Source: Cenococcum geophilum 1.58 (Eukaryota; Ascomycota; Dothideomycetes; Gloniales; Gloniaceae). Taken from it: a DNA stretch of 64,000 nt. Made by a program: the position numbers and the translations under genes. The stretch spans positions 1,732,746-1,796,745 of the forward strand of contig KV748194.1 of assembly GCA_001692895.1 (NCBI GenBank), written 5' to 3'. Below are positions 1 through 64,000 of this stretch, piece after piece. Every line of letters begins with the position of its first letter. Position 1 is the stretch's first letter. The notes below the pieces were generated by a model. It was not told the DNA's origin and did not search any database. It was given only the letters and a program-made list of their open reading frames with translations.

Positions 1-1508
1 TGAATGTACTCCTAGCTCCCGCGCCAGATATTGTGTAGATCTGCGGTGCGTCTTCCTGGGTGAGATTTGTAACTTTGCACTCAATCAATGGGTTCATGCT
101 GTCAATGGTTTCGACGAGAACAAGATTTACGAGAGGACGAGGTTGAAAATAGGCAGGAGCGTAGTCTTCCGTGGGATCCGCGGGGAAGGAGTCACTGTCA
201 AAGACAAGCTCATCGTCATCATCACCAAGCCTCTCAAGTTCGTAAAGATGACGGTCTCCCACCTCGCAGGCAAGATATAGGAAGCCAGAGCGGAGGAGGC
301 AGACGCTAGATGCGATGGGGACAGTGTCGAAATATTTGATCTTGAGCCGCCTCACGGCACCGTTGGCCTTGGTCCTCGAGTCTTTGAGGTCCAGCGTGAC
401 CTTGAAGAGATCACCATCCTCGGTTTGCAACAGCCAAAAGAACCCCCCTCCCTTTAACGTGTACATCGTACCGGCTATGATGTATCGTTTCCGCTGCGGA
501 TCCTCGGTGGCACCAAGTCGTCGTGGTATTGGCACTCGGAAAGCTTCTTGATTAATATGGCGGTAGGTTATGTTTTCTTCCCCACAGACAAGCACGCCAC
601 TTGGACCCCAATTGCCGCCTGGGACTCGGAAAAGCATAGTTGCCGTACGATCGACTGTGTCGGCCCACTTTCTAACGACGTGATTGAGACCCAAATCCAG
701 CTCATAGTATACAAGCTGTTTCTCGATCTCTACATATGCCCTGCCAGTTGGATCTTGCTCCGACTCAGAATAATCCACTTCTAGAACAGCAAATATTGGG
801 TTCTCGTAGGCAACGTCTAGAGCACAGACCGAGTACACTAGCGTCTGGGGCCTGTGGGCTTCCAGCGGTGAAGATATTGTCAACTCCCCCTCAACATTTC
901 GGTTGAGAATGTATACGAGCTTGTTCTTCTCCACTGATGCGAACATAACTGCTCTGCCCTTCGGATCTGCTGCAATGTATTGCCCTGGGACAACGCGACG
1001 GATACCAGATTTGCCGAAGGTCTCAAGATGAACTGGCTTGAAGCGCTTTTCGTCAGGCATGTACTCGAGAGTAGCGATGCGACCGGAGTCAGAGGCAATG
1101 ATAATGTAATCTATAGATCCTCAGCAACAGTTCTCAGATAGGTTTTATTAGCTCCAATACGGCGTTCAGGATGGAAGACGCGCGAGGCGGTGGACCTGCT
1201 GCTCGGCATACTTCGAGAATCACTAAATGGGCTTCATCTAATGGTTTGGGCTGCGAGTACATACCTTTATTGGCGCCTGCAAGGCGAAAAGTTGCCAAGC
1301 CGCGAATGATGCCAAAAACATCATGAGTGTGGATTGTGTTGAAACCTTTCTGCATGCGAGAAACCTCTAATAACGAGAGAAGAGAGCCGTTTGCTGTGAG
1401 AATTTGCTGCCGACCCCACCCAGCGAAATCGGCCACAATTGCATGAGTAGTCGCTGAAGGCGGTTGCACCGTCAGCGAGTACATGTACAGGGATGACATG
1501 GTAGTCAT
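1..1508 (-). CDS. RSE1: Pre-mRNA-splicing factor RSE1 (SF3b subunit 3), 5' part, cut by window edge
   Basis: Rse1/SF3B130 is a beta-propeller scaffold of the SF3b complex of U2 snRNP, which recognises the branch point in the nucleus. Two exons are visible: 1265-1508 and 1-1110, with a 154-bp intron (GTATGT...CTATAG). Splicing restores the family sequence [19 protein letters not shown]. The start at 1508 gives [19 protein letters not shown], the usual N-terminus. Further family hallmarks are [66 protein letters not shown] and, at the window edge, [10 protein letters not shown]. About 451 of roughly 1,200 residues are present, so the gene continues left of the window. No frame breaks; codon use is that of a normal housekeeping gene. 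Confidence 0.97.
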
Positions 1509-1925
1509 GATGGGCAACGATGACTCTGGCCCAGGAGGTGGTCAAGGGAGGAAGACTTGCAAATGATGAGAAGTTCGTGAAGCGGCAACAGCTAGACCGC
1601 TTTGGTAGGCGGTGAGCAACAGCTTTCTCTTGTCTTGCCGCAGCGTTTGGCCACCACGGCCACCTCCTAGAATATGATGCAGTAGCATATGCATCATTTT
1701 CTAAATCACCTAAAGTTCTTATGGCCTCTACCTTATACATCGTATACTCAGCCTCACCGGTACACTTCTCGAAAAAATAGCACGTCATATATTATCATTG
1801 ACCCGAGGTACGAGTGGTCTGTATTTTCGGTTCTTAGAATTCAAACTTTGCCAAGCCAGCTTCTGATTGGTTAGAGAAAAAAGTTTCGCGCGGTAAGTTG
1901 TGGCAGAATCCACGTGACGAACTTC
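1509..1925. other. Upstream region of RSE1, no gene seen
   Basis: Sequence of ordinary composition upstream of the RSE1 start, which should hold its promoter. Short open frames on both strands show no recognisable protein, and no clear TATA box or tRNA is visible. Confidence 0.4.
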
Positions 1926-2400
1926 AAAACACCGAGCTCTACGAAAGTTCTGCAAAAGCTCTGCACCAAGCTCTACCAAAGCCCTGCAAAAGCTCTGCAC
2001 GAAGCTCTATACGAAGCTCTCCAAAAGCTCTACTAAAGACTTTACAACACCTCTACCCCCCAGTATACTAGCCACGCGCACGAAGTGCGCAGGGGGGTCC
2101 CGGGGGTCTCCCCCTTAAAGCTCTACTCGAAGCTCTGCTCAAAGCCCTATACAAAGCTCTAAAGCTCCACTAACACGCAGCACTAATATACTAGAAAGTC
2201 TCATAATCATCTCTACAAACATCTCTACAAACACCTCTCCGACGGCTCTACAAACGGCTCTATAAACGTCTACACAATTGATTAATTAAACGTCTATACG
2301 ATCAATTAATTAAACGCCCGTATAAACGTCTTTACAAACATCTCTACGAACGTGTACAATACCCATACAACCGTCTGTATAAACGTCTATATAATTGTGC
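1926..2400. repeat. Degenerate tandem repeats of AAGCTCT-type and AAACGTCTATA-type units
   Basis: From about 1926 to 2165 an imperfect 10-12 nt unit with core AAAGCTCT(A/G)C recurs more than 15 times (aagctctgcac, aagctctaccaa, aagctctatacg). From 2200 to 2400 it grades into a related unit, AAACGTCTATA / AAACATCTCTAC, twice associated with CAATTAATTAAACG. The two parts are separated by a GC-rich hairpin segment (2071-2115). The repeat is simple and non-coding; origin unknown. Confidence 0.8.
2068..2115 (-). mobile_element. Helitron-like 3' terminus (hairpin plus CTAG), candidate
   Basis: On the minus strand a G/C-run segment (2091-2115, with CCCCCGGGACCCCCC) is followed by a perfect 6-bp stem, 3-nt loop hairpin (GCGCAC-TTC-GTGCGC, 2076-2090). 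Four bases later comes CTAG (2068-2071), followed by T. Helitrons end in a GC hairpin shortly before CTRR and insert between A and T, so this is compatible with a Helitron 3' end. The spacer is shorter than usual, and neither a 5' TC end nor a Rep/helicase gene was found. Confidence 0.4.
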
Positions 2401-2410
2401 CGTGTCAAGA

Positions 2411-2510
2411 TAACACCAGAATTGACCTCAGCTGAAGAGTCCTATTACCGCTCCGCCCTGTAAGCTCTATAATTCTTGGCTCCTCTTGGCTCTCGGCTAA
2501 CTTGCTTAAG
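2411..2510 (+). repeat. Left arm of ~100-bp inverted repeat around the CYTH-like gene
   Basis: Begins TAACACCAGAATTGACCTCA and continues through GCTGAAGAGTCC, CCGCTCCGCCCTG and GGCTAACTTGCTTAAG. It is the reverse complement (roughly 85% by eye) of 4735-4836. Both arms begin at TAACAC, which leaves a possible TA target duplication. Confidence 0.8.
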
Positions 2511-3190
2511 ATATTGAACCAAATCCTCATCAGGCACTATGCGAACCGAGCTTCAGTAGAAGGAAGAAAAGAGATGCACACCAGGAGCTGAAAGATAGCT
2601 CTGACTCTACAGCATCATCGAATAAGTGATGTTGCAACAGTGACACTGGAAACCTAACTGTGAGCTGGTACTCTTGCTCATCTCCATCACTTGCACCTCC
2701 AGCTCTTCGGCCCGGTCCCATCGGCCTTGATTCCTATACATCACGCCAGGCTAGCCATGGACGTAACGATCGTGGCTTTCCAAAGGACCGTTCACCCAGC
2801 CGATACACTCCTTCGTAGAAACCTGGCCAAATATTCCATCACCACTGTCAAATGGCAAATATCTTTCGATCACATACGCTGGATCAGGCCATCGGCAGCC
2901 GGTCGCACGGTGGGAAACTGTAGGTCGCCGAACATAATAGCCAATAGAAGCTACACGATTGAAATGGCCGGCAATTGGTGAAGATGGTGGGCTAAATCAA
3001 TACTCAGTGGTCCGCCTAGGCGTATCAGCTGGAATCCATCTAAAGACTTAGGAGTGTTGAAGGATGCAGCCTCTGGAAAGGCCGAGCGAGTTTAACCAGA
3101 TGTCGCGATACCCAGCCTGCCCAGGACTTAGCTTACGGTAGATTCCGGGGGCTTAGTGGCTACTTCACGGCTGAAAGATGGCCACAACCG
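2511..3190 (-). pseudogene. Remnant with one TPR-like motif, otherwise unrecognised
   Basis: On the minus strand, about 2743-2672 reads YRNQGRWDRAEELEVQVMEM. This is the typical helix pair of kinesin-light-chain-like tetratricopeptide repeats found at the C-terminus of fungal NLR and TPR proteins (YxxQGRWxEAEELxxQVM). The frame ends soon after in both directions and no second repeat is clear, so it is a decayed fragment. I could not assign a product to the remaining sequence to 3190. Confidence 0.4.
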
Positions 3191-3601
3191 CAGACATTAT
3201 ATCAGACGCTGAAATGGGCAAAAGCAGGCATGGATTGAGCTAGCTATCGAACTGCAAAGAAAAATGAGGCCTTTTAAGTATGTCTTGGCATTACGTGATC
3301 CAGCATCAGATCCTTGGCTTTCACTTGCTTTCTTTTGACTTTCGCCAGCTGGCCTGCATGTTATTCCTAAATCGTACTCTCGGTCCCAGCCGCAGCAGCT
3401 GAAGCAGCGACGATGCGGTCCCACCGGAACCGACGACGAAAAGCAATTCAGCTTCAATTCAGCTTCTTCTGCTGAATGAGATCGACGTTTACTATATAGC
3501 CTGCGAGGAATCTCAAGATGCATGTAATTTTCAGCTGATTGCCAAGAATCATTTACGCCACCTCCCTTGTTGCTAGGCGTGCTTCCAACAATTTGCATGT
3601 T
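3191..3601. other. Intergenic/5' region of the CYTH-like gene
   Basis: No convincing gene. Short frames on the minus strand lack recognisable sequence. It contains a small local duplication (gcaattcagcttcaattcagcttctt, 3440-3467). Presumably it holds the promoter of the gene starting at 3602. Confidence 0.35.
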
Positions 3602-4399
3602 ATGGCATCCAATATGGTTCCCGACTACGAGGTCAAGCTCCTAATGAAACCTTCAGCAGTCCTCGGGCATGATAACAAGCTTAAGGATATGGTCCTATCG
3701 ACCTTCTCCATGCCTGCGAGCGTTACAAAGATGAACGTCCAGTTCCTCGACACAGATACTAAGGATATCTATGATAACCACTGGAGTCCCCGTATCCGCA
3801 AGATGGAAGGCGCGAGCGAGTTCGAGCTGACATACAAGAGGCGCTATCCGATTAGTGACGAACCTAACGATCCTGACGGTAGTATCGAAGACAACATCGA
3901 CGCCGTCCTTACGACGGCTAAGAACGAAGGCTTCGACTCGACCACCAACTACGACGCTCAGGTCGAATTGGGGTACCGGAAGCAGACCCTCTCCATCAGC
4001 CACGACGAGTCCTACCCCGACTCAGGCTTCAGCGCAATGGACCTGCCCCTCGAGCGCGTCTCGCGCGAAATACTCATCAACAAGGCACCCAAAAAGTTCA
4101 AAAACTGGTTGAATGAGAATTGGGGCACTGGGAAGCTTGCTATATCCCGAATCTACGGCCCTATACTCGCTAAGCGCTCTAAGGGCAACTGGGACGGTAT
4201 AAAGCTATATATTGAGGTGTGGCCGATTAAAAACAACACTGGTACAGGTATTGAGTATATCGTCGAGGCGTCGTTTAAAACGGCGAGCCGTACTACGGCT
4301 TTGGAGAAACACAACAAGCTTGCGGCTTATCTGCAGAGTAAGGACTGGTTACTTGCTCAGGATTCCTTAAAGACGTCGCTTATTATGGAACGCTACTGA
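3602..4399 (+). CDS. CYTH-like domain protein, hypothetical
   Basis: A single-exon, intact 265-residue frame. The start is ATG 3602 (MASNMVPDYEVKLL); no ATG lies further upstream in frame, and a second ATG lies at 3614. The layout resembles the CYTH/triphosphate-tunnel fold: an EVK motif at residues 10-12 near the N-terminus, LDTDTKDIYD (49-58), RIRK (64-67), FELTYKR (74-80), and near the C-terminus acidic/aromatic strands IKLYIEVWPI and IEYIVEASFKT. CYTH proteins hydrolyse triphosphates or bind such substrates, but the full ExExK signature is not visible, so a catalytic role is not claimed. The codons are GC-rich and unmutated. The gene sits between ~100-bp inverted repeats (2411-2510, 4735-4836), so it may be transposon-carried. 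Confidence 0.75.
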   Translation: MASNMVPDYEVKLLMKPSAVLGHDNKLKDMVLSTFSMPASVTKMNVQFLDTDTKDIYDNHWSPRIRKMEGASEFELTYKRRYPISDEPNDPDGSIEDNIDAVLTTAKNEGFDSTTNYDAQVELGYRKQTLSISHDESYPDSGFSAMDLPLERVSREILINKAPKKFKNWLNENWGTGKLAISRIYGPILAKRSKGNWDGIKLYIEVWPIKNNTGTGIEYIVEASFKTASRTTALEKHNKLAAYLQSKDWLLAQDSLKTSLIMERY

Positions 4400-4554
4400 A
4401 TGATCGCCCGGCATGTGCTCAGGAAAATTTGGTGCGGTGACTTTCATTATTCATAAATTGCAATGTCCCTTGGAGTCTCTGGAAACGTGCCAAGCAGAAT
4501 TTTGAAGTTACTGTAACGTGATGGATAAGCGAGTTACCTACCCCCAAAACCACC

Positions 4555-4636
4555 AAGGGTTGGTGCGTTAAGTCGTGGCCGGAATAGGGCGGTTGGCGCT
4601 GCTAAATTCCGGCCACGACTTAGCGCACTAACCCTT
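4555..4636. repeat. 82-bp foldback (31-bp arms, 20-bp loop)
   Basis: AAGGGTTGGTGCGTTAAGTC... (4555-4585) pairs with 4606-4636, with two mismatches over 31 bp. The arms include GGCCGGAAT/ATTCCGGCC. It could be a miniature foldback transposon or the remains of one; it lies 156 bp after the CYTH-like gene. It is too long and perfect to be an ordinary polymerase II terminator. Confidence 0.8.
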
Positions 4637-4667
4637 GCACCTAAAATGGCAAAATATAGAACGCAAT

Positions 4668-4714
4668 ATCCCTGTAAGTTCTATAACTCTTAGGTACTCT
4701 TGGCTCCTCTTGCG
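4668..4714 (+). repeat. Partial third copy of the inverted-repeat family
   Basis: CCCTGTAAGTTCTATAACTC followed by TTGGCTCCTCTTG matches 2457-2490 in direct orientation and the 4755-4790 segment in inverse orientation. Together with 4735-4836 it makes a local imperfect palindrome. Confidence 0.7.
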
Positions 4715-4734
4715 ACGATGTTTTTGCCCTATGC

Positions 4735-4836
4735 CTTAAGCAAGTTAGCTGAGGGCCAAGAAGAGCCAAAAGTTATAGAACTTGCAGGGCGGAGCGGCAA
4801 TAGGACTCTTCAGCTGAGGTTAATTCTAGTGTTATA
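4735..4836 (-). repeat. Right arm of ~100-bp inverted repeat around the CYTH-like gene
   Basis: Reverse complement of 2411-2510, ending GTGTTA. The pair defines a 2.4-kb unit (2411-4836) that holds the CYTH-like gene. Confidence 0.8.
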
Positions 4837-5945
4837 GGACTATACTATTGTCACGTGGAACTGTGCCAGTCTTTTGAGCTAATTTAACCGGACTTTCGGT
4901 TCAGATTTGATATGAAGTTTTGCAACCGAACACGCCCTAACTTGGACCGATTCATCAATCCTGGTGACGAGGCTACTACGCTATGAAGTTATCATAGGAC
5001 CGGTTGATGACTTGTCGCATTTCACTAGAATTGGGGCTCCCGGAAGGTGTCAGACCATCTATTTGTTCTAGAAAGTGTCCTGCCAGTTCTCGAGCGTAAA
5101 CAGGTGCGTGTTGTGATAGCTAAATGGTGGTTATTGAATCGTCGAGGTATGAGGTTCAGGGTAAGCTGCGAATATGGCGATCGCTGATTCATTAGGGTTA
5201 GCGTCTTACCTCGTTCCACCACGTAGGGGAAGTCACACCTTCCGTCTCCGTGCATATGCTGGAGATCTCTAGCTTCCTTGTTTGTTCGTTATCTCCTCGC
5301 GGATACGAATCTTTCCGTTACGGCTGCTAGCTTAAAGAGAAAACGGGCTGTCAGCATGAACTCGTTGGAGGTGCCGCTGGTCTGCATTACTCTAACAGAG
5401 GCTCTCCGGCTTGTAGAGGGGACAATTGATTTTAACACAGATGTGTTTATGCGTTCTGGCAGGATGTGCCGGTACCGACGCTTCTCGCAGGAATTCTTGA
5501 TCAGGTATGTAAACCCTCGAGTATGTCTAGATCTATCAACCCCGTATACGACTATGTTTAAGGGGTTGACGGAAACAAGTTTAATCTGCAACTGCAGCTG
5601 CTGTTATGTGAAATATCTTCCTCCAGTCGAACCGGCAGCTATTTCCACTATTCCTAAGAACTAAGAGGGGGCAATGCTTGACTACGCCTACGTGATTGTC
5701 CATAAAGCTCTCTTTGAGGGTGCCTTCGTCAAATCTCTTTCTTTCAAGTCTCAAAAGATCCATGGGAAGAAATCCAGCCACCTTAATGCATTGACTTCTT
5801 ATTCTTGTTAGGTGGTCGCAGTAAGTCCGAAGGGAGCATTGGGCATTGCTAAACAAGCCCTGTTTCTTCGCATTGTAATCCACATTTACATATTCACTCG
5901 TACCAGCGTTCACTTACCTAGCAGCAAATTAAATCAAACTTCACT
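4837..5945. other. About 1.1 kb without a supported gene
   Basis: An open frame without a standard start at 5278-5664 (plus) and antisense frames in 5289-5913 show no family I recognise and lack convincing starts or codon bias. Composition is normal, with no RIP signature. Confidence 0.35.
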
Positions 5946-6353
5946 ATGAAATTATCCTCAATCTTTGTAAAACAGGAACCAAACTTTCCTATCCCGGTCT
6001 TCTTCACTCTCTCCGGCATGATAACCCCCGACTTCGTCCTTTCCACTGGCTTCGCATGCCCCTTTTGCGCCGAAGCAACAGCGCGACACCACTACGCCCT
6101 GGCCCGCAACGACGCAATCGAGCGTGTTGTGGCCGGGCATGCAGAGCGCGTGGGCGGAGGATATAGCGGGTGGGAGCTGTCCGAGGAAGCTCGGGTGGAG
6201 GCAAGCAAGCAGATGGACGAGGCGGTGGATGAGATGGTGAGGCAGGAGGAGGGCGCGTGGGAGCAGGTGCGGGATGAGGAGCGTGAGAGTCTGCTTAGCC
6301 AAGGAAGGCAATGTTTTGATCCGATGGATAGCAGATTTTTGTTTGAAGATTAG
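5946..6353 (+). CDS. Small hypothetical protein with CPFC motif
   Basis: A 135-residue frame from ATG 5946 to TAG. The N-terminus is MKLSSIFVKQ. A CPFC pair (Cys38, Cys41) is followed by His48-His49, which could bind metal. The C-terminal half is acidic and helical (EEARVEASKQMDEAVDEMVR, DEERESLLSQ) and may form a coiled coil. Codons from about 6030 on are strongly GC-ending, which favours a real gene over chance. The antisense strand is also open over this span, so the frame choice is not certain. No family recognised; function unknown. Confidence 0.5.
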   Translation: MKLSSIFVKQEPNFPIPVFFTLSGMITPDFVLSTGFACPFCAEATARHHYALARNDAIERVVAGHAERVGGGYSGWELSEEARVEASKQMDEAVDEMVRQEEGAWEQVRDEERESLLSQGRQCFDPMDSRFLFED

Positions 6354-6359
6354 GGGCAC

Positions 6360-6899
6360 TCACGTGGTATGAATTCGTTGCTTATTCCCAAGGTGATGGC
6401 CTTTTGTTTCTCTCCTCGAGTAGTTTAAGAAGGTATTGCGCCTGGGACAGCATTTTTATAGCCTCGAAAAATGTCATGAAAGTTGAAATTGCTTTGAGTA
6501 TCCTCAGCATCTTATCTCAGTGCACCCATAAGCTGCTTTGTGACACCGAGTGGCTCCTAAATCCATGATCTTTTGGTAGCGCGATTCTTTGTTTAAATAT
6601 GATGCCTGGCAATTATAACATTTTGCTTTGTCCTCTGATTAGACTAGTAAAGGGAGCCTTAGAAAATACTAGAAAGAATCATGTAAGGACGCGAGCAACC
6701 TTACTGATTTAAAACAAGACAGAAGAGAATTAATATTCATCCGATATACCATCATTTGAACTCCAGAAGACTGAATACATAATTGAAATGCCTCGTATAA
6801 ATGCCACGAAAGCCACTACCCAGTACAGGGTGGTTTTGAATAAACCTTATCGCAATAAGACTTGGCATACCCCAAATAAATTTTCAGTCGCCTTCTTTT
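6360..6899. other. Intergenic transition into RIP-degraded DNA
   Basis: No gene seen. Base composition falls towards AT-rich after about 6580. Confidence 0.4.
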
Positions 6900-8655
6900 T
6901 CTTTATTATCGTATAAAATATGGCTTTAGAAGTGGGATCAGAAGCTCTTAGCTCTATTAATACCTCTAAATTAAAAAATATAAGAGGTTACTTAGCTCTT
7001 TTAATGTGGGAGTATACCCGTCCACTAGGCAGTAATAAGCCCCGTCTTTTATTCTATTGTAAATACTATATAGAGTTATATAAATAAAGTAATATAGAAT
7101 TAATTAAAAGACCTTTACCTTAAAGCGTTATCTTAAAACAAGATAGAAAAGCTAAATTTAAAAGTACTCTAAGCGGTCCTAAATAAGGAAGTTATTAACA
7201 AGGCCCTTATTACATTAATTATTATATAAAACTTACTATTTTAGGTGGTTAAATGGCTAAAGTTCCATATTCTTCTATAGTTAATTAATCCTAAAATAGA
7301 CGGCTATATAACTATAGCCTATTTACTAGTTAGTAAATGATTGATAACTTATAGCTATTATAAAAAGATATTATATAAAAATGGCTATAGTCTATACTAA
7401 TAGGTATTTATCCCTCTATTAATATCCAGACCTCTTTAAATAATTATCTTCTTTTTATAATTTATGGCTATTTTACTAGTAGCTAGAAAAAGCTTATAGA
7501 CGCTCTTCTTAACCATTATATAGTAGTCTCTTATAGTAAGGATAAGTAATAAAATACTCTCCTTTTAGTGCTTAAGGACTATAGAATTATATAAAAACTA
7601 GGTGCCGTTATATCTAATAACCATACTATAAATAATAAGCTCTATTATATAATAAGCAACTAGCTTTTTTAGGAGAAAATAATTAAATAGAATTCTATCT
7701 ACTAGTAGATCTGCTATTAGGGTTATATTCTTAACCTTATTATATAGACTTTCCTCTTTAAAAACTTAATTAGTTTTAATAATATTAAGTTATACAAAGA
7801 AGATAAGGTAAAAGAAAAAGAGTTAGATCTAAAAGAAGAGAGAAAGAAAAGTAATATATTTTAGAAACTTAGCGCACTTAAAAAGCTTTATAATATTGCC
7901 ATATATACCTATAGCTTAGCTAGTTGTATAAGGGAGTTTAAAAGTCTTATAGGGAGAAGAATTCCGCTTAATAATTGTATAAAATGGAATAGCTAGTATT
8001 TTATACTTAGTGTAGTAATTTAGAAAGAGTCTGCCCTTAATATATGTACTAAGTCTAACCTTAACATACTTAAAAAGGACTAGGAGGCGCTTTATATAAT
8101 AAAAAGTTTTCTTTAAATATTCTACTAAATAACCCTAAAATGCTAAGGACATAAAACAACGCTTAAGAATATACTCTTTATAATAGATGTTATAATTAAG
8201 CACTTTAATAAATCCTATGTTAGTTTATCTTCCCTTTTTATTTTTTTATTTAGCTAATATTATATAATAGAAGGAGTATATATATCTAATAAGAAGTTCT
8301 CTAAACGCATTAAAAACACTTAGAATACCTTAATAGATATTACTATAAAATAGATAACTTGCCGCTATACTTATTCTTTATCTAGCCTATTATATAAGAT
8401 ATATTAAGTAGGTTTAAAAGAAGGAGTAGTATAAGCCTATACTTAATAGCGTTAAAGAGCTTTAGGAAAGATATTAGAATAGAAGTTTTACGCCTAGAAG
8501 TATATTATTATATAAAAGGCTAGCTCTAGCTTAAGACCTTAAAAAATTTAATAAGATTACTAAGGATCTTAATAGTATAATATTTTAACTAAAAAGTTAA
8601 AATAAGTATAAGGACTTTATCTCTAAGACGCTATATAAGATTTTAAGAACTATAC
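6900..8655 (+). pseudogene. RIP-degraded hAT-family transposase
   Basis: The stretch is AT-rich and full of TAA/TAG but reads as a hAT transposase when those are taken as former Gln/Trp codons. A BED-finger-like start is at 7000-7080 (MWEYTRPLGSNKPRLLFYCK). Then come LVLKDYRII, GAVISNNHTINNKL and GYILNLIIQTFLF (the fungal hAT GHILNLIVQAFLFG block, about 7720-7760), SLIGRRIPLNN, IKSFL, and a C-terminal part VGLKEGVV...QRQRALGKILEQKFY with the dimerisation region. The element is dead. TIRs and target duplication were not found by eye. Restless-like elements are the nearest group I know of. Confidence 0.8.
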
Positions 8656-8719
8656 TTTGGTAGTGGTCTTAAAACCACCCTGACCCAGTATGATGCGCGG
8701 TCACCATCACTGCCACAAC

Positions 8720-8825
8720 AAGATCTCCCGCTTCATTTACAAAGGCGACAGCGTCAAGTTACTTCAGCCATGAAGATCTCCCGCTTCATTTACAAAGGCG
8801 ACAGCGTCAAGTTACTTCAGCCATG
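8720..8825 (+). repeat. Perfect 53-bp tandem duplication
   Basis: Two identical head-to-tail copies (8720-8772, 8773-8825) of AAGATCTCCCGCTTCATTTA...CAGCCATG. No differences are visible between them, so the duplication is recent or has been maintained. The sequence is not RIP-mutated although it directly follows the degraded hAT copy. Confidence 0.95.
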
Positions 8826-9230
8826 CTTGCAGGCCTAGTGTCGGAACTGCAGGATGTGCCATCCTGGCCTCGTACTGCTGCCATTACCAATATTGCCAAT
8901 ATCGCCTCTACATTTCCCTTCACAAATCCTCCACAAATCCTGTACCTGCAGAAATTCTAGGGTCTCGACAAAGCAGGTCCTGGGACGTTCCTCCTATGGA
9001 GGTCGGAACCAGAGCTCGAATCCCCGGTTCCGCTATCGACTGACGCTCGCATTTCGGACGAAGGAAAGCAGTGTTTTAGGAAGCTTATTCGTGCAATAGA
9101 GGAATGGGATAGGCGAAAGATGTTTCTTGTTATCGCTCGGGTGGGAAAACTGAGAACTAGGTGGGAGAGTCAAAAGGAGTGGAGAAGAAGGGAGAGAATG
9201 GAGGTGCGGGAGGTAGTTTCTCAAGGATGA
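8823..9230 (+). pseudogene. Unrecognised coding remnant, interrupted by one stop
   Basis: One frame reads MLAGLVSELQDVPSWPRTAA...LYLQKF, then a TAG at 8958, then GLDKAGPGTFLLWRSEPELE...KLIRAIEEWDRRKMFLVIAR...RRERMEVREVVSQG to a TGA at about 9228. Composition is protein-like in both halves, which suggests one former gene or two exons. The 53-bp duplication upstream breaks the frame. I do not recognise the family. Confidence 0.3.
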
Positions 9231-9645
9231 ATAGTGGAGAGAAGAGGCATCGCTAGTAATCTATGGGAGCTTAGGAGAACCAGTAAGCAATAGACATGCG
9301 GAAATGATTACAATTGGTATGAACTTTGATTCACTGAATTGTGCTAGTCATTATGGTACGTTTCTCTTTTCGATTATGGTAAGCTTCTTGCTACATATAG
9401 CAAAATCTAAGGGGAACGTCAAATGATAATTTTGGGGTCAAGTACAACGGCCTCCCCCTCTCCAGCCTACCGATCCAGAATTTTCCTCAGACGTTCAAAG
9501 CTGTGGTCGGTGCCCAGTCACCGGTCCCCGATGCCTAATAGGGCAGAGTCCTCACTTGAAATATATCCTGATATGGAGCGGTATTAATACTCTTGACTCA
9601 ATCCGCGAACTCTTCCTTGTAAATGGGTTGAAACCCCTGAAACAT
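9231..9645. other. 3' intergenic region of the acid phosphatase gene
   Basis: Nothing recognised. It should hold the 3' UTR and polyadenylation site of the minus-strand gene that ends at 9646. Confidence 0.35.
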
Positions 9646-11194
9646 TCATACGAAGCACTGATTCCAATGTCCTCCGCTTCGAGCAAAAGCCATGCTGTCC
9701 ACAAAAGCGCTAAGCTTGCAGCGCCCATGCTTGTCACCGCCACAGTATTTCAGCGGAAGGATGCGGTCGTTTACAATGATGCGGACGAACTCTTCATCTT
9801 CATCAACACATGTCATTTTCTCGAAATATGCTCTGGCTGCAAAGGGAACGGTCCACGAAGCTGAGTAGCCGTTGGTATCTTTGATGTTCTCCAAGGTTGT
9901 GTTAGACAAAGGAGTTGTATCATTATAAAGCCCAAAAGCGCTGAAGATACTGGTCATGTCATTGTCGTGACTGAAATCAGCATACAGCTTCCTGCCCAAC
10001 GGGAATGTCTCCCCGTTGGAATCCAGAGTGCGGTTTGTGCAGGTGTCATCCTGTACTGGTTTGCCAGTCATACGAGAAATGAGCTCGTTGACAAAGCCCA
10101 CACCTTGAGTAGCTCCAAGTGGATTGCCGTCGGCATATCCGTAGTACTTTCCTAGCGACTGGTAATAGTCATATTGTTGCCACTCTTTCTTGCTGAAGAG
10201 GCTGCAAAATTGTGACACCTTGGCTGTGGGATGTGCCACTGTTTCAAACGGACAAAGATCCATTAGAAAGATGGTTTCTGATTGGGTAAGATTCGCCCCA
10301 ACCAACTTCTCATTGATTCGTGTTTGTATCGGCGAAATGAATATTTCTACCCAGGCATTCTGTGCAGCGCTGCCAACAATGGACGCAGGGCCTTTCTCGA
10401 ATGCAGTGCAGAGATTGTGGCTCAATGTGTTGTTCGACCCTTCATCTTCGCTAATAATGACCATATTGGACGAAGGTTTCCCGTCGTCCTTAGCTTGTGC
10501 AAAGCCCTCAAGCCACTTCTCTGCTGATTCAATGACGCGAGTTTGCCCAGACGACCGCACAAAAGGAGAATGTCGGCTCGCAAGAGGCTCATAGTATCGA
10601 TAAAATCGGATTCCGGAATTGACCATTTGCTGTTGCCCAGCAGCCGTAAGCTGATCTGCGCCCAGTGTATACTTGTAATCTTCCAGGAAGGCAAACTCGT
10701 CTGGGTAGCTATCAACGGACCGCTGTATCTTATTAATGGTGTAATTGTACCATATGGTCTTCCCCGCAGTGGGGTCGCGGCCTCCATGGCGGGAGAGTAT
10801 TTGAGCGAAAGTGACGGAGCAGCCTTTCGGAGGCTCTGGGGGAATTTCTGAAGGGACGCTGAAGTAGAGAGAGTATTGGCCCCAGAAGTGGGATATTTTA
10901 GGACTGCAGCGGTAGCCCTGGTCGATTGAGTCGCAAGGCTTAGGGATGACGACGGAGTATGTTCTTCATATAATCAACATCCAACGCGAGTATACAATAA
11001 TAAACCACTATGTCGTACCTTGAGAATTCGTAAATGATGAATATGCCTGCAGTCAGAACAATTGCCCATGCCAAGATGCTAGAACGGGGAGAGTTGTGAA
11101 TCTTCAGAGGAGACACCGGCTCCTTCTCATCCAGTGGCAACCGGGCGTATTGCTGGCGACGAGAGCCCACCATTCGGTTCCAGAGGCGAGCCAT
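9646..11194 (-). CDS. Histidine acid phosphatase, 3-phytase (PhyA)-like, membrane-anchored
   Basis: Two exons, 11019-11194 and 9646-10963, joined across a 55-bp intron (GTACGA...AAG), give 497 residues. Histidine acid phosphatases of clade 2 remove phosphate from phytate or other esters via a phospho-histidine. The active-site motif RHGGRDPT lies at 117-124 (nucleophile His118) and the proton-donor motif SHDNDM has its HD at 391-392. The C-terminus HGRCKLSAFVDSMAFARSGG is typical of PhyA, as is the cysteine pattern. Unlike secreted phytases, the N-terminus is cytosolic-looking and basic, followed by one membrane span (about 38-55, ILAWAIVLTAGIFIIYEF), so it looks like a type II membrane protein facing the secretory lumen or cell surface. 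The true substrate is unknown. It is divergent from the permease gene at 12213. Confidence 0.93.
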
Positions 11195-12212
11195 GTCTCG
11201 AGATTTTGGTGTGGAACGTGGGTGGAGTGGTTCAAGGGTTCCTACAAGGGATATTATGCCGTTATTTTCGCTGAAGGCGGTTTATCATATTGGGGTACCT
11301 GATTTGCTCCACAGTGGACCCTAAAGTGTGGCGCGTAAGGAACCCTTCCGCGGGATAGGTATCGTAGGGTAGGTGCTGCGAGGAAGCAGCAAGTGTAGAG
11401 GTTACCGGGATGGGAGATGTTAGGGCGGTTTGACGTGGCTGACAGTAGGATTGGGTGCCGACATGCGCCAAGCGCGAGAGCTTGTCGCAACGTCAATCAG
11501 GTACAGTCCTCCCTTGCTGTTCCACGAGAGTGGAAGTCTACTCTCACGTATACGCTATCCTTTCCTGGCTCTCAACGAGCTTTAGGAGGATGAGTATCGC
11601 CTGCAGATATACTCCCCTTCAGGCTACCAGCGGCGATGAAGGCACGCAAGACCACCTTCCATATCAAGACGGAGAAGCTTTTCGGATAGCATTGCGGATA
11701 ATAGGGAAGGTTTCTCCAGTGATAGTGCTCCGCTAATTGGCGGGCGACCATGCAGCCCTATCAATTCGGTAGGTAATAGTTTTCTAGAAGGTTGCCAATT
11801 TTTCACACATCTCTCTCCACCGCGATGCTTGACTCGCCAGTGCTCCAAGCCTCCTACCGAACCAGATCTCCCTAACACATGGTGTTATGCAATGGCATTA
11901 CTAGCGATAGTGACTGCTTAGGTAGAGCTTGTTTTGATGATCAAATGATTCGTCATCCTGCCGCCGGGGGAGCTTACCGGACCGAGGATGATACCGTAGC
12001 TATGACGTTCCTTAGCCGATCTTGCCTCCGCAGCTAAACAATTAAGGTCTTGGGAGTCACTCCATATAACAAGCTCAACGGACCCCTACCGGGTCTGACG
12101 GGTGTCTTTATACCCCAAATCCTCTATCTTTTAGCTATAAATACTCCCTTGATTCTCGCTCATTCACTCAATTATCGTTGTTTGATCTGTTTATTTGATC
12201 AATTCGTTAACA
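11195..12212. other. 1-kb shared upstream region of two divergent genes
   Basis: Lies between the acid phosphatase start (11194, minus) and the permease start (12213, plus). Open frames here (for example 11455-11736 and 11624-11878 antisense) show no recognisable protein. It should contain both promoters; only the TATA box of the permease is clear. Confidence 0.5.
12136..12143 (+). promoter_or_regulatory. TATA box of the permease gene
   Basis: TATAAATA sits 70 bp upstream of the ATG at 12213, followed by a C/T-rich stretch (cattcactcaattatcg) suitable for transcription start. Placement is typical for a fungal TATA promoter. Confidence 0.6.
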
Positions 12213-13903
12213 ATGGGTGAAAAATTGCAGGGCGATGCCGACGAGCTCCAGCTCGAAGCCCTCGGCCATAAGGGAGAGCTCAAACGGAATTTTTCTCCCC
12301 TTGCCATGCTTGGTCTTGCCTTTGCAATTCTCAATTCCTGGACTGCTCTTTCAGCATCGCTGTCTCTCGCTCTGCCAAGCGGCGGCTCTACAAGCGTTGT
12401 CTGGGGTCTAGTCACCGCTGGTATCTGCAACCTTTGCTTGGCCACATCTCTCGCCGAATTTCTGTCCGCCTACCCCACTGCCGGCGGTTAGTATACATCC
12501 GGTTTCCCTAGAGTTTAGATTAACAGTATATAGGCCAATATCATTGGGTCGCCGTTATTAGCTGGAAATCCTGGGTGCCTCTTCTGTCTTGGATTACAGG
12601 CTGGATTAATGTTTCAGGATGGATTGCACTGGTTGCATCCGGCGGGCTTCTTGGCTCACAGTTGATTGTTGGGGTTATTTCTCTGATGAGTCCCAATTAC
12701 TCTCCTCAGCGATGGCACCAATTCCTCATTTACATTGGCTACAACATCTTCGCCTTCGTTGTAAACGCCTTCATGAACTCGTCCCTACCATACGTCAATA
12801 AAGCTGCTATCGCCTGGTCAATCTCCGGTTTCGTTGTCATTTCAATTACAGTCCTCGCATGCGCATCGCCAAACTATTCCTCAGGCTCCTTTGTGTTCCG
12901 CCAGTTTATCAACCAAACTGGCTGGCCCGATGGCATCGCCTGGTTGCTTGGCTTGCTCCAAGGTGGGCTCGGTCTTACGGGATATGATGCTGTCGCGCAC
13001 ATGATCGAAGAGATCCCGAATGCATCCATCGAGGGACCGAAAATCATGATTTACTGCGTCGGTATTGGAATGTTCACGGGGTTTGTTTTCCTCGTCGTCC
13101 TCCTTTTCGTAGCTGGGAATGTCAACACTGTCATATCGTCACCTGCCGGACCGCTCCTACAAATATTGTATAACGCAACCGGCAGTCATGCCGGTGCAAT
13201 ATGTCTACTTATGTTTCCACTCATATGCCTCCTTTTTGCGACCACTTCTATTATGACCACTTCGTCACGCATGACCTATGCGTTTGCGCGTGATGGCGGA
13301 CTACCGGCTTCCCACTTCTTCGCCAAAATACATCCAAGGCTAGGCTTGCCACTCAACGCCCTCTACCTCACTACTGCCCTAGTTGTAATCTTTGGGTGTA
13401 TCTTCTTGGGATCTAGCAGCGCTTTTAATGCTATCATCTCAGCTTCCGTCGTCGCACTTGGTGTTTCATACGCCATTCCTATCGCCATCAACTGCCTTCA
13501 AGGGCGGAAGAAGCTCCCGCCGCGGCCCTTTGTACTGCCTAATTGGTTTTCATGGTTCGCGAACTTGCTCGGTATTGCGTATGTTATCGTGACCACCGTG
13601 CTCTTTGTCTTTCCGCCTGAACTTCCGGTTACCGGTAGTAATATGAGTGAGTTTCTACTTCCTCGCCGCTCTTATTGACGTATTCCTAACGGGAATGCTG
13701 ATGTTTCTCCAGACTACTGCATTGTAGCTTTTACTATCATCATAATTATCAGTACTGTCCAATGGTTTGTCGATGGGCGCAAAAATTTCACTGGTCCACG
13801 CGTAGGGATGGGACTAGAAGCTGTAAAGAGTCAGCAGAATGGAGACTCAGACGACACTTTTAACCCGAAGGTCGTAGAAGAGGCGACAAGGCAATCCGCA
13901 TAA
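12213..13903 (+). CDS. APC-superfamily permease (GABA/choline transporter type)
   Basis: Three exons, 12213-12486, 12534-13646 and 13713-13903, with introns of 47 bp (GTTAGT...ATATAG) and 66 bp (GTGAGT...CTCCAG), give 525 residues. Splicing restores the family sequences TAGG-QYHWVA and GSNM-NYCIVAF. The pattern is that of the fungal Uga4/Hnm1 branch of amino acid permeases: an N-terminal FSPLAMLGLAFAILNSWTAL, then GLTGYDAVAHMIEEIPNASI, TTSSRMTYAFARDGGLPAS and PPRPFVLPNW. About 12 hydrophobic segments place it in the plasma or vacuolar membrane. It takes up a small amine or amino acid (GABA, choline or similar) with protons; the exact substrate cannot be read from sequence. Intact and not RIP-affected. 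Confidence 0.95.
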
Positions 13904-14438
13904 GCGGAAGAGTAGGAAAACAAAAAGCGGTGCATAAAGAGCGTGTATATATTTCGGATATACTAGTAAGACTCTAATTCAATCAACTCCGTGCATTATG
14001 ACATTAGGCCGCTTTTACAAGGAGGGGTAAACAGGCTAGACGTTCCCCCTTATTGACCCTTATATATGACATTGTGTAGAATCTAGCCAATAGTATATTA
14101 CGCTAATGGAAAAATACACAGCCGTAAATTATAACAAAATATATATTTTAACTCTCTTATATACTTATACTTACTACCTACTATCTTATATAAAATTATT
14201 AAACGCGTTAGAATCTACTATTCTTAGCTATATTATGCTTTTTAAACTATAAATATTATATTATAAAGCTCTATAGTACCTACTACTAGAAATAACTTAA
14301 ACATCTATAAAATTACCTAGAAACGGTTTATAAGGTTACTATTATAGTAAAAGGTAATTATATAAGCCTTACTAATTATTTCTAAACTCTAAATTAGCTT
14401 TTACTTAAGCATAAGAGAACTAAGTAAAGGTTTATTAA
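13904..14438. other. 3' flank of permease, boundary to RIP-degraded DNA
   Basis: No gene seen. From about 14100 rightwards CpA/TpG become rare and TpA abundant, marking the start of the 50-kb degraded tract. Confidence 0.5.
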
Positions 14439-14520
14439 TGTGACGGCGCTAGAGCGCGTCACCTAGTTAGGGGTTCGCTTAGGACATGGCATATATATAT
14501 AGACGTGGCCTCACCACCTT
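14439..14520. repeat. Near-palindrome and possible LTR start
   Basis: TGTGACGGCGCTAGAGCGCG followed by TCACC forms a strong imperfect hairpin (14440-14462). It is followed by a TATA-like catatatatata (14488-14501) and CT-rich sequence, as at the start of an LTR. A related TGCTAGAGCGCGTTACC occurs at 15287-15303. No partner LTR could be delimited. Confidence 0.35.
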
Positions 14521-14766
14521 CTCTTGCTCCTTAGCTTAATATCTTCGTAATACAGAATTCGTTCGCTTTACCTTTGAAGTATTTATTCAAGCCTCCGTTA
14601 AGGCATTTGTTTAATAGCTCGAGCCGTTATAATTAAGCTTTTAACCTAATTATAGAAGTAGGCTAAAGTATAAGATTATTACTACTTAGCTATCTATATA
14701 AAGGCTATCTAGTAAAAGTATGAAAAGTATTACCTTAAAGCTAATAATATAAAGGCTTACTATATA

Positions 14767-15148
14767 TGGAGGTCGTTGTCATAAGTTCTTGCACCTTCCT
14801 AATTAGGAAATTAAGCGACTGCGCACGCGAAATCACGGGTGCGCAGCTATCAGCCTACCCTACGTAAATTTAGGCACGATCCCGCTATAAATGCGTAATT
14901 TTTAGCACTGCTACATAAGCTGTAATACCAGCTGCGTAAATTATAGCACTAATAAATTTTAATAAATTCTAAGTTATAATAACTACTTTAATACGATTAA
15001 TTATATAATAGCTTTAACTTAGAATTTATATAGAGTTTATAGAATTTTATATAAAAATATAAAAATACTTATTTAATAATATACTAAGAGAGTTAGTAAC
15101 TTAACTTCCTAATTAGGAAGGTGCAAGAACTTATAACAGCGACCTCCG
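14767..15148. mobile_element. 382-bp MITE with 48-bp TIRs and TA target duplication
   Basis: The ends (GGAGGTCG(T/C)TGT(C/T)ATAAG..., about 14768-14815 and 15101-15148) are inverted copies with about three C/T differences in 48, all of the RIP type. TA flanks both sides (14765-14766, 15149-15150). TA duplication and length fit a non-autonomous Tc1/mariner (pogo/Fot-like) element. The interior is non-coding and includes a GC hairpin (CTGCGCAC...GTGCGCAG, 14819-14848). Confidence 0.85.
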
Positions 15149-15399
15149 TAGCAATTATTTTTAACCTTATACTTTAAATATAGTAGTTTTATAACTAATA
15201 GATATAGTAAAGAGAAGGTAGCTTAGGTCTTAAAAGTAAAAGAGGTAGTAAGAGAGCTTAGCTTAAATAAAAAGGTAAATATAATAGTGCTAGAGCGCGT
15301 TACCTGCTAAATTCTGCCTAAGTTCTACTATATTCTGCTACCTATTATATTATCTTATATATTATCGTATACTATTTAGTACTATTTTTTACTATTAGC
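15149..15399. other. RIP-degraded spacer left of the Gypsy element
   Basis: AT-rich, no gene. It ends with TTAGC (15395-15399), the left copy of the Gypsy target duplication. Confidence 0.6.
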
Positions 15400-15769
15400 T
15401 GTCACGGAGTAAGTATAAGCGACGATAATATATAGCAAGGTAGATATTATTAAGCTATATATATAAACTGTATAAGGAGGTTAAGACGTTGTGTAAGGAA
15501 AGAAGTTAGGAAAACGGGAAGAAAGGGCATATATTGTTAACTTAGTTACTTAGTTAATATATATATAGGCAGAATAGGGTTTAGGTTATAGTCCTAGCAG
15601 AACTTAGTAGAATTTAGTAGAACTTGGCAGAATATAGTAAAATGCCGTAAATTGCCGTTAGATTGCCATTAGATTGCCGTTAAATTACTATTTCGCGGTT
15701 AGTCTTTAATTACTAAGTTAGTAGAAACAGGTAGACGTGTGTAAGGTATTATAGGGGTATCCCATAACA
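15400..15769 (-). repeat. 3' LTR of Gypsy element 1
   Basis: In element orientation (minus) it runs TGTTATGGGATACCCC...CCGTGACA, with TG/CA ends. It is 370 bp, like its partner at 58995-59364; the differences between them are nearly all C/T or G/A transitions. Confidence 0.93.
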
Positions 15770-15783
15770 GTACTCCCCCTTTA
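15770..15783 (-). promoter_or_regulatory. Polypurine tract of Gypsy element 1
   Basis: On the minus strand AAAGGGGGAGTAC directly precedes the 3' LTR. This is the expected primer site for plus-strand synthesis and fixes the orientation of the element. Confidence 0.85.
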
Positions 15784-18700
15784 AACTCGAGCTTCTGCGA
15801 GATAGGGCTATAGTAGTTCTAGGTAGAGTTTGTAAAAGTCTTTTGCGGCTTATATAAGTCCTATAAAGTTAATAGGTTTTTATAAAGACTTAATAACGCC
15901 TCTCCATTTTATATAATATATATATTAGTGTTTTTATATAATATATATATTAGTGTTTTTATATAATATATATATTAGTGTTTTTATATAATATATATAT
16001 TAGTGTTTTTATATAATATATATATTAGTGTTTATATAATATATATATTAGTGTTTTTATATAAATTATATTAGTTTTTTATATAATATATATATTAGTG
16101 TTTTATATAATATATATATTAGTGTTTTTATATAATATATATATTAGTGTTTTTATATAATATATATATTAGTGTTTTTATATAATATATATATTAGTGT
16201 TTTTATTTATTATACTTAATATCATTAATTCTTTTAATAAAGTACTCGTTTTTACTATCTACTTTAACTAGTAGGGGAGGGTCTTATATCTATTTAGGCA
16301 GGGCATCTAATACGGGGGTAGTAGGGCGGAGGACTAACGTATAAAATATAGGGTGGATTTTAACCGTATTAGGGAGCTTTAGTTAGTAGGCATAAGGAAA
16401 GATAACCTTTTTAACCTTATAAGGGCTAGCGTTCTTTTAATTAAGTTTTTTAGTAGGTTATTTTATGTTTAGATTTCTTATATCTAGCTAGATAAAATTA
16501 CTAATTTAGTAGGCTAGTACTAGGGTTTGTTTCTTATTTACTACGGCTTTATAAACAGATTAAGCCTATATTATCTTATTAGTAAGGAACTATTATAATT
16601 CCTCTATTTTCTTTATAAATTAATTTACTTCTATAACTTATAAGGCGTAATAAGCTGGGTAAGGAATATTACTAAAGGGTTTAAAACCTATTTATAGGTG
16701 CTAGCCGTAATTAGCCAGGAACGGGGAGACTTTTGTGATTTCTAAGACGGAATTATTTATAGTAAACTCAGTAAATGCGAGCCAGTTAATCCAGTTATCC
16801 TATAAATACAACATATATATCCGAATATACTATTCCATTATAGCATTTACGCGTTCCATTTAACTATCTATTTTTAGGTAATATATAGTAAACAATAGTA
16901 CTTTAATACGGAGTTAAATAGTTAGTTCTTTTTAGAATGCTAAGATAAACTAGCTACCTTTATCGGAGATAATTATTTTAGGGAGTCTATAGAGTTTCTA
17001 TATATAATTTAAAAATAGTTAGGCGACGGTAGGCGTTAATATATTAGGGCAGGCAATTAAGTGTCTTATTTTAGATAGTCTGTCTATAACTACTATAATG
17101 TTTATGCAGCCTTTACTCTTAGGAAGGTTAATAATAAAGTTAATTAAGATATCCTTCTATCTTCGGTCCGGAACAGGTAGTGGCTTTAAAAGACTATTAT
17201 ATATCTTATATAAGGCTTTAGCTTATCAGCAGGTATAGTAGCTAGAGATATACCTTTATATTATATTATACATATTCGGCTAATAATACTCCTATTAAAG
17301 TAGTTCTAGGGTCTTTTTTTAGCCTAGGTGGCCGGCAATAGGCAAATTATATACATGTTTAAGGAGTTTAAGCTTAAGCTTATTATAATTAGGGATAACT
17401 AAACGGTTTTAGTAATATAAGCGGTTTTTATAGGCTTTATATTTACTTAAAGAAATCTTTTTAGAGCGTCTAATACCATCTTATATTAGCTTAAGCGTCT
17501 TTTAGATAAACTCGTTATTTAGGTATTTATTAGCTATAATCTATTTAATTAATTAATTAGTTATTTTAAGGACATATACTATAAGATCTTTAGTAAGAGG
17601 GTTAAATAGTTTAGGGCAAAGTAGGGTCTGATTTTAGTAAGAGTGCGCTTCTTTTAAGGCTGGCGCGTCTTATAAGCATTAGGTTAGGGCATTAAGCTTT
17701 TAACCTTAGACGCCTAGGCAGTACGTAATTAAGAATTAGAAATGAGATAGATATTCTAACTAGCAGGCCTAATAATAACTTAGCTATTTTATAGTTGTAA
17801 AGTACTATAGGTTCTTATAGTCGCTAAGGACCTTAATTAAAAATCCAGCGCCTTCTAGTTTAGGTCGCCATTGTTTAAAACATCTAATAATAGCTAATAA
17901 TTCCTTATTATAGATCTCGTAGTTATATTTAGCTGGGCTTAGTTATTTTAAAAAGTATACTATAGGGTATAATACTCCATCCTCGTTATATTAAGACAGG
18001 ATGCCTTTAGTAACGTAGTTAGATAAGTCGGCTTCTATAATACTCATTTAGTTTAGGTTAAAGTATTAAAGTACGGGCATAGTAGTAAATATAACCTTTA
18101 GATAGGCAAAGGCCTTCTTATATTCCTTATTAAAGATAAAGACTTTATCCTTTTAGGTTAAAGCTATAAGGGGTAAAACTAGGGCGGAGAAGTTATTAAT
18201 AAACCGTTAGTAGAAGTTAGCAAATTCTATAAAGGCTCTTACGTCCTTAATATTCTTAAGTTCTTACCAGTTTACAATTACTTTAACTTTCTTTAGGTCT
18301 ATTTATACACTATCTATAGAAATAAGGAGTCTAAGATATAGAACTTCCATTTTATAAAACTCGCATTTATCTATATCTAATTATAGACTAGCTCCGTATA
18401 GGGCTTATAGGACAAGATTAACGTATTTCCAATATTCAGTTAGGTTATTACTATATATTAGGATATTATTAATATAAGCAGTACAAAAGATATCCAGGTA
18501 GGGGCGTAGGGTATTATTTATATAATATTAAAACGAGCTCGGAGCGTTTATAAGGCCGAAGGGTATTACTAAGTATTTAAATAGTCCATATCGGGTACGA
18601 AATGCAGTAAGCTACTCGACCCCTTTTATAATATAAAGACGGTTAAATATAGAGATAATATTAAGCTTTATGTAGTAATAAGCCTTACTTAGTTAGTTTA

Positions 18701-20411
18701 GCGTCTCTTATATTAACAGGATTGGATATTAGTTCTTAACGGTAACGGTATTAAGAGCTTAGTAGTCTACACAGAAGCGTAGACCGCCACTAGGTTTTTT
18801 AACAAAGATTACTAATACGGCTACAGGCGATAAGCTTGCTTTAATAAATCCTTTACTTAAGTTCTCATCTAAATACTTTTATAGCACTTAGAGTTTATTT
18901 TAGGACATCCTATATAAGGGTCCAAATCTAGGCTACTTTCCTTCTTTAAGTATAATCTTATAGTCGTATAGTTAGTGTTCTGGTAGCTTATCGGCTTCCT
19001 TTTATAAGAATATATCTAGGCGATAATGATGCTCTATTAATACCTTTGTGGTAGGGTTAGTGTACTTCTTTAGTGCTAAGGCCTTAATATCGGCTATCGT
19101 AACAGCGAAGATTGTATACTTAGGTTTCTTAGCAAGTTACGCTAGCAGGGTAGCTCTAATTATACAAATATCTAGGGTACTGAGCTCGCTTAGATTGTCT
19201 ATAGTTTCTTATTCGGGTTTAGGTTTAGTATTAGGTATAAAGTTAGTACTAGATTTGGGTTTAGGTTCTTTAAAAATCCTTTTTATAGTAAAATACCAGT
19301 CCTTTTAGTATTTTCGTATATAGAGCTTAAGCTTCTACTTAGCTTAGGGCCGTATAGTACTTAGTAATAACTTATAGAATTTAGTAGAGTTTTTAGATCC
19401 TTAGTAGATATTAGTGGAATTCTTAGGCATAGAGTAGGCATTAGTGGAAATCTTACGTTAGTGAAATTTAGTGGAATTCCTAGGTTAGTAGAATTTGGTA
19501 GATTTCTTAGGTATAGGGTAGACAGTTATAGAAATTTTAGACTAGTAGATTCTAGTAGATTCTTTAGATTTTAGTTTTAGGTCTAAGTAGTAAGTTATAA
19601 GGCACTTCTGCTAATAACAGGAGGCGGTAAATAGAAGCTTAAGGTTATTCTAATTAATAGTTACCTTATATAGCTTTATCTAAGGTTATTTAAAGATTAC
19701 CAAGTGACTTAGAGTAGTAATAAAAAGTTTAATTAATTCTTTATGGTTTAGGTATCGGAGTTTCAGAAATACTATATAGGTAATACAGCCTAAGATAGTG
19801 CGTTTACTATTAAATCTAAATACGTTAATATACTGGTCGACAGGGGTTAGGGTAAAACTATTATCTTATATAAAGATCTTGTTAATAAATCTTATACCAC
19901 TAGCTCCTATATTAATTAGGATTTAAGCATTAGCCTATTAACTATTCTGCTAAAGACGGCAGTTAATAGTTATACTACGGTCCTAAAAGTTAGAGTTTAT
20001 AGCATTAAATGCATTTAACGAGATTCTATAGCAAAGCCGTCCTAGAGAGCGACTTAGCTCTAGGACCTTCCTTTTAGAGGTAATTAGGGTGGGGTTTTTA
20101 TAGGACGTTAGTTGTAGCTTTATCCTTATAAATAGTGCTTACTAAATATAGGGCTGGAACTAGGTGGAAATTAGGGACGGTAATTAGAAGATTAATGCGG
20201 TAAATAGCTGCTAGTATTAGCCGTTTGTAAATTATATTTAGGTATAGGGACGGAGCAGTAGTTAGAGAGGTAAGAGCTACTTCTATATTTAAAGTAGAGG
20301 CCTAGCTTAATACGTTGTTCTTATTTAAAGAACCCTAGTAGGGTATACCCTAGGGTCCTAGTGTTAATATCTATAGCGTTAGGGTGCTTAGGCTAAGATA
20401 ATAACTTAGTA
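15784..20411 (-). pseudogene. Gypsy element 1: protease-RT-RNase H-integrase-chromodomain fossil
   Basis: Read on the minus strand with RIP stops as former Gln/Trp. Reverse transcriptase: [13 protein letters not shown] at about 18806-18764 and NTVTVKN.YP next to it. The catalytic box now reads YINNILIYS (about 18480-18450), so the family's two aspartates have become Asn. RNase H: IIEADLSNYV (about 18045). Integrase core: VVIDRLSK (17095-17070), PKIIISDKGS (16986-16957), MERVNAIME (about 16865). A chromodomain-like end YIKWRGV...FIGLIQAAKDFY (about 15890-15800) precedes the polypurine tract. The order identifies a Ty3/Gypsy chromovirus. The element is dead. Its 5' part continues at 58125-58994 beyond the inserted 37.7-kb element. 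Confidence 0.9.
15909..16204. repeat. Minisatellite, about 12 copies of a 25-bp unit
   Basis: Unit TATATAATATATATATTAGTG plus TTTT, period 23-25 bp. It lies inside Gypsy element 1 between the integrase core and the chromodomain-like end. Confidence 0.97.
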
Positions 20412-20458
20412 ACGTAGGACCCTAGGAAGCGAGACACCCCCCTAAGCGAGACACTCTT
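20412..20458 (+). repeat. Left TIR of the giant element (3' end in captain orientation)
   Basis: ACGTAGGACCCTAGGAAGCG... containing two spaced copies of GCGAGACAC around a C-run. It differs from the right TIR at two positions, both transitions. Confidence 0.95.
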
Positions 20459-20727
20459 AGCCTAACTTATAACTTTAATAACTTTAGTAATATTATTCTT
20501 AAATAAAATATAAAATATATTTATATAAACTACTATATTAGTAAAATAATACTTAGGCTAAAAAATAAAAATATTATATATTTTTTACTGCAATAAAATT
20601 ATTTTAAAAAGGCTATATATATTATACTATATTATAGTAATTTCTAAACTTAAGGTTACATATTAATATTTATATATATTAATTATATTTTTAATATATT
20701 ATAATAGTTTGTTAATTACAAATATAA
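20459..20727. other. AT-rich subterminal region, left end
   Basis: About 270 bp of almost pure A/T inside the left TIR, ending ...GTTAATTACAAATATAA. The same word AATTACAAATATAA begins the AT-rich tract at the other end (57113). Non-coding. Confidence 0.7.
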
Positions 20728-21660
20728 CCCGCGAAGCCCTACTGCACGCGTCCACGTCGCCGCGGGTGGAAACATCATCTGGAATCCGATTCCTCTTAAT
20801 GGCCAAGTGCAGAGGCGATGGTAGGGAGCCGTCGCAGCAGCGCGCTGTTGTGGCGACTCTGTGGTGTTGAGCTCGCGACGCGTACATCGCCCTCAGCAAC
20901 ACCAGGAGCCTCACTGCCTCCGCTTGGAGCTCTTGTCTTACCATCTAGGGAGGCCCATCAAGGGATACTGGGATACGAAAACCACCCGATGTACGACTAC
21001 CTGGCTCGTAGCCAGGCCCGAAACTGGCCTTATCATCAGCCAGTCGACGTGGACGCGTCCTAGTCGTACAACAGGACACCCTTGGGCTTGCACCAGCTCT
21101 GAGATCGCAAGACGAGGGCGTAGGGAAACCCTTTTTTATAAGAACTTGTTAAGGTTAACGCGTCGCAGATACCTTATACGAAACTTGTTAAGGCCCCAAG
21201 GCCACCGCGAAGAACTTGTTAAGGCCCTGCCTAGAGAACTCGTTAAGGCCCCTCCACAAGGGCCTATCTGGTACACCCAGGTGACTCAGAAGAGGGTCTT
21301 AATAGGCATGGTACGCGCGACCTGGGCGACAGACGCGACAGCAACGCGACGGCGACGCGACGGCGACCAGACGGCTCGACGAGGTGGAAACACGGGTAAA
21401 GCTCTAGGCAGCGGAAACACAGGCCAGCTTCGACGGCCCCATGCGGTCGACCTACGGCCGACTTACAGGTGACTCACAGGAGGGTCTTAATAGGCGTGGT
21501 GCACGCAACCTGACGCATATATATGGGGAGGCTGTAGGGGAAACACAGGCCAGTCGGACGAGGTCTCGATAGTTAGAGACACAGGCTAGCTTATAAAAGG
21601 GGGGGACACAAGCTTAGTTAGTAGGAGAGGGGGGAGCAGGTCGCCTGGCACGGGACCTAG
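20728..21660. other. GC-rich island not affected by RIP, with internal repeats
   Basis: Composition changes abruptly to GC-rich with normal CpA and TpG. It contains four spaced copies of GAAC(T/C)(T/C)GTTAAGGCC or close variants (about 21142, 21180, 21211, 21237), a CGACG-rich simple stretch (21325-21385), and two 47-bp direct copies of CAGGTGACTCA...GGGTCTTAATAGGC (21278-21324, 21466-21512). Open frames (for example 20861-21472) are long only because GC is high; they are Arg-rich and look like no known protein. Possibly a regulatory or end region of the giant element, or a later insertion. Confidence 0.6.
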
Positions 21661-22559
21661 TCTATAGCCCCCTCCTACAAGACACGGTTGGCCTGTTATA
21701 AGGAGACTCTTACACGCGAAACGGGAACCTCCCGCGGGGCGTAGTGCGTAGTAGCCACTGCTGGCTTTAGGGACCTTACCCCTTAGCTAGGCTCTAACCC
21801 CTAGTGCACCTAGTAGGTAGGCAGGATTACGTCCTAGCTAGAGAGACTACTACGTGGCTCGAGAGAACGGATGCGCGTGTCGGTGTACTAATAGATAGGA
21901 CTGCTTGCTAGGGCAGTACAGCTGCTCGCCAGGGCAGTATGGCTGCTCACTAGGGCAGTACGCTAGTGAGGTACGCTTAAGGAGCAAACAGGAGTTACTT
22001 AGGCGGGAGAGGCTTTGGCTAGGCCTTAACCGTAAAAGGTGCACCTAAGGCTTTCTATATTATAGGATATAGCTATAACGCCCTTATAGGACTACGCCAG
22101 TAGGCACATAAAACGGGAGTTGCGACCCCTACAAATGGCAGCTTATACCCGTGCCGGCGGAAATAATAAAGAAAGGCGTAAAACTAGAGGCTATAGAAGG
22201 CTCCTAAGCCGTGTAAAAGCATACTAACTCTAGGAGGAGACTCTTATATAGACCGCTAGGGGGCGGACTAGTACTTAGGCTAATAAAACCCATTATAAGA
22301 TATCCAAAAGAACTGGTGAGAATCCCTGTGTTATTAGTAGTGGCAGCTAACTGTTTATAGAAAGCCCCTCTAGGCCCTCGTGCTTAGAGGTCTAGGACCG
22401 TTACTAGAAAACTAGGGTAGAGGCTTAGATAAGCAGGTATACTAAACTCTATTATATAACTACCTACCCCGCAAGCGTAGCTAGCGGAACGCCGGCAGAG
22501 TGTAGGCGGAGCGCCGCTACCGTATAGGAGGTCACCAGCACTAAAGGTAGGCAACCACC
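21661..22559. other. Partly RIP-affected DNA between the GC island and the LINE fragment
   Basis: Intermediate composition. A short repeat (CTGCTCGCCAGGGCAGTA-type, three copies at 21902-21962) is visible. No protein recognised; it may include decayed LINE sequence. Confidence 0.4.
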
Positions 22560-22995
22560 TTTATCGCGAAATGGGCAGATTTAGAATGGCGACGACGGTG
22601 GTAGGTAAAGGCTAAAGACCGCACAGAAACTATGTGGAAGGCCCTATAGGGGAAACCTATAATCCTATTATATAAAGGCCTAATAAAAGCAGAGGCTATA
22701 GCACTATTTCTTCTTTATATAGAGGTAATAGGGCTTAATATATAGCTTATATCCGTCAGTGTACTGGCAGTTCTCCTATAGTGCGAATGTGGCTAGATAA
22801 GGCAGATAGTCTACTATATACTATTCTAGTGTCCACACTACTAAAGGGCGGACCTTATAGCAAAATGCGCCTCTAAACGCCTTTAGGATATTTTAAATAA
22901 TAAAGAAAGCGCTTAAGCGGCAGTAAAATAGCTAGTATAGTTAGGTATGTTACCCCAGTTTTAAGTAGTAAAAAATAAGATAGAGACCACGCATT
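22560..22995 (+). pseudogene. Tad-type LINE, 3' end of ORF2 (post-RNase H zinc region)
   Basis: With RIP stops as former Gln/Trp, one frame reads AKWADLEWRRRW, LLYKGLIKAEAIALFLLYIE, IGLNIQL, then CECGQIRQIVYYILFQCPHY and, near the end, LGMLPQF. The pattern (hkgLxkaqs, iG, CxCGxxxxTxxHvLfxCP, GvLpQF) is the C-terminus of Tad/I-clade non-LTR retrotransposons of filamentous fungi. The rest of ORF2 was not found upstream, so the copy seems 5'-truncated, as LINEs often are. Confidence 0.75.
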
Positions 22996-24999
22996 AGGAA
23001 ATGGAGGTTCCTTTATAGGCAAGGCGCGCTCGCTTCCCTACCCTAGTTTGGCCAAGACCCAACCTTAACCTCAACTATAAAAGGCCTTCTCCCTTGCTAC
23101 TTTTACCCTTATGCTTTATCTCCTCTTTTCTTTCCCGCTACCGTGCCACCTTAGACTCTAGCTGTTAGCCGTGAGGCATTTTCCATCCCCTTAGTGTCTA
23201 TACAGGTGCTCTGCCCGCCTTCCCCAATCTCCGCATATTTTATACTAACGATTACCCAGCGCTGTAACTCTTTGGCCCTTTCTATAGGATATATTTATAC
23301 TCTCTTCTAGTGTTAACGCATGCTTTAGTCCTACCGTATTCCTCCTTTCTTCTCTCCTCTCTCCTCTCCTCCCTATGTCCCCTACTAATTAGTGCACCGA
23401 AATAACATTTCCGTTTATCCTCTTCTTTATCTTTACCTCTAGTAGTGTCTTGGACGTGACTATAATATACGACTTAATCCTTGTCGGAATAGCTATAAAT
23501 AGCTGTGCTAAGAACCGCCTAGTAATAGATTATATAGGTTATAGCTACTATAAGCTACGGGACGCGTTAAGCAGTATTATATTACAGCATTATAATAAAG
23601 GCGAAGCTGGACGCCGAAGTAGGTCCTTAGCGAAACTATAGGCTAATGCCAGTTACTTAGCTTAGTTAAAGCTGCGCCGCTAGAAGCTAGAAGCCCTTGC
23701 CCTTTTTAGCGCCTTCTTAACCTAGACCTAGACCTTACCCTTCCCTAATAATTAGAGGATTGTATTATAATCGGAGAAGCTGCCGGGCTTTAGTCTAATC
23801 TAGCCCCCTATTTAGTTAAGGAGGTATAGGTTATATGGAAATATCCTTTATATAGACCTAAGACTTATAAGGCGGAATCTAGGGGTAAACGGCCTATCTA
23901 GTAGCACAGCCTAGCTTTTAGTGGAGCTAGTGTTATAATCTTACTCTTAACTAATAAATACTGGAGAAAAATTCGCGTATTTAACCTCCTAACGGAGACG
24001 GACTTTATACGATAGCTATATTAGCTAAAAGGGCGCAGTAAGATGGATATAGGTGTAATCGCCTAATCTACTCGCGCTATCTGCCCCCTTATATTGTTTA
24101 TAACATCCGGCTATAGGTAAGGGTAAAGTGTAACTAAGGAAGTTCCTTAAATCTAGGGGAGAGATTTAAGGATGCCCTTATTACTTAGAGTGTCTTTTAA
24201 TACTCAGCAGAATTACGGCACGCCCTTTACTTATCTAACCCTAGGAACTATAGTCTCGCAAAGGATCTAGTACGGAAGATCCAGTTTACTGGCATAATTG
24301 GGTTAAAAAAATTGGGTTAAAAAATAGATATATTAGCGCTAGCTCTAACTTTAAGGAATAAAGGTAAAGGTACTTTACCACTAACCTCCTTAATAAGGAG
24401 GCTTGATGCGATGCCCCTGTTAGAGGCTGAATATACTAGGTTAGTTAATTAGGTCTTAATTGCAGTTTCTTAATAGGCGTTAATCTTATAATAGAGTTTA
24501 AGCCTATATATACCTTTATATATTATAAATGGTAATTGCTAATAGAGCGTAGATTATACGTTTTAATTCGCTATTAAGTTAGTAGGGTTATTTTAGTGTA
24601 GATGCTGCGGATATAAGCTAGTGGCAAAGAGGGGACTAGCGTAGACTTAAAAGCCTAGCGTAACCCGTCCTTTAGGGCTATTAAAAAGGCATAAGGTAAT
24701 AATAATTCTAATAATAATAGCGGCAGCAACGGTAGCATCTTCTTAACCCCTTTGTTTTGATTTATAAATTTCACTTAATAATATTAATTTTTACACTATA
24801 CCCCCTAAAAAACTGAAGGCTTCTTAGCATTATGCGATTACGGCTTCTAAGGTAAATGTAAGTAATATACTTAAAAAGAGGATAAAAAAGGGGAGAGTAC
24901 CTTGCTTCCCTCTAAGAGATAATCCTATAAAATATTTAGCCTAATTGCGCTTAGGTAAGTTATTCTATATTACCTTTTTTAAATATTTTACCTAATAAG
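22996..24999 (+). pseudogene. Unidentified protein fossil(s)
   Basis: CT-rich stretch 23080-23380, then frames with protein-like composition under RIP reading: DVTIIYDLILVGIAINSCAK (23450 on), PKTYKAESRGKRPIQ (about 23860), NKYWRKIRVFNLLTETDF (about 23950), and a later piece with CRCCGYKLVAKRGL (about 24600). I do not recognise a family. Start, stop and introns cannot be placed. Confidence 0.35.
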
Positions 25000-26290
25000 G
25001 CACCCGTAGATCTTAAGGCTTTTAATAAGTATAAAGATATTTATAAGAATATAAGTAATAGCTAAGACGCTAGAGGAAGCAATTAAGGTAATTTAGTAAT
25101 TATCCCCTTCTTCTTTTCCTAATAACTATAAATATGTCTAACGGTTAGCAGCGAATCTAATATTTATTAAAGATAATATAGCTGACCTAGACTTGGAACC
25201 TAAAGCTAAAGGGGATAGAGCTAGTAATACTAGCAATAAAGCTAATAAAGTCGGCGATTAACTAGCACCTTATGGGTTAGGTATACACTTCCCCCCTATA
25301 TAATGGCCTTGCTTAACAATTATTAGGTAGCGGAAATAACTGCGGCGATAAGGATAACAAGGATAAGGAGTTACCTTCTTTAGAGGAGCTAGAAGATCTC
25401 TTTAGCGTATCTGCGTATAACCATCTTAAACCTATGGTAGAAGACGTTAATAAAATAGATAGCCTAGCTGAGGGAATTAATATTATAACTGTCCCCTAGG
25501 CTATATAGAAGTTGGAGACCTACGTAGTAACTAACTAAGACTTCTTAATAGCCAATAATATAGATAATATTAGTAGGTTATAGATATTGAAAATATTATT
25601 ACTATAACCTAATAACCATAATATAGACAATCCGCTTATTAGGGAGAAGGGTAATTATAAGAAAGAAAATATAGGAGGCGAATTATCCTTTATACTAAGG
25701 AAGCGGAAGCTTAAGCGGGACAATATTACTAATTATAATTCTAACAACCCTGCTAAAGAGAGTAGTGGGGGTGGCGAGGGTAGTGATAGTCTACGTCCCT
25801 AGAAGTAATAAAGGCCACCTACCTATTATAAAGACTTGTCTTCTAGCCCCCCTATCCCTAACCTTAACTCTTAATACCCGTAAGTTGACTAGTAAGCGGT
25901 ATCCACTCTATATCCCGCTAGCCCTTCGCTTTAAGAGCCTACCCTTCTCTATAGCATTAAACCGCCGTATAACGAGGCTAGCAATTATACTTATAATGAG
26001 GATGAGGACGGTAATAGCAGCGGCGTTACTAATAACTAGAGTAACGTTTTAAACCTAGAGCCTGCTGTAAAGCGTTATACCCGGACTAAAAAAGACAAAA
26101 TTAATAAAGTAAGCTTAGATAATAAATGGAAGATTAATAATATTCTAGGGGAAAAAATAACTAAGTTAGGGCGTAAATATAAGGTGGCTTGGAAGCCTAC
26201 CTAGGTTTATAAGAGCGGGCTTTTGAATTCTAATGATATCCTTAAGTCTTACTAAAGATGCGTTCGGCAAGCTAAAGCTAGATTATTATA
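25000..26290 (+). pseudogene. Fossil protein with acidic low-complexity part and chromodomain-like end
   Basis: A Ser/Asn/Asp/Glu-rich region (for example YNEDEDGNSSGVTNN, about 25990) is followed in the same frame by KWKINNILGEKITKLGRKYK and VAWKPTQVY (26124-26215), then NSNDILKSYQR. The hydrophobic spacing matches a chromodomain (xWxVExILxxRxxxxxxxYLVKWkxx). Chromodomains bind methylated histone tails and also end some retrotransposon integrases; no integrase was seen upstream, so a free cargo protein is possible. Broken by RIP stops. Confidence 0.5.
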
Positions 26291-29044
26291 GGTGTACTCT
26301 TTTTCTAAAGTTGTGAAAGTAAAGGGCAGGGTTGCCGTATAGAAAAGATAGGGCTAGTAGCTTAGGCGTATTCTTATATTTCGGTTAGTCCTGCGGAAAT
26401 AAAAAGCCGGGGTTTATATTTAGTGGTCCAATTATTTAAGTGCATTTTCTTAAAGCAGTGTTGCTATATGCAGCCGTTTTTATCTAAATTTCGCTGCTAA
26501 CTTATCTGTGTTATATATATCTAATTAAAACGGAGCCTTATAAGTTGTAAGACTTATTATATTACTGGGCATTATAGCACCTATTTATTTATATTACAAA
26601 TCCTCTCTTTTACCATTAATATACTTAAGAATTCGTTAAATTATAAACTTCTTTATACTTAAAATGTGCTAATCTACTAAGATTACCGTCTAATATAAAA
26701 AGTGCTAGAAGAGACTAAGATATTCCTTAAAGATAAATCGCATTGTCTCCTACCCTAGTGCTATTGCATAAGGTAGGTAAGCGTATCCTAATCTAATACC
26801 TATAATATAAAGTACAGCGCAGTTTAGGAGCTCGCTAGCAACTAGAGATTGTCCAGTATATCCTAAATAAAGGATGGTTAGTATATTATACTATATATAA
26901 GGATAGTAAGACTAATGGACTTATAAAGTATAAAACTTACCTTTATTAACGCTAATAACGCCTAAGAAATAGGTAAAGTATAAATCTGGATAGAGAAGCC
27001 TTTAGATTTTTAAGCTAAAGATAAGATTTCGTAAATGTTAAAAGGAAAGCCTTAAGAGTATAGAGGAAATGCCGCGGCGCTGTTACTAGGGATGGATTCC
27101 GTAAACCTATAAATAAGTTTAGATAGTTAAAATTCCTAGTTTTATAAATATACCTTACTTATCCATTTCTTTAATAACGTTATCTATATAGTTATATTTG
27201 CCGTTTTAATAGCCTTTAATGATGACTCTAAAGGCCCCTAGGGACTTTAATTCGGGAAATATTCCTTATTTATAACGATTTTCTATATTATCGTTAAAAA
27301 GCTTATAAAAGGTAATATAATGTATTAAGATATAATAACAAGCCGATCTAAAGGCAAAAATTTCGTCCTTTTAAGGCGTGCTTAGATATGGAGCTTAGGC
27401 TTAAATAAAGTATAAAATGAGAAGAGAAAACCTATTAATTAATAAACTAGCGAAGTTAATTAGCTTTATATTTAAATGTTTATCTAAAAGAATGTTATGG
27501 TATAAAATATTACCGTATATAACATATCTGGAGTAAATATATTTAAGAACGTCTGCAAGCTATAAAATCTAACGTATTTATAAAATTTGATTAATATTAT
27601 TACTTCTATCCTAAAGAAACCTATAGAGCTAGCTGTTTGGAGCGCGTTCTAAACATATTACTATATAGTTATCCTTCTAGAAAAGTTCGCTGCTATAGTA
27701 TTATAAGAGTCTATTATATTAACCGAGTCTCTTATAGATCTCCTTTTTAACTTTAATAAAGTGTTAAGAATTCGCATTATTTGGAGCTTTAATAACCTCG
27801 TTTCGAAGTTTATCGCAATATATAGTGCCTAAAATTCCCTAGCCGATAAGATTCTCATAGCTATAGCTAGGGGGTAGCACTACGATGAGGTCTATAAGTG
27901 TTGAAGTAGTAAAGGGCTTTAAAGGGGTAGCAAAATCCCGGTGTCTGGCTAACTAATCTATTATTTACCCTAGATTTTAGACGCTATTTTTAGACGAGAT
28001 TAGTCTTTATAGTAGATGCACCAACCCTAGGTCCTCCGTCTAAGCTATACTAAGTCTTATTTATTCTAAACTTCGTCTTAAAAATATAATAACGAAAATG
28101 TTTTATAGGACTCTACATTCCTTAATAGTCTATATAAAATTTTCTAATTATTTTTATGCACCTACAAAACATTCCTTTATATAATTGGATAGTAGTATTT
28201 CCGTAGCCTCTAATATATAGCACCCTTAATTTAGCAGTAAGTGAGTTAGCTTACTTACCCCCATAGCCTAAGCTTTCTAGCTATCTATATAATCTATTCT
28301 TTATTCCGTTGCTCTGCTATATATTCCTTAAGTACTTATTTAAAGGCTTCTCTTTTAAATTTCGCCTCTTGCTCTATATTGCAATTAGTTTAAAAAATTA
28401 TATTATTAAAGGATATATACTTAGACAGTAGCGTAGAACCGTAAGTTTATTAGGAAGCTTCTTATAGGCTTTATTAGAAATATTATACGCACTAACTGCG
28501 TACTTAATACCTTTTTTGTAAATCGTATTATAAAGGATCTCTAAACTTAATATAGTGCGGTTACTAAGAGGCATTACAATATAAATAAGCACAGAGTGAT
28601 TGCTATCGGTCGTGCGAACGCTTTTATTAAAGTTAGCAGTAAGGACTTAAAATCTTACTGCTATAGGGGCGGCTTTAAGAGTTATAAGAGCGGCTATAAG
28701 AGTATCCTTAGGATCGGGAACCTCCCTAAGAAGATGTGATATGGTAAGTAATAAGAATGTCAGCTCTAAAGGTCTAGACTTAGTAGTCTATTAATGTATT
28801 AGCCGATAAAACAATAGTATACGCTATGCTATGTGCATATTAAAGACTGGTTAAAGGTTAAGTATGCTATATATAGCTAATATCTTGCTAGAATAATAAG
28901 GGCATATATAGGTCCAAACCCAGTACGCCAAATATATTAAAAGGTGGCGTTAGTAACTTAATACGGATATATAATTATGTATAGCGAAGGTTAGTAGAGG
29001 GCTAACTGTAATATAGTTTAACCCTAATTATTTAAAAGTAGTAA
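26291..29044. other. RIP-degraded cargo DNA, no family recognised
   Basis: Protein-like traces on the plus strand (for example EYRGNAAALLLGMDSVNL at about 27060) but no family I can name. No intact frame. It may belong to one or two large former genes. Confidence 0.3.
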
Positions 29045-29265
29045 AAGTATATATAGGCCCAAAATTGGAGGCGCTGATTAACCTAGAAAGTAAGAACGGA
29101 ACACTAATTACCTGTAAAAAAAATTTATTAGTAGGCCACTATAGATATAAAGGCGTTCTAGTAGCTGAGCTAGTAAGCCCTAGAGTGCTAAATTATACTA
29201 ATATCCTCTTAACTCTAAGCTAAGTAATAGGCTTAAGGTATGGGGCTATATATAGGGGCTTAGTT
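29045..29265 (+). repeat. Dispersed direct repeat, copy 1
   Basis: Starts AAAGTATATATAGGCCCAAA and runs to GGGCTTAGTT. It matches 50159-50375 over about 220 bp in the same orientation; differences are mostly C/T and G/A. Confidence 0.85.
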
Positions 29266-31849
29266 CTAGTGCTAATTAATACGCAGAAGCTAGCACGTTT
29301 TAGATTAATAAGTAAGAGAGTAAGTAGTATTTAGGGCTTTCTTAGATTAGTAGTTTACCCTATAGATTACAGCTTAGACTTTAAAATATAAAAGTCTAAC
29401 TATTTAAGAGGGGTAAAGTAAATGCGCTACACTCTGGCTCGTGCTTGGGTGTATATTCCCCTAATTACCCTAGTTACCTATCTATAATAAAACCTATAGA
29501 TATTTAAACCGTCATTTATTAAGGCTTTATCGCATAACTAGGAGTAATTAGCTAAGTTATAGAGCGCTAGTGTGTCCCCCGCTTCTAGCCCTTAAAAATT
29601 TAGTATACTTCTAGTATAAAAGTTTTATATAATAATAAGAGACTCTATATAAGGCCTTCCCTCCTAAAAATAAANGAAAACNATAGTCTGGTTTTATGTN
29701 ATAAGGTATAGAGCTANAGANGCGTTTAGTNGCTTTAATNGAGTGNATCTTAACCTTAGCTATATAAGGCAATTTTAGATAATACTACGTGCCTTTAAAG
29801 GAGGAGCTATACCTTAGCCGAGTTTTCTAAGGAAGTTTAAAAGCAGTAAAAGGCTTCAAGCTTTAACAAAGTCTATATATAGCTACTACCTAGGAAAAAA
29901 ATTCCTCCTAAATAACTTAATAGTTCCTTATATATACCTCTTACAGCCTTAGCTTTTCTACAGCCTCCCTCTCTAAGTCGCCAAGCTCTAGCATCTAGGA
30001 TATAAAGTCTCCCCACTCTTGCTTAAGATATATATATTTAAGGTATAACTAAAGTATATAGCGATTATCTCCGAGGAAAACCTTATCCGGCAAAAAGTTA
30101 TCCATAGCTTTAACCTTCTTAGGTAGAAAGATATAATCCTACTATAGGCTATATACCTTAGATTAAAGGCCCTTATCTAGCGGGGGATTATCTGTAGCTT
30201 TAAAATTCTTAAATAGAAAGGTCTCGCCTTCTTTCCGCGCTTCGTAGGTTATGCTAACGGAATAGCTAATATAAATTTTAAAACTATTAAGCTAGTATTA
30301 GCCTAAGAAGCAACTAAGATAACTAAGAACTAACCCATTCCTCCTATAATTAGTTTTAGTATAGGAGGATTTAGGGTTTAATATCGTGGCTTCCTCTAAG
30401 TTATTGGGGCTAATGGGTTGGTCGGGGTACTTAAGGTTCAAATATCTCCGTATAGCTTTCTCCAAGTCACTAGGGCTAATAGGTATATTATAAGATGTCG
30501 CGTTATACTATTAGTATTTGATATAAAGCGACTAAGCTTGTAGTAAAACGACGGCAATGTTCGTAACATATTCTATAAGAGAGTATCCCTATTTATATTA
30601 GTAGAGGTTACTAGAGTGTTACTATAGTAGCTTACCGAAAGGAATAGATATATATTAATAAATGTAAAGTAAATGCCAGAATATGGTATAAGAATAATTG
30701 TAGCGCATAAGAGCTATAATACTTTTAACCTTCTATGTTTTCTTACTATCTAGGTAGAAGTAGTAAGAGTTATACCTAATAATATATTTACTAAGAGACC
30801 ACCTAAAAAAGCTAATAAACGCCCTATTATTTAGTGTTGTAGGAAGAATACTAGTACGAAGCCGGAAATTAGGAGTAAAAAGGCAAGTATAGTAATGCTG
30901 GTAATGACTGGGAAATCCTTATTAAAAATGGTTTTTAAAATATTTATATAGAATCTCTATAAGAATAGAGCCTAATTTTTAGTTAGTAATTTACTTTAAG
31001 AGGCTATANNTATAAACCTTAATGGCTANTCTAGTATACTAGGANAGCTCNAATAATANNTATAANAACTTAGCNNAAATANNAGAGATNTTTTTAAGCT
31101 AGTAATAAAGGGAGACTCTAAAAGTAGTTTGGAGAGAGAGGAAGTAAAAAATTATTTAAAAGCGGAGAGAACGCTATAAGGTAGTTGGTAAACGAAGTTA
31201 TAAAAGCACTACTTAACTAAGAATAAGTAAATAAATAAACTTAGCGCCAATAAATGCTATAATAGGAAGTTTATATATTGTTTTAAAAAGTAGGGGTGTC
31301 TTGCTAATAAAGAGGTTAACTAAAGTAAAAAAGGGCAAGAAGGTAACAAGGTAATAAGGCAATAGTGTAATAGGGTAGTAGGGTAATAGGGCGGCTATAA
31401 GGCTAGGTTATAGCCTAATTTCCTTTAACCACCTTTATAGAATATTGTGCCCCTTAATAGTAATCTCTTAGCGATCCTCTAGGAATTTTCTAGGACTCCT
31501 CTGTAACTCCTCTATAACTCCTTTAGGACTCCTATATAACTTATATAGAACTCCTTTATAACTTTAGTGGCGCCTTAGGAAACCAGCCTCCTTAAGCTAA
31601 AAAAAGGTAGCGAGAGTGGCTAGGGTCTTAAGATCAGTTTTAATAGCTGTATCCGTAATACCGCCTTCTTTTATATACGCCTTTTTAGGCCTTAATATCT
31701 CCAAGTACCTCTTTTACTAAGGTATAGGCTTACTTAGCACGCTTTTTATTTCTAGTACTCCCGCCCTAGCGGCTTGTAATTCTCTATTTAATAAGCTTAG
31801 CCCCTATAGCCTGCACGTAATATACTAACGTAACGCGCATTACCTAGAT
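29266..31849. other. RIP-degraded cargo DNA with scattered undetermined bases
   Basis: No gene recognised. Isolated N bases occur at 29675-29746 and 31009-31090. A stretch of ACTCC(T)-type short repeats (31470-31560) is mirrored in inverse orientation at 34830-34920, so this part may be an inverted, diverged relative of that region. Confidence 0.45.
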
Positions 31850-33850
31850 TCTCGCTTATTATATCTCTCTTGTTCTTCCCAATCTTTCCCTATTTTATAG
31901 TTTCGCCGATAATAAGCCCTAGTTTTGCCTTCCTTAGCATCCATATAACAACTCCTTTAGCATTATAATTCCTCCTAATTATAGGCAGCCTCTTTACTTA
32001 GTAATAAAGCTTAATAAAGTTCACGACCTTAGAGATCTGCGCTAATTCCCCTATAGCACCTAGCAGCCTCCTACGTAAATAACGAGTATCCGTTATTAAC
32101 TATAGTAGGGACAGTTTAAAGCCTTCGGTCCCCTATATAGCAGGAACTATAGATATCTCTTCTATGCTAAGTAGAATACGTATTTAGAGGTATAGGAATT
32201 ATAAGTAACAGAACCTGTCTAATCTCTATCTACTAAAACTTAGGAATTTAGTACAACCCTATACGTTATAATACCTCTAATACGAAAACGCGGTTACTCT
32301 ATAATCTCTAAACCTTACTAAAGTAAGCGGAATACTAAATATTATTAGACTGAGAATAATATACAAGCCACGGATTGTATATCATCTTTTAAAAAGAAGA
32401 AAAAGCCTTTAAAGAAATTTCCTTATCTATTTTGTATCCGCCATTTTAGTAAGTCGTATAATATCTAGAAATATATAAGGAAGTTCTATAAAGAAAAGAG
32501 TTAACCGAATAAATACTACCATATATGCGAATAAGAATTCCAAAAACTATTAAGTTTTACCTGGTATATAAATATTTATAAATTTAAGGTAACGCCCTCT
32601 AGTTCTTAAGCAGAGTTTAAGCAATTAGTATTATAGCCACATAGAGAGCTGTTTGGGTGTATGTTAAGTATAGCACCCTTAAGTTCTCTAGCGGAACTAG
32701 TGCAACCGCCCAATTAGAACACATTCGATGCTACGCCCTTTAATTGCAATTAGGACACATTTAATGCTATACCCTTTAATAATTTACTAGAGCCAATGCA
32801 GCTACTATCCTCCTAGGGCAATTTAAGCTTATTAAGTGCGGTAGCTACTAATTCTTTAGCAAAGTAAGTACGGTTATTTTATTAAAATATGTTTAATGCT
32901 ACTCTATTTAACGATCTATAAGAGCTAATATAGCAGCCGCCCTTATAGGATAACTGGAACACTTTAAATGTAATAGGGTAAGTATAGTCATTTCGCTAGA
33001 ATATATTTGATACCACGCCCTTTAACAATTTACCAGAACTAATGCAGCCGCTATTTTTCTAGGACGATTTAAACCTGTTAAATACGGCACCCTCTAATTC
33101 TCCGGCAGAAGTATAGTTATTTTATTAAAACACGTTTAACGCAATACCCTTTAACCTTCCATTAAAGTCGATATAGTAGTTATTCTCCCTAGAGGGTCTT
33201 AGTATAATAAATGCATTACTCTCTAATCTAGACTTAAATATTATAGGCCTAGTGTAAGCCTTTTAAAATCCCCACTATAGCCTAGCACTAACTAAAGCGT
33301 GTTAGCGTGACTTGTAGAACCGCCTCCTAAGCTCGCTTAATCGCCCTCCTTCTAAACTAAATCCACTTTTAATTGTACGCTACTAGTTCTCGTCTAGGCT
33401 TAGAGCAATATTTAATACTTCGGTAGAGGGATATATGGGAGAATCTATAGCTAGCTATAAGCAGTAATCTTTATTCCTTTTGCGTACTATTTAATATAGT
33501 TACCGCTTCTAAACTATATATTTACTACTTCTAGAGCAATTATTTCCAAACTGCTCTAAAATCTTGTCACTAGTTTAATTATCTAGTACTCCGCGTCTAG
33601 GATACCTAGTCCATATATATAAAACCACGATCGCGTATACTGGGGAAGGTAGTTCATTCTTAAGGAAAGGTCTTAACTATAATAGCTAGTAATAGCAAAT
33701 AAAGCTAGAGGAAGTTTAGTAAATATAAAAATGTTTATAGGGTTTAAGAGTACATATATATCACCTCCATTAGCCTTAACATTTACTATTTTTTTAATAG
33801 CTACTCTACGAGAATATGCATTAACCTGGAATATCCATATAACATTTTAA
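31850..33850 (+). pseudogene. Fossil C2H2 zinc-finger protein with internal repeats
   Basis: One frame reads KKKKKPLKKFPYLFCIRHFS, then KSYNIQKYIRKFY (first finger about 32426-32490) and ICEQEFQKLLSFTWYINIYK (second finger about 32523-32580). Several expected Cys/His are now Tyr, the change C-to-T mutation makes. Downstream (32650-33200) a degenerate block of the type NTFDATPFNNLPELMQP recurs about six times (DTFNAIPFNN, NMFNATLFND, NIFDTTPFNN, NTFNAIPFNL). This suggests a DNA-binding protein with a long repeated tail. It is cargo of the giant element; the exact family is unknown. Confidence 0.65.
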
Positions 33851-34499
33851 TCTCCTCCTAAATAATAGTATATAGCCCCTATAAGATCTTTAGCAGAAGC
33901 CATTTTTTCCCATTTATAATCGCGCCCTAACTCTTCGCAGGTTAGAGTAGGTTTAGATAAAAGGCAGGCGGTAATACGAAAGCCATTATCTTAAGCTAAG
34001 AAAAGTATTATTTTAATAGCCTAGAGGGATATCAGTCTTGCTTGCAAACTTTAGAAATAGCTTACCTTATTTAAGACAATCTCCCTTTTAACAAAACTTA
34101 ATGACTTTAATAACTCCGCTAAAGGGGGCTTAATACTTATAGCTCTTTTAAGAATAAGAAACCCGTCTTCTGTAAAAGCTTATAAAGCCTTGCTAAGATC
34201 TTCTTTTATAGAGAGCTCTTACCCGCTACATTTGACGACTTTAATATCTATATACTTATTACTTAGTCGTTCTGCCGTTGGTTTAAAGTTGTCGTCATTT
34301 TACTGCTTAAAATTTTAAGCCGCGCGGGGTAGGTTTAATAGGGCATAGCTACAATCCAAAGCCTCTAGTATACGTGATGCTTTACCTAGTAAAATTGATG
34401 AATATTATTATATATCGACTTTAATAACTAACTATTGATATTTAATATCTCTGGCTTAAATATATATAAGCTTATTTCATTAAACCTCTAGGTAACGCT
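33851..34499. other. RIP-degraded DNA, nothing recognised
   Basis: AT-rich, with no frame or repeat that I can assign. Confidence 0.3.
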
Positions 34500-37400
34500 T
34501 ACCAGATTTAACTACTTTAAGCCAAGATCGAAGAAGACTTAAGCTTAAGCTTAAGCTAAAATAATATCCTTAGAGAAGTGGTTAAATTCTTATATACTAG
34601 GAAACACTAGTAGTAAAATCTAGAGAAACGTGCTAGTTATAAAGCAGGGGCTACGAAATCGGTGCCTTAATTAGACTGGGGGCAACTAGAGGTCTGGTAG
34701 GTATTAAACTCTTAGTTTGAAAATAAGGAAGGTTAGGTTTAGACGGAAAATAACCTGGTTTAGGTACCAACGTCTGTCCTCTAAAACGACAAGTAGATTT
34801 TAAAGATAGAGGTCTTAGGGATTGCTATAGGATCGCTAGGGGATTCCTATAGGAGTTTTATAGGAGTTTTATAGGAGTCCCAGAGGAGTTACGTAGAAGT
34901 TATATAAGAGTCTTACAAGGTTATTATGGGGCTATAACGGGATTACCAAGATATTGCCAAGGAATTGCGAGAGAAGTTAATATAAAAGGTAAATTTTTAA
35001 AGGTTTAGACTTATAAAATATACCCCAATATAAGAATGTCTGGCTAGTTTTAAACAGTTTCCTTATAATACCTTTTAGCCAAATTATATCCTCTGCTCTA
35101 TCTATAATTTTAATTAACAGTCTGCTGTGCGTTTTAATAAGCTAATCGTCTAATCTTTTTAGCTATTTTAAAGCTTACGGCAGTTTCTATCCAGGTAGTT
35201 ATCTCTAAATCACGTCATAAGTAATAACCCTAGATTGGATTAGAAGGTCTTTATACTTACATTTTTATAACATTAGGAGGATATAGTTTGCAGGTCTCTT
35301 AGTATTTTAGGCACTACGTTTTTACTTTATCAATAAAATGGCCGTATTTAAGCGCTATTTAAATATAGTCGCACATTTTATAAGGTAATAATAACGATTT
35401 TCCGTTTAGGTAAAGTATGGGCAATGTGTGGATTTTAATGTTAGAGCTATTCTAAAATTCATGGTATATATATACTACTTAACACGTAGCTAAGATAGGA
35501 GATAATAAAGGAGATGCGTTATAGGAAGGTATACTATTAGAGTCCTTACTTCTAGGACTAGGTATATAGCCCCTTATCTACCCTAGCCACCTAAGTTTAT
35601 TAATTTTCGCCCTATATGCACGCTAAGACATGTTTATTCTATACCCTTATAATAGTAACTAGCAAACCTATCTTATAAATAATACTCCCTTTCTTCCGCC
35701 TAATCGGAAATTATATAACCGTAGACTGATATAAAAGGATACTTAGCTCCAATCTCTACGCTATAATTCCTAGTATAATCTAGTAATTGGTCTATAGGAG
35801 TTAAACCTTATTAGCCCGCACTAAGTATATTTACCCTCTCTTTACTTTATAGCAATCTCTAGAGTCCTTCTAATCTTTATATACTTCCTAAAACTATTTC
35901 TCCTACCACTCTTCTCTAAGTCACGTTCTCCCTATATAGAGAGAAAGTTAGTTAGCAATATTTAAAGCGCTTATTTTAGGGCGTCTTCGTAAGGCGGAGG
36001 TCTCTAAGGCAAAACAAATGGCACTTATTACCACTACCGCATACTTTTCCTCCCCTGTATGGAAATATTAGAGACTATACTATGCCAAATTTCTAGGAGA
36101 TACACTAACGAGCTTTAAAAACCTTTTTAAATAAGAAATTTAAAATCTAAATAAAATCGTACTTATTATAGACGATGCTTTTAAAAACAATAAGTATAAG
36201 ATAGTTTACGACATATTTAAAGGTATATATCCGCCTATTAAGAATGCTAAATCTATAATTGTTAGTATTGCGATCTTATTCCTACTAAAAGGTTCTAATC
36301 GGAGCAGGCAGTTCTAGCTAGAAAGTAAATATTACTAAGTATTATAGCGATTACAGGGCTTTATTAACACTGGCGTAGACATTAATAAACTATAGGAGGA
36401 AGTCCTAAACCTGAAGTAAGACAAGAGTAAAGAAGCTATGTTGCTCTATACAAAATATACTAATTTAGCTAAGTTAAAGTATAATACCTTGCCCCCTTAA
36501 ATCTTAGGATTAATTTTAAACTTTTTACCTAAATAATAGGTAGCTCTATGAATCCGGGCCTTACTATATACTTTAAACGCTAGCACTATACCCAAAATAC
36601 TAAGGGCGTGGGCACGCTAAAGCCTTTACGTACTGGTTCGAAGCGATTTCGGTTCTTAATAGCATTCCACTTAGCGTTTCTTCCGCGATAAGTAGTAAGA
36701 CTTTCTATACTAAATACAGGTTTAAGATAAAGGAGGAAGTCCCTATACCAGAATATTAAGATTATCTAAAAATCTTTCTTTATATATATATTTTCCAACT
36801 ATCTATATAGCGTATCCCAGCAAATAAAAGGGAGTTCGCTAATAATATAGGATATATAGTAGGTAGTATAGAATAGCAGAAAGAATTTAAAGACTTTAAG
36901 GTAGGTTTCTCTCCTATCTAGACTGTCTCTTAGATTAACTATAAATAGGACTAAGTCTAGATTAAGCTCGGATCTTTACTACTAGGCCGCCTTTAAAATT
37001 TCTTTAAAGAATGGAATAATATTATAGAGGAAGAAATAAGGGTTATAGAATATAGGATTATCCAAAATGGAAACCAAAATAGGCGGTATATAAAAGGATG
37101 GTATATAGAGAATAAACATAAGTCGCGTAATGGGATTATTAGATTTTATATAAAAGCTATCTATAAGGGAACTTGAAAGGAAATCCTAGCTAGGGAATAG
37201 GCGAATATAATATAATACTGCTAAAGTAGCATATAAGCATTAGGATCATTGTCTCTATCCCTCTTTATAATACTAAGAGAGTAGTTAAATATATACTTTA
37301 GCATAGCAGGATACCCTAGCTATGTTAGAGTTAAATTCTATTATACTACGATAGGACAGTTACGGCGGAGAGTTCAGCGGAGGGTCTAGATGGGATAATA

Positions 37401-38900
37401 ATTTATAAATGTGTTTAGCTTAAGTTTAGGACTAAGTTATTATAAAAGAGCTCTTACTAAGCAGGCTAGCGTACGCCGTTTACTAAGCCTAGGCCTTCTA
37501 TAATACTAAGCGTTTAGTTAGTTAATCTATTTAGGGGCTTGGCTATTAAATTTTGTTATACTAAGAACACATTATATATAATTGGGAAATTATGTAAAAA
37601 GAACCACACTTTTTTTGTTAATCCTAGTATAAAAACAGAATATTATAAAGGCGCTTAAAAATATCTGCAAAAAGCAAAATATAGTGCTTAAGTATAAGAG
37701 GATGATCTTATTTAACTTGGCCTTTTACTACTAGTTATATAAAAGGCGGTTATAGAACTGATTCTAATATAGTAGGCAAAAGTAGGCATATAGAATTAAG
37801 CCCAGTTTTATACGCGTATATATATAGTATTTAGTACGCATTACGCCAGGTTAATAGACGCTATGCTAACTACGGTAAAAGACTATATATTAAAAAGCTT
37901 CTCTAATTCTACCGCTACTATAATTATAGACGCCTTAATTTTTCTTCTTTACTAGACACGAAGCCGACTTTTTTTATAGAGGCTAATACTTACTAGTTAT
38001 ATGGAGTAGGGCGCAAGCTAGGCTAAGCTAACGCCGCCCAAATTATTTTTACGTCAATCTCTTATCAGGCACTAATGCCTTGAGCACTTATACGCCTGTT
38101 AGACTCTATAACTTATTTATATTCTTAAATCCTTTTTGCTCCGCTTTGTTTAAGTATATAATCTACTTCTTTTATACCTCTTTAATCTCTTTATCGCGCA
38201 GAAGCTGTATACTTACTATTACCTATACTAGTTTTTCCTTAGCTAATAGAACAGGCTATTAAGTCTATTGCGTAAGATATAGCCTTTATTTACTTCCTAA
38301 CTAGCATATTTCCTGCTAGAACCTCCTAGGGCCCATTTCTATAACGACTTTAACGCCCTTACCCACGATCCTTAGGTCGTTATTCCCCCCTACTTTAGGT
38401 CCTTTTTAATAGCGTAAACCTATACAGAGAACGTATACTACTCTTAGATAGAGCTTAGCTTTGTTTAAATTTATACTATCTATTTACCGGCAACATATTC
38501 CCTCTTAGAGTTATACCTTTATAAAATTTATTATATCCGGAAAGGTCTGTTAAAGCCAAACCTAGTTAAATAAACTTTAAGCTAACTTGGAATTTATATA
38601 TAGGTTAGGGAGGGAGAAAAGCTAGACTATATATTATTTTATATATTTAATGCGGTAGATTACAACCAAATAATAATATTTAGAGGCGCATTAATTAGGA
38701 TCTTTAATCCTAAAGCACCTGAAGGCACTAGACTACTTAAAGACATTATATAGGATAAATCGCATCCTATTCCTGCTAGGTATAAGGTTAAGGTAATAGA
38801 TGGTTGGGTAAAGATAATACCTAAGTCCGCTAGAGCTTAAATAAGTCGTGTATTAGAACCGCCTCTTAACAACTAACCTAGAGGGTGATAGAGATATCTA
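34500..38900 (+). pseudogene. Large unidentified protein fossil(s)
   Basis: A long run of protein-like sequence under RIP reading on the plus strand. It includes a repetitive helical part (GVLQESQRSYVEVIQESYK, 34860-34920), GFINTGVDINKLWEEVLNLK (about 36358-36415) followed by AMLLYTKYTNLAKLKY, SLYVLVRSDFGS (about 36620), and VREGEKLDYILFYIFNAVDY and FRGALIRIFNPKAPEG (38600-38720). It probably represents more than one gene. I could not match it to a family such as DUF3723, a transposase or a helicase. Confidence 0.4.
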
Positions 38901-40395
38901 TGTTTTCTCCTTTAGGAATTAGCGTAGTTAAATATTCTATTGTTAGAAGTCCTAGTCTTCTTTCCTTTTCCTATTAATTACTAGTCTAGACTACCTTGGA
39001 AAGAAAGTCGCCTAAAAGGGGGATATAATTAGTAGGCGTGTTTATAAATGCGTATTAAATTTCTACAGTATATATTATTAGCACAGCCTTTAATATAATG
39101 AAGGTAAATCCTATTTATGTCTATATATAGGCTTATTAATACGCCTCCGTTTCCTTAACTAATTTAATACTATAGGTTTTTCCCTATCTTCTATAGCGGC
39201 TAGTAGCCGTTAGCTTCGTGCTTAAAAGTTTTTACTAAAGTAGACCTTGCCTTTTAGGAACTTATAATATTTTTAAAATTCTTATAACGGCTCTTTAGTT
39301 CCTAAACCATTTAGTATATAATATATATCGGATAGCTATACCTAAATATCCTTTAGGTTAATCCGCTCGACTACAAAGTTGAATGTATCCTTTAATATTA
39401 AATTTGCCGTCTATACGGTAGGGTTAAAGGCCGCTGCCTAGGAAATTATCCCGTTAGGACTTAGGCTATAAATCCGCTCGCACCTTTCTTAGGTCGCCTG
39501 CTTCCTTATTTAGGTTACGTCCGAATTAATAACCGAATCCTTTAGACCGCTAAAGAAAAGTACTATATTTTTTCCGAATATCCCTTAATTCTTTAAGTTC
39601 GATTTGGTAATAGTGTTTTTTCTATTCTCTTGTGCCTGATTTAACCGCTATTTGCCCTCCTTGTAAGCCGACTCTGTATGTCTTTTTTTAAGTGCTTTAA
39701 TCTTCACCAGGAGCTTTACTACAGCCTTAAAAAGCCTTATATCTAAATCCTTAATTATCTAATAGTTGCTTTTTATAGAATGTATATAAGAGTACGGGAC
39801 ACTTTCAACAACCCATTTAAGCTTTTTAGCAAGGTCTATAAGTTATGAGATAAATTTAGTAGTTGCTATATTATGAGTTAATCCAAACGTTGTAAACTAG
39901 GCTAGGAAAAGGAGTAGTTCTAAAGATCTTTTTAAGGACAATTAGGGGTGGGGGCTGTTAAGAACATTATCATCTTATATATATCTGCAAGCTTTTATTG
40001 CAGTTGGGTAACTAGGGTAGCTAAGGGGCAATATATCTAAGTTTTATAAGCCGGGGTGCAATATATCTGTTTACCCCTTCCTTACCATTTAGCGACCCTG
40101 AGTTAAGTTAAGACCTTCACCAATCTTCACCACCTATAGTATATAGCGGGAACTTCTTCGTATATAAGAATAAAAATGCAGAGCGAGTAGCGTCTTCCTA
40201 TGTTTATACGGTCTAGTGATTCAGATTCAGGCTGCCTTTATACGCAACTTTGTATTTTATATCGTTTGCAGCCCAGCTTAAGTCTATATACGCTCTCGTT
40301 GCTCTAATAAGAATTATTATATAGCTCGGCCTTGTAGACATGCATATATAGCCTTCGCTTAGTATTTTACCGACTAATGTATAAATAGACTATTA
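38901..40395. other. RIP-degraded DNA, nothing recognised
   Basis: No assignable frame on either strand. The stretch 40090-40400 keeps somewhat more CpA than its surroundings. Confidence 0.3.
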
Positions 40396-40452
40396 AAGGC
40401 CTCTAAGGACCTTTAAAGACTTTTAAAGACCTTTAAAGACCTCTAAAGGCCA
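40396..40452. repeat. Short tandem repeat, ACCTTTAAAG unit
   Basis: Five imperfect 10-13 bp copies (gacctttaaag, gacttttaaag, gacctctaaag). Confidence 0.85.
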
Positions 40453-41269
40453 GTAACTATAATATACCCGCTAGAGGCAAGCAGCACATAACCCACCCCT
40501 TCTATATTATTAATAATCTAATTACTACTCTTAGATACCTATTCTTATAATGGATACGTCCAATATAGGCAAAACTTCAATTTATTGGGTTCCAATGGTA
40601 GGGGAAACTATCTTTAAGGAAGAGAAAAGAGGAAAGGTCTCCTATATAGGATGGAAAGAAGAAAATTTAAGAGAAGTAAAGGTAAGTAATTGCCTATATA
40701 TTAGGTGAGCAGGTCCCTAACATCTTAAAGATTTATAAAATTATCGCCATTGTGTATATTGTGCCCGATATTCGCCGGCTTGCGGTTCCCATGCATGATT
40801 TATTTAATTGGCTTTTTTTAGGCAAACCTAGCTACTGTAGTAGTAGAGTAATTTTGGCGGAACTTAAGTATAAGGGAGTATTAACAAGGTCTAGAGCCTG
40901 TTCTGGCAATATAGCGTTTATAGAAGGTGGAAAGGAAGCTTTAGAGCAATTGGAGATATATATATAGGAGCTTAATAAAGCCACCTAGGCTGCTGCGCTT
41001 CCTTTTGCGTTTAGATTTATATACTAGGCTAGGCTAATGCTTATAGCAGCTGTAGTACTTCCGTATAAGTAATAGTGTCTTCTATAGTTATAGGCCCGCA
41101 TTTTAACAAATATAACTAAATGACCCGAAGTGCCTACTGCCCTCCTAAAACCGCAATTGCGGGTAACTAGTATGTAAATAGCTTTTATTCCTATACAGGG
41201 CATAAGCCCATATACTTACTTGCTCCTGTAATAATAAGGCCTATATAGTAGGCTATGGCGCGGGCGAAT
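40453..41269. other. RIP-degraded DNA with short open frame
   Basis: A 71-residue open frame (40752-40967, plus: MYIVPDIRRLAVPMHDLFNW) is protein-like but matches nothing I know and is probably a fossil piece. Confidence 0.3.
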
Positions 41270-41935
41270 TGCTAGTAGATTAGGGAATAGGAGAACGGAA
41301 GCCGTAGGGCATTAGTTCCCGTAGGGGAGTGGAAGATATAAGCGTTAGTTCCCGTAAGGAATTAAAAGCTATAAGGTAATAAAGAAAGTAGGTGTTAATC
41401 CCCGTAGAGATCTATAAGCTATAGGAGATTAGTTTCCGTAGGGGAGCAAAAGAAATCGCTATTAGTTTCTGTAGGGGAGTAAAAGCTATATGGGAGTAGG
41501 AGCTATAGGGTATAGTTCTTATAGGGTAGTAGAAAATACGGTTACTGTATACTAGATAATAATTTTAGTTTAGGATATAAAAACGGGAGCTATAGGGGAT
41601 TGGTTTCCGTAGGGGAGTAGTAAATATAGCTAATAGCTTCTATAGGGGAGTAAAAGCCGTATAGGAATGTAAGCTATAGGGGATTAGTTCCTATAGGGCG
41701 GCGGAATACGTAGGTATTAGCACCTATAGGGGATTTATTAGAGTAAGGGATTTGTTAGAGTAGGGGATTTATTAAAGTAGGGGACTAGATCCCGTAGGGG
41801 ATTTATTAGAGTAGGGGACTAGTTCCTATAGGGCGGCGAAATACGTGGGCATTGGCTTCTGTAGGGGATTTGTTTAAGTAGGGGACTTATTTAAGTAGGG
41901 GATTAGTTAAAGGAAGGGATTTATTCTCCTACGGC
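41270..41935. repeat. Degenerate tandem array with core TAGTTCCCGTAGGGGAG
   Basis: Some twenty imperfect units of (A/T)TAGTT(C/T)C(C/T)GTAGGGGAG separated by AAAAGCTATA-like spacers. It turns into a shorter 18-bp GTAGGGGATTTATTAGA unit at 41720-41920. A near-copy pair, GGGCGGCG(A/G)AATACGT(A/G)GG, lies at about 41695 and 41832. Confidence 0.85.
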
Positions 41936-42179
41936 CTCTATTTAGGCGGCATAAGGCTACTTCTAATAGGCTAGGGAGTAGATTGTATATTTTATGGAAA
42001 TATAAAGCCTATATAAGATAGTAGGGTATAGGGACCTGATAATTTGGCGAAAGATTAGGTTATCCGCTTTCCTAGGTTTATTTAGCCCCGGCAACTTACC
42101 CTACGCTATTTTATATACGTTTTAACTAAAGCTACTACCTAGCCTTAGCCGCCTAAATCCCCGCAAAACTTTACTCGTG

Positions 42180-44420
42180 TGGTAAAAGAGTAATGAAATA
42201 TTATTCTATCTACTCTGTTAGTACCTTTAGATCCTTTCTTGCTTTCTAAAGCACCTCCTTTATTTAAAAAGGAAGTTTTTCATCCTTTCCCTTTTGCCTC
42301 CTACTACCTAGAAATACTACCTTCCGCAATCTGTTAACCTAAGAGATTAGTAGCTGATAGTACAGTGAAAAGTTATCACCTGCAGTCTTAAGAAAATCCT
42401 CTTTATTAGCTACTACCCCTTTTTTCATTTTAGCTAGCTCTTCCGTATCTACAGAATTCCACTTATTAAATCTGTTAATAACGTTGCCTTTTTTATTAGG
42501 TCTATTATAGTAAATATATATCTAGAATAGCACCTAAAAGAATGACTTAAAATTATGTTAAGCTAAGTATATCTTGCCTAGGAGCACTCTAATCGCTATA
42601 AACGCTCTTATACTAGTCTTGCCCCGCGCTCCTAAAGGCCCTTCCCGCTACTCCTTAATTATAAGATTAAAGTTAATTAAAAATACCGGCCAAGAAGAAT
42701 TATTATCTTCCTTGTTTATTATAAGGTTGCCTATTAAAATGTTATATTAGATAATGCCGGCCCGCGTATATAAAGACTTATATCCTTTAATGCTACCCTT
42801 TAGTGCAGTAAGTATTGCAGCCTAAGAGCTTGCCTTGTAAAGAGGCTTTCCATAGTCCCTAGTAATAATATGTTAATATACTCGATTTAGGGTTATAGGG
42901 CGCCTTCTGCCTAAAGGTAGAGAGTTTAAATACGTGCGCTTGCTAGGTGGTAATGGGGCGTTAGTATAGCTAGACGACCTCTTTTTGCTAGACGACCTAT
43001 TTCTGCTAAAACTTCGGCCTTTCCTTATACTTATTTTTACTCTAGCCGGTCTTAGAGGCATTATTAAGTCTTTTAGCTTATAGTTTATCGCTCTTATAAT
43101 ATCCAGCCCTTTACGGACGTTTTTGTAAATATTATCTTCCTTACCGCCCATATAAACTATCTTGTGGTAATAGTACCTGGCTATATTAACCACTTCTTTC
43201 CCCGTTACCTTACGTAGCAGTTTACCTTCTTTCTCGCGCTATAGGTACTGCTACGAGTCTTTAATAACGAGGGGTATCTTAGAGGTATCCCCCTTACGGT
43301 GTGCTTTTTAGCAAGTAGTCGCTTAACCAGTAATATAGCGTGCCCGCTTTATAGGTTTGTTAAGGATAAAACGCTTAGTCTAATTATTGCGCACGACCTT
43401 AATATATCGCTTACTGTTTAATATTAGAATAGTAGGGTTAAACCTAAGCTGCTCCTTATTTATTTAGAGAAATCCTAACATCGCTAAGGTAAATTATAGT
43501 CCGTCTTTATTAATATTAAATAGTGATAATACGATACCTCCTACCTGGTTATACTCCTATAGCCGTATAATAGATCTATAGAGGGTAAAGCTTAGAATAA
43601 AGCGATAAGTGTCTTAAGCGGCGAAGACTTCTCTTATATATTTTCCTAAATCAAACTATGCTTGCGAGGCTATATTAGTGTTTAAATTACTCTTTAGCTC
43701 TTCTAGCACAAGTATATACGACTAATAGTATTAAGAGCTTTTGCTGGCTATTGGATTATCTATAAAACTAATATTTAGCTTTTGCTTTACTGTAGACCCT
43801 TATAAGGGCTGCTTAGTGTATATAATAAGCGTTTATTATATCTTTAGGGTGGACCTATACTCCTCTACAAAGCCTAAAAATAATTTAATTAGGTTATTAA
43901 ACCACTCTAGAATATCATTTTGCTCTACACTTCTAGGCTAGTTACGCCAGCCGCCCTTAGCGTATAGCGGATTGTCTCCTTCTTTATATTTCTTAAAAAC
44001 AGCAGCGCTTACCTCTTTAAGACCTTCTATTTCCCTAAAGAATACTTTATATAAGCTAAGAATCCCTACATAAAGAGGGCCTAGCTCCTCCTTTAGAATA
44101 TAATCTACGTATTTCCTATATTTGGACGAGTTAGTAAAGCTGCTTATGTTACGTAGATATGGGGTTTAAACGTAGAATAGTAGTGGTTAGGGAGGAGGCG
44201 TGGACTCTATTACGGTAGCGTACGCCTTTTCTTAGATAACCTTATTAGGTTTAATCCGAAGGATCGCATTTAGAAGGGGCAGGAACCACTTAATGTCAAA
44301 GTTATTAGAACCGACCGCTAAATTAAGTCTTAATAAATTAATAAGAAGGCTTTTATTACCGCCGTTAGATGGTAATAAACGAGAAGCGGGAAGGCTTTAC
44401 AGAGCTAGTATTAGATTAAG
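42180..44420 (-). pseudogene. Fossil FunK1-type protein kinase
   Basis: FunK1 kinases are fungus-specific Ser/Thr kinase-like proteins. With RIP stops as former Gln/Trp, the minus strand reads nearly the whole family pattern. N-terminal part: NNFDIKWFLPLLNAI (about 44320), VIESTPPP (about 44205), YVDYILKEELGPLYVGI, KEGDNPLY. Middle: STVKQKLNISFIDNP, FTLYRSIIRL, KEVVNIARYYYHKIVYMGGK (from 43205). Kinase core: ITRDYGKPLYKASSQAA (about 42865-42815), QYNILIGNLIIN and FLINFNLIIKEQREGPLGAR (42690-42630), where expected Asp are Asn. The end is NRLRKVVFLG. The longest unbroken piece is 42873-43193. Cargo of the giant element, inactive. Confidence 0.85.
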
Positions 44421-47400
44421 CAAAATATTCTTTAGTTCTGTAAGCGTTAGATAGAAACTTATAGCGGGTATATTAGTAATTACCTTTGTTACCTATCTAG
44501 TGTAACGAGTTTAAAGAGCTAGAGATGTTTAGATCCTAATAAGCCAAGTTAAATAAATCGCGAAAGTTACTTAGCCCTTCCCTAATAGGCTTCATTTTTA
44601 TTATCTCTAATTTAAAGAGATTTACTATTGCGGGCGGGCGCGTTAAGAGCTATATTAGGAGGGCCGACGTAGTAGGCGGGTAGGCAGGTAAGGGGAGATT
44701 AAGAGGCTAGTATATAAGGACGGTATAATAGCAGAGAAGTAAATAAGTATAGGGAGGTTAAATATATATTGGGCGCGTCTTAAAATAAGAGAATAGCGAG
44801 GGAGGAAAGAAAGTAAGGTGTGAGCGGAACGTGAGGAGGATTTAAAAGTTAGGCGCAAAAAAGTTAAGCTAATTTAATGTGGCTTAGACTAAGGCTTCGC
44901 GGGGCTTAGTTAAATGCTAAGCTATAATAACCTAAAGTAGAAAGTTGCAGGCAGTATTTATTAGTAATTATAGTTATTAGCTTTTAGTTTGTTCTATAAC
45001 GCATAAGGCTTAAATAGAGTAAGGCTTTAATATAGTAATGCTAAAAGGCGCTAGGTAAGGTATAGCTGGCGACAGCGGGTTAATTATTGGGTTGGTTATA
45101 TAAGTACTTATAATCAATTATATAGCTAATCCTAAAATAAGCTAAACCTAATATGCTAAATATAGATATAGCTAACCCTATTTTATAGCGCTTAATTAAC
45201 CTATTTCCCGTAACCGGGATCTGGTTCTTAGAACTAGATCCTTTTTTAGGATCGCGCCCTTTTTGTAGTAGTTAATTGGTCTACTTTATAAACCTAAATT
45301 AGGATCCTAGTTTTAGAATTAGATTCCGTTCCTAGAATTATAACTTAAGCCATAACTAAAAATAGCTTCTCTCTTCCAAGACTATTAAACCGCTTGGCTT
45401 AACGCTATACCTTTTTAGCCATATTTAGTACGTTTAGCTTAGAATTAGGATAGGATACACTTCTTAGAACAAGATCCTATTTTTAGAGTTATAACTTAGG
45501 CCAATATTAAGAGAGATATCCGGTATTTATCCTTAATATTCCTACCTTATTAATATAAAATTTAAAGTTAACCCGCACCCTAGTTACCCATAAAAACGCT
45601 AGAGACTTTAATACCTTAACTTTAATTCTTTATAGAGGACTAAGCGAGTTATAAGGTGGCTAACTTATTGCTGCCAAGTATATAAAGGTGGAGGACTTAT
45701 AAGCTTACTGTAAGCGAGTTTTTAACTTTAATTTAACGTACATATAAATAATAACGAGATACTCTTAATATAGAAGCAACTAGATAGAAAAATAATACCA
45801 AGCTAAAGAAATCCTAATTAGCGCCTTAATTCTTAACGCCAGAAAATAAGAACGTAATTACGAAAATCTTTTCTTATAAGAAATTTCTTATTTCTTTGGC
45901 TTCTTAAAGGCTCTATCTACGGTATAATCTACCTTTCTTTTACGTGTCCCTCTTATTAATAAATCTTCTAAATAATCATCTAGCGCCTTTCCTGGTTGGT
46001 CTCTTTGCTTAATTGGCTTAAGTAAAACTATCTTAGTTTCGCTACGGCCTTTTAGGCTCTTAAGATAATTAGTATACATTTCCGTATCCTCTTATATATT
46101 ACCCTCCGTATTATTACCAATTTTATAAAAGTTAACCTCCTTAGTTGTATAAGTAGGTATAAAGGACATCTACTACTATCCTAGTTGATTTCCTTGCTTA
46201 TATAGTTTACCTTTCTTAGCTATCTTAATTATAACATCTTTAAGCGGTTTATATATCTTAGCATAACGGTAAAGGTAATAAGGATTCTTAGTATAGTATA
46301 ATAAAAGTTTCTTTTATGGTATAGCCACCGCTAAAACCTAGGTAGAATACTAGTATATTACTATAATAGGACCGTATAAAGATATAATTCCTCTATAACT
46401 GGGGTTTCGGAGACGTATTATATCCTTTATTATATAATAAGTAGGTAACTAGGATATAAGATACTTTACTTATTTACTTAAGATCTTAGTATCGGAAATT
46501 GTTAATACTTTAGATAAATATATAGGGACTAAACTATTCTTTACTTAATTATTAGTATTGCTAAATAATATAGGTGTCTTGTAAATATACCTCTAGGTAC
46601 CGGCGAAATATATTTAAAACCCACGACTGTATTTATTTGCTAGGATAAGCCTTTAATATAGTTCTCTTTTAGTTAAGGCAAGTCTATCTTGGCCTTGCTA
46701 TGGTCCTCTATTAGCTTAGGTAAGTCTATTTTAATTTTACCGTGGCCTTCCAATCCCCTAAGATAATTAAGGTATATTTTTTATATACCTCCCCAAACCG
46801 TATCCTCTTATATATCGCCCTTTGTATTATTATTATTTTCGTAAAAATTGGCCTTATTAGGTATTTAAGCAGGTATACAAGGTATCTATTTCTGCATAGG
46901 GTCAGAAAGCTATAATTATTTCTTCTCCCCGCTACCAGATGCTGTGTCTTTATTATTAATACGATTTTAGGATAATTTAAGGTTTCTAGTAGGTTAATAA
47001 TTAGGTATGTTATCTTTAAGGCGATAGTATATTATAATATTTTTATAAGCACTAATTAAGGACCTATAGGTTATGTTAGCAATATATTTAAGCTTAGTTA
47101 AGGTAATATATATAATGTCTGGTATTCTTATAAAGATAGTAAGGAATATATAGTTAAGAGGTTAGATTTAAAGGTAAGTTAAATTAATAGCATATAAGAA
47201 CTAGGAGTATAACATTTATATTCTATTTCTCTCCTAAGGCGGAGTTAAGATAGAAGGTAAAAAGGAAAGGCGGAGTATACTAGCCGCCCCTTTTTACTTT
47301 ATATGGTGTCTGTGGTACAATATTTAGTAGCTGTAATTACTCTTAGCTTAGGTATTGTCTGCGCCTAAGACTATAGGTGCCTAGAGTAATCCGCAAGTAA

Positions 47401-47500
47401 GGCATTATTAGGAGTAGCTATTGGCTAAGCTGTTACTGAATTTAAAAGGCTGACGATCCCTAACGGACGCTATATACCTTAGTAGGGTTTAGAAGCGTTC
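44421..47500. other. RIP-degraded cargo DNA, no family recognised
   Basis: 45600-46900 has weak protein-like traces on both strands but nothing assignable. A short near-duplication with GG(C/T)AAGTCTAT(C/T)TT occurs at 46680-46745. Confidence 0.3.
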
Positions 47501-48420
47501 GCATAAAGTTATAAACTAAAATTAGAAGTTAACAATAACCCCTAATAATGCCTCTTTTAGCAGAAATAGCATTATATAATCTACTTCTAACGCCAATCCT
47601 TTTTGGGGCAAGATACTGCCTAAGCAGTAGACTTATCCTAGCCAGTTAATCTTATATATTAACCCCCCATCTATAGTAAAGGAGCTATTAGTGCTTATAG
47701 GATGGTTTAATTAGTATTCTAGCTAAGCCCTTTATAAGCGCTCCGCCTTATATAGGCGGCAATTAACTCCTATTAATCTGCCTTGCGTTAAGGGAGATCT
47801 TTTACTTAAGGCGCTAAGCAGCTAGTACTTAGAGGTCTATAGACATATTCTATATCCTAGCAGCATCAACCATAACTTCTTAAGTAGTATCCCGCAACCC
47901 TTAAGTACCTATAAGTATACTATCCCTAAATTGCTAGCTACTAAGTGGGCATTTATAGATAGAGAAACTAACTTTAAAGATGACGACAGCGACCTAGAGG
48001 CGTGGACTAGTTGCGAAAGTAACTTTAGTAATAAGGATTAAGAATAGGACGCAGAGACATTATACGGCGAAGAAAATAGTTTTAGTACTAAAGATTAAGA
48101 AATAGGGGCAGACGGTAATAAAGAGGTGTTAAGCGATAAGGCTATATAGGCGACGGTTAAATACAGTGGCCTTAACTTTATAGTCTTAAATCTATAAGTA
48201 AAGGATAAAAATATAAAGAAAAGTTCTAATAAAAGCTGGTAAAAGGGTTAAAACTTTGGCCTTTCTTTATTTAGCCTATCGCGAAATAAAATAATATTTT
48301 ATTATTTCTACTAGAGTCTCTGCCCGCTTAACTTATAGTGAGCTATAAAGCATTTATAATAATCTATGCTTTTACTTAGATAAATTTATTTACTACCTTA
48401 AAAGCGATAAGTAAAGTAAA
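47501..48420 (+). pseudogene. Unidentified acidic protein fossil
   Basis: A continuous protein-like reading under RIP: ELLVLIGWFNQ, DLLLKALSSQYLEVYRHILY, KWAFIDRETNFKDDDSDLEA (about 47945-48005), SNFSNKDQEQDAETLYGEEN, then QATVKYSGLNFIVLN. The acidic, Asp/Ser-rich middle part may be disordered. Family unknown. Confidence 0.4.
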
Positions 48421-48828
48421 TCTATACTAATAACCTAGGATTTTTTAAATTTCTTATGGACCTGGGACGTATGCTACCTTAGTAACTATTAGTCGTATTT
48501 AAGACTACGGTACTTATCGATTTATATCTTAAGGATATAAACATATTATTTTATAGTGTTTTCTTTTTATTTAAATTATTTCTCTACTTATAGTATATAG
48601 CGGTTATTTACCTATCCTAGTGTGGTGGGGAGGGGTAGTTGGGTTATATAAGGGGGCTTAGACTTATGGCTACGCTTATAGGGCTATTTATATATAAACT
48701 TCTCTAAGTATATATAAGGGGGTTTTAAGTCGTTGTAAAGTCTATATATATGGGAACTTCTTTAATATTTCTAGATCTGGGACTTATATATTTCTTTTTT
48801 TTATAGTTCTGGTATTTTCCTAATATTT

Positions 48829-49540
48829 GCTTCCTATTTACATACTAGGCGTTAATAGAGGGCGCTAGGTCAGATTACCCTGCTTATATAATTACCTAGC
48901 TCGCACGATTACCTAGCTTATACAATTGCCTAGCTTATATGATTACCTAGTTTGCACGATTACCTAGCTTATATAATCGCCTAGCTCGCACAATTACCTA
49001 GTTTATACAATTACTTAGCTCGCACGATTACCTAGCTCATACGATTACCCGGCTCGCACGATTACCTAGTTTATATAATCGCCTAACTCGCACGATTACC
49101 TAGCTTGTAGGATCTGCTAGCTTCTACAAGCATTTAGCTCGCACGATCGCCTAGCTTGTATAATTACCTAGTTCGCACAATCGCCTAGCTCATACGATTA
49201 CCTAGCTCGTAGGATCTGCCAGCTCCCACGAGTATTTAGCTCGCACGATCGCCTAGCTCGCACGATTACCTAGTTCACATAATCGCCTAGCTTATATAAT
49301 TACCTAGCTCGTAGGATTGCCTAGCTCCTATAAGCACCATACTTATACGGTTACCTAGCTTATATAATTACCTAGCTTATAGGATCTGCTAGCTCCTATA
49401 AGTATCTAGCTTATACAATTACCTAGCTCGTACGATTACCCAGCTCGCATAATTACCCAGCTTGTAGGATCGCCTAGCTCACCTATTAATATCCTATTTG
49501 TATACTAGGCGTTAATTAGAGGACGAATAAAAGTTATATT
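48829..49540. repeat. 17-bp minisatellite (about 35 units) between 30-bp direct repeats
   Basis: From about 48885 to 49482 the unit ATTACCTAGCTCGCACG and variants (atcgcctagcttatata, atctgctagcttctaca) repeat with a 17-bp period. There are hints of higher-order order (…GTAGGATCTGC...AAGCATTTAGCTCG... recurs). Immediately outside are two direct copies of TACTAGGCGTTAAT (within 48834-48865 and 49501-49532). Non-coding. Confidence 0.95.
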
Positions 49541-50158
49541 ATATATTTAGCTATAATAGGGGAGATTATCTATTAAGCACCGCTATACTATTACTAAGTT
49601 ATATCTAGGAGCTTTTTAAGGCCTATAGTATATCCAAATTCTATGTCTTAATGTCTCCTATCCTTCCTATAATATTTTCTTAGTAAGCATCTCTTATTAA
49701 GTCTCACCCCGATTAAGGTTAAGTAGCATCTCCTTTAAATATTAAACTTTCTCTAGATTGTTATAAGCGTTATAGTAATTAATAAGGTTTTGGAAAGCCT
49801 TATCTTCTTTATTATCCGTTATTAACCTATAGTCTTTAAAATAAGAGTAAATAATGCCGCGTTGTCTTTTAAATTCCTTCTTCTAGTCGTCGCTGATTTC
49901 ACTCTATTTTAGCATTAGAAGCTAGATTAGCTGCAATATATAAAGCTATAAAAACTTATATATAAAGACTGGCAATCGTTCTATATATTATATACGGAAC
50001 ATATTGCTGGGGACACGATTTTGTGGATGTTAGAAACGCTAGGGGAGTGTTCTTAGAGCTAAGTATACGACTATCTTTAGTTGACCGTATGCCGTATCCT
50101 CGACCTTAACTCGGACAAATTAAAAGACTAAAAATGTTAAAGAGTGAAGAGATTTGTG
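49541..50158. other. RIP-degraded DNA, nothing recognised
   Basis: AT-rich, no assignable frame. Confidence 0.3.
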
Positions 50159-50375
50159 CGAAAGTATATATAGGTCTAAAATTAGGGGCGTTAAATAACC
50201 TAGAAAACGAGAACGAAACGCTAATTACTTGCAAAAAAATTTATCAGCGGGCCATTGCGGGCATAGAGGCGTTTAGATAGCTAAGCTAGTAAGTACTAGA
50301 GTGCTAGATTATACTAATATCCTCTTAAGTCTAAGCTAAGTAATAGGCTTAAAGTATAGGGCTGTATACTAGGGC
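50159..50375 (+). repeat. Dispersed direct repeat, copy 2
   Basis: Same orientation as 29045-29265, 21 kb away. Shared words include CTAATTAC(C/T)TG(C/T)AAAAAAA and TATACTAATATCCTCTTAA. Confidence 0.85.
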
Positions 50376-52450
50376 TTAGTTTCGGTCCTAGTTATGTGTA
50401 GGAGCTAGATATATATCTTATATTAACAAATAGGAGGGAGTTAAGTCGTGGGGCATATGCCATTTCGTCTGCGACGCGTCTTATAGCCTATATATTAATC
50501 GCCAGTTTACATCATTTGTATAGTATGCGAGATGGGTGCTATAGGGTATATAGCAGCAAAACGAGGTATATTGTCTGCGTACGCACCTTGGCTGTAACCG
50601 TATATATTAACGTTAGAGATTAATATAAACGTTTTCTATCTAGCTCCTTATCTCCCTATTAACCCTTTAAAAGCCTAATCTCTTTAACAAAGTCCGGTAT
50701 AAATGAGCCTCCTTAAGTAAGAAGACTTGGAAGTGGGGGCGCTGCTAGCGTCAATATATAAACTACTTAGAAAACTAAAACAACCTTTCTAAGCGACGCC
50801 CCTTTACTCTTATGTCTTGCAGGGCCTATAATATATAGGTCACTGGTCTATATCTCTTACAGGATTATATTACTTAGTTAATACCTAGGGTTAATCAGTT
50901 GATTCGCTTACTTCTTCCCTAGACGCTGTATTTAATAAAGCTAAAACCTAAGTTAGTATAAGTGTTCTAACTATAATATAACAAAACTAATAATAGGCTT
51001 TCCTAACGGCTTGTGCCATACACTAATTAAGGACTTTAGTAGCCACCTAGGGTATACTCTTAGCCACTAGCAGCTTGTTTAAACGCTCTAAAAGCTCCTT
51101 TTATTTATCTATAGGAACCTTAAACTAAGTAGAGTGTGTTAGATATAATAAGCGAAGTCGTTTAGCTTCTTCCTATATAAGTATCTGCCAATCTTTATTA
51201 CTAAGAGTCGAGGCTATACTTATATCCCTGCTTACCAAGAACCGCTTCTATTAAGTTTTAGAATGTCCGGTAATAGCCTATATATTACTAGCTTTGGACT
51301 TAGCGGTAAGACTTATTATGCGTAGTGGCGTTAAAATAAGAAGTTGGTATTACTGCGCGGAGTGCTATTTACTAGAGTGGGGCTATTGACCGCGTTAGCT
51401 CTGTTAACCCTATTAACCCTATTAACTATATTAACTATATTAACTATATTAACCTAATCAACCGCTAGCGATATAAAACTGGCTAACGCTACTAGTCTAT
51501 GCTTTTACCTTCTCCTAATATAGCTAATAAAGTTATAGATATAACAATAGGTCGGTCTGCATAACAATACTATATTAGTGCCTCTTTGGGTACGCTAACC
51601 CCGCGTTTGCCTCTATTTACTGGTTCTCTTTATATTCTAATAGGCTTATCCTATAGGTAGCTCTGTATCGCTCTCTTTATCGTAAGCCTATAACAATTAC
51701 CCTATTTTATTATAAGATACTAGCCTCCTCGGCATTGCGTCCCTAAAGAGTTAAATTAATTACTTAAACTAGACAGATAGGAGATTTTTAGGATAAGTCA
51801 ATACGAGCCTTAATTAAGGTTCTATACCCTAAAAGCCTTTCCTACTAGGAACTAATCGGATTCTTCCCTATATTTCTTAGAGAATTGACTTAATTCTAAA
51901 TCTAAGTAGGTGCTTTAATATTGCTTTGTTAATGGCTAACCATATTAAGCCCGGGTTTTATTTACCATTACGAAATTTAGGGCTTACTAGCAAAGTTATA
52001 AGGCCTATAGGCTAACTAGGCTGAAATACAGTTACCTTCTTTCTTTTACTGTAATGCACGCTCCTTTACCTATAGCCACCGCATACGTTTATATAGTGTT
52101 TATTTATTGCCTTATAATTTTCCGTACTTTTACTAGATATAGATAGTGGGGTTTTTCTAGTTATATAACTGGCTTTATCTAGGTAAAGGGGTAGCGGAAA
52201 ATGCTTGGTATGCATATAAGCTAAATATTAATTTAAAACTTTAGAAGTTATATTAGTCCTTAGTTAAGCGACTAATGTTTAAAGCTCTAACTAATTAACT
52301 AAATCCGTCGCAGATTAGACGAAGCTAATAATGACTTCTTAATGTATATATAGAGGCTCTAGAGCCATATTTAATAAAGTAGAGTTCTTGTTCTTGATTG
52401 TCCTGTTTGACACCAAATTATACCCTTAAACATTACTTAAAACGCAGTTG
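50376..52450. other. RIP-degraded cargo DNA with a 9-bp simple repeat
   Basis: Minus-strand traces (for example KELLERLNKLLVAKSIPQVA at about 51080) look like protein but are not assignable. At 51398-51460 a 9-bp repeat, TTAACCCTA grading into TTAACTATA, has about seven units; it resembles but is not the fungal telomere repeat. Confidence 0.4.
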
Positions 52451-53600
52451 AAACTAAAACTAAAAAAGAAAACTAATAAAATATATTATCCAAAAATGTT
52501 TTACTTAGCTTAGCGCAGCTTATAGACAGCAAGAAATATAGCGACTTAAAACTTATATGCCAGGGGCTGAAGTTTAAAGTCTATAAAGCGATTATATATA
52601 CCTAATCTCCTATACTTACAGCTGTATATAATAGAGGCTTTTAGGTAAAAGCTAACTAAATATTTAGTAAAATTAACCCTAACTAGGAACTAACTAACGG
52701 GTAGAAGGCGGCAACTAATATTATAAATATTAACGAGTTCGATTCCGGCACCGTTAAGAGAATAATCTAATTTATATATAAGAGGGACTATAATAATGGT
52801 AAGGAGGAGCAAGGATCTAATATTATAAGTATAGAAAAGCTCGGCTAAGGTAAGGGATATATTTGTACGCTAATCTAATTTATCTATACTTAAGCTTCAA
52901 TCTATAGAATTAGAGGTAGCGTAATTTAATAACGCCGATACCTCATCGCCATCTAAACTAGATAGTAGTGGTGGCGATAATAGAGATATAACGATATGGC
53001 TGACAACGGCTTATATTATACTTTGCCACGTCTATGTTAATGTAATTGCCGATTATTACAATATACTATAGCTAAAAGAGCTTGCGAATATAAAAATCTA
53101 ATATATTTTAGGAACTAGCTGGTCCGCAGACGGGTTTCCTAATGTTATTAAAAATGTCTTTAGCCTAATAGGCGACTTAGTATTGTATAATATAATTACC
53201 TTAATAGCGGCCGAGTATATTAAAGAGCTTATTAAACTTAAGGACTTTATAGGGCTAGATATTATAAGTAATTTCGCTATCAGCATTATACGGACGGCGG
53301 TTACCGCATTTAAGGACATAGAGGAAAATTTTATATAAAAACTTTAAGCTGTCCAATCTTAGCTATAATAAATAGAATCACTGCTTTAATCCGCTAAGGC
53401 GAGGTACGCCGCGGCTAAGCGCAAAAGCAAAAACATTAATAACTATCTTAATACCCTCTATACAACTAGGACCTATTATAATATCGGTTATAAAGCTAAG
53501 TTTATATGTTATATTAAGGACAGCAGTTATTTATCTAACCCTAATTACTCTTATATACTTCGTTGTAAAAGGTGCGAGCGTTATATATAAGTAAAGATAT
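52451..53600 (+). pseudogene. Fossil BTB/POZ domain protein
   Basis: Reads VLLSLAQLIDSKKYSDLKLI, FKVYKAIIYTQSPILTAVYN, GFQVKAN (52498-52660), then NEFDSGTVKRIIQFIYKRDY (about 52735-52795). This is the BTB/POZ dimerisation fold pattern (ySDlxlxxgxxxFxVHkxvlxxxSpxfxxaxxggFxE...dpxxvxxmlxFlYtgdY). The downstream part HVYVNVIADYYNI, LKELANIKI, SWSADGFPNVIKNVFSLIGD continues like fungal BTB proteins. Broken by RIP stops. Fungal BTB proteins of this type are often substrate adaptors or of unknown role. Cargo of the giant element. Confidence 0.82.
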
Positions 53601-53756
53601 ATAGCTTAGGAGATCGGCTTAGGTAGGAAGTTATTATATAATACTTCTCTTCCTTTCTCCGTTCGGGTTAATCTAAGAAATTTAAATATATATCTTGTCT
53701 ATAGTCGGTCCGTTAGATATTATATAGTAACTATATTATCCATCTCCTATCAGCCT

Positions 53757-53842
53757 CCCCTTACCTCACCCCTTACCCCACTATTCATCTCATTCTTTAC
53801 CTTACCCTTACCCTTACCTCACCCATTACCCCTTGCCCCCCT
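53757..53842. repeat. C/T-rich simple repeat, (CCTTACC)n-like
   Basis: Irregular CCTTACC / CCTCACC / CCATTACC units. It has little TpA and stands out from the flanking AT-rich DNA; it sits between the BTB fossil and the end of the captain fossil. Confidence 0.8.
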
Positions 53843-53979
53843 AGACGAATTACAAAATCCTAGTTATTATATCTATTCTACTAAATACTAGAATAGGATT
53901 AGATAACAATAGACTAAAATAAAATAAAAAGTAGTAAAGAATAATAAGATAAACGCGAAATAACTAGGAAAAGGTCCTA

Positions 53980-56361
53980 TATATACTAAGCGTATAGTTC
54001 TAAAGATGCATTTTATACTTAAGGGTTACTTTATAAACATTATATTTGATCTCACCCTACTATAAGAGTTTAGAGAGATACACTTATTAGAAATGCTTTA
54101 TAAGAGCAGTTAGAGTATAGAACCTATATATGCGCTTACTAATTAGTAGCTTTTAGTTCCCAAGGCAGATAAAGCATATCTTTAGTCTTTTCTCCTTATA
54201 TAAGGATAACTTTGCACTCTCTAGCGCTTTAGCCGCTTCTAAAATCTTAGTATCTTCTTCAATCTTAACTTGGCTAAGGGCGACACCTACCCTAAACTAT
54301 CTCTAGTAATAACTTGGCTAATATGCTCTACCTTCCTCAACATTATAGTAATCTACGACTACATTAATAGCATCATTGCGTCTATATATTTTATCTTCTA
54401 GTGATGTGCCAGGTAGCGTTATAATCACTTTAATAAGGCGTTTATATTCGGCCGATCTATTATTATTAGATTCTAAGGTTGCTTTAATATCCTCACTAAA
54501 TATAACTCCGGAAAGTTGCCGCTTAATATTAATTACAGCTTATTCGTTGTCCTAATTCTTCTTAATATTTTCTAATAGCGCATTTCTTTAACGTTGCCTT
54601 TTATTTATAATTTCTCGGCTAAGCTTTTAGTATTCTGTGCTTCTTACGGTTTTACGCTTAAGGCTAAGCTTTAGCTTATTTTAAACTTTAATTAAGGAAC
54701 AAATATGCGGGTTCTCGTTTACCGATAAGGATTATTTTATTATTAGGTACTATGGCTACCATAGGTCAATTAATCGGCTCATTTGGTATACTGCTTTTAT
54801 TAACTTTTCTTAAGGCTCTAAGCCTTAAACGATTGCTTATATATCTACGTCAACACGCCGCAAAAGGTAGTGCTTTAGGAACGTTTAAGCGTCGGCGTAC
54901 TATATCATCAGGTTCCGGAGGGCATCAGTTATATTACCTAAGTAGTAAAGATATTAGAAATGTCTTAGTAGAACCAGCTCTATATAATAGAACTTACTAT
55001 TCTTATTAAATGCCTTGCCTACGCCGTAATGGAGACTATATAGGCGCATAACCTGCCAAAATCCCGTAATTATGCTAAGGTCCTTAATTTATGGTAAAAG
55101 AGTTAAGTACTATAAAGGTTGGTTGGGTAAGACCTTATAGCTATAGAAAGCTTTAATTAATCGCCGAAATATAGGGATATTATCTAGGTCTGGATAGAGT
55201 AGTAGTAGTAACTAGTTACGCCTAGGCTTAATATATAGCTTAGTAAGCTGTTCCGCGGACGTCAGGTTAGGGGCTTTAAAAGCTTAGTCGGTAAAGAGGA
55301 GGCCTAAGAAAAAGACATAAGGGTTAAGAATAAGTGAAGGGTTAAAGATAATCTTAGGAATTGGGAAAGTATTACTAGTTCTCTATAAGCATAAGGTAAG
55401 AGGAATAGGGTAGAAAGATAATATACGCTTCCTTTATACTAAGATATTCCTTAGTAAATTTAAATGTAAACTTAAGCACGATGTTATGGGGACCGCCCTT
55501 TGGGTCCTAAATAAGTGTAACTATTATATATTGGTAGTATAGGTTTAGAAGAGCTTTAGGTTAGCTTACAGTGCAAAGACTTAGTTATATTAAGAAATGC
55601 ACTTGTATCCGATATCGTCTAACTATATATCGCTTCCTTATTGTGACTAAGTTAGTCTTAAGGACTAGGGCGAGATCCTTTGCGTCTATAATAGTCTTTT
55701 CTCACTTTTTCTTGCTTAGACTATGTTTCTCCGCCAGTTTCCAAAGTACCTAAGAAAGATATCTTAGCTCTGCCTTACCTTACTAGGTTAAAGGATTAAC
55801 TAGGAATATAATCACCTTATATATCTAGCGGTTTAGTTTACTAGCAATTTTCCCTCTAATCGCTCTCTTATATATAAGGCGATAGTACTTCTAGTATAGG
55901 CCAAGCGAGCTAGAAACCTTCGTCCCGCACTATTTCCTACTACCTTTCCCTCGTTTCTAGTTTAGGGACTAGTTAAAGAAGCTATAAAGGAGCCAAAGCA
56001 AGAGGACTTGGTACGTTTTCTTAGGGTCTTTCCCTATATAGGTGCAGTATCTAGAAATTGTTAGCTCTCTGCCAAGTTAGGCCTAAAAGAAAGCCGCTAA
56101 ATAGGTTATTACTTACTAATTCTAGTGTTCTTTAATGCGGTTAAGGAGAGCTATAGTAGCATCGGCGTAGTTCTGCGTCGTAAAATTGGATTCCTTAAAC
56201 TCTTCTAACTATTTAAGGTAATATTCTAGTAGATAGTTTTAATCCTTATAAAGCCATACTTAAGCAGACGCTTCGCAAGCATTTTTAGATTTAGTAGTGC
56301 TATCGGTATTACTATTAGGGACAGTTAGTTCTATCCGGTAGCTGTTACCGTCGCTGTCCAT
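53980..56361 (-). pseudogene. Fossil DUF3435 tyrosine recombinase (Starship captain)
   Basis: Captains cut and insert Starship giant transposons. Reading the minus strand with RIP stops as former Gln/Trp gives, in order: MDSDGNSYR start (56361), LLEYYLKQLEEFKESNFTTQ, NYADATIALLNRIKEH, LGRELTISRYCTYIGKDPKK, VLWKLAEKHSLSKK, RYRIQVHFLIQL, PKALLNLYYQ, DPKGGPHNIVLKFTFKFTKE, NTFPIPKIIFNPSL, VFFLGLLFTDQAFKAPNLTS, GFWQVMRLYSLHYGVGKAFN, DAQTFLKHYLLRRVDVD (tyrosine box). The tail QRQRNALLENIKK, INIKRQLSGVIFSEDIKATL, VIITLPGTSLED and ICFICLGN...KMHLQN is the coiled and zinc-finger end seen in many DUF3435 ('FluG domain') proteins. About 790 codons, the normal length. It starts 1.76 kb inside the right TIR. 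No longer functional. Confidence 0.9.
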
Positions 56362-57089
56362 ATCTATATACTTATTGTTAGTAACGCTAGATAATAAGCT
56401 GCGATTTAATAATTAAGCGCGCCATATTTTAGGGAGCTAGAAAAGAACTTAGGGTAGTAACGGCGGAAAGGATATAGAGAGTAATATAGGGTTAAGGAGA
56501 TAGGAGGGTAAAGAATAAGAGAAACGGGGCCTAGGTTAAACGGATTAGAGGTAAGAGCTATAAAGTATATATAGGTTTAGCGCTAGGCGCATAGAAGGGT
56601 TATACTTCTAGATAAACTAGTCTGCCCGTAAAAAACGGGGCATAGGCTAGGTAAGTGAGAGGCTTAACATTAGACCAGCAAGTAAGAGGCTTAAGGCGGC
56701 GGGGAGTTTTAGTAATATAACCTCCAAAAACGGTGATAGAACCCTCTAAAACCGGCAGTTAGATCTCTATTTTCTTTTTTAATGGAGTAAATGTAATAGA
56801 TATAGAGGATATAAGTAGATACTAGCCCTTTTAAAGCCTAGAGGATTAGTAAAAGAATAAGGGTAAAAGGATAAGAAAAAAAGGGGGTAGAGTAAGATTA
56901 TCTGTAAAGCGTAGCTAGTTAGCTTAATATACAGACTTAAAGGCAAGTAGAAGGCGAGCCGCCGGCGCTCTAATGTCGGAACGCTGCTATCTCTCCAGCG
57001 CGGCCTAAGGTAGGGTTTTCTCTAAGTTAAAGTTTTTCCTATAAAAGGTATTAGCCTATGTAGACCTACTAGGGGGACTAGGACGGGCG
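56362..57089. other. Upstream region of the captain fossil
   Basis: RIP-degraded with some GC-rich patches; no gene seen. It would have held the captain promoter. Confidence 0.4.
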
Positions 57090-58077
57090 GTAAATTAAAT
57101 TTATTATTATTAATTACAAATATAATAATAATATCTATATAAAAAATTATTATAATTGTTTTTATTATAATTATAGTTTAATTGTTTTTATATATTATTT
57201 TTTAAACATTTTTTATTTTTATAATATATATATTAAGTAAGATTAGTTAATAAAAGCATGGTTTATAAAAACTACTAATTTTTAACATAATTAATATAAT
57301 TTTTATTGTATTTTTTATAGATTAAATATTAAATAAAGTTTTATTTTTATTTTTATAACGTTACTTATATATTATTATAACATTATATAATCAAAATACT
57401 TGAAAATATTATGTAAAATATTACTAAAATATATAAGTATTTCAAATATTTTATAAATATTATTATTTATATATCTATAATAGTAATATAATACTATTAT
57501 TATTATCATTATTTATTGTTTATATATATTGTTGTTATTTAAAAATACTATTTTATTAATATTTAATACTTATTATACTATTACACTATTTTATAATTAC
57601 TTAAATTCTTTATAATTTATATTATATATATATATGTATTACACTATTATTATGCTATTATTATAATTTTTTATCATTATACATATTATTGCGCTATTGT
57701 TTGGCGGTAAAAAATATTATTAATAATTATAAGTATAAGTATAATATATAAGTATATTTTATAAATTTATACTTACTTAAATATTAACTAAAATTTTATA
57801 TTAATAGTATTATTATATGTTAATTTTATATACAGAAATAATTTATTATATAGGTTTAAATATATCAAAAATATAAAAAGCATAAAAATATAAACTTTTA
57901 AGTATTAAATAGTTTATTTATTACTAATTTTAGTATAAACTTAGCACATTTATTAAAATTTAAATATATATATAATTTTATTATTTTATTTCATATATTT
58001 ATTTTATATATATTAAATTATTATATTGCAAAGTTTTTTTATTAAATTATTTATTAAGGCGGTGTTATTTAAAGATA
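57090..58077. other. Extreme AT-rich subterminal tract, right end
   Basis: Nearly 1 kb of A/T with almost no G or C, non-coding, ending just inside the right TIR. It mirrors the shorter AT tract at the left end and shares AATTACAAATATAA with it. Confidence 0.75.
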
Positions 58078-58124
58078 AAGAGCGTCTCGCTTGGGGGGGT
58101 GTCTCGCTTCCTAGGGTCCTACGT
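58078..58124 (-). repeat. Right TIR of the giant element (5' end in captain orientation)
   Basis: Inverse copy of 20412-20458. It contains the two GTCTCGCTT words around a G-run and ends at GGTCCTACGT, followed by TA. Confidence 0.95.
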
Positions 58125-58994
58125 TAAATATTTACGAGGTTACTGTATTATATTAAGGAGCGGGCTTTAGTATTAGGCGTAATATATCATTATATCGTTT
58201 ATTAATGACGTTTACACAGGTATTAAGGGCTCCCGGTAGGTCTACGCCTATTAGGGAGGTTTTTAGTTTAGGGCTTAGGGATTTAATAAAGCTGTGCGGA
58301 GTTATTCTAGCCTATTTCCTTTACGTAACGGTTAAATTCGGAGAAGTATATTAGGAAACTTTTTATTCCTTAAGTTATGTGGTTTATCTTTCTTTAAGTA
58401 GTAGCTTAGCAGTTTGGGTCACTATATATAGCTTTAAGAAGTACAACTAGGCTTTATACTAAGTTTGGCTAAAGAGGTTTAATAAGGTTAGCTATATCTT
58501 CTCCTAGTTAACTTAAGGCGTAATAGAGTTAGTTAGCTTTAGTTAGGTAACAGTTAGCGTTATTAGTTAGCTTATTTTTAAGCTAGCTTAGAAATAATTA
58601 GAGCTCTTATTATTTACTAGTAAATACTAGAGGATTTAGTAGTTATTTAGATTATTTTAATATAGTAGTTGGCTTAGGGTAAGTGGCTACTAGGGGTTTA
58701 GAGCTCGCGTTCCACATATTTATCTCTAGAGATAGTATTTAGTCTTAAGGTCTTAGCGTGGGTATCTTAAGGGCGCGGACTTCTTCTTAAAGGTCCTTAA
58801 TTAATTGCTAGTATGATACTTCTTATTCGGCTTATTAATTTAAAGTAGCTTAGTTTTATTTAAGGGCGTTTATAAAAGACTTCTATATCCCTACTAATTA
58901 TTTTTAGAGTATGGATATAATACCAGCGGCCGTTATAGGGGCTTTGGGTTTGTTCTGTATATTAACGGTAGTATAGGTAGTTAATATAATATAG
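58125..58994 (-). pseudogene. Gypsy element 1: 5' leader and start of gag
   Basis: Lies between the right TIR of the giant element and the 5' LTR. On the minus strand it starts CTATATTATATTAACTA next to the LTR. It is a diverged match to 63738-64000 (plus) over its first 260 bp, e.g. AAAGCCCCTATAAC(G/A)GCCG and ATAGAAGTCTTTTATA. This ties it to the same retrotransposon family as the right-edge copy. RIP-degraded. Confidence 0.85.
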
Positions 58995-59364
58995 TGTTAC
59001 GGAGTAAGTATAAGCGACAATAATATATAGCAAGGTAGATATTATTAAGCTATATACATAAACTGTATAAGGAGGTTAAGACGTTATATAAGGAAAGAAG
59101 GTAGGAAAACGAGAAGAAAGGGCATATATTATTAACTTAGTTACTTAGTTAATATATATATAGGTAGAATAGGGTTTAGGTTATAGTCTTAGCAGAACTT
59201 AGCAGAATTTAGTAAAACTTAGCAGAATATAGCAGAATGCCGTAGATTGCCGTTAGATTGCCATTAGATTACCATTAGATTGCCATTTTACGGTTAGTCT
59301 CTAATTACTAAGTTGGTAGAAATAGGTAGACGTATATAAGGTATTACAGGGATGTCTCATAATA
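58995..59364 (-). repeat. 5' LTR of Gypsy element 1
   Basis: 370 bp, homologous to 15400-15769 in the same orientation. It is followed by TTAGC (59365-59369), identical to the 5 bp left of the other LTR (15395-15399): a target duplication split by 43.6 kb. Confidence 0.93.
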
Positions 59365-59369
59365 TTAGC

Positions 59370-59949
59370 TCGCCTACTACTAGCGCCTTAGCAACTCGCG
59401 CTACTTATTTGTTTATACTAGCCCTAGCAACCCCCTTTCCTTTTCCTTAGCTTAGTATCTTTATAAAATGGCATTCTATAAGCCTTAGTTTAGAGGCATT
59501 TATATAAGCCGTTATATTATACTAAGCTCTCTATACATTGCTTAGGAAGGTATTAATAATATCCTACCCTAAAAAAAAAAGAAACTTTGTCTATAACAAC
59601 GCGTTAACGCGCTATACTTAGATACTAAACAACTCTATACTACCTAGGAAGGCCTTAATAATATCCTACTTTATAAGCCAAATAGGACTAAACCTATACC
59701 CCTAGAATTAAAACTAAAGTATATAATACTAATAAACCCTAAAAAGCTAATAATGGTACCTATTTAAGAGAGCTACTTCTACCTAAGAGAAACCTAAGAT
59801 CTAAATAGGATTAGAAATTAAAGATAATAATATTATTATAGACGTACGTAAGTAGATTTACGCCCTTATAGCTAGCTAGAAAGCTAATTGTCTTAAAGTA
59901 AGGAATATATAAGAGACCCTATAAGAGATCCTAAAAAGCCTTATAGCCC
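59370..59949. other. Leader region left of Gypsy element 2 gag
   Basis: RIP-degraded; contains an A(10) run at 59571. No LTR could be delimited for the element to the right. Confidence 0.35.
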
Positions 59950-62490
59950 TATAAAATAGCCTAGCTTCCCCCTTTTAAAGCCCTAGCTAACCTATTTACT
60001 CTACTAAATATAATATATTAGGGAGTGCGGATATAATAATAAAGTAATTAAAGTTCGTTAAGCTCCCTAACCCCTAACCACTATCTAATAGGATAGATCC
60101 TACTTTTAAAAATTAGAGGATTTAAGTATAAGGAAAGCTCTATGTTAACTATAACTATTTCCTTTCTAAAGAAGCTAAAATACTCTACCTCTTTAGTTAA
60201 ACCACTGGAGACGCCTAATAGCACCTTTAAGCCAAGTTTAAGGACGAGTCCCCTACCCAATTTATATCTATTAATAAGATAATACGGCTATTTACGTTAA
60301 CCTAAATAAAGTACGGAATGCCTAACAATAAAACTAAACCAACCCTTTGCTAAATTCTAGACTTAATTTCTATATCTTATAGGAAAGGGCTAGGTCCCCC
60401 TTAAAAACTACTAATTAGACCTATATAATAAGCTAATAATCCAGCTATAAAAAAAGATCGCTATAACCTTAGATAACCTACTAACCTATAATAAACTTGC
60501 AGCTTATTACCTATTATTAGACTTAAAACTAAAGTAGATTAACGCCCGCCCTAATTAGCTGAAGCAACTCTATAGTAATTAGAACTTATTAGTCACACCT
60601 ATAAGAGGTAAAGTAGGAAAATAAGCTATAACTACTCTTATACTAAAGGCGGTTATATCTATATACTAATAAGCCTTACCTAACTAGCCGCGTACTATAC
60701 CTCTAACTAGTACTTATTATAATACCCTAATTAACCTTACCTTGGCTATATGCTACAACTATAATAAAAAGGGTTACTTTACCTTATTATACCTAGAGCT
60801 AAAGGATATAGGCGATAGTAAGAAGATAAAGGAAGGAGAAGCATCCAATAAGTTAGGAAAAAAAACCCCTAGGGAAAAACTCCTCCCTAGGGTACCCTAT
60901 TAATCTTAAAGAGATTATTTAAGTTAGTTAATAGGTGGGAAACACTTTACGGTTCTATATATAGTATCTTAAAATAGATATAAAGTTAATATAACTGTCC
61001 TTATTAATACTAGAGCAAATAGCTTTACCTTTATAAACACTGCCTATATAATTAACATTGCTAAGTTTCTAAATATAAAAGCCACCCTACTAAAGAAGCC
61101 TGTTAAGGTAAAAGGCTATAACGGCTAAGCAGGTTAACTAGTTACCCATATCTTAAAGTTATATATTTCACTTAATAGATAACACTAATACGGTATCTAA
61201 TTTTATATCCTAGACCTAGGGTCCTATAATATAATCTTTAACTAAAAATAGATGTCCTATTTTAATATTTGGCTAAATATACGGTAAGGATAGTTTATCT
61301 AGCCGGAGAATAGACTAAAGATACCCTCCTTTATTAGAGAAATCTAAACTAACTGTAAAACACTAGCCGTAAAGGCTAACCCTATCTACTAGTAGGATAT
61401 CTAGGCCTATAACCTAGCCTTTACTTAAAAAGACGTGCGCTATAGGGCTAGAAAGAACTTTATACTAATATAGATACTCTCCTAAAGCGCTATATTTAAA
61501 GAGGACTTTATATATAGAAGTAGGACAGATAGTAATATAGATAATATTTAAATTGCGTAAACCTAACCGGTATAAAAAAGAACGCATTAATAGAATATAA
61601 GGGATAACCTTTAAAAAATATAATAGGAGCTAAAAGGAGTAATAATAACGCCAGTACCCTAGAAGTCCCTAAAGTTATATACGCCCCTATTATTATACAA
61701 TCTCCCTACTGTAAATATTGCCGTAATTAGCGCTATAGCGTTCCAATTTAATATATACTAGAAGGATAAAAAGATCTTTATAATAAGCCTATATAAGATT
61801 AACCAAATTATTAATAATAGGGAGGAAGAGCTAGCTAAGGAAACTAATAAGGAACTAGTTAAACACCTCCTCCCTACTATCTATATAAATTACAAAGATA
61901 TATTTTTAAAGGCGGCTTTAAATAAGTTACCCCCTTACTAGACGTATAATTATAAGATTTAATTAGAAGCTAATAACTCGCTAGGTTATAAACCCCTTTA
62001 CTAATAATTAATAAATAAGCTAAAAGCAATAAAGTAGTACTTAATTAATAACCTAGATAAAGGGTTTATCGAGCTAAGTTAAGCCCCTTTTACTTCTCCT
62101 ATTCTGTTTATAAAAAAGCCTAATAAAGGCCTTTACTTTTATATTAACTATTAGAAGCTAAATACTATTACTTAAAAGAATTAGTATCCTATTCCTTTAA
62201 TTAATAAGACCCTCGCATATCTAAGCTAGGTAAAGATCTTTACTAAACTTAATATCCGTTAAGCTTTCTATCGAATTAGGATAGACCCTATATCTAAAGA
62301 TTTAATAACGTTCTATACCTATTATAGTTCCTATAAATATAAAGTTCTTCCTTTTAGACTAATAAACGGACTAGCTATATATTAAAGGTATATAAATAAC
62401 GTTCTTTTTTATTATCTAGACGAATTCTATATAGTATACTTAGACGATATTCTTATATACTTAGATTATAAACTTAATATAACGAAGCCT
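59950..62490 (+). pseudogene. Gypsy element 2: gag, protease and partial reverse transcriptase, 3'-truncated
   Basis: Under RIP reading the plus strand gives a gag part (KLPNPQPLSNRIDPTFKNQR at about 60055, SKEAKILYLFSQTTGDAQQH); a zinc knuckle now CYNYNKKGYFTLLYLE (60750-60797), where Cys and His have become Tyr; a protease-like region (ILINTRANSFTFINTAY, about 61005); and reverse transcriptase SPILFIKKPNKGLYFYINYQ (62095-62155), KIFTKLNIRQAFYRI, LPFRLINGLAIYQ, YIVYLDDILIYL (62428-62465). The DD catalytic pair is still present here, unlike in element 1. Homology ends soon after, so RNase H and integrase are missing. Confidence 0.85.
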
Positions 62491-63377
62491 TGTAGTAGGA
62501 ACTACGGTAAACTTATTAATAGGCTAGGTATATAGGTAAATAAGAAGTTAACAACGTAATAATAACTAGTGGAGTAGTTGCCTAATAGATTAACTCTAAT
62601 TATATTCTAAGATTTACTATAAAGAAGAGAACTATCTAGGTAGGAACTGTAGTCCTTTAAATATATAATACTGTGCCTAGGAAATATACTAAATACATTA
62701 GTATGTTAGTACGTCGGTACGTTATATTCCTATATTCCTACGTTTCTATATTCTAAACTTATAATATAACTAGCTATATAACTTAGCTACCCCTTATTAT
62801 ATAGCTTAATCAGTTTTAATACCTCCTATACTATTTTAACTAACTTATTTATATCTCTTTTTAGTAGTTATACTACTGCTAATATAAGGTCCGTAATACT
62901 ATCCCCCTCCTCTTTATCTTTGTCCTTAAAGATATCTCTTATTTTTAAGTTATTTATTAGAGGTATAGCATTCCTATTTTTAATTTAATGACCTTCATTA
63001 TTTTTAATACCTTTTATTAGATCTTTTATATCTAACTATTATAATTAGCTAGTAACGTTTATTCTTTTACTTAGTAAAGTTATACTATCCTATTCTTATT
63101 ACATAGAGAAAAAGCTAGTATATATTATAATCGCGGCTCTATCTAGTTACTAATCTTCTTTTTATGCTAAGTGTATATAAGTAAATATTTAATTATCCTA
63201 TAATATTTAATCTATCTTTAACACTAAATATATACGTTTTATAATTCTTTATAACTGTCTAGTTCCTTATTTAATCTACTATAGGGTTTTATATATTAGT
63301 AGCGGCTAAAAGGTTAAAGGGTAAGCTAGTTAAGGCCCTAGCTAAAGTCTAACACCGTTTTAATAAAGCATCTTAGG
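62491..63377. other. RIP-degraded DNA, nothing recognised
   Basis: AT-rich with a C/T-containing stretch (GTACGTCGGTACG at 62709). No frame assigned. It ends at the LTR of the next element. Confidence 0.35.
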
Positions 63378-63737
63378 TATTATAGGACACCCCTATAACA
63401 CCTTATATACGTTTACCTGTTTTTACTAACTTAGTAACTAAAGACTAACTACAAAATAGCAACCTAATAGCAATCTGCGGCAATCTAACAGCAACTCGCT
63501 ATATTCTGCCATATTTTACTAAATCCTACTAATTTCTGCCAGGACTACTACCTTAATCCTATTTTACTCTATACATGTATTAACTAAGTAACTAAATCCA
63601 TAATATATACCCTTTCTTCCTATTTTTCTACCTTTTCTCCTTATATAATGTCTTAATCTTATTATATAGTTTATGTATATAGCTTAATAATATCTACTTT
63701 ACTATATATTATTGTTGCTTATACTTACTCCGTAATA
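63378..63737 (+). repeat. 5' LTR of a third element, same family as Gypsy element 1, opposite orientation
   Basis: About 360 bp, the inverse of the LTRs at 15400 and 58995. The TG/CA ends are now TA/TA by RIP-type change. More diverged than the other two LTRs are from each other. Confidence 0.88.
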
Positions 63738-64000
63738 CTATATTACATTAACTTTATATACCACCTCTAAAATATAAAACGACCCTAAAGCCCCTATAAC
63801 AGCCGCCGGTATTATATTTATATCTTAAGAATAACTAGTAGAGATATAGAAGTCTTTTATAGACGCCCTTATATAAAACTAAGCTACTTTAAATTAATAA
63901 TAAGCTAAATAAGAAGTATAATACTAGTAACTAATTAAGGACCTCTAAGAAGAAATCCGCACTCTTATAATGCCTATATTAGGGCCTTAAGACTAAATAC
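63738..64000 (+). pseudogene. 5' leader/gag start of the right-edge Gypsy copy, cut by window
   Basis: Reads outwards from the LTR and matches the reverse complement of 58994-58740. The remainder lies beyond the window. Confidence 0.8.

Follow-up and report, generated by a model that had tools for sequence, protein, structure and literature searches.

The window analyzed here, a 64,000-nucleotide stretch of Cenococcum geophilum DNA, contains several transposable elements lying one inside another (Table 1). We are highly confident that its positions 22968 to 56790 are the relic of a 33.8-kb Starship, enclosed in a nest of retroposon, TIR element, and Gypsy element. With both TTAC repeats counted, this relic measures 33,823 bp, which falls within the range of about 20 to 700 kb given in the part of the Starship literature consulted (PMC12153272), and it is oriented on the minus strand.

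Table 1. Features of the nested elements, in order along the window
Feature	Position	Strand	Basis or remark
Gypsy, left of nest: pol domains, LTR placed at 15400-15699	15400-20411	-	Domain matches, repeat pair
TIR element, left part: TA, TIR (20412-20458), AT-rich body	20410-20727	+	End comparison with copies
Putative retroposon target-site duplication TAATTACAAATATAA, left copy, 15 bp	20713-20727	+	Comparison with uninterrupted TIR-element copies
Putative retroposon 5' unit, abundant repeat	20728-22466	+	506 candidates, 40 scored
3' LINE-like unit, left of Starship	22467-22967	+	Joined to 56791-57110 in L057, L058, L059
Starship relic	22968-56790	-	5' end = 56790, 3' end = 22968
3' direct repeat TTAC (captain strand)	22968-22971	-	Alignment and empty site in L057 to L059
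Subterminal inverted repeat, 3' arm, 18 bp	22969-22986	+	Pairs with 5' arm
Possible kinase fragment	27452-27733	-	Below curated cut-offs
Cargo relic, fungal protein kinase PF17667	42519-43742	-	E 5.7e-75, stops masked
Captain relic, DUF3435 tyrosine recombinase, C2H2-like C-terminal end	54003-56361	-	PF11917, masked translations, homologue alignment
Subterminal inverted repeat, 5' arm, 18 bp	56764-56781	-	16/18 identical to 3' arm
5' direct repeat TTAC (captain strand)	56787-56790	-	Copies aligned at both ends and target-site table
3' LINE-like unit, right of Starship, TTA tail	56791-57110	+	Joined copies
Putative retroposon target-site duplication, right copy, 15 bp	57111-57125	+	Single copy in L016
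TIR element, right part: AT-rich body, TIR (58078-58124), TA	57111-58126	+	End comparison with copies
Gypsy, right of nest: other LTR placed at 58995-59294	58127-59294	-	Repeat pair, joined flanks

The boundaries of the Starship are common to its copies elsewhere in the assembly. All 11 fetched captain copies share the 5' end at about 56790, beyond which their flanks are unrelated, and the 3' end is common to all 39 other scored copies, whose left ends start at about 22952-22969. TTAC stands on both sides in each of the 16 copies aligned at both ends; at the window copy, TACTTAAA adjoins the 3' repeat on its outside, giving TTAC(N7)A. An empty site is preserved in all three fetched retroposon copies (L057, L058, and L059), where 22467-22967 is joined to 56791-57110. 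The subterminal inverted arms match at 16 of 18 positions, and none of 500 shuffles did equally well.

The captain is the first gene found inside the right (5') end, about 0.43 kb in and pointing inwards, the domain scan of the intervening gap having reached 56500. With stops masked, two minus-strand frames match PF11917 (DUF3435) at about 54348-55680, with E values of 7.4e-73 and 2.6e-16, which bears out an earlier note on this DNA that had placed a captain-type fossil inside one end. The gene now carries many stops and at least one frame change, and its start and end (54003 and 56361) are approximate, being read from the masked translation. Among solved structures (PDB), the best captain homologue has no match; Lepidopterella and Lophium, fungi close to Cenococcum, are among the best named relatives. 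The cargo appears thin: masked Pfam scans of the interior yielded one clear kinase relic and two sub-threshold matches, and four masked scans of the interior were empty, the six-frame scans having taken in 20728-48690 and 49300-56500. The possible kinase fragment scored 26.6 bits against PF00069 (cut-off, 31.7) and 22.4 against PF07714 (cut-off, 23.1).

The outermost layer is the Gypsy element, whose reverse transcriptase, RNase H, and integrase domains are found to the left of 20409 on the minus strand, and for which a direct repeat pair of 300 nt (15400-15699 and 58995-59294; 92%) was placed as the two LTRs. A 411-nt sequence made by joining the two Gypsy flanks, in which the junction follows base 225, matches across that junction in all 40 places scored among 616 candidates. 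The inverted ends reported earlier at the two Gypsy break points are indeed there, with arms of 49 nt at 20410-20458 and 58078-58126 (96%). The same TIRs, however, recur elsewhere: an AT-rich body of about 1.36 kb is common to 7 of the 11 TIR-bounded elements fetched, TA is present at 21 of their 22 ends, and a 2.1-kb relative with the same TIRs (L019) carries a DDE_1 match (E 3.5e-8). Such DDE_1 transposons are presumably Fot1/pogo-like, and the outer element, with its TA flanks and common TIRs, is placed with them. From the comparison of these copies, we assign the 47-bp TIRs to an AT-rich, TA-flanked element of about 1.36 kb that has its TIRs in common with the 2.1-kb DDE_1 transposons.

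This assignment bears directly on the reading proposed in the earlier note, a single 37.7-kb Starship that has the 47-bp TIRs as its own ends and was inserted directly into the Gypsy with a TA flank. Although the TIRs are real, sit exactly at the Gypsy break, and enclose the captain, we consider this reading hardly tenable and have dropped the TIRs as Starship ends, given their recurrence around the AT-rich body and the DDE_1 elements, the 11 captain copies that all stop at about 56790 and not at 58124, and the common left end of the 39 other copies. The RIP-killed Starship with a captain at its 5' end stands, while its bounds move inwards to the true ends, which lie inside the TIRs by 2.6 kb on the left and by 1.3 kb on the right; the length becomes 33.8 kb instead of 37.7 kb, and the TA junction passes from the Starship to the TIR element. 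The earlier note had also allowed for TIRs derived from two independent small elements, and this is in substance what was found, except that one small element supplies both arms.

Between the TIR element and the Starship lies a layer whose 5' unit stops at 22465-22469 in all 11 fetched copies and then continues differently in each case, with different 3' partners. Because of these changing partners, we dropped the reading of 20728-57110 as a plain LINE split by the Starship in favor of a chimeric retroposon. A reverse transcriptase match lies upstream in L058, just below the cut-off (E 7.2e-7). The 15-bp repeat is present as a single copy in L016, and three further TIR-element copies (C13, L010, and L011) align across the break. 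Tail and duplication occur together in the window copy and in 2 of 11 other 5'-unit copies (L052 and L055; within the 1 kb examined). The middle layer is likely a LINE-mobilized chimeric retroposon with a 15-bp duplication and a TTA tail, a weaker reading than those of the other layers, given how few other copies show both features. Alternatively, this layer (20728-22967 plus 56791-57110) could consist of two repeats of separate origin, adjacent by coincidence, the 15-bp repeat having arisen by chance in AT-rich sequence; the 5' and 3' units are found apart elsewhere and the repeat is indeed AT-rich, but we regard this as unlikely, since the repeat is single in uninterrupted TIR-element copies precisely at the break, a TTA tail closes the stretch, and L052 and L055 carry tail plus duplication. 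The same 15-bp sequence, TAATTACAAATATAA, is likewise compatible with TTAC(N7)A and for that reason was at first taken as the direct repeat of the Starship, an assignment that the Starship end and empty-site comparisons overturned.

Read together, the copies indicate a Starship in a retroposon, the retroposon in a TIR element, and the TIR element in a Gypsy, with insert-free copies found at the Starship, retroposon, and Gypsy levels. Such nests mislead boundary calls, as every layer presents convincing ends of its own.

The copies also define the target of the Starship. Fifteen independent sites, the window's own included and each located by the TTAC on the 3' side, give the consensus TTACTnnnTAA(A), with T at +1 in 14 sites, A at +6 and at +7 in 13 each, and A at +8 in 11. 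The other four sites carry a different base at +8, A being stronger at +6 and +7. As aligned, the 15 sites are consistent with TTAC(N7)A, the target given for Hephaestus-family Starships in the available part of PMC12153272.

Starships as a class are known, and the point of interest here is the amplification. Across the assembly, the 5' end and the 3' end have 68 matches each, against 0 control matches. These form 44 same-strand end pairs, 11 of them at a unit length of 33.0-34.1 kb. The pairing rule left 24 of the 68 5' ends without a 3' end assigned to them alone, so that nesting or breakage may affect many copies. Mobility was read from this one assembly of a single strain, in which the 16 aligned copies have 15 different flank pairs. 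The exception is C25 and C7, whose flanks are alike on both sides, so that duplication or a common repeat accounts for at least one pair. It is conceivable that most of the end matches go back to segmental duplication, or to recombination in repeat-rich regions, rather than to Starship transposition, as this pair and the partnerless 5' ends would allow; we consider this highly improbable, because the remaining 14 of the 16 aligned copies have different flanks, each joined to the Starship at TTAC.

Divergence among the copies is dominated by transitions: over the 66 pairs formed by 12 captain copies, transitions amount to 8.4% and transversions to 0.23%. The Starship carries many C-to-T-type mutations, and the earlier description of the element as RIP-killed agrees with its indices (TpA/ApT, 1.62, and (CpA+TpG)/(ApC+GpT), 0.52, over 23300-57110), compared with 0.75 and 1.25, respectively, in window positions 1-2000. 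The end matches suggest that the Starship likely multiplied in a burst before genome defense likely silenced it, and the many transitions and few transversions of the captain copies point to a burst followed by RIP.

A possible history can be outlined. The captain, now stop-ridden, likely put the Starship into a TTAC(N7)A site within the probably LINE-mobilized retroposon. An intact captain would cut and join the Starship at TTAC, probably by way of a circle in which the two ends meet at one TTAC. That arrangement is seen at two head-to-tail junctions, which read 3' end-TTAC-5' end with one TTAC common to both neighbors. Alternatively, these joints may have formed without any joined-end circle, through insertion of a second copy at the TTAC end of a pre-existing one; the Starship's own 5' end, TTACTCCATTAA, matches the target motif, no evidence speaks against such a landing, and both routes leave an identical joint, so that we give it nearly an even chance. 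The 0.23% transversions among the twelve captain copies would place the spread in a short burst, after which each copy would have been mutated separately by RIP, which should leave the window Starship immobile. Whether a single Starship lineage reached dozens of sites in one short burst, including head-to-tail insertion at its own TTAC end, before RIP inactivated one copy after another is, in our judgment, an evenly balanced question.

A Starship recombinase is expected to move DNA conservatively, and the copies described here bear on how such an enzyme raises copy number. If the burst is real, tyrosine-recombinase Starships possess an amplifying mode besides rare single moves, and a giant Starship can act as a genome-expanding repeat: by way of illustration, 68 copies of 33.8 kb would come to about 2.3 Mb, or 1.3% of the 177-Mb assembly, assuming the full length that was directly seen in 11 paired units. 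The many TTAC-bounded copies in one assembly also offer natural material for studying the target site, with 15 sites here, and the end-to-end joint.

The portion of the open-access literature consulted describes neither a Cenococcum Starship nor a Starship family that reaches dozens of copies per genome, and the words "DUF3435," "repeat-induced," and "RIP" are absent from the main text of the C. geophilum genome paper (PMC5023957). Judged from parts of the respective papers, "proliferation" of Starships is described in Gaeumannomyces GtB strains (PMC11905480), and several Verticillium genomes carry more than one (PMC12289983). On the same partial basis, the window Starship resembles the "derelict" Starships (PMC11623301) and the Gaeumannomyces GtA Starship (PMC11905480) in its element-wide RIP and presumed immobility; the elements described there, however, are single, whereas here one assembly holds dozens of related copies. 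The layer around the Starship, and not the Starship itself, is by description rather than by sequence similar to the MINE/WEIRD chimeric retroelements of Magnaporthe, in which a 5' unit is fused to different 3' partners and one published tripartite chimera has direct repeats of 14 bp, compared with 15 bp here (PMC2104539, in part). In ToxTA/ToxhAT of Sanctuary and Horizon, too, a Starship is nested with a TIR element flanked by TA, but there the TIR element lies inside the Starship, whereas in the window the order is reversed and a retroposon separates the two (PMC12506042 and PMC9594970). In target and architecture, the window Starship parallels the Hephaestus family (target TTAC(N7)A; PMC12153272), with a DUF3435 captain first at the 5' end, a TTAC repeat, a target that agrees with TTAC(N7)A, and short inverted repeats near the ends; it differs from Hephaestus in its RIP damage and in the dozens of end matches that a single genome holds.

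The earlier note had proposed a 37.7-kb RIP-killed Starship bounded by 47-bp TIRs. Genome searches of the 177-Mb, 162-contig assembly, in which the window is C19:1732746-1796745, bear out that a RIP-killed Starship is present: its captain recombinase matches the DUF3435 profile PF11917 in two frames of the minus strand with stops masked (E values of 7.4e-73 and 2.6e-16), and dinucleotide indices indicate RIP across the whole nest. However, the ends, length, repeats and target that had been given to the Starship were wrongly assigned and belong to an outer TIR element; the Starship itself measures 33,823 bp. Judging from the nesting, the Gypsy came first; the TIR element inserted into it, the chimeric retroposon into the TIR element, and the Starship, last of all, into the retroposon.

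Features of the nest and its surroundings (window positions unless a contig is named)
Feature	Coordinates	Length	Detail
Gypsy LTRs, as placed	15400-15699; 58995-59294	300 nt	direct repeats, 92%
Array beside Gypsy LTR	15832-16277		AT-rich 23-25-bp repeat
TIRs	20410-20458; 58078-58126	49 nt	96%
TIR element, left part	20410-20727
TIR element, right part	57111-58126
Retroposon 5' unit	20728-22466	1.74 kb	repeat, 506 genome candidates, 40 scored
Retroposon 3' pieces	22467-22972; 56778-57112
Starship	22968-56790	33,823 bp	minus strand, 5' end at 56790
Direct repeat pair in Starship	29044-29278; 50161-50394	235 bp	~81-82% identity, 21.1 kb apart
Fungal protein kinase relic	42519-43742		Pfam, E 5.7e-75
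Array in Starship	48805-49552		17-bp repeat
Tandem duplication	8720-8825	53 bp	perfect
Inverted repeats	58735-59163; 63569-64000		plus-strand reverse transcriptase match between
Head-to-tail joint, L080	C52:608560-608720
Head-to-tail joint, L081	C3:4543480-4543640

The inverted ends do lie, as had been claimed, exactly at a break in a Gypsy, whose reverse transcriptase, RNase H and integrase domains are found on the minus strand left of 20409. When the Gypsy flanks were joined at TA, the query was matched across the junction in 40/40 scored places (of 616 candidates). Most uninterrupted copies measure 419 bases, against 411 for the joined flanks, and the 8 additional bases are placed beyond query base 394 (right flank, near window 58300) rather than at the junction, because rows ending at that base show no difference in length. 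To the right, the stretch 58735-64000 probably holds another LTR element of the Gypsy's kind, in the opposite orientation.

The left TIR end gave 41 matches in the genome (44 candidates, 40 scored). Among the 11 TIR-bounded elements compared, including the window's, TA adjoins the TIR at every end but one of L015's (21 of 22). In seven of these elements (the window's, L009, L010, L011, L015, L016 and the one on contig C13) the AT-rich body is shared and can be aligned to L016, a copy of 1.36 kb, the longer ones carrying inserts; the TIRs are not those of the Starship. The remaining four (L017-L020) share a different body of ~2.1 kb, interrupted in L020, and an ORF in L019 matches DDE_1 (E 3.5e-8). 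The window's element is thus a non-autonomous TIR element, of a kind that we take to be Fot1/pogo-like. The two ends of the TIR element differ in three copies, L015, L016 and the one on C13 (L012-L014), whose left end has ACGTCAAGCACCGGG in place of ACGTAGGACCC.

The two parts of the split TIR element share TAATTACAAATATAA as an overlap. L016 contains it once, and the alignment runs through it unbroken in the copies checked (C13, L010 and L011); we take it as a putative 15-bp target-site duplication. It bounds 20728-57110, a composite stretch rather than one element, terminated by a TTA tail. All 11 extracted copies of the 5' unit (L046-L056) end at 22465-22469 and then differ in sequence, and the two 3' pieces adjoin directly in three other retroposon copies that hold no Starship (L057, L058 and L059, the last with a separate 0.44-kb insert further left). 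Upstream of the joined pieces, L058 has a reverse transcriptase match (E 7.2e-7, 29.5 bits versus a cut-off of 29.6), and none was found there in L057 or L059. Within the 1 kb covered for each of the 11 other 5'-unit copies, a tail with a duplication was present in two (L052, 14 bp; L055, 10 bp), whose partner sequences finish with an A-rich tail; L053 has a 9-bp repeat and no tail, and the other eight showed neither tail nor duplication. With 506 candidates and a different partner in 11/11 copies, this repeat resembles the 5' part of WEIRD-like chimeric retroposons. We read the layer, minus the Starship, as a probable LINE-mobilised chimeric retroposon, resembling the MINE/WEIRD chimeras of Magnaporthe (PMC2104539).

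The Starship boundaries were drawn from its other copies. At the 5' end, 11/11 other extracted captain copies match up to about 56790 and diverge completely beyond it; at the 3' end, 39/39 other scored copies start at about 22952-22969 (660 candidates, 40 scored). On the captain strand, all 16 copies aligned at both ends, window included, read flank, TTAC, TCCATTAAAAAAG (with C/T variants) ... CTTATTTT (a C/T variant), TTAC, flank. The two arms of an 18-bp subterminal inverted repeat agree at 16/18 positions, which none of 500 shuffles equalled. Of 15 target sites, 14 have T at +1, 13 have A at +6, 13 have A at +7 and 11 have A at +8 (for the three A positions, binomial p of 1e-4, 1e-4 and 0.005, against 37% A in the flank); the sites had been located with a string that included the 3'-side TTAC. 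The copy on C7 (L072/L078) was left out of this count, its flanks matching those of C25 (L041/L065). That the two copies have both flanks in common reflects either one and the same repeat site or a duplicated locus.

The captain's best relative among 31 proteins found is a 734-aa Coniosporium protein (47% identity over 98% of the searched piece). The captain's own read-through seems to begin ~0.43 kb inside the 5' end, where the position of the start codon is a guess. Two conserved tyrosine motifs, LHYG and KHYL, are retained; judged by spacing, we would guess that their tyrosines are 381 and 416 of HhpA, as numbered in PMC12506042. Cargo was sought by six-frame Pfam scans with stops masked. 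Besides the kinase relic, kinase matches at 27452-27733 and a BTB match were sub-threshold, and four masked scans, one of them partly covering the retroposon, gave no match at E 0.01. All 21 candidates for the 32.5-34 kb segment were scored: 20, window included, are near full length and one is partial. For the kinase segment and the 46-47.5 kb segment at least 40 places each were found, window included (40 scored out of 169 and 176 candidates, respectively), so part of the interior is also common to sequence outside the 20-copy set.

For the captain stretch (55.0-56.5 kb) there were 97 candidates, and all 40 scored matched, window included. End patterns written from the copy alignments found 68 5' ends and 68 3' ends in the assembly (up to 2 mismatches), while the reversed control patterns found 0. 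Each 5' end was paired with the closest 3' end on its strand within 200 kb, a rule by which nested copies may mispair. This gave 44 units, of which 26 measure 30-45 kb and 11, including the window's, 33.0-34.1 kb; two further 5' ends competed for an already paired 3' end. Captain copies differ by a mean of 8.4% transitions versus 0.23% transversions, a ratio of 37 (12 copies, 3.3 kb, 66 pairs). In C/T columns T precedes A in 1476/1899 cases, and surviving C in the same columns does so in 786/2822. From these comparisons we infer that the copies probably arose nearly identical, in a burst, and that RIP then acted on each of them.

At two loci (C3:4543541-4543588 and C52:608614-608661) a 3' end is joined directly to a 5' end via a single TTAC. 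Such joints would be expected from an integrated circle, or if one copy had inserted into the end of an earlier one; for the latter, TTACTCCATTAA at the Starship end is a fair match to the target.

Hephaestus Starships have the target TTAC(N7)A (PMC12153272); direct repeats in that paper are 2-12 bp long, and 18/20 elements have TIRs. The Starship in the window is of a kind already known; it is its copy number that is unusual, and this is the most interesting part.
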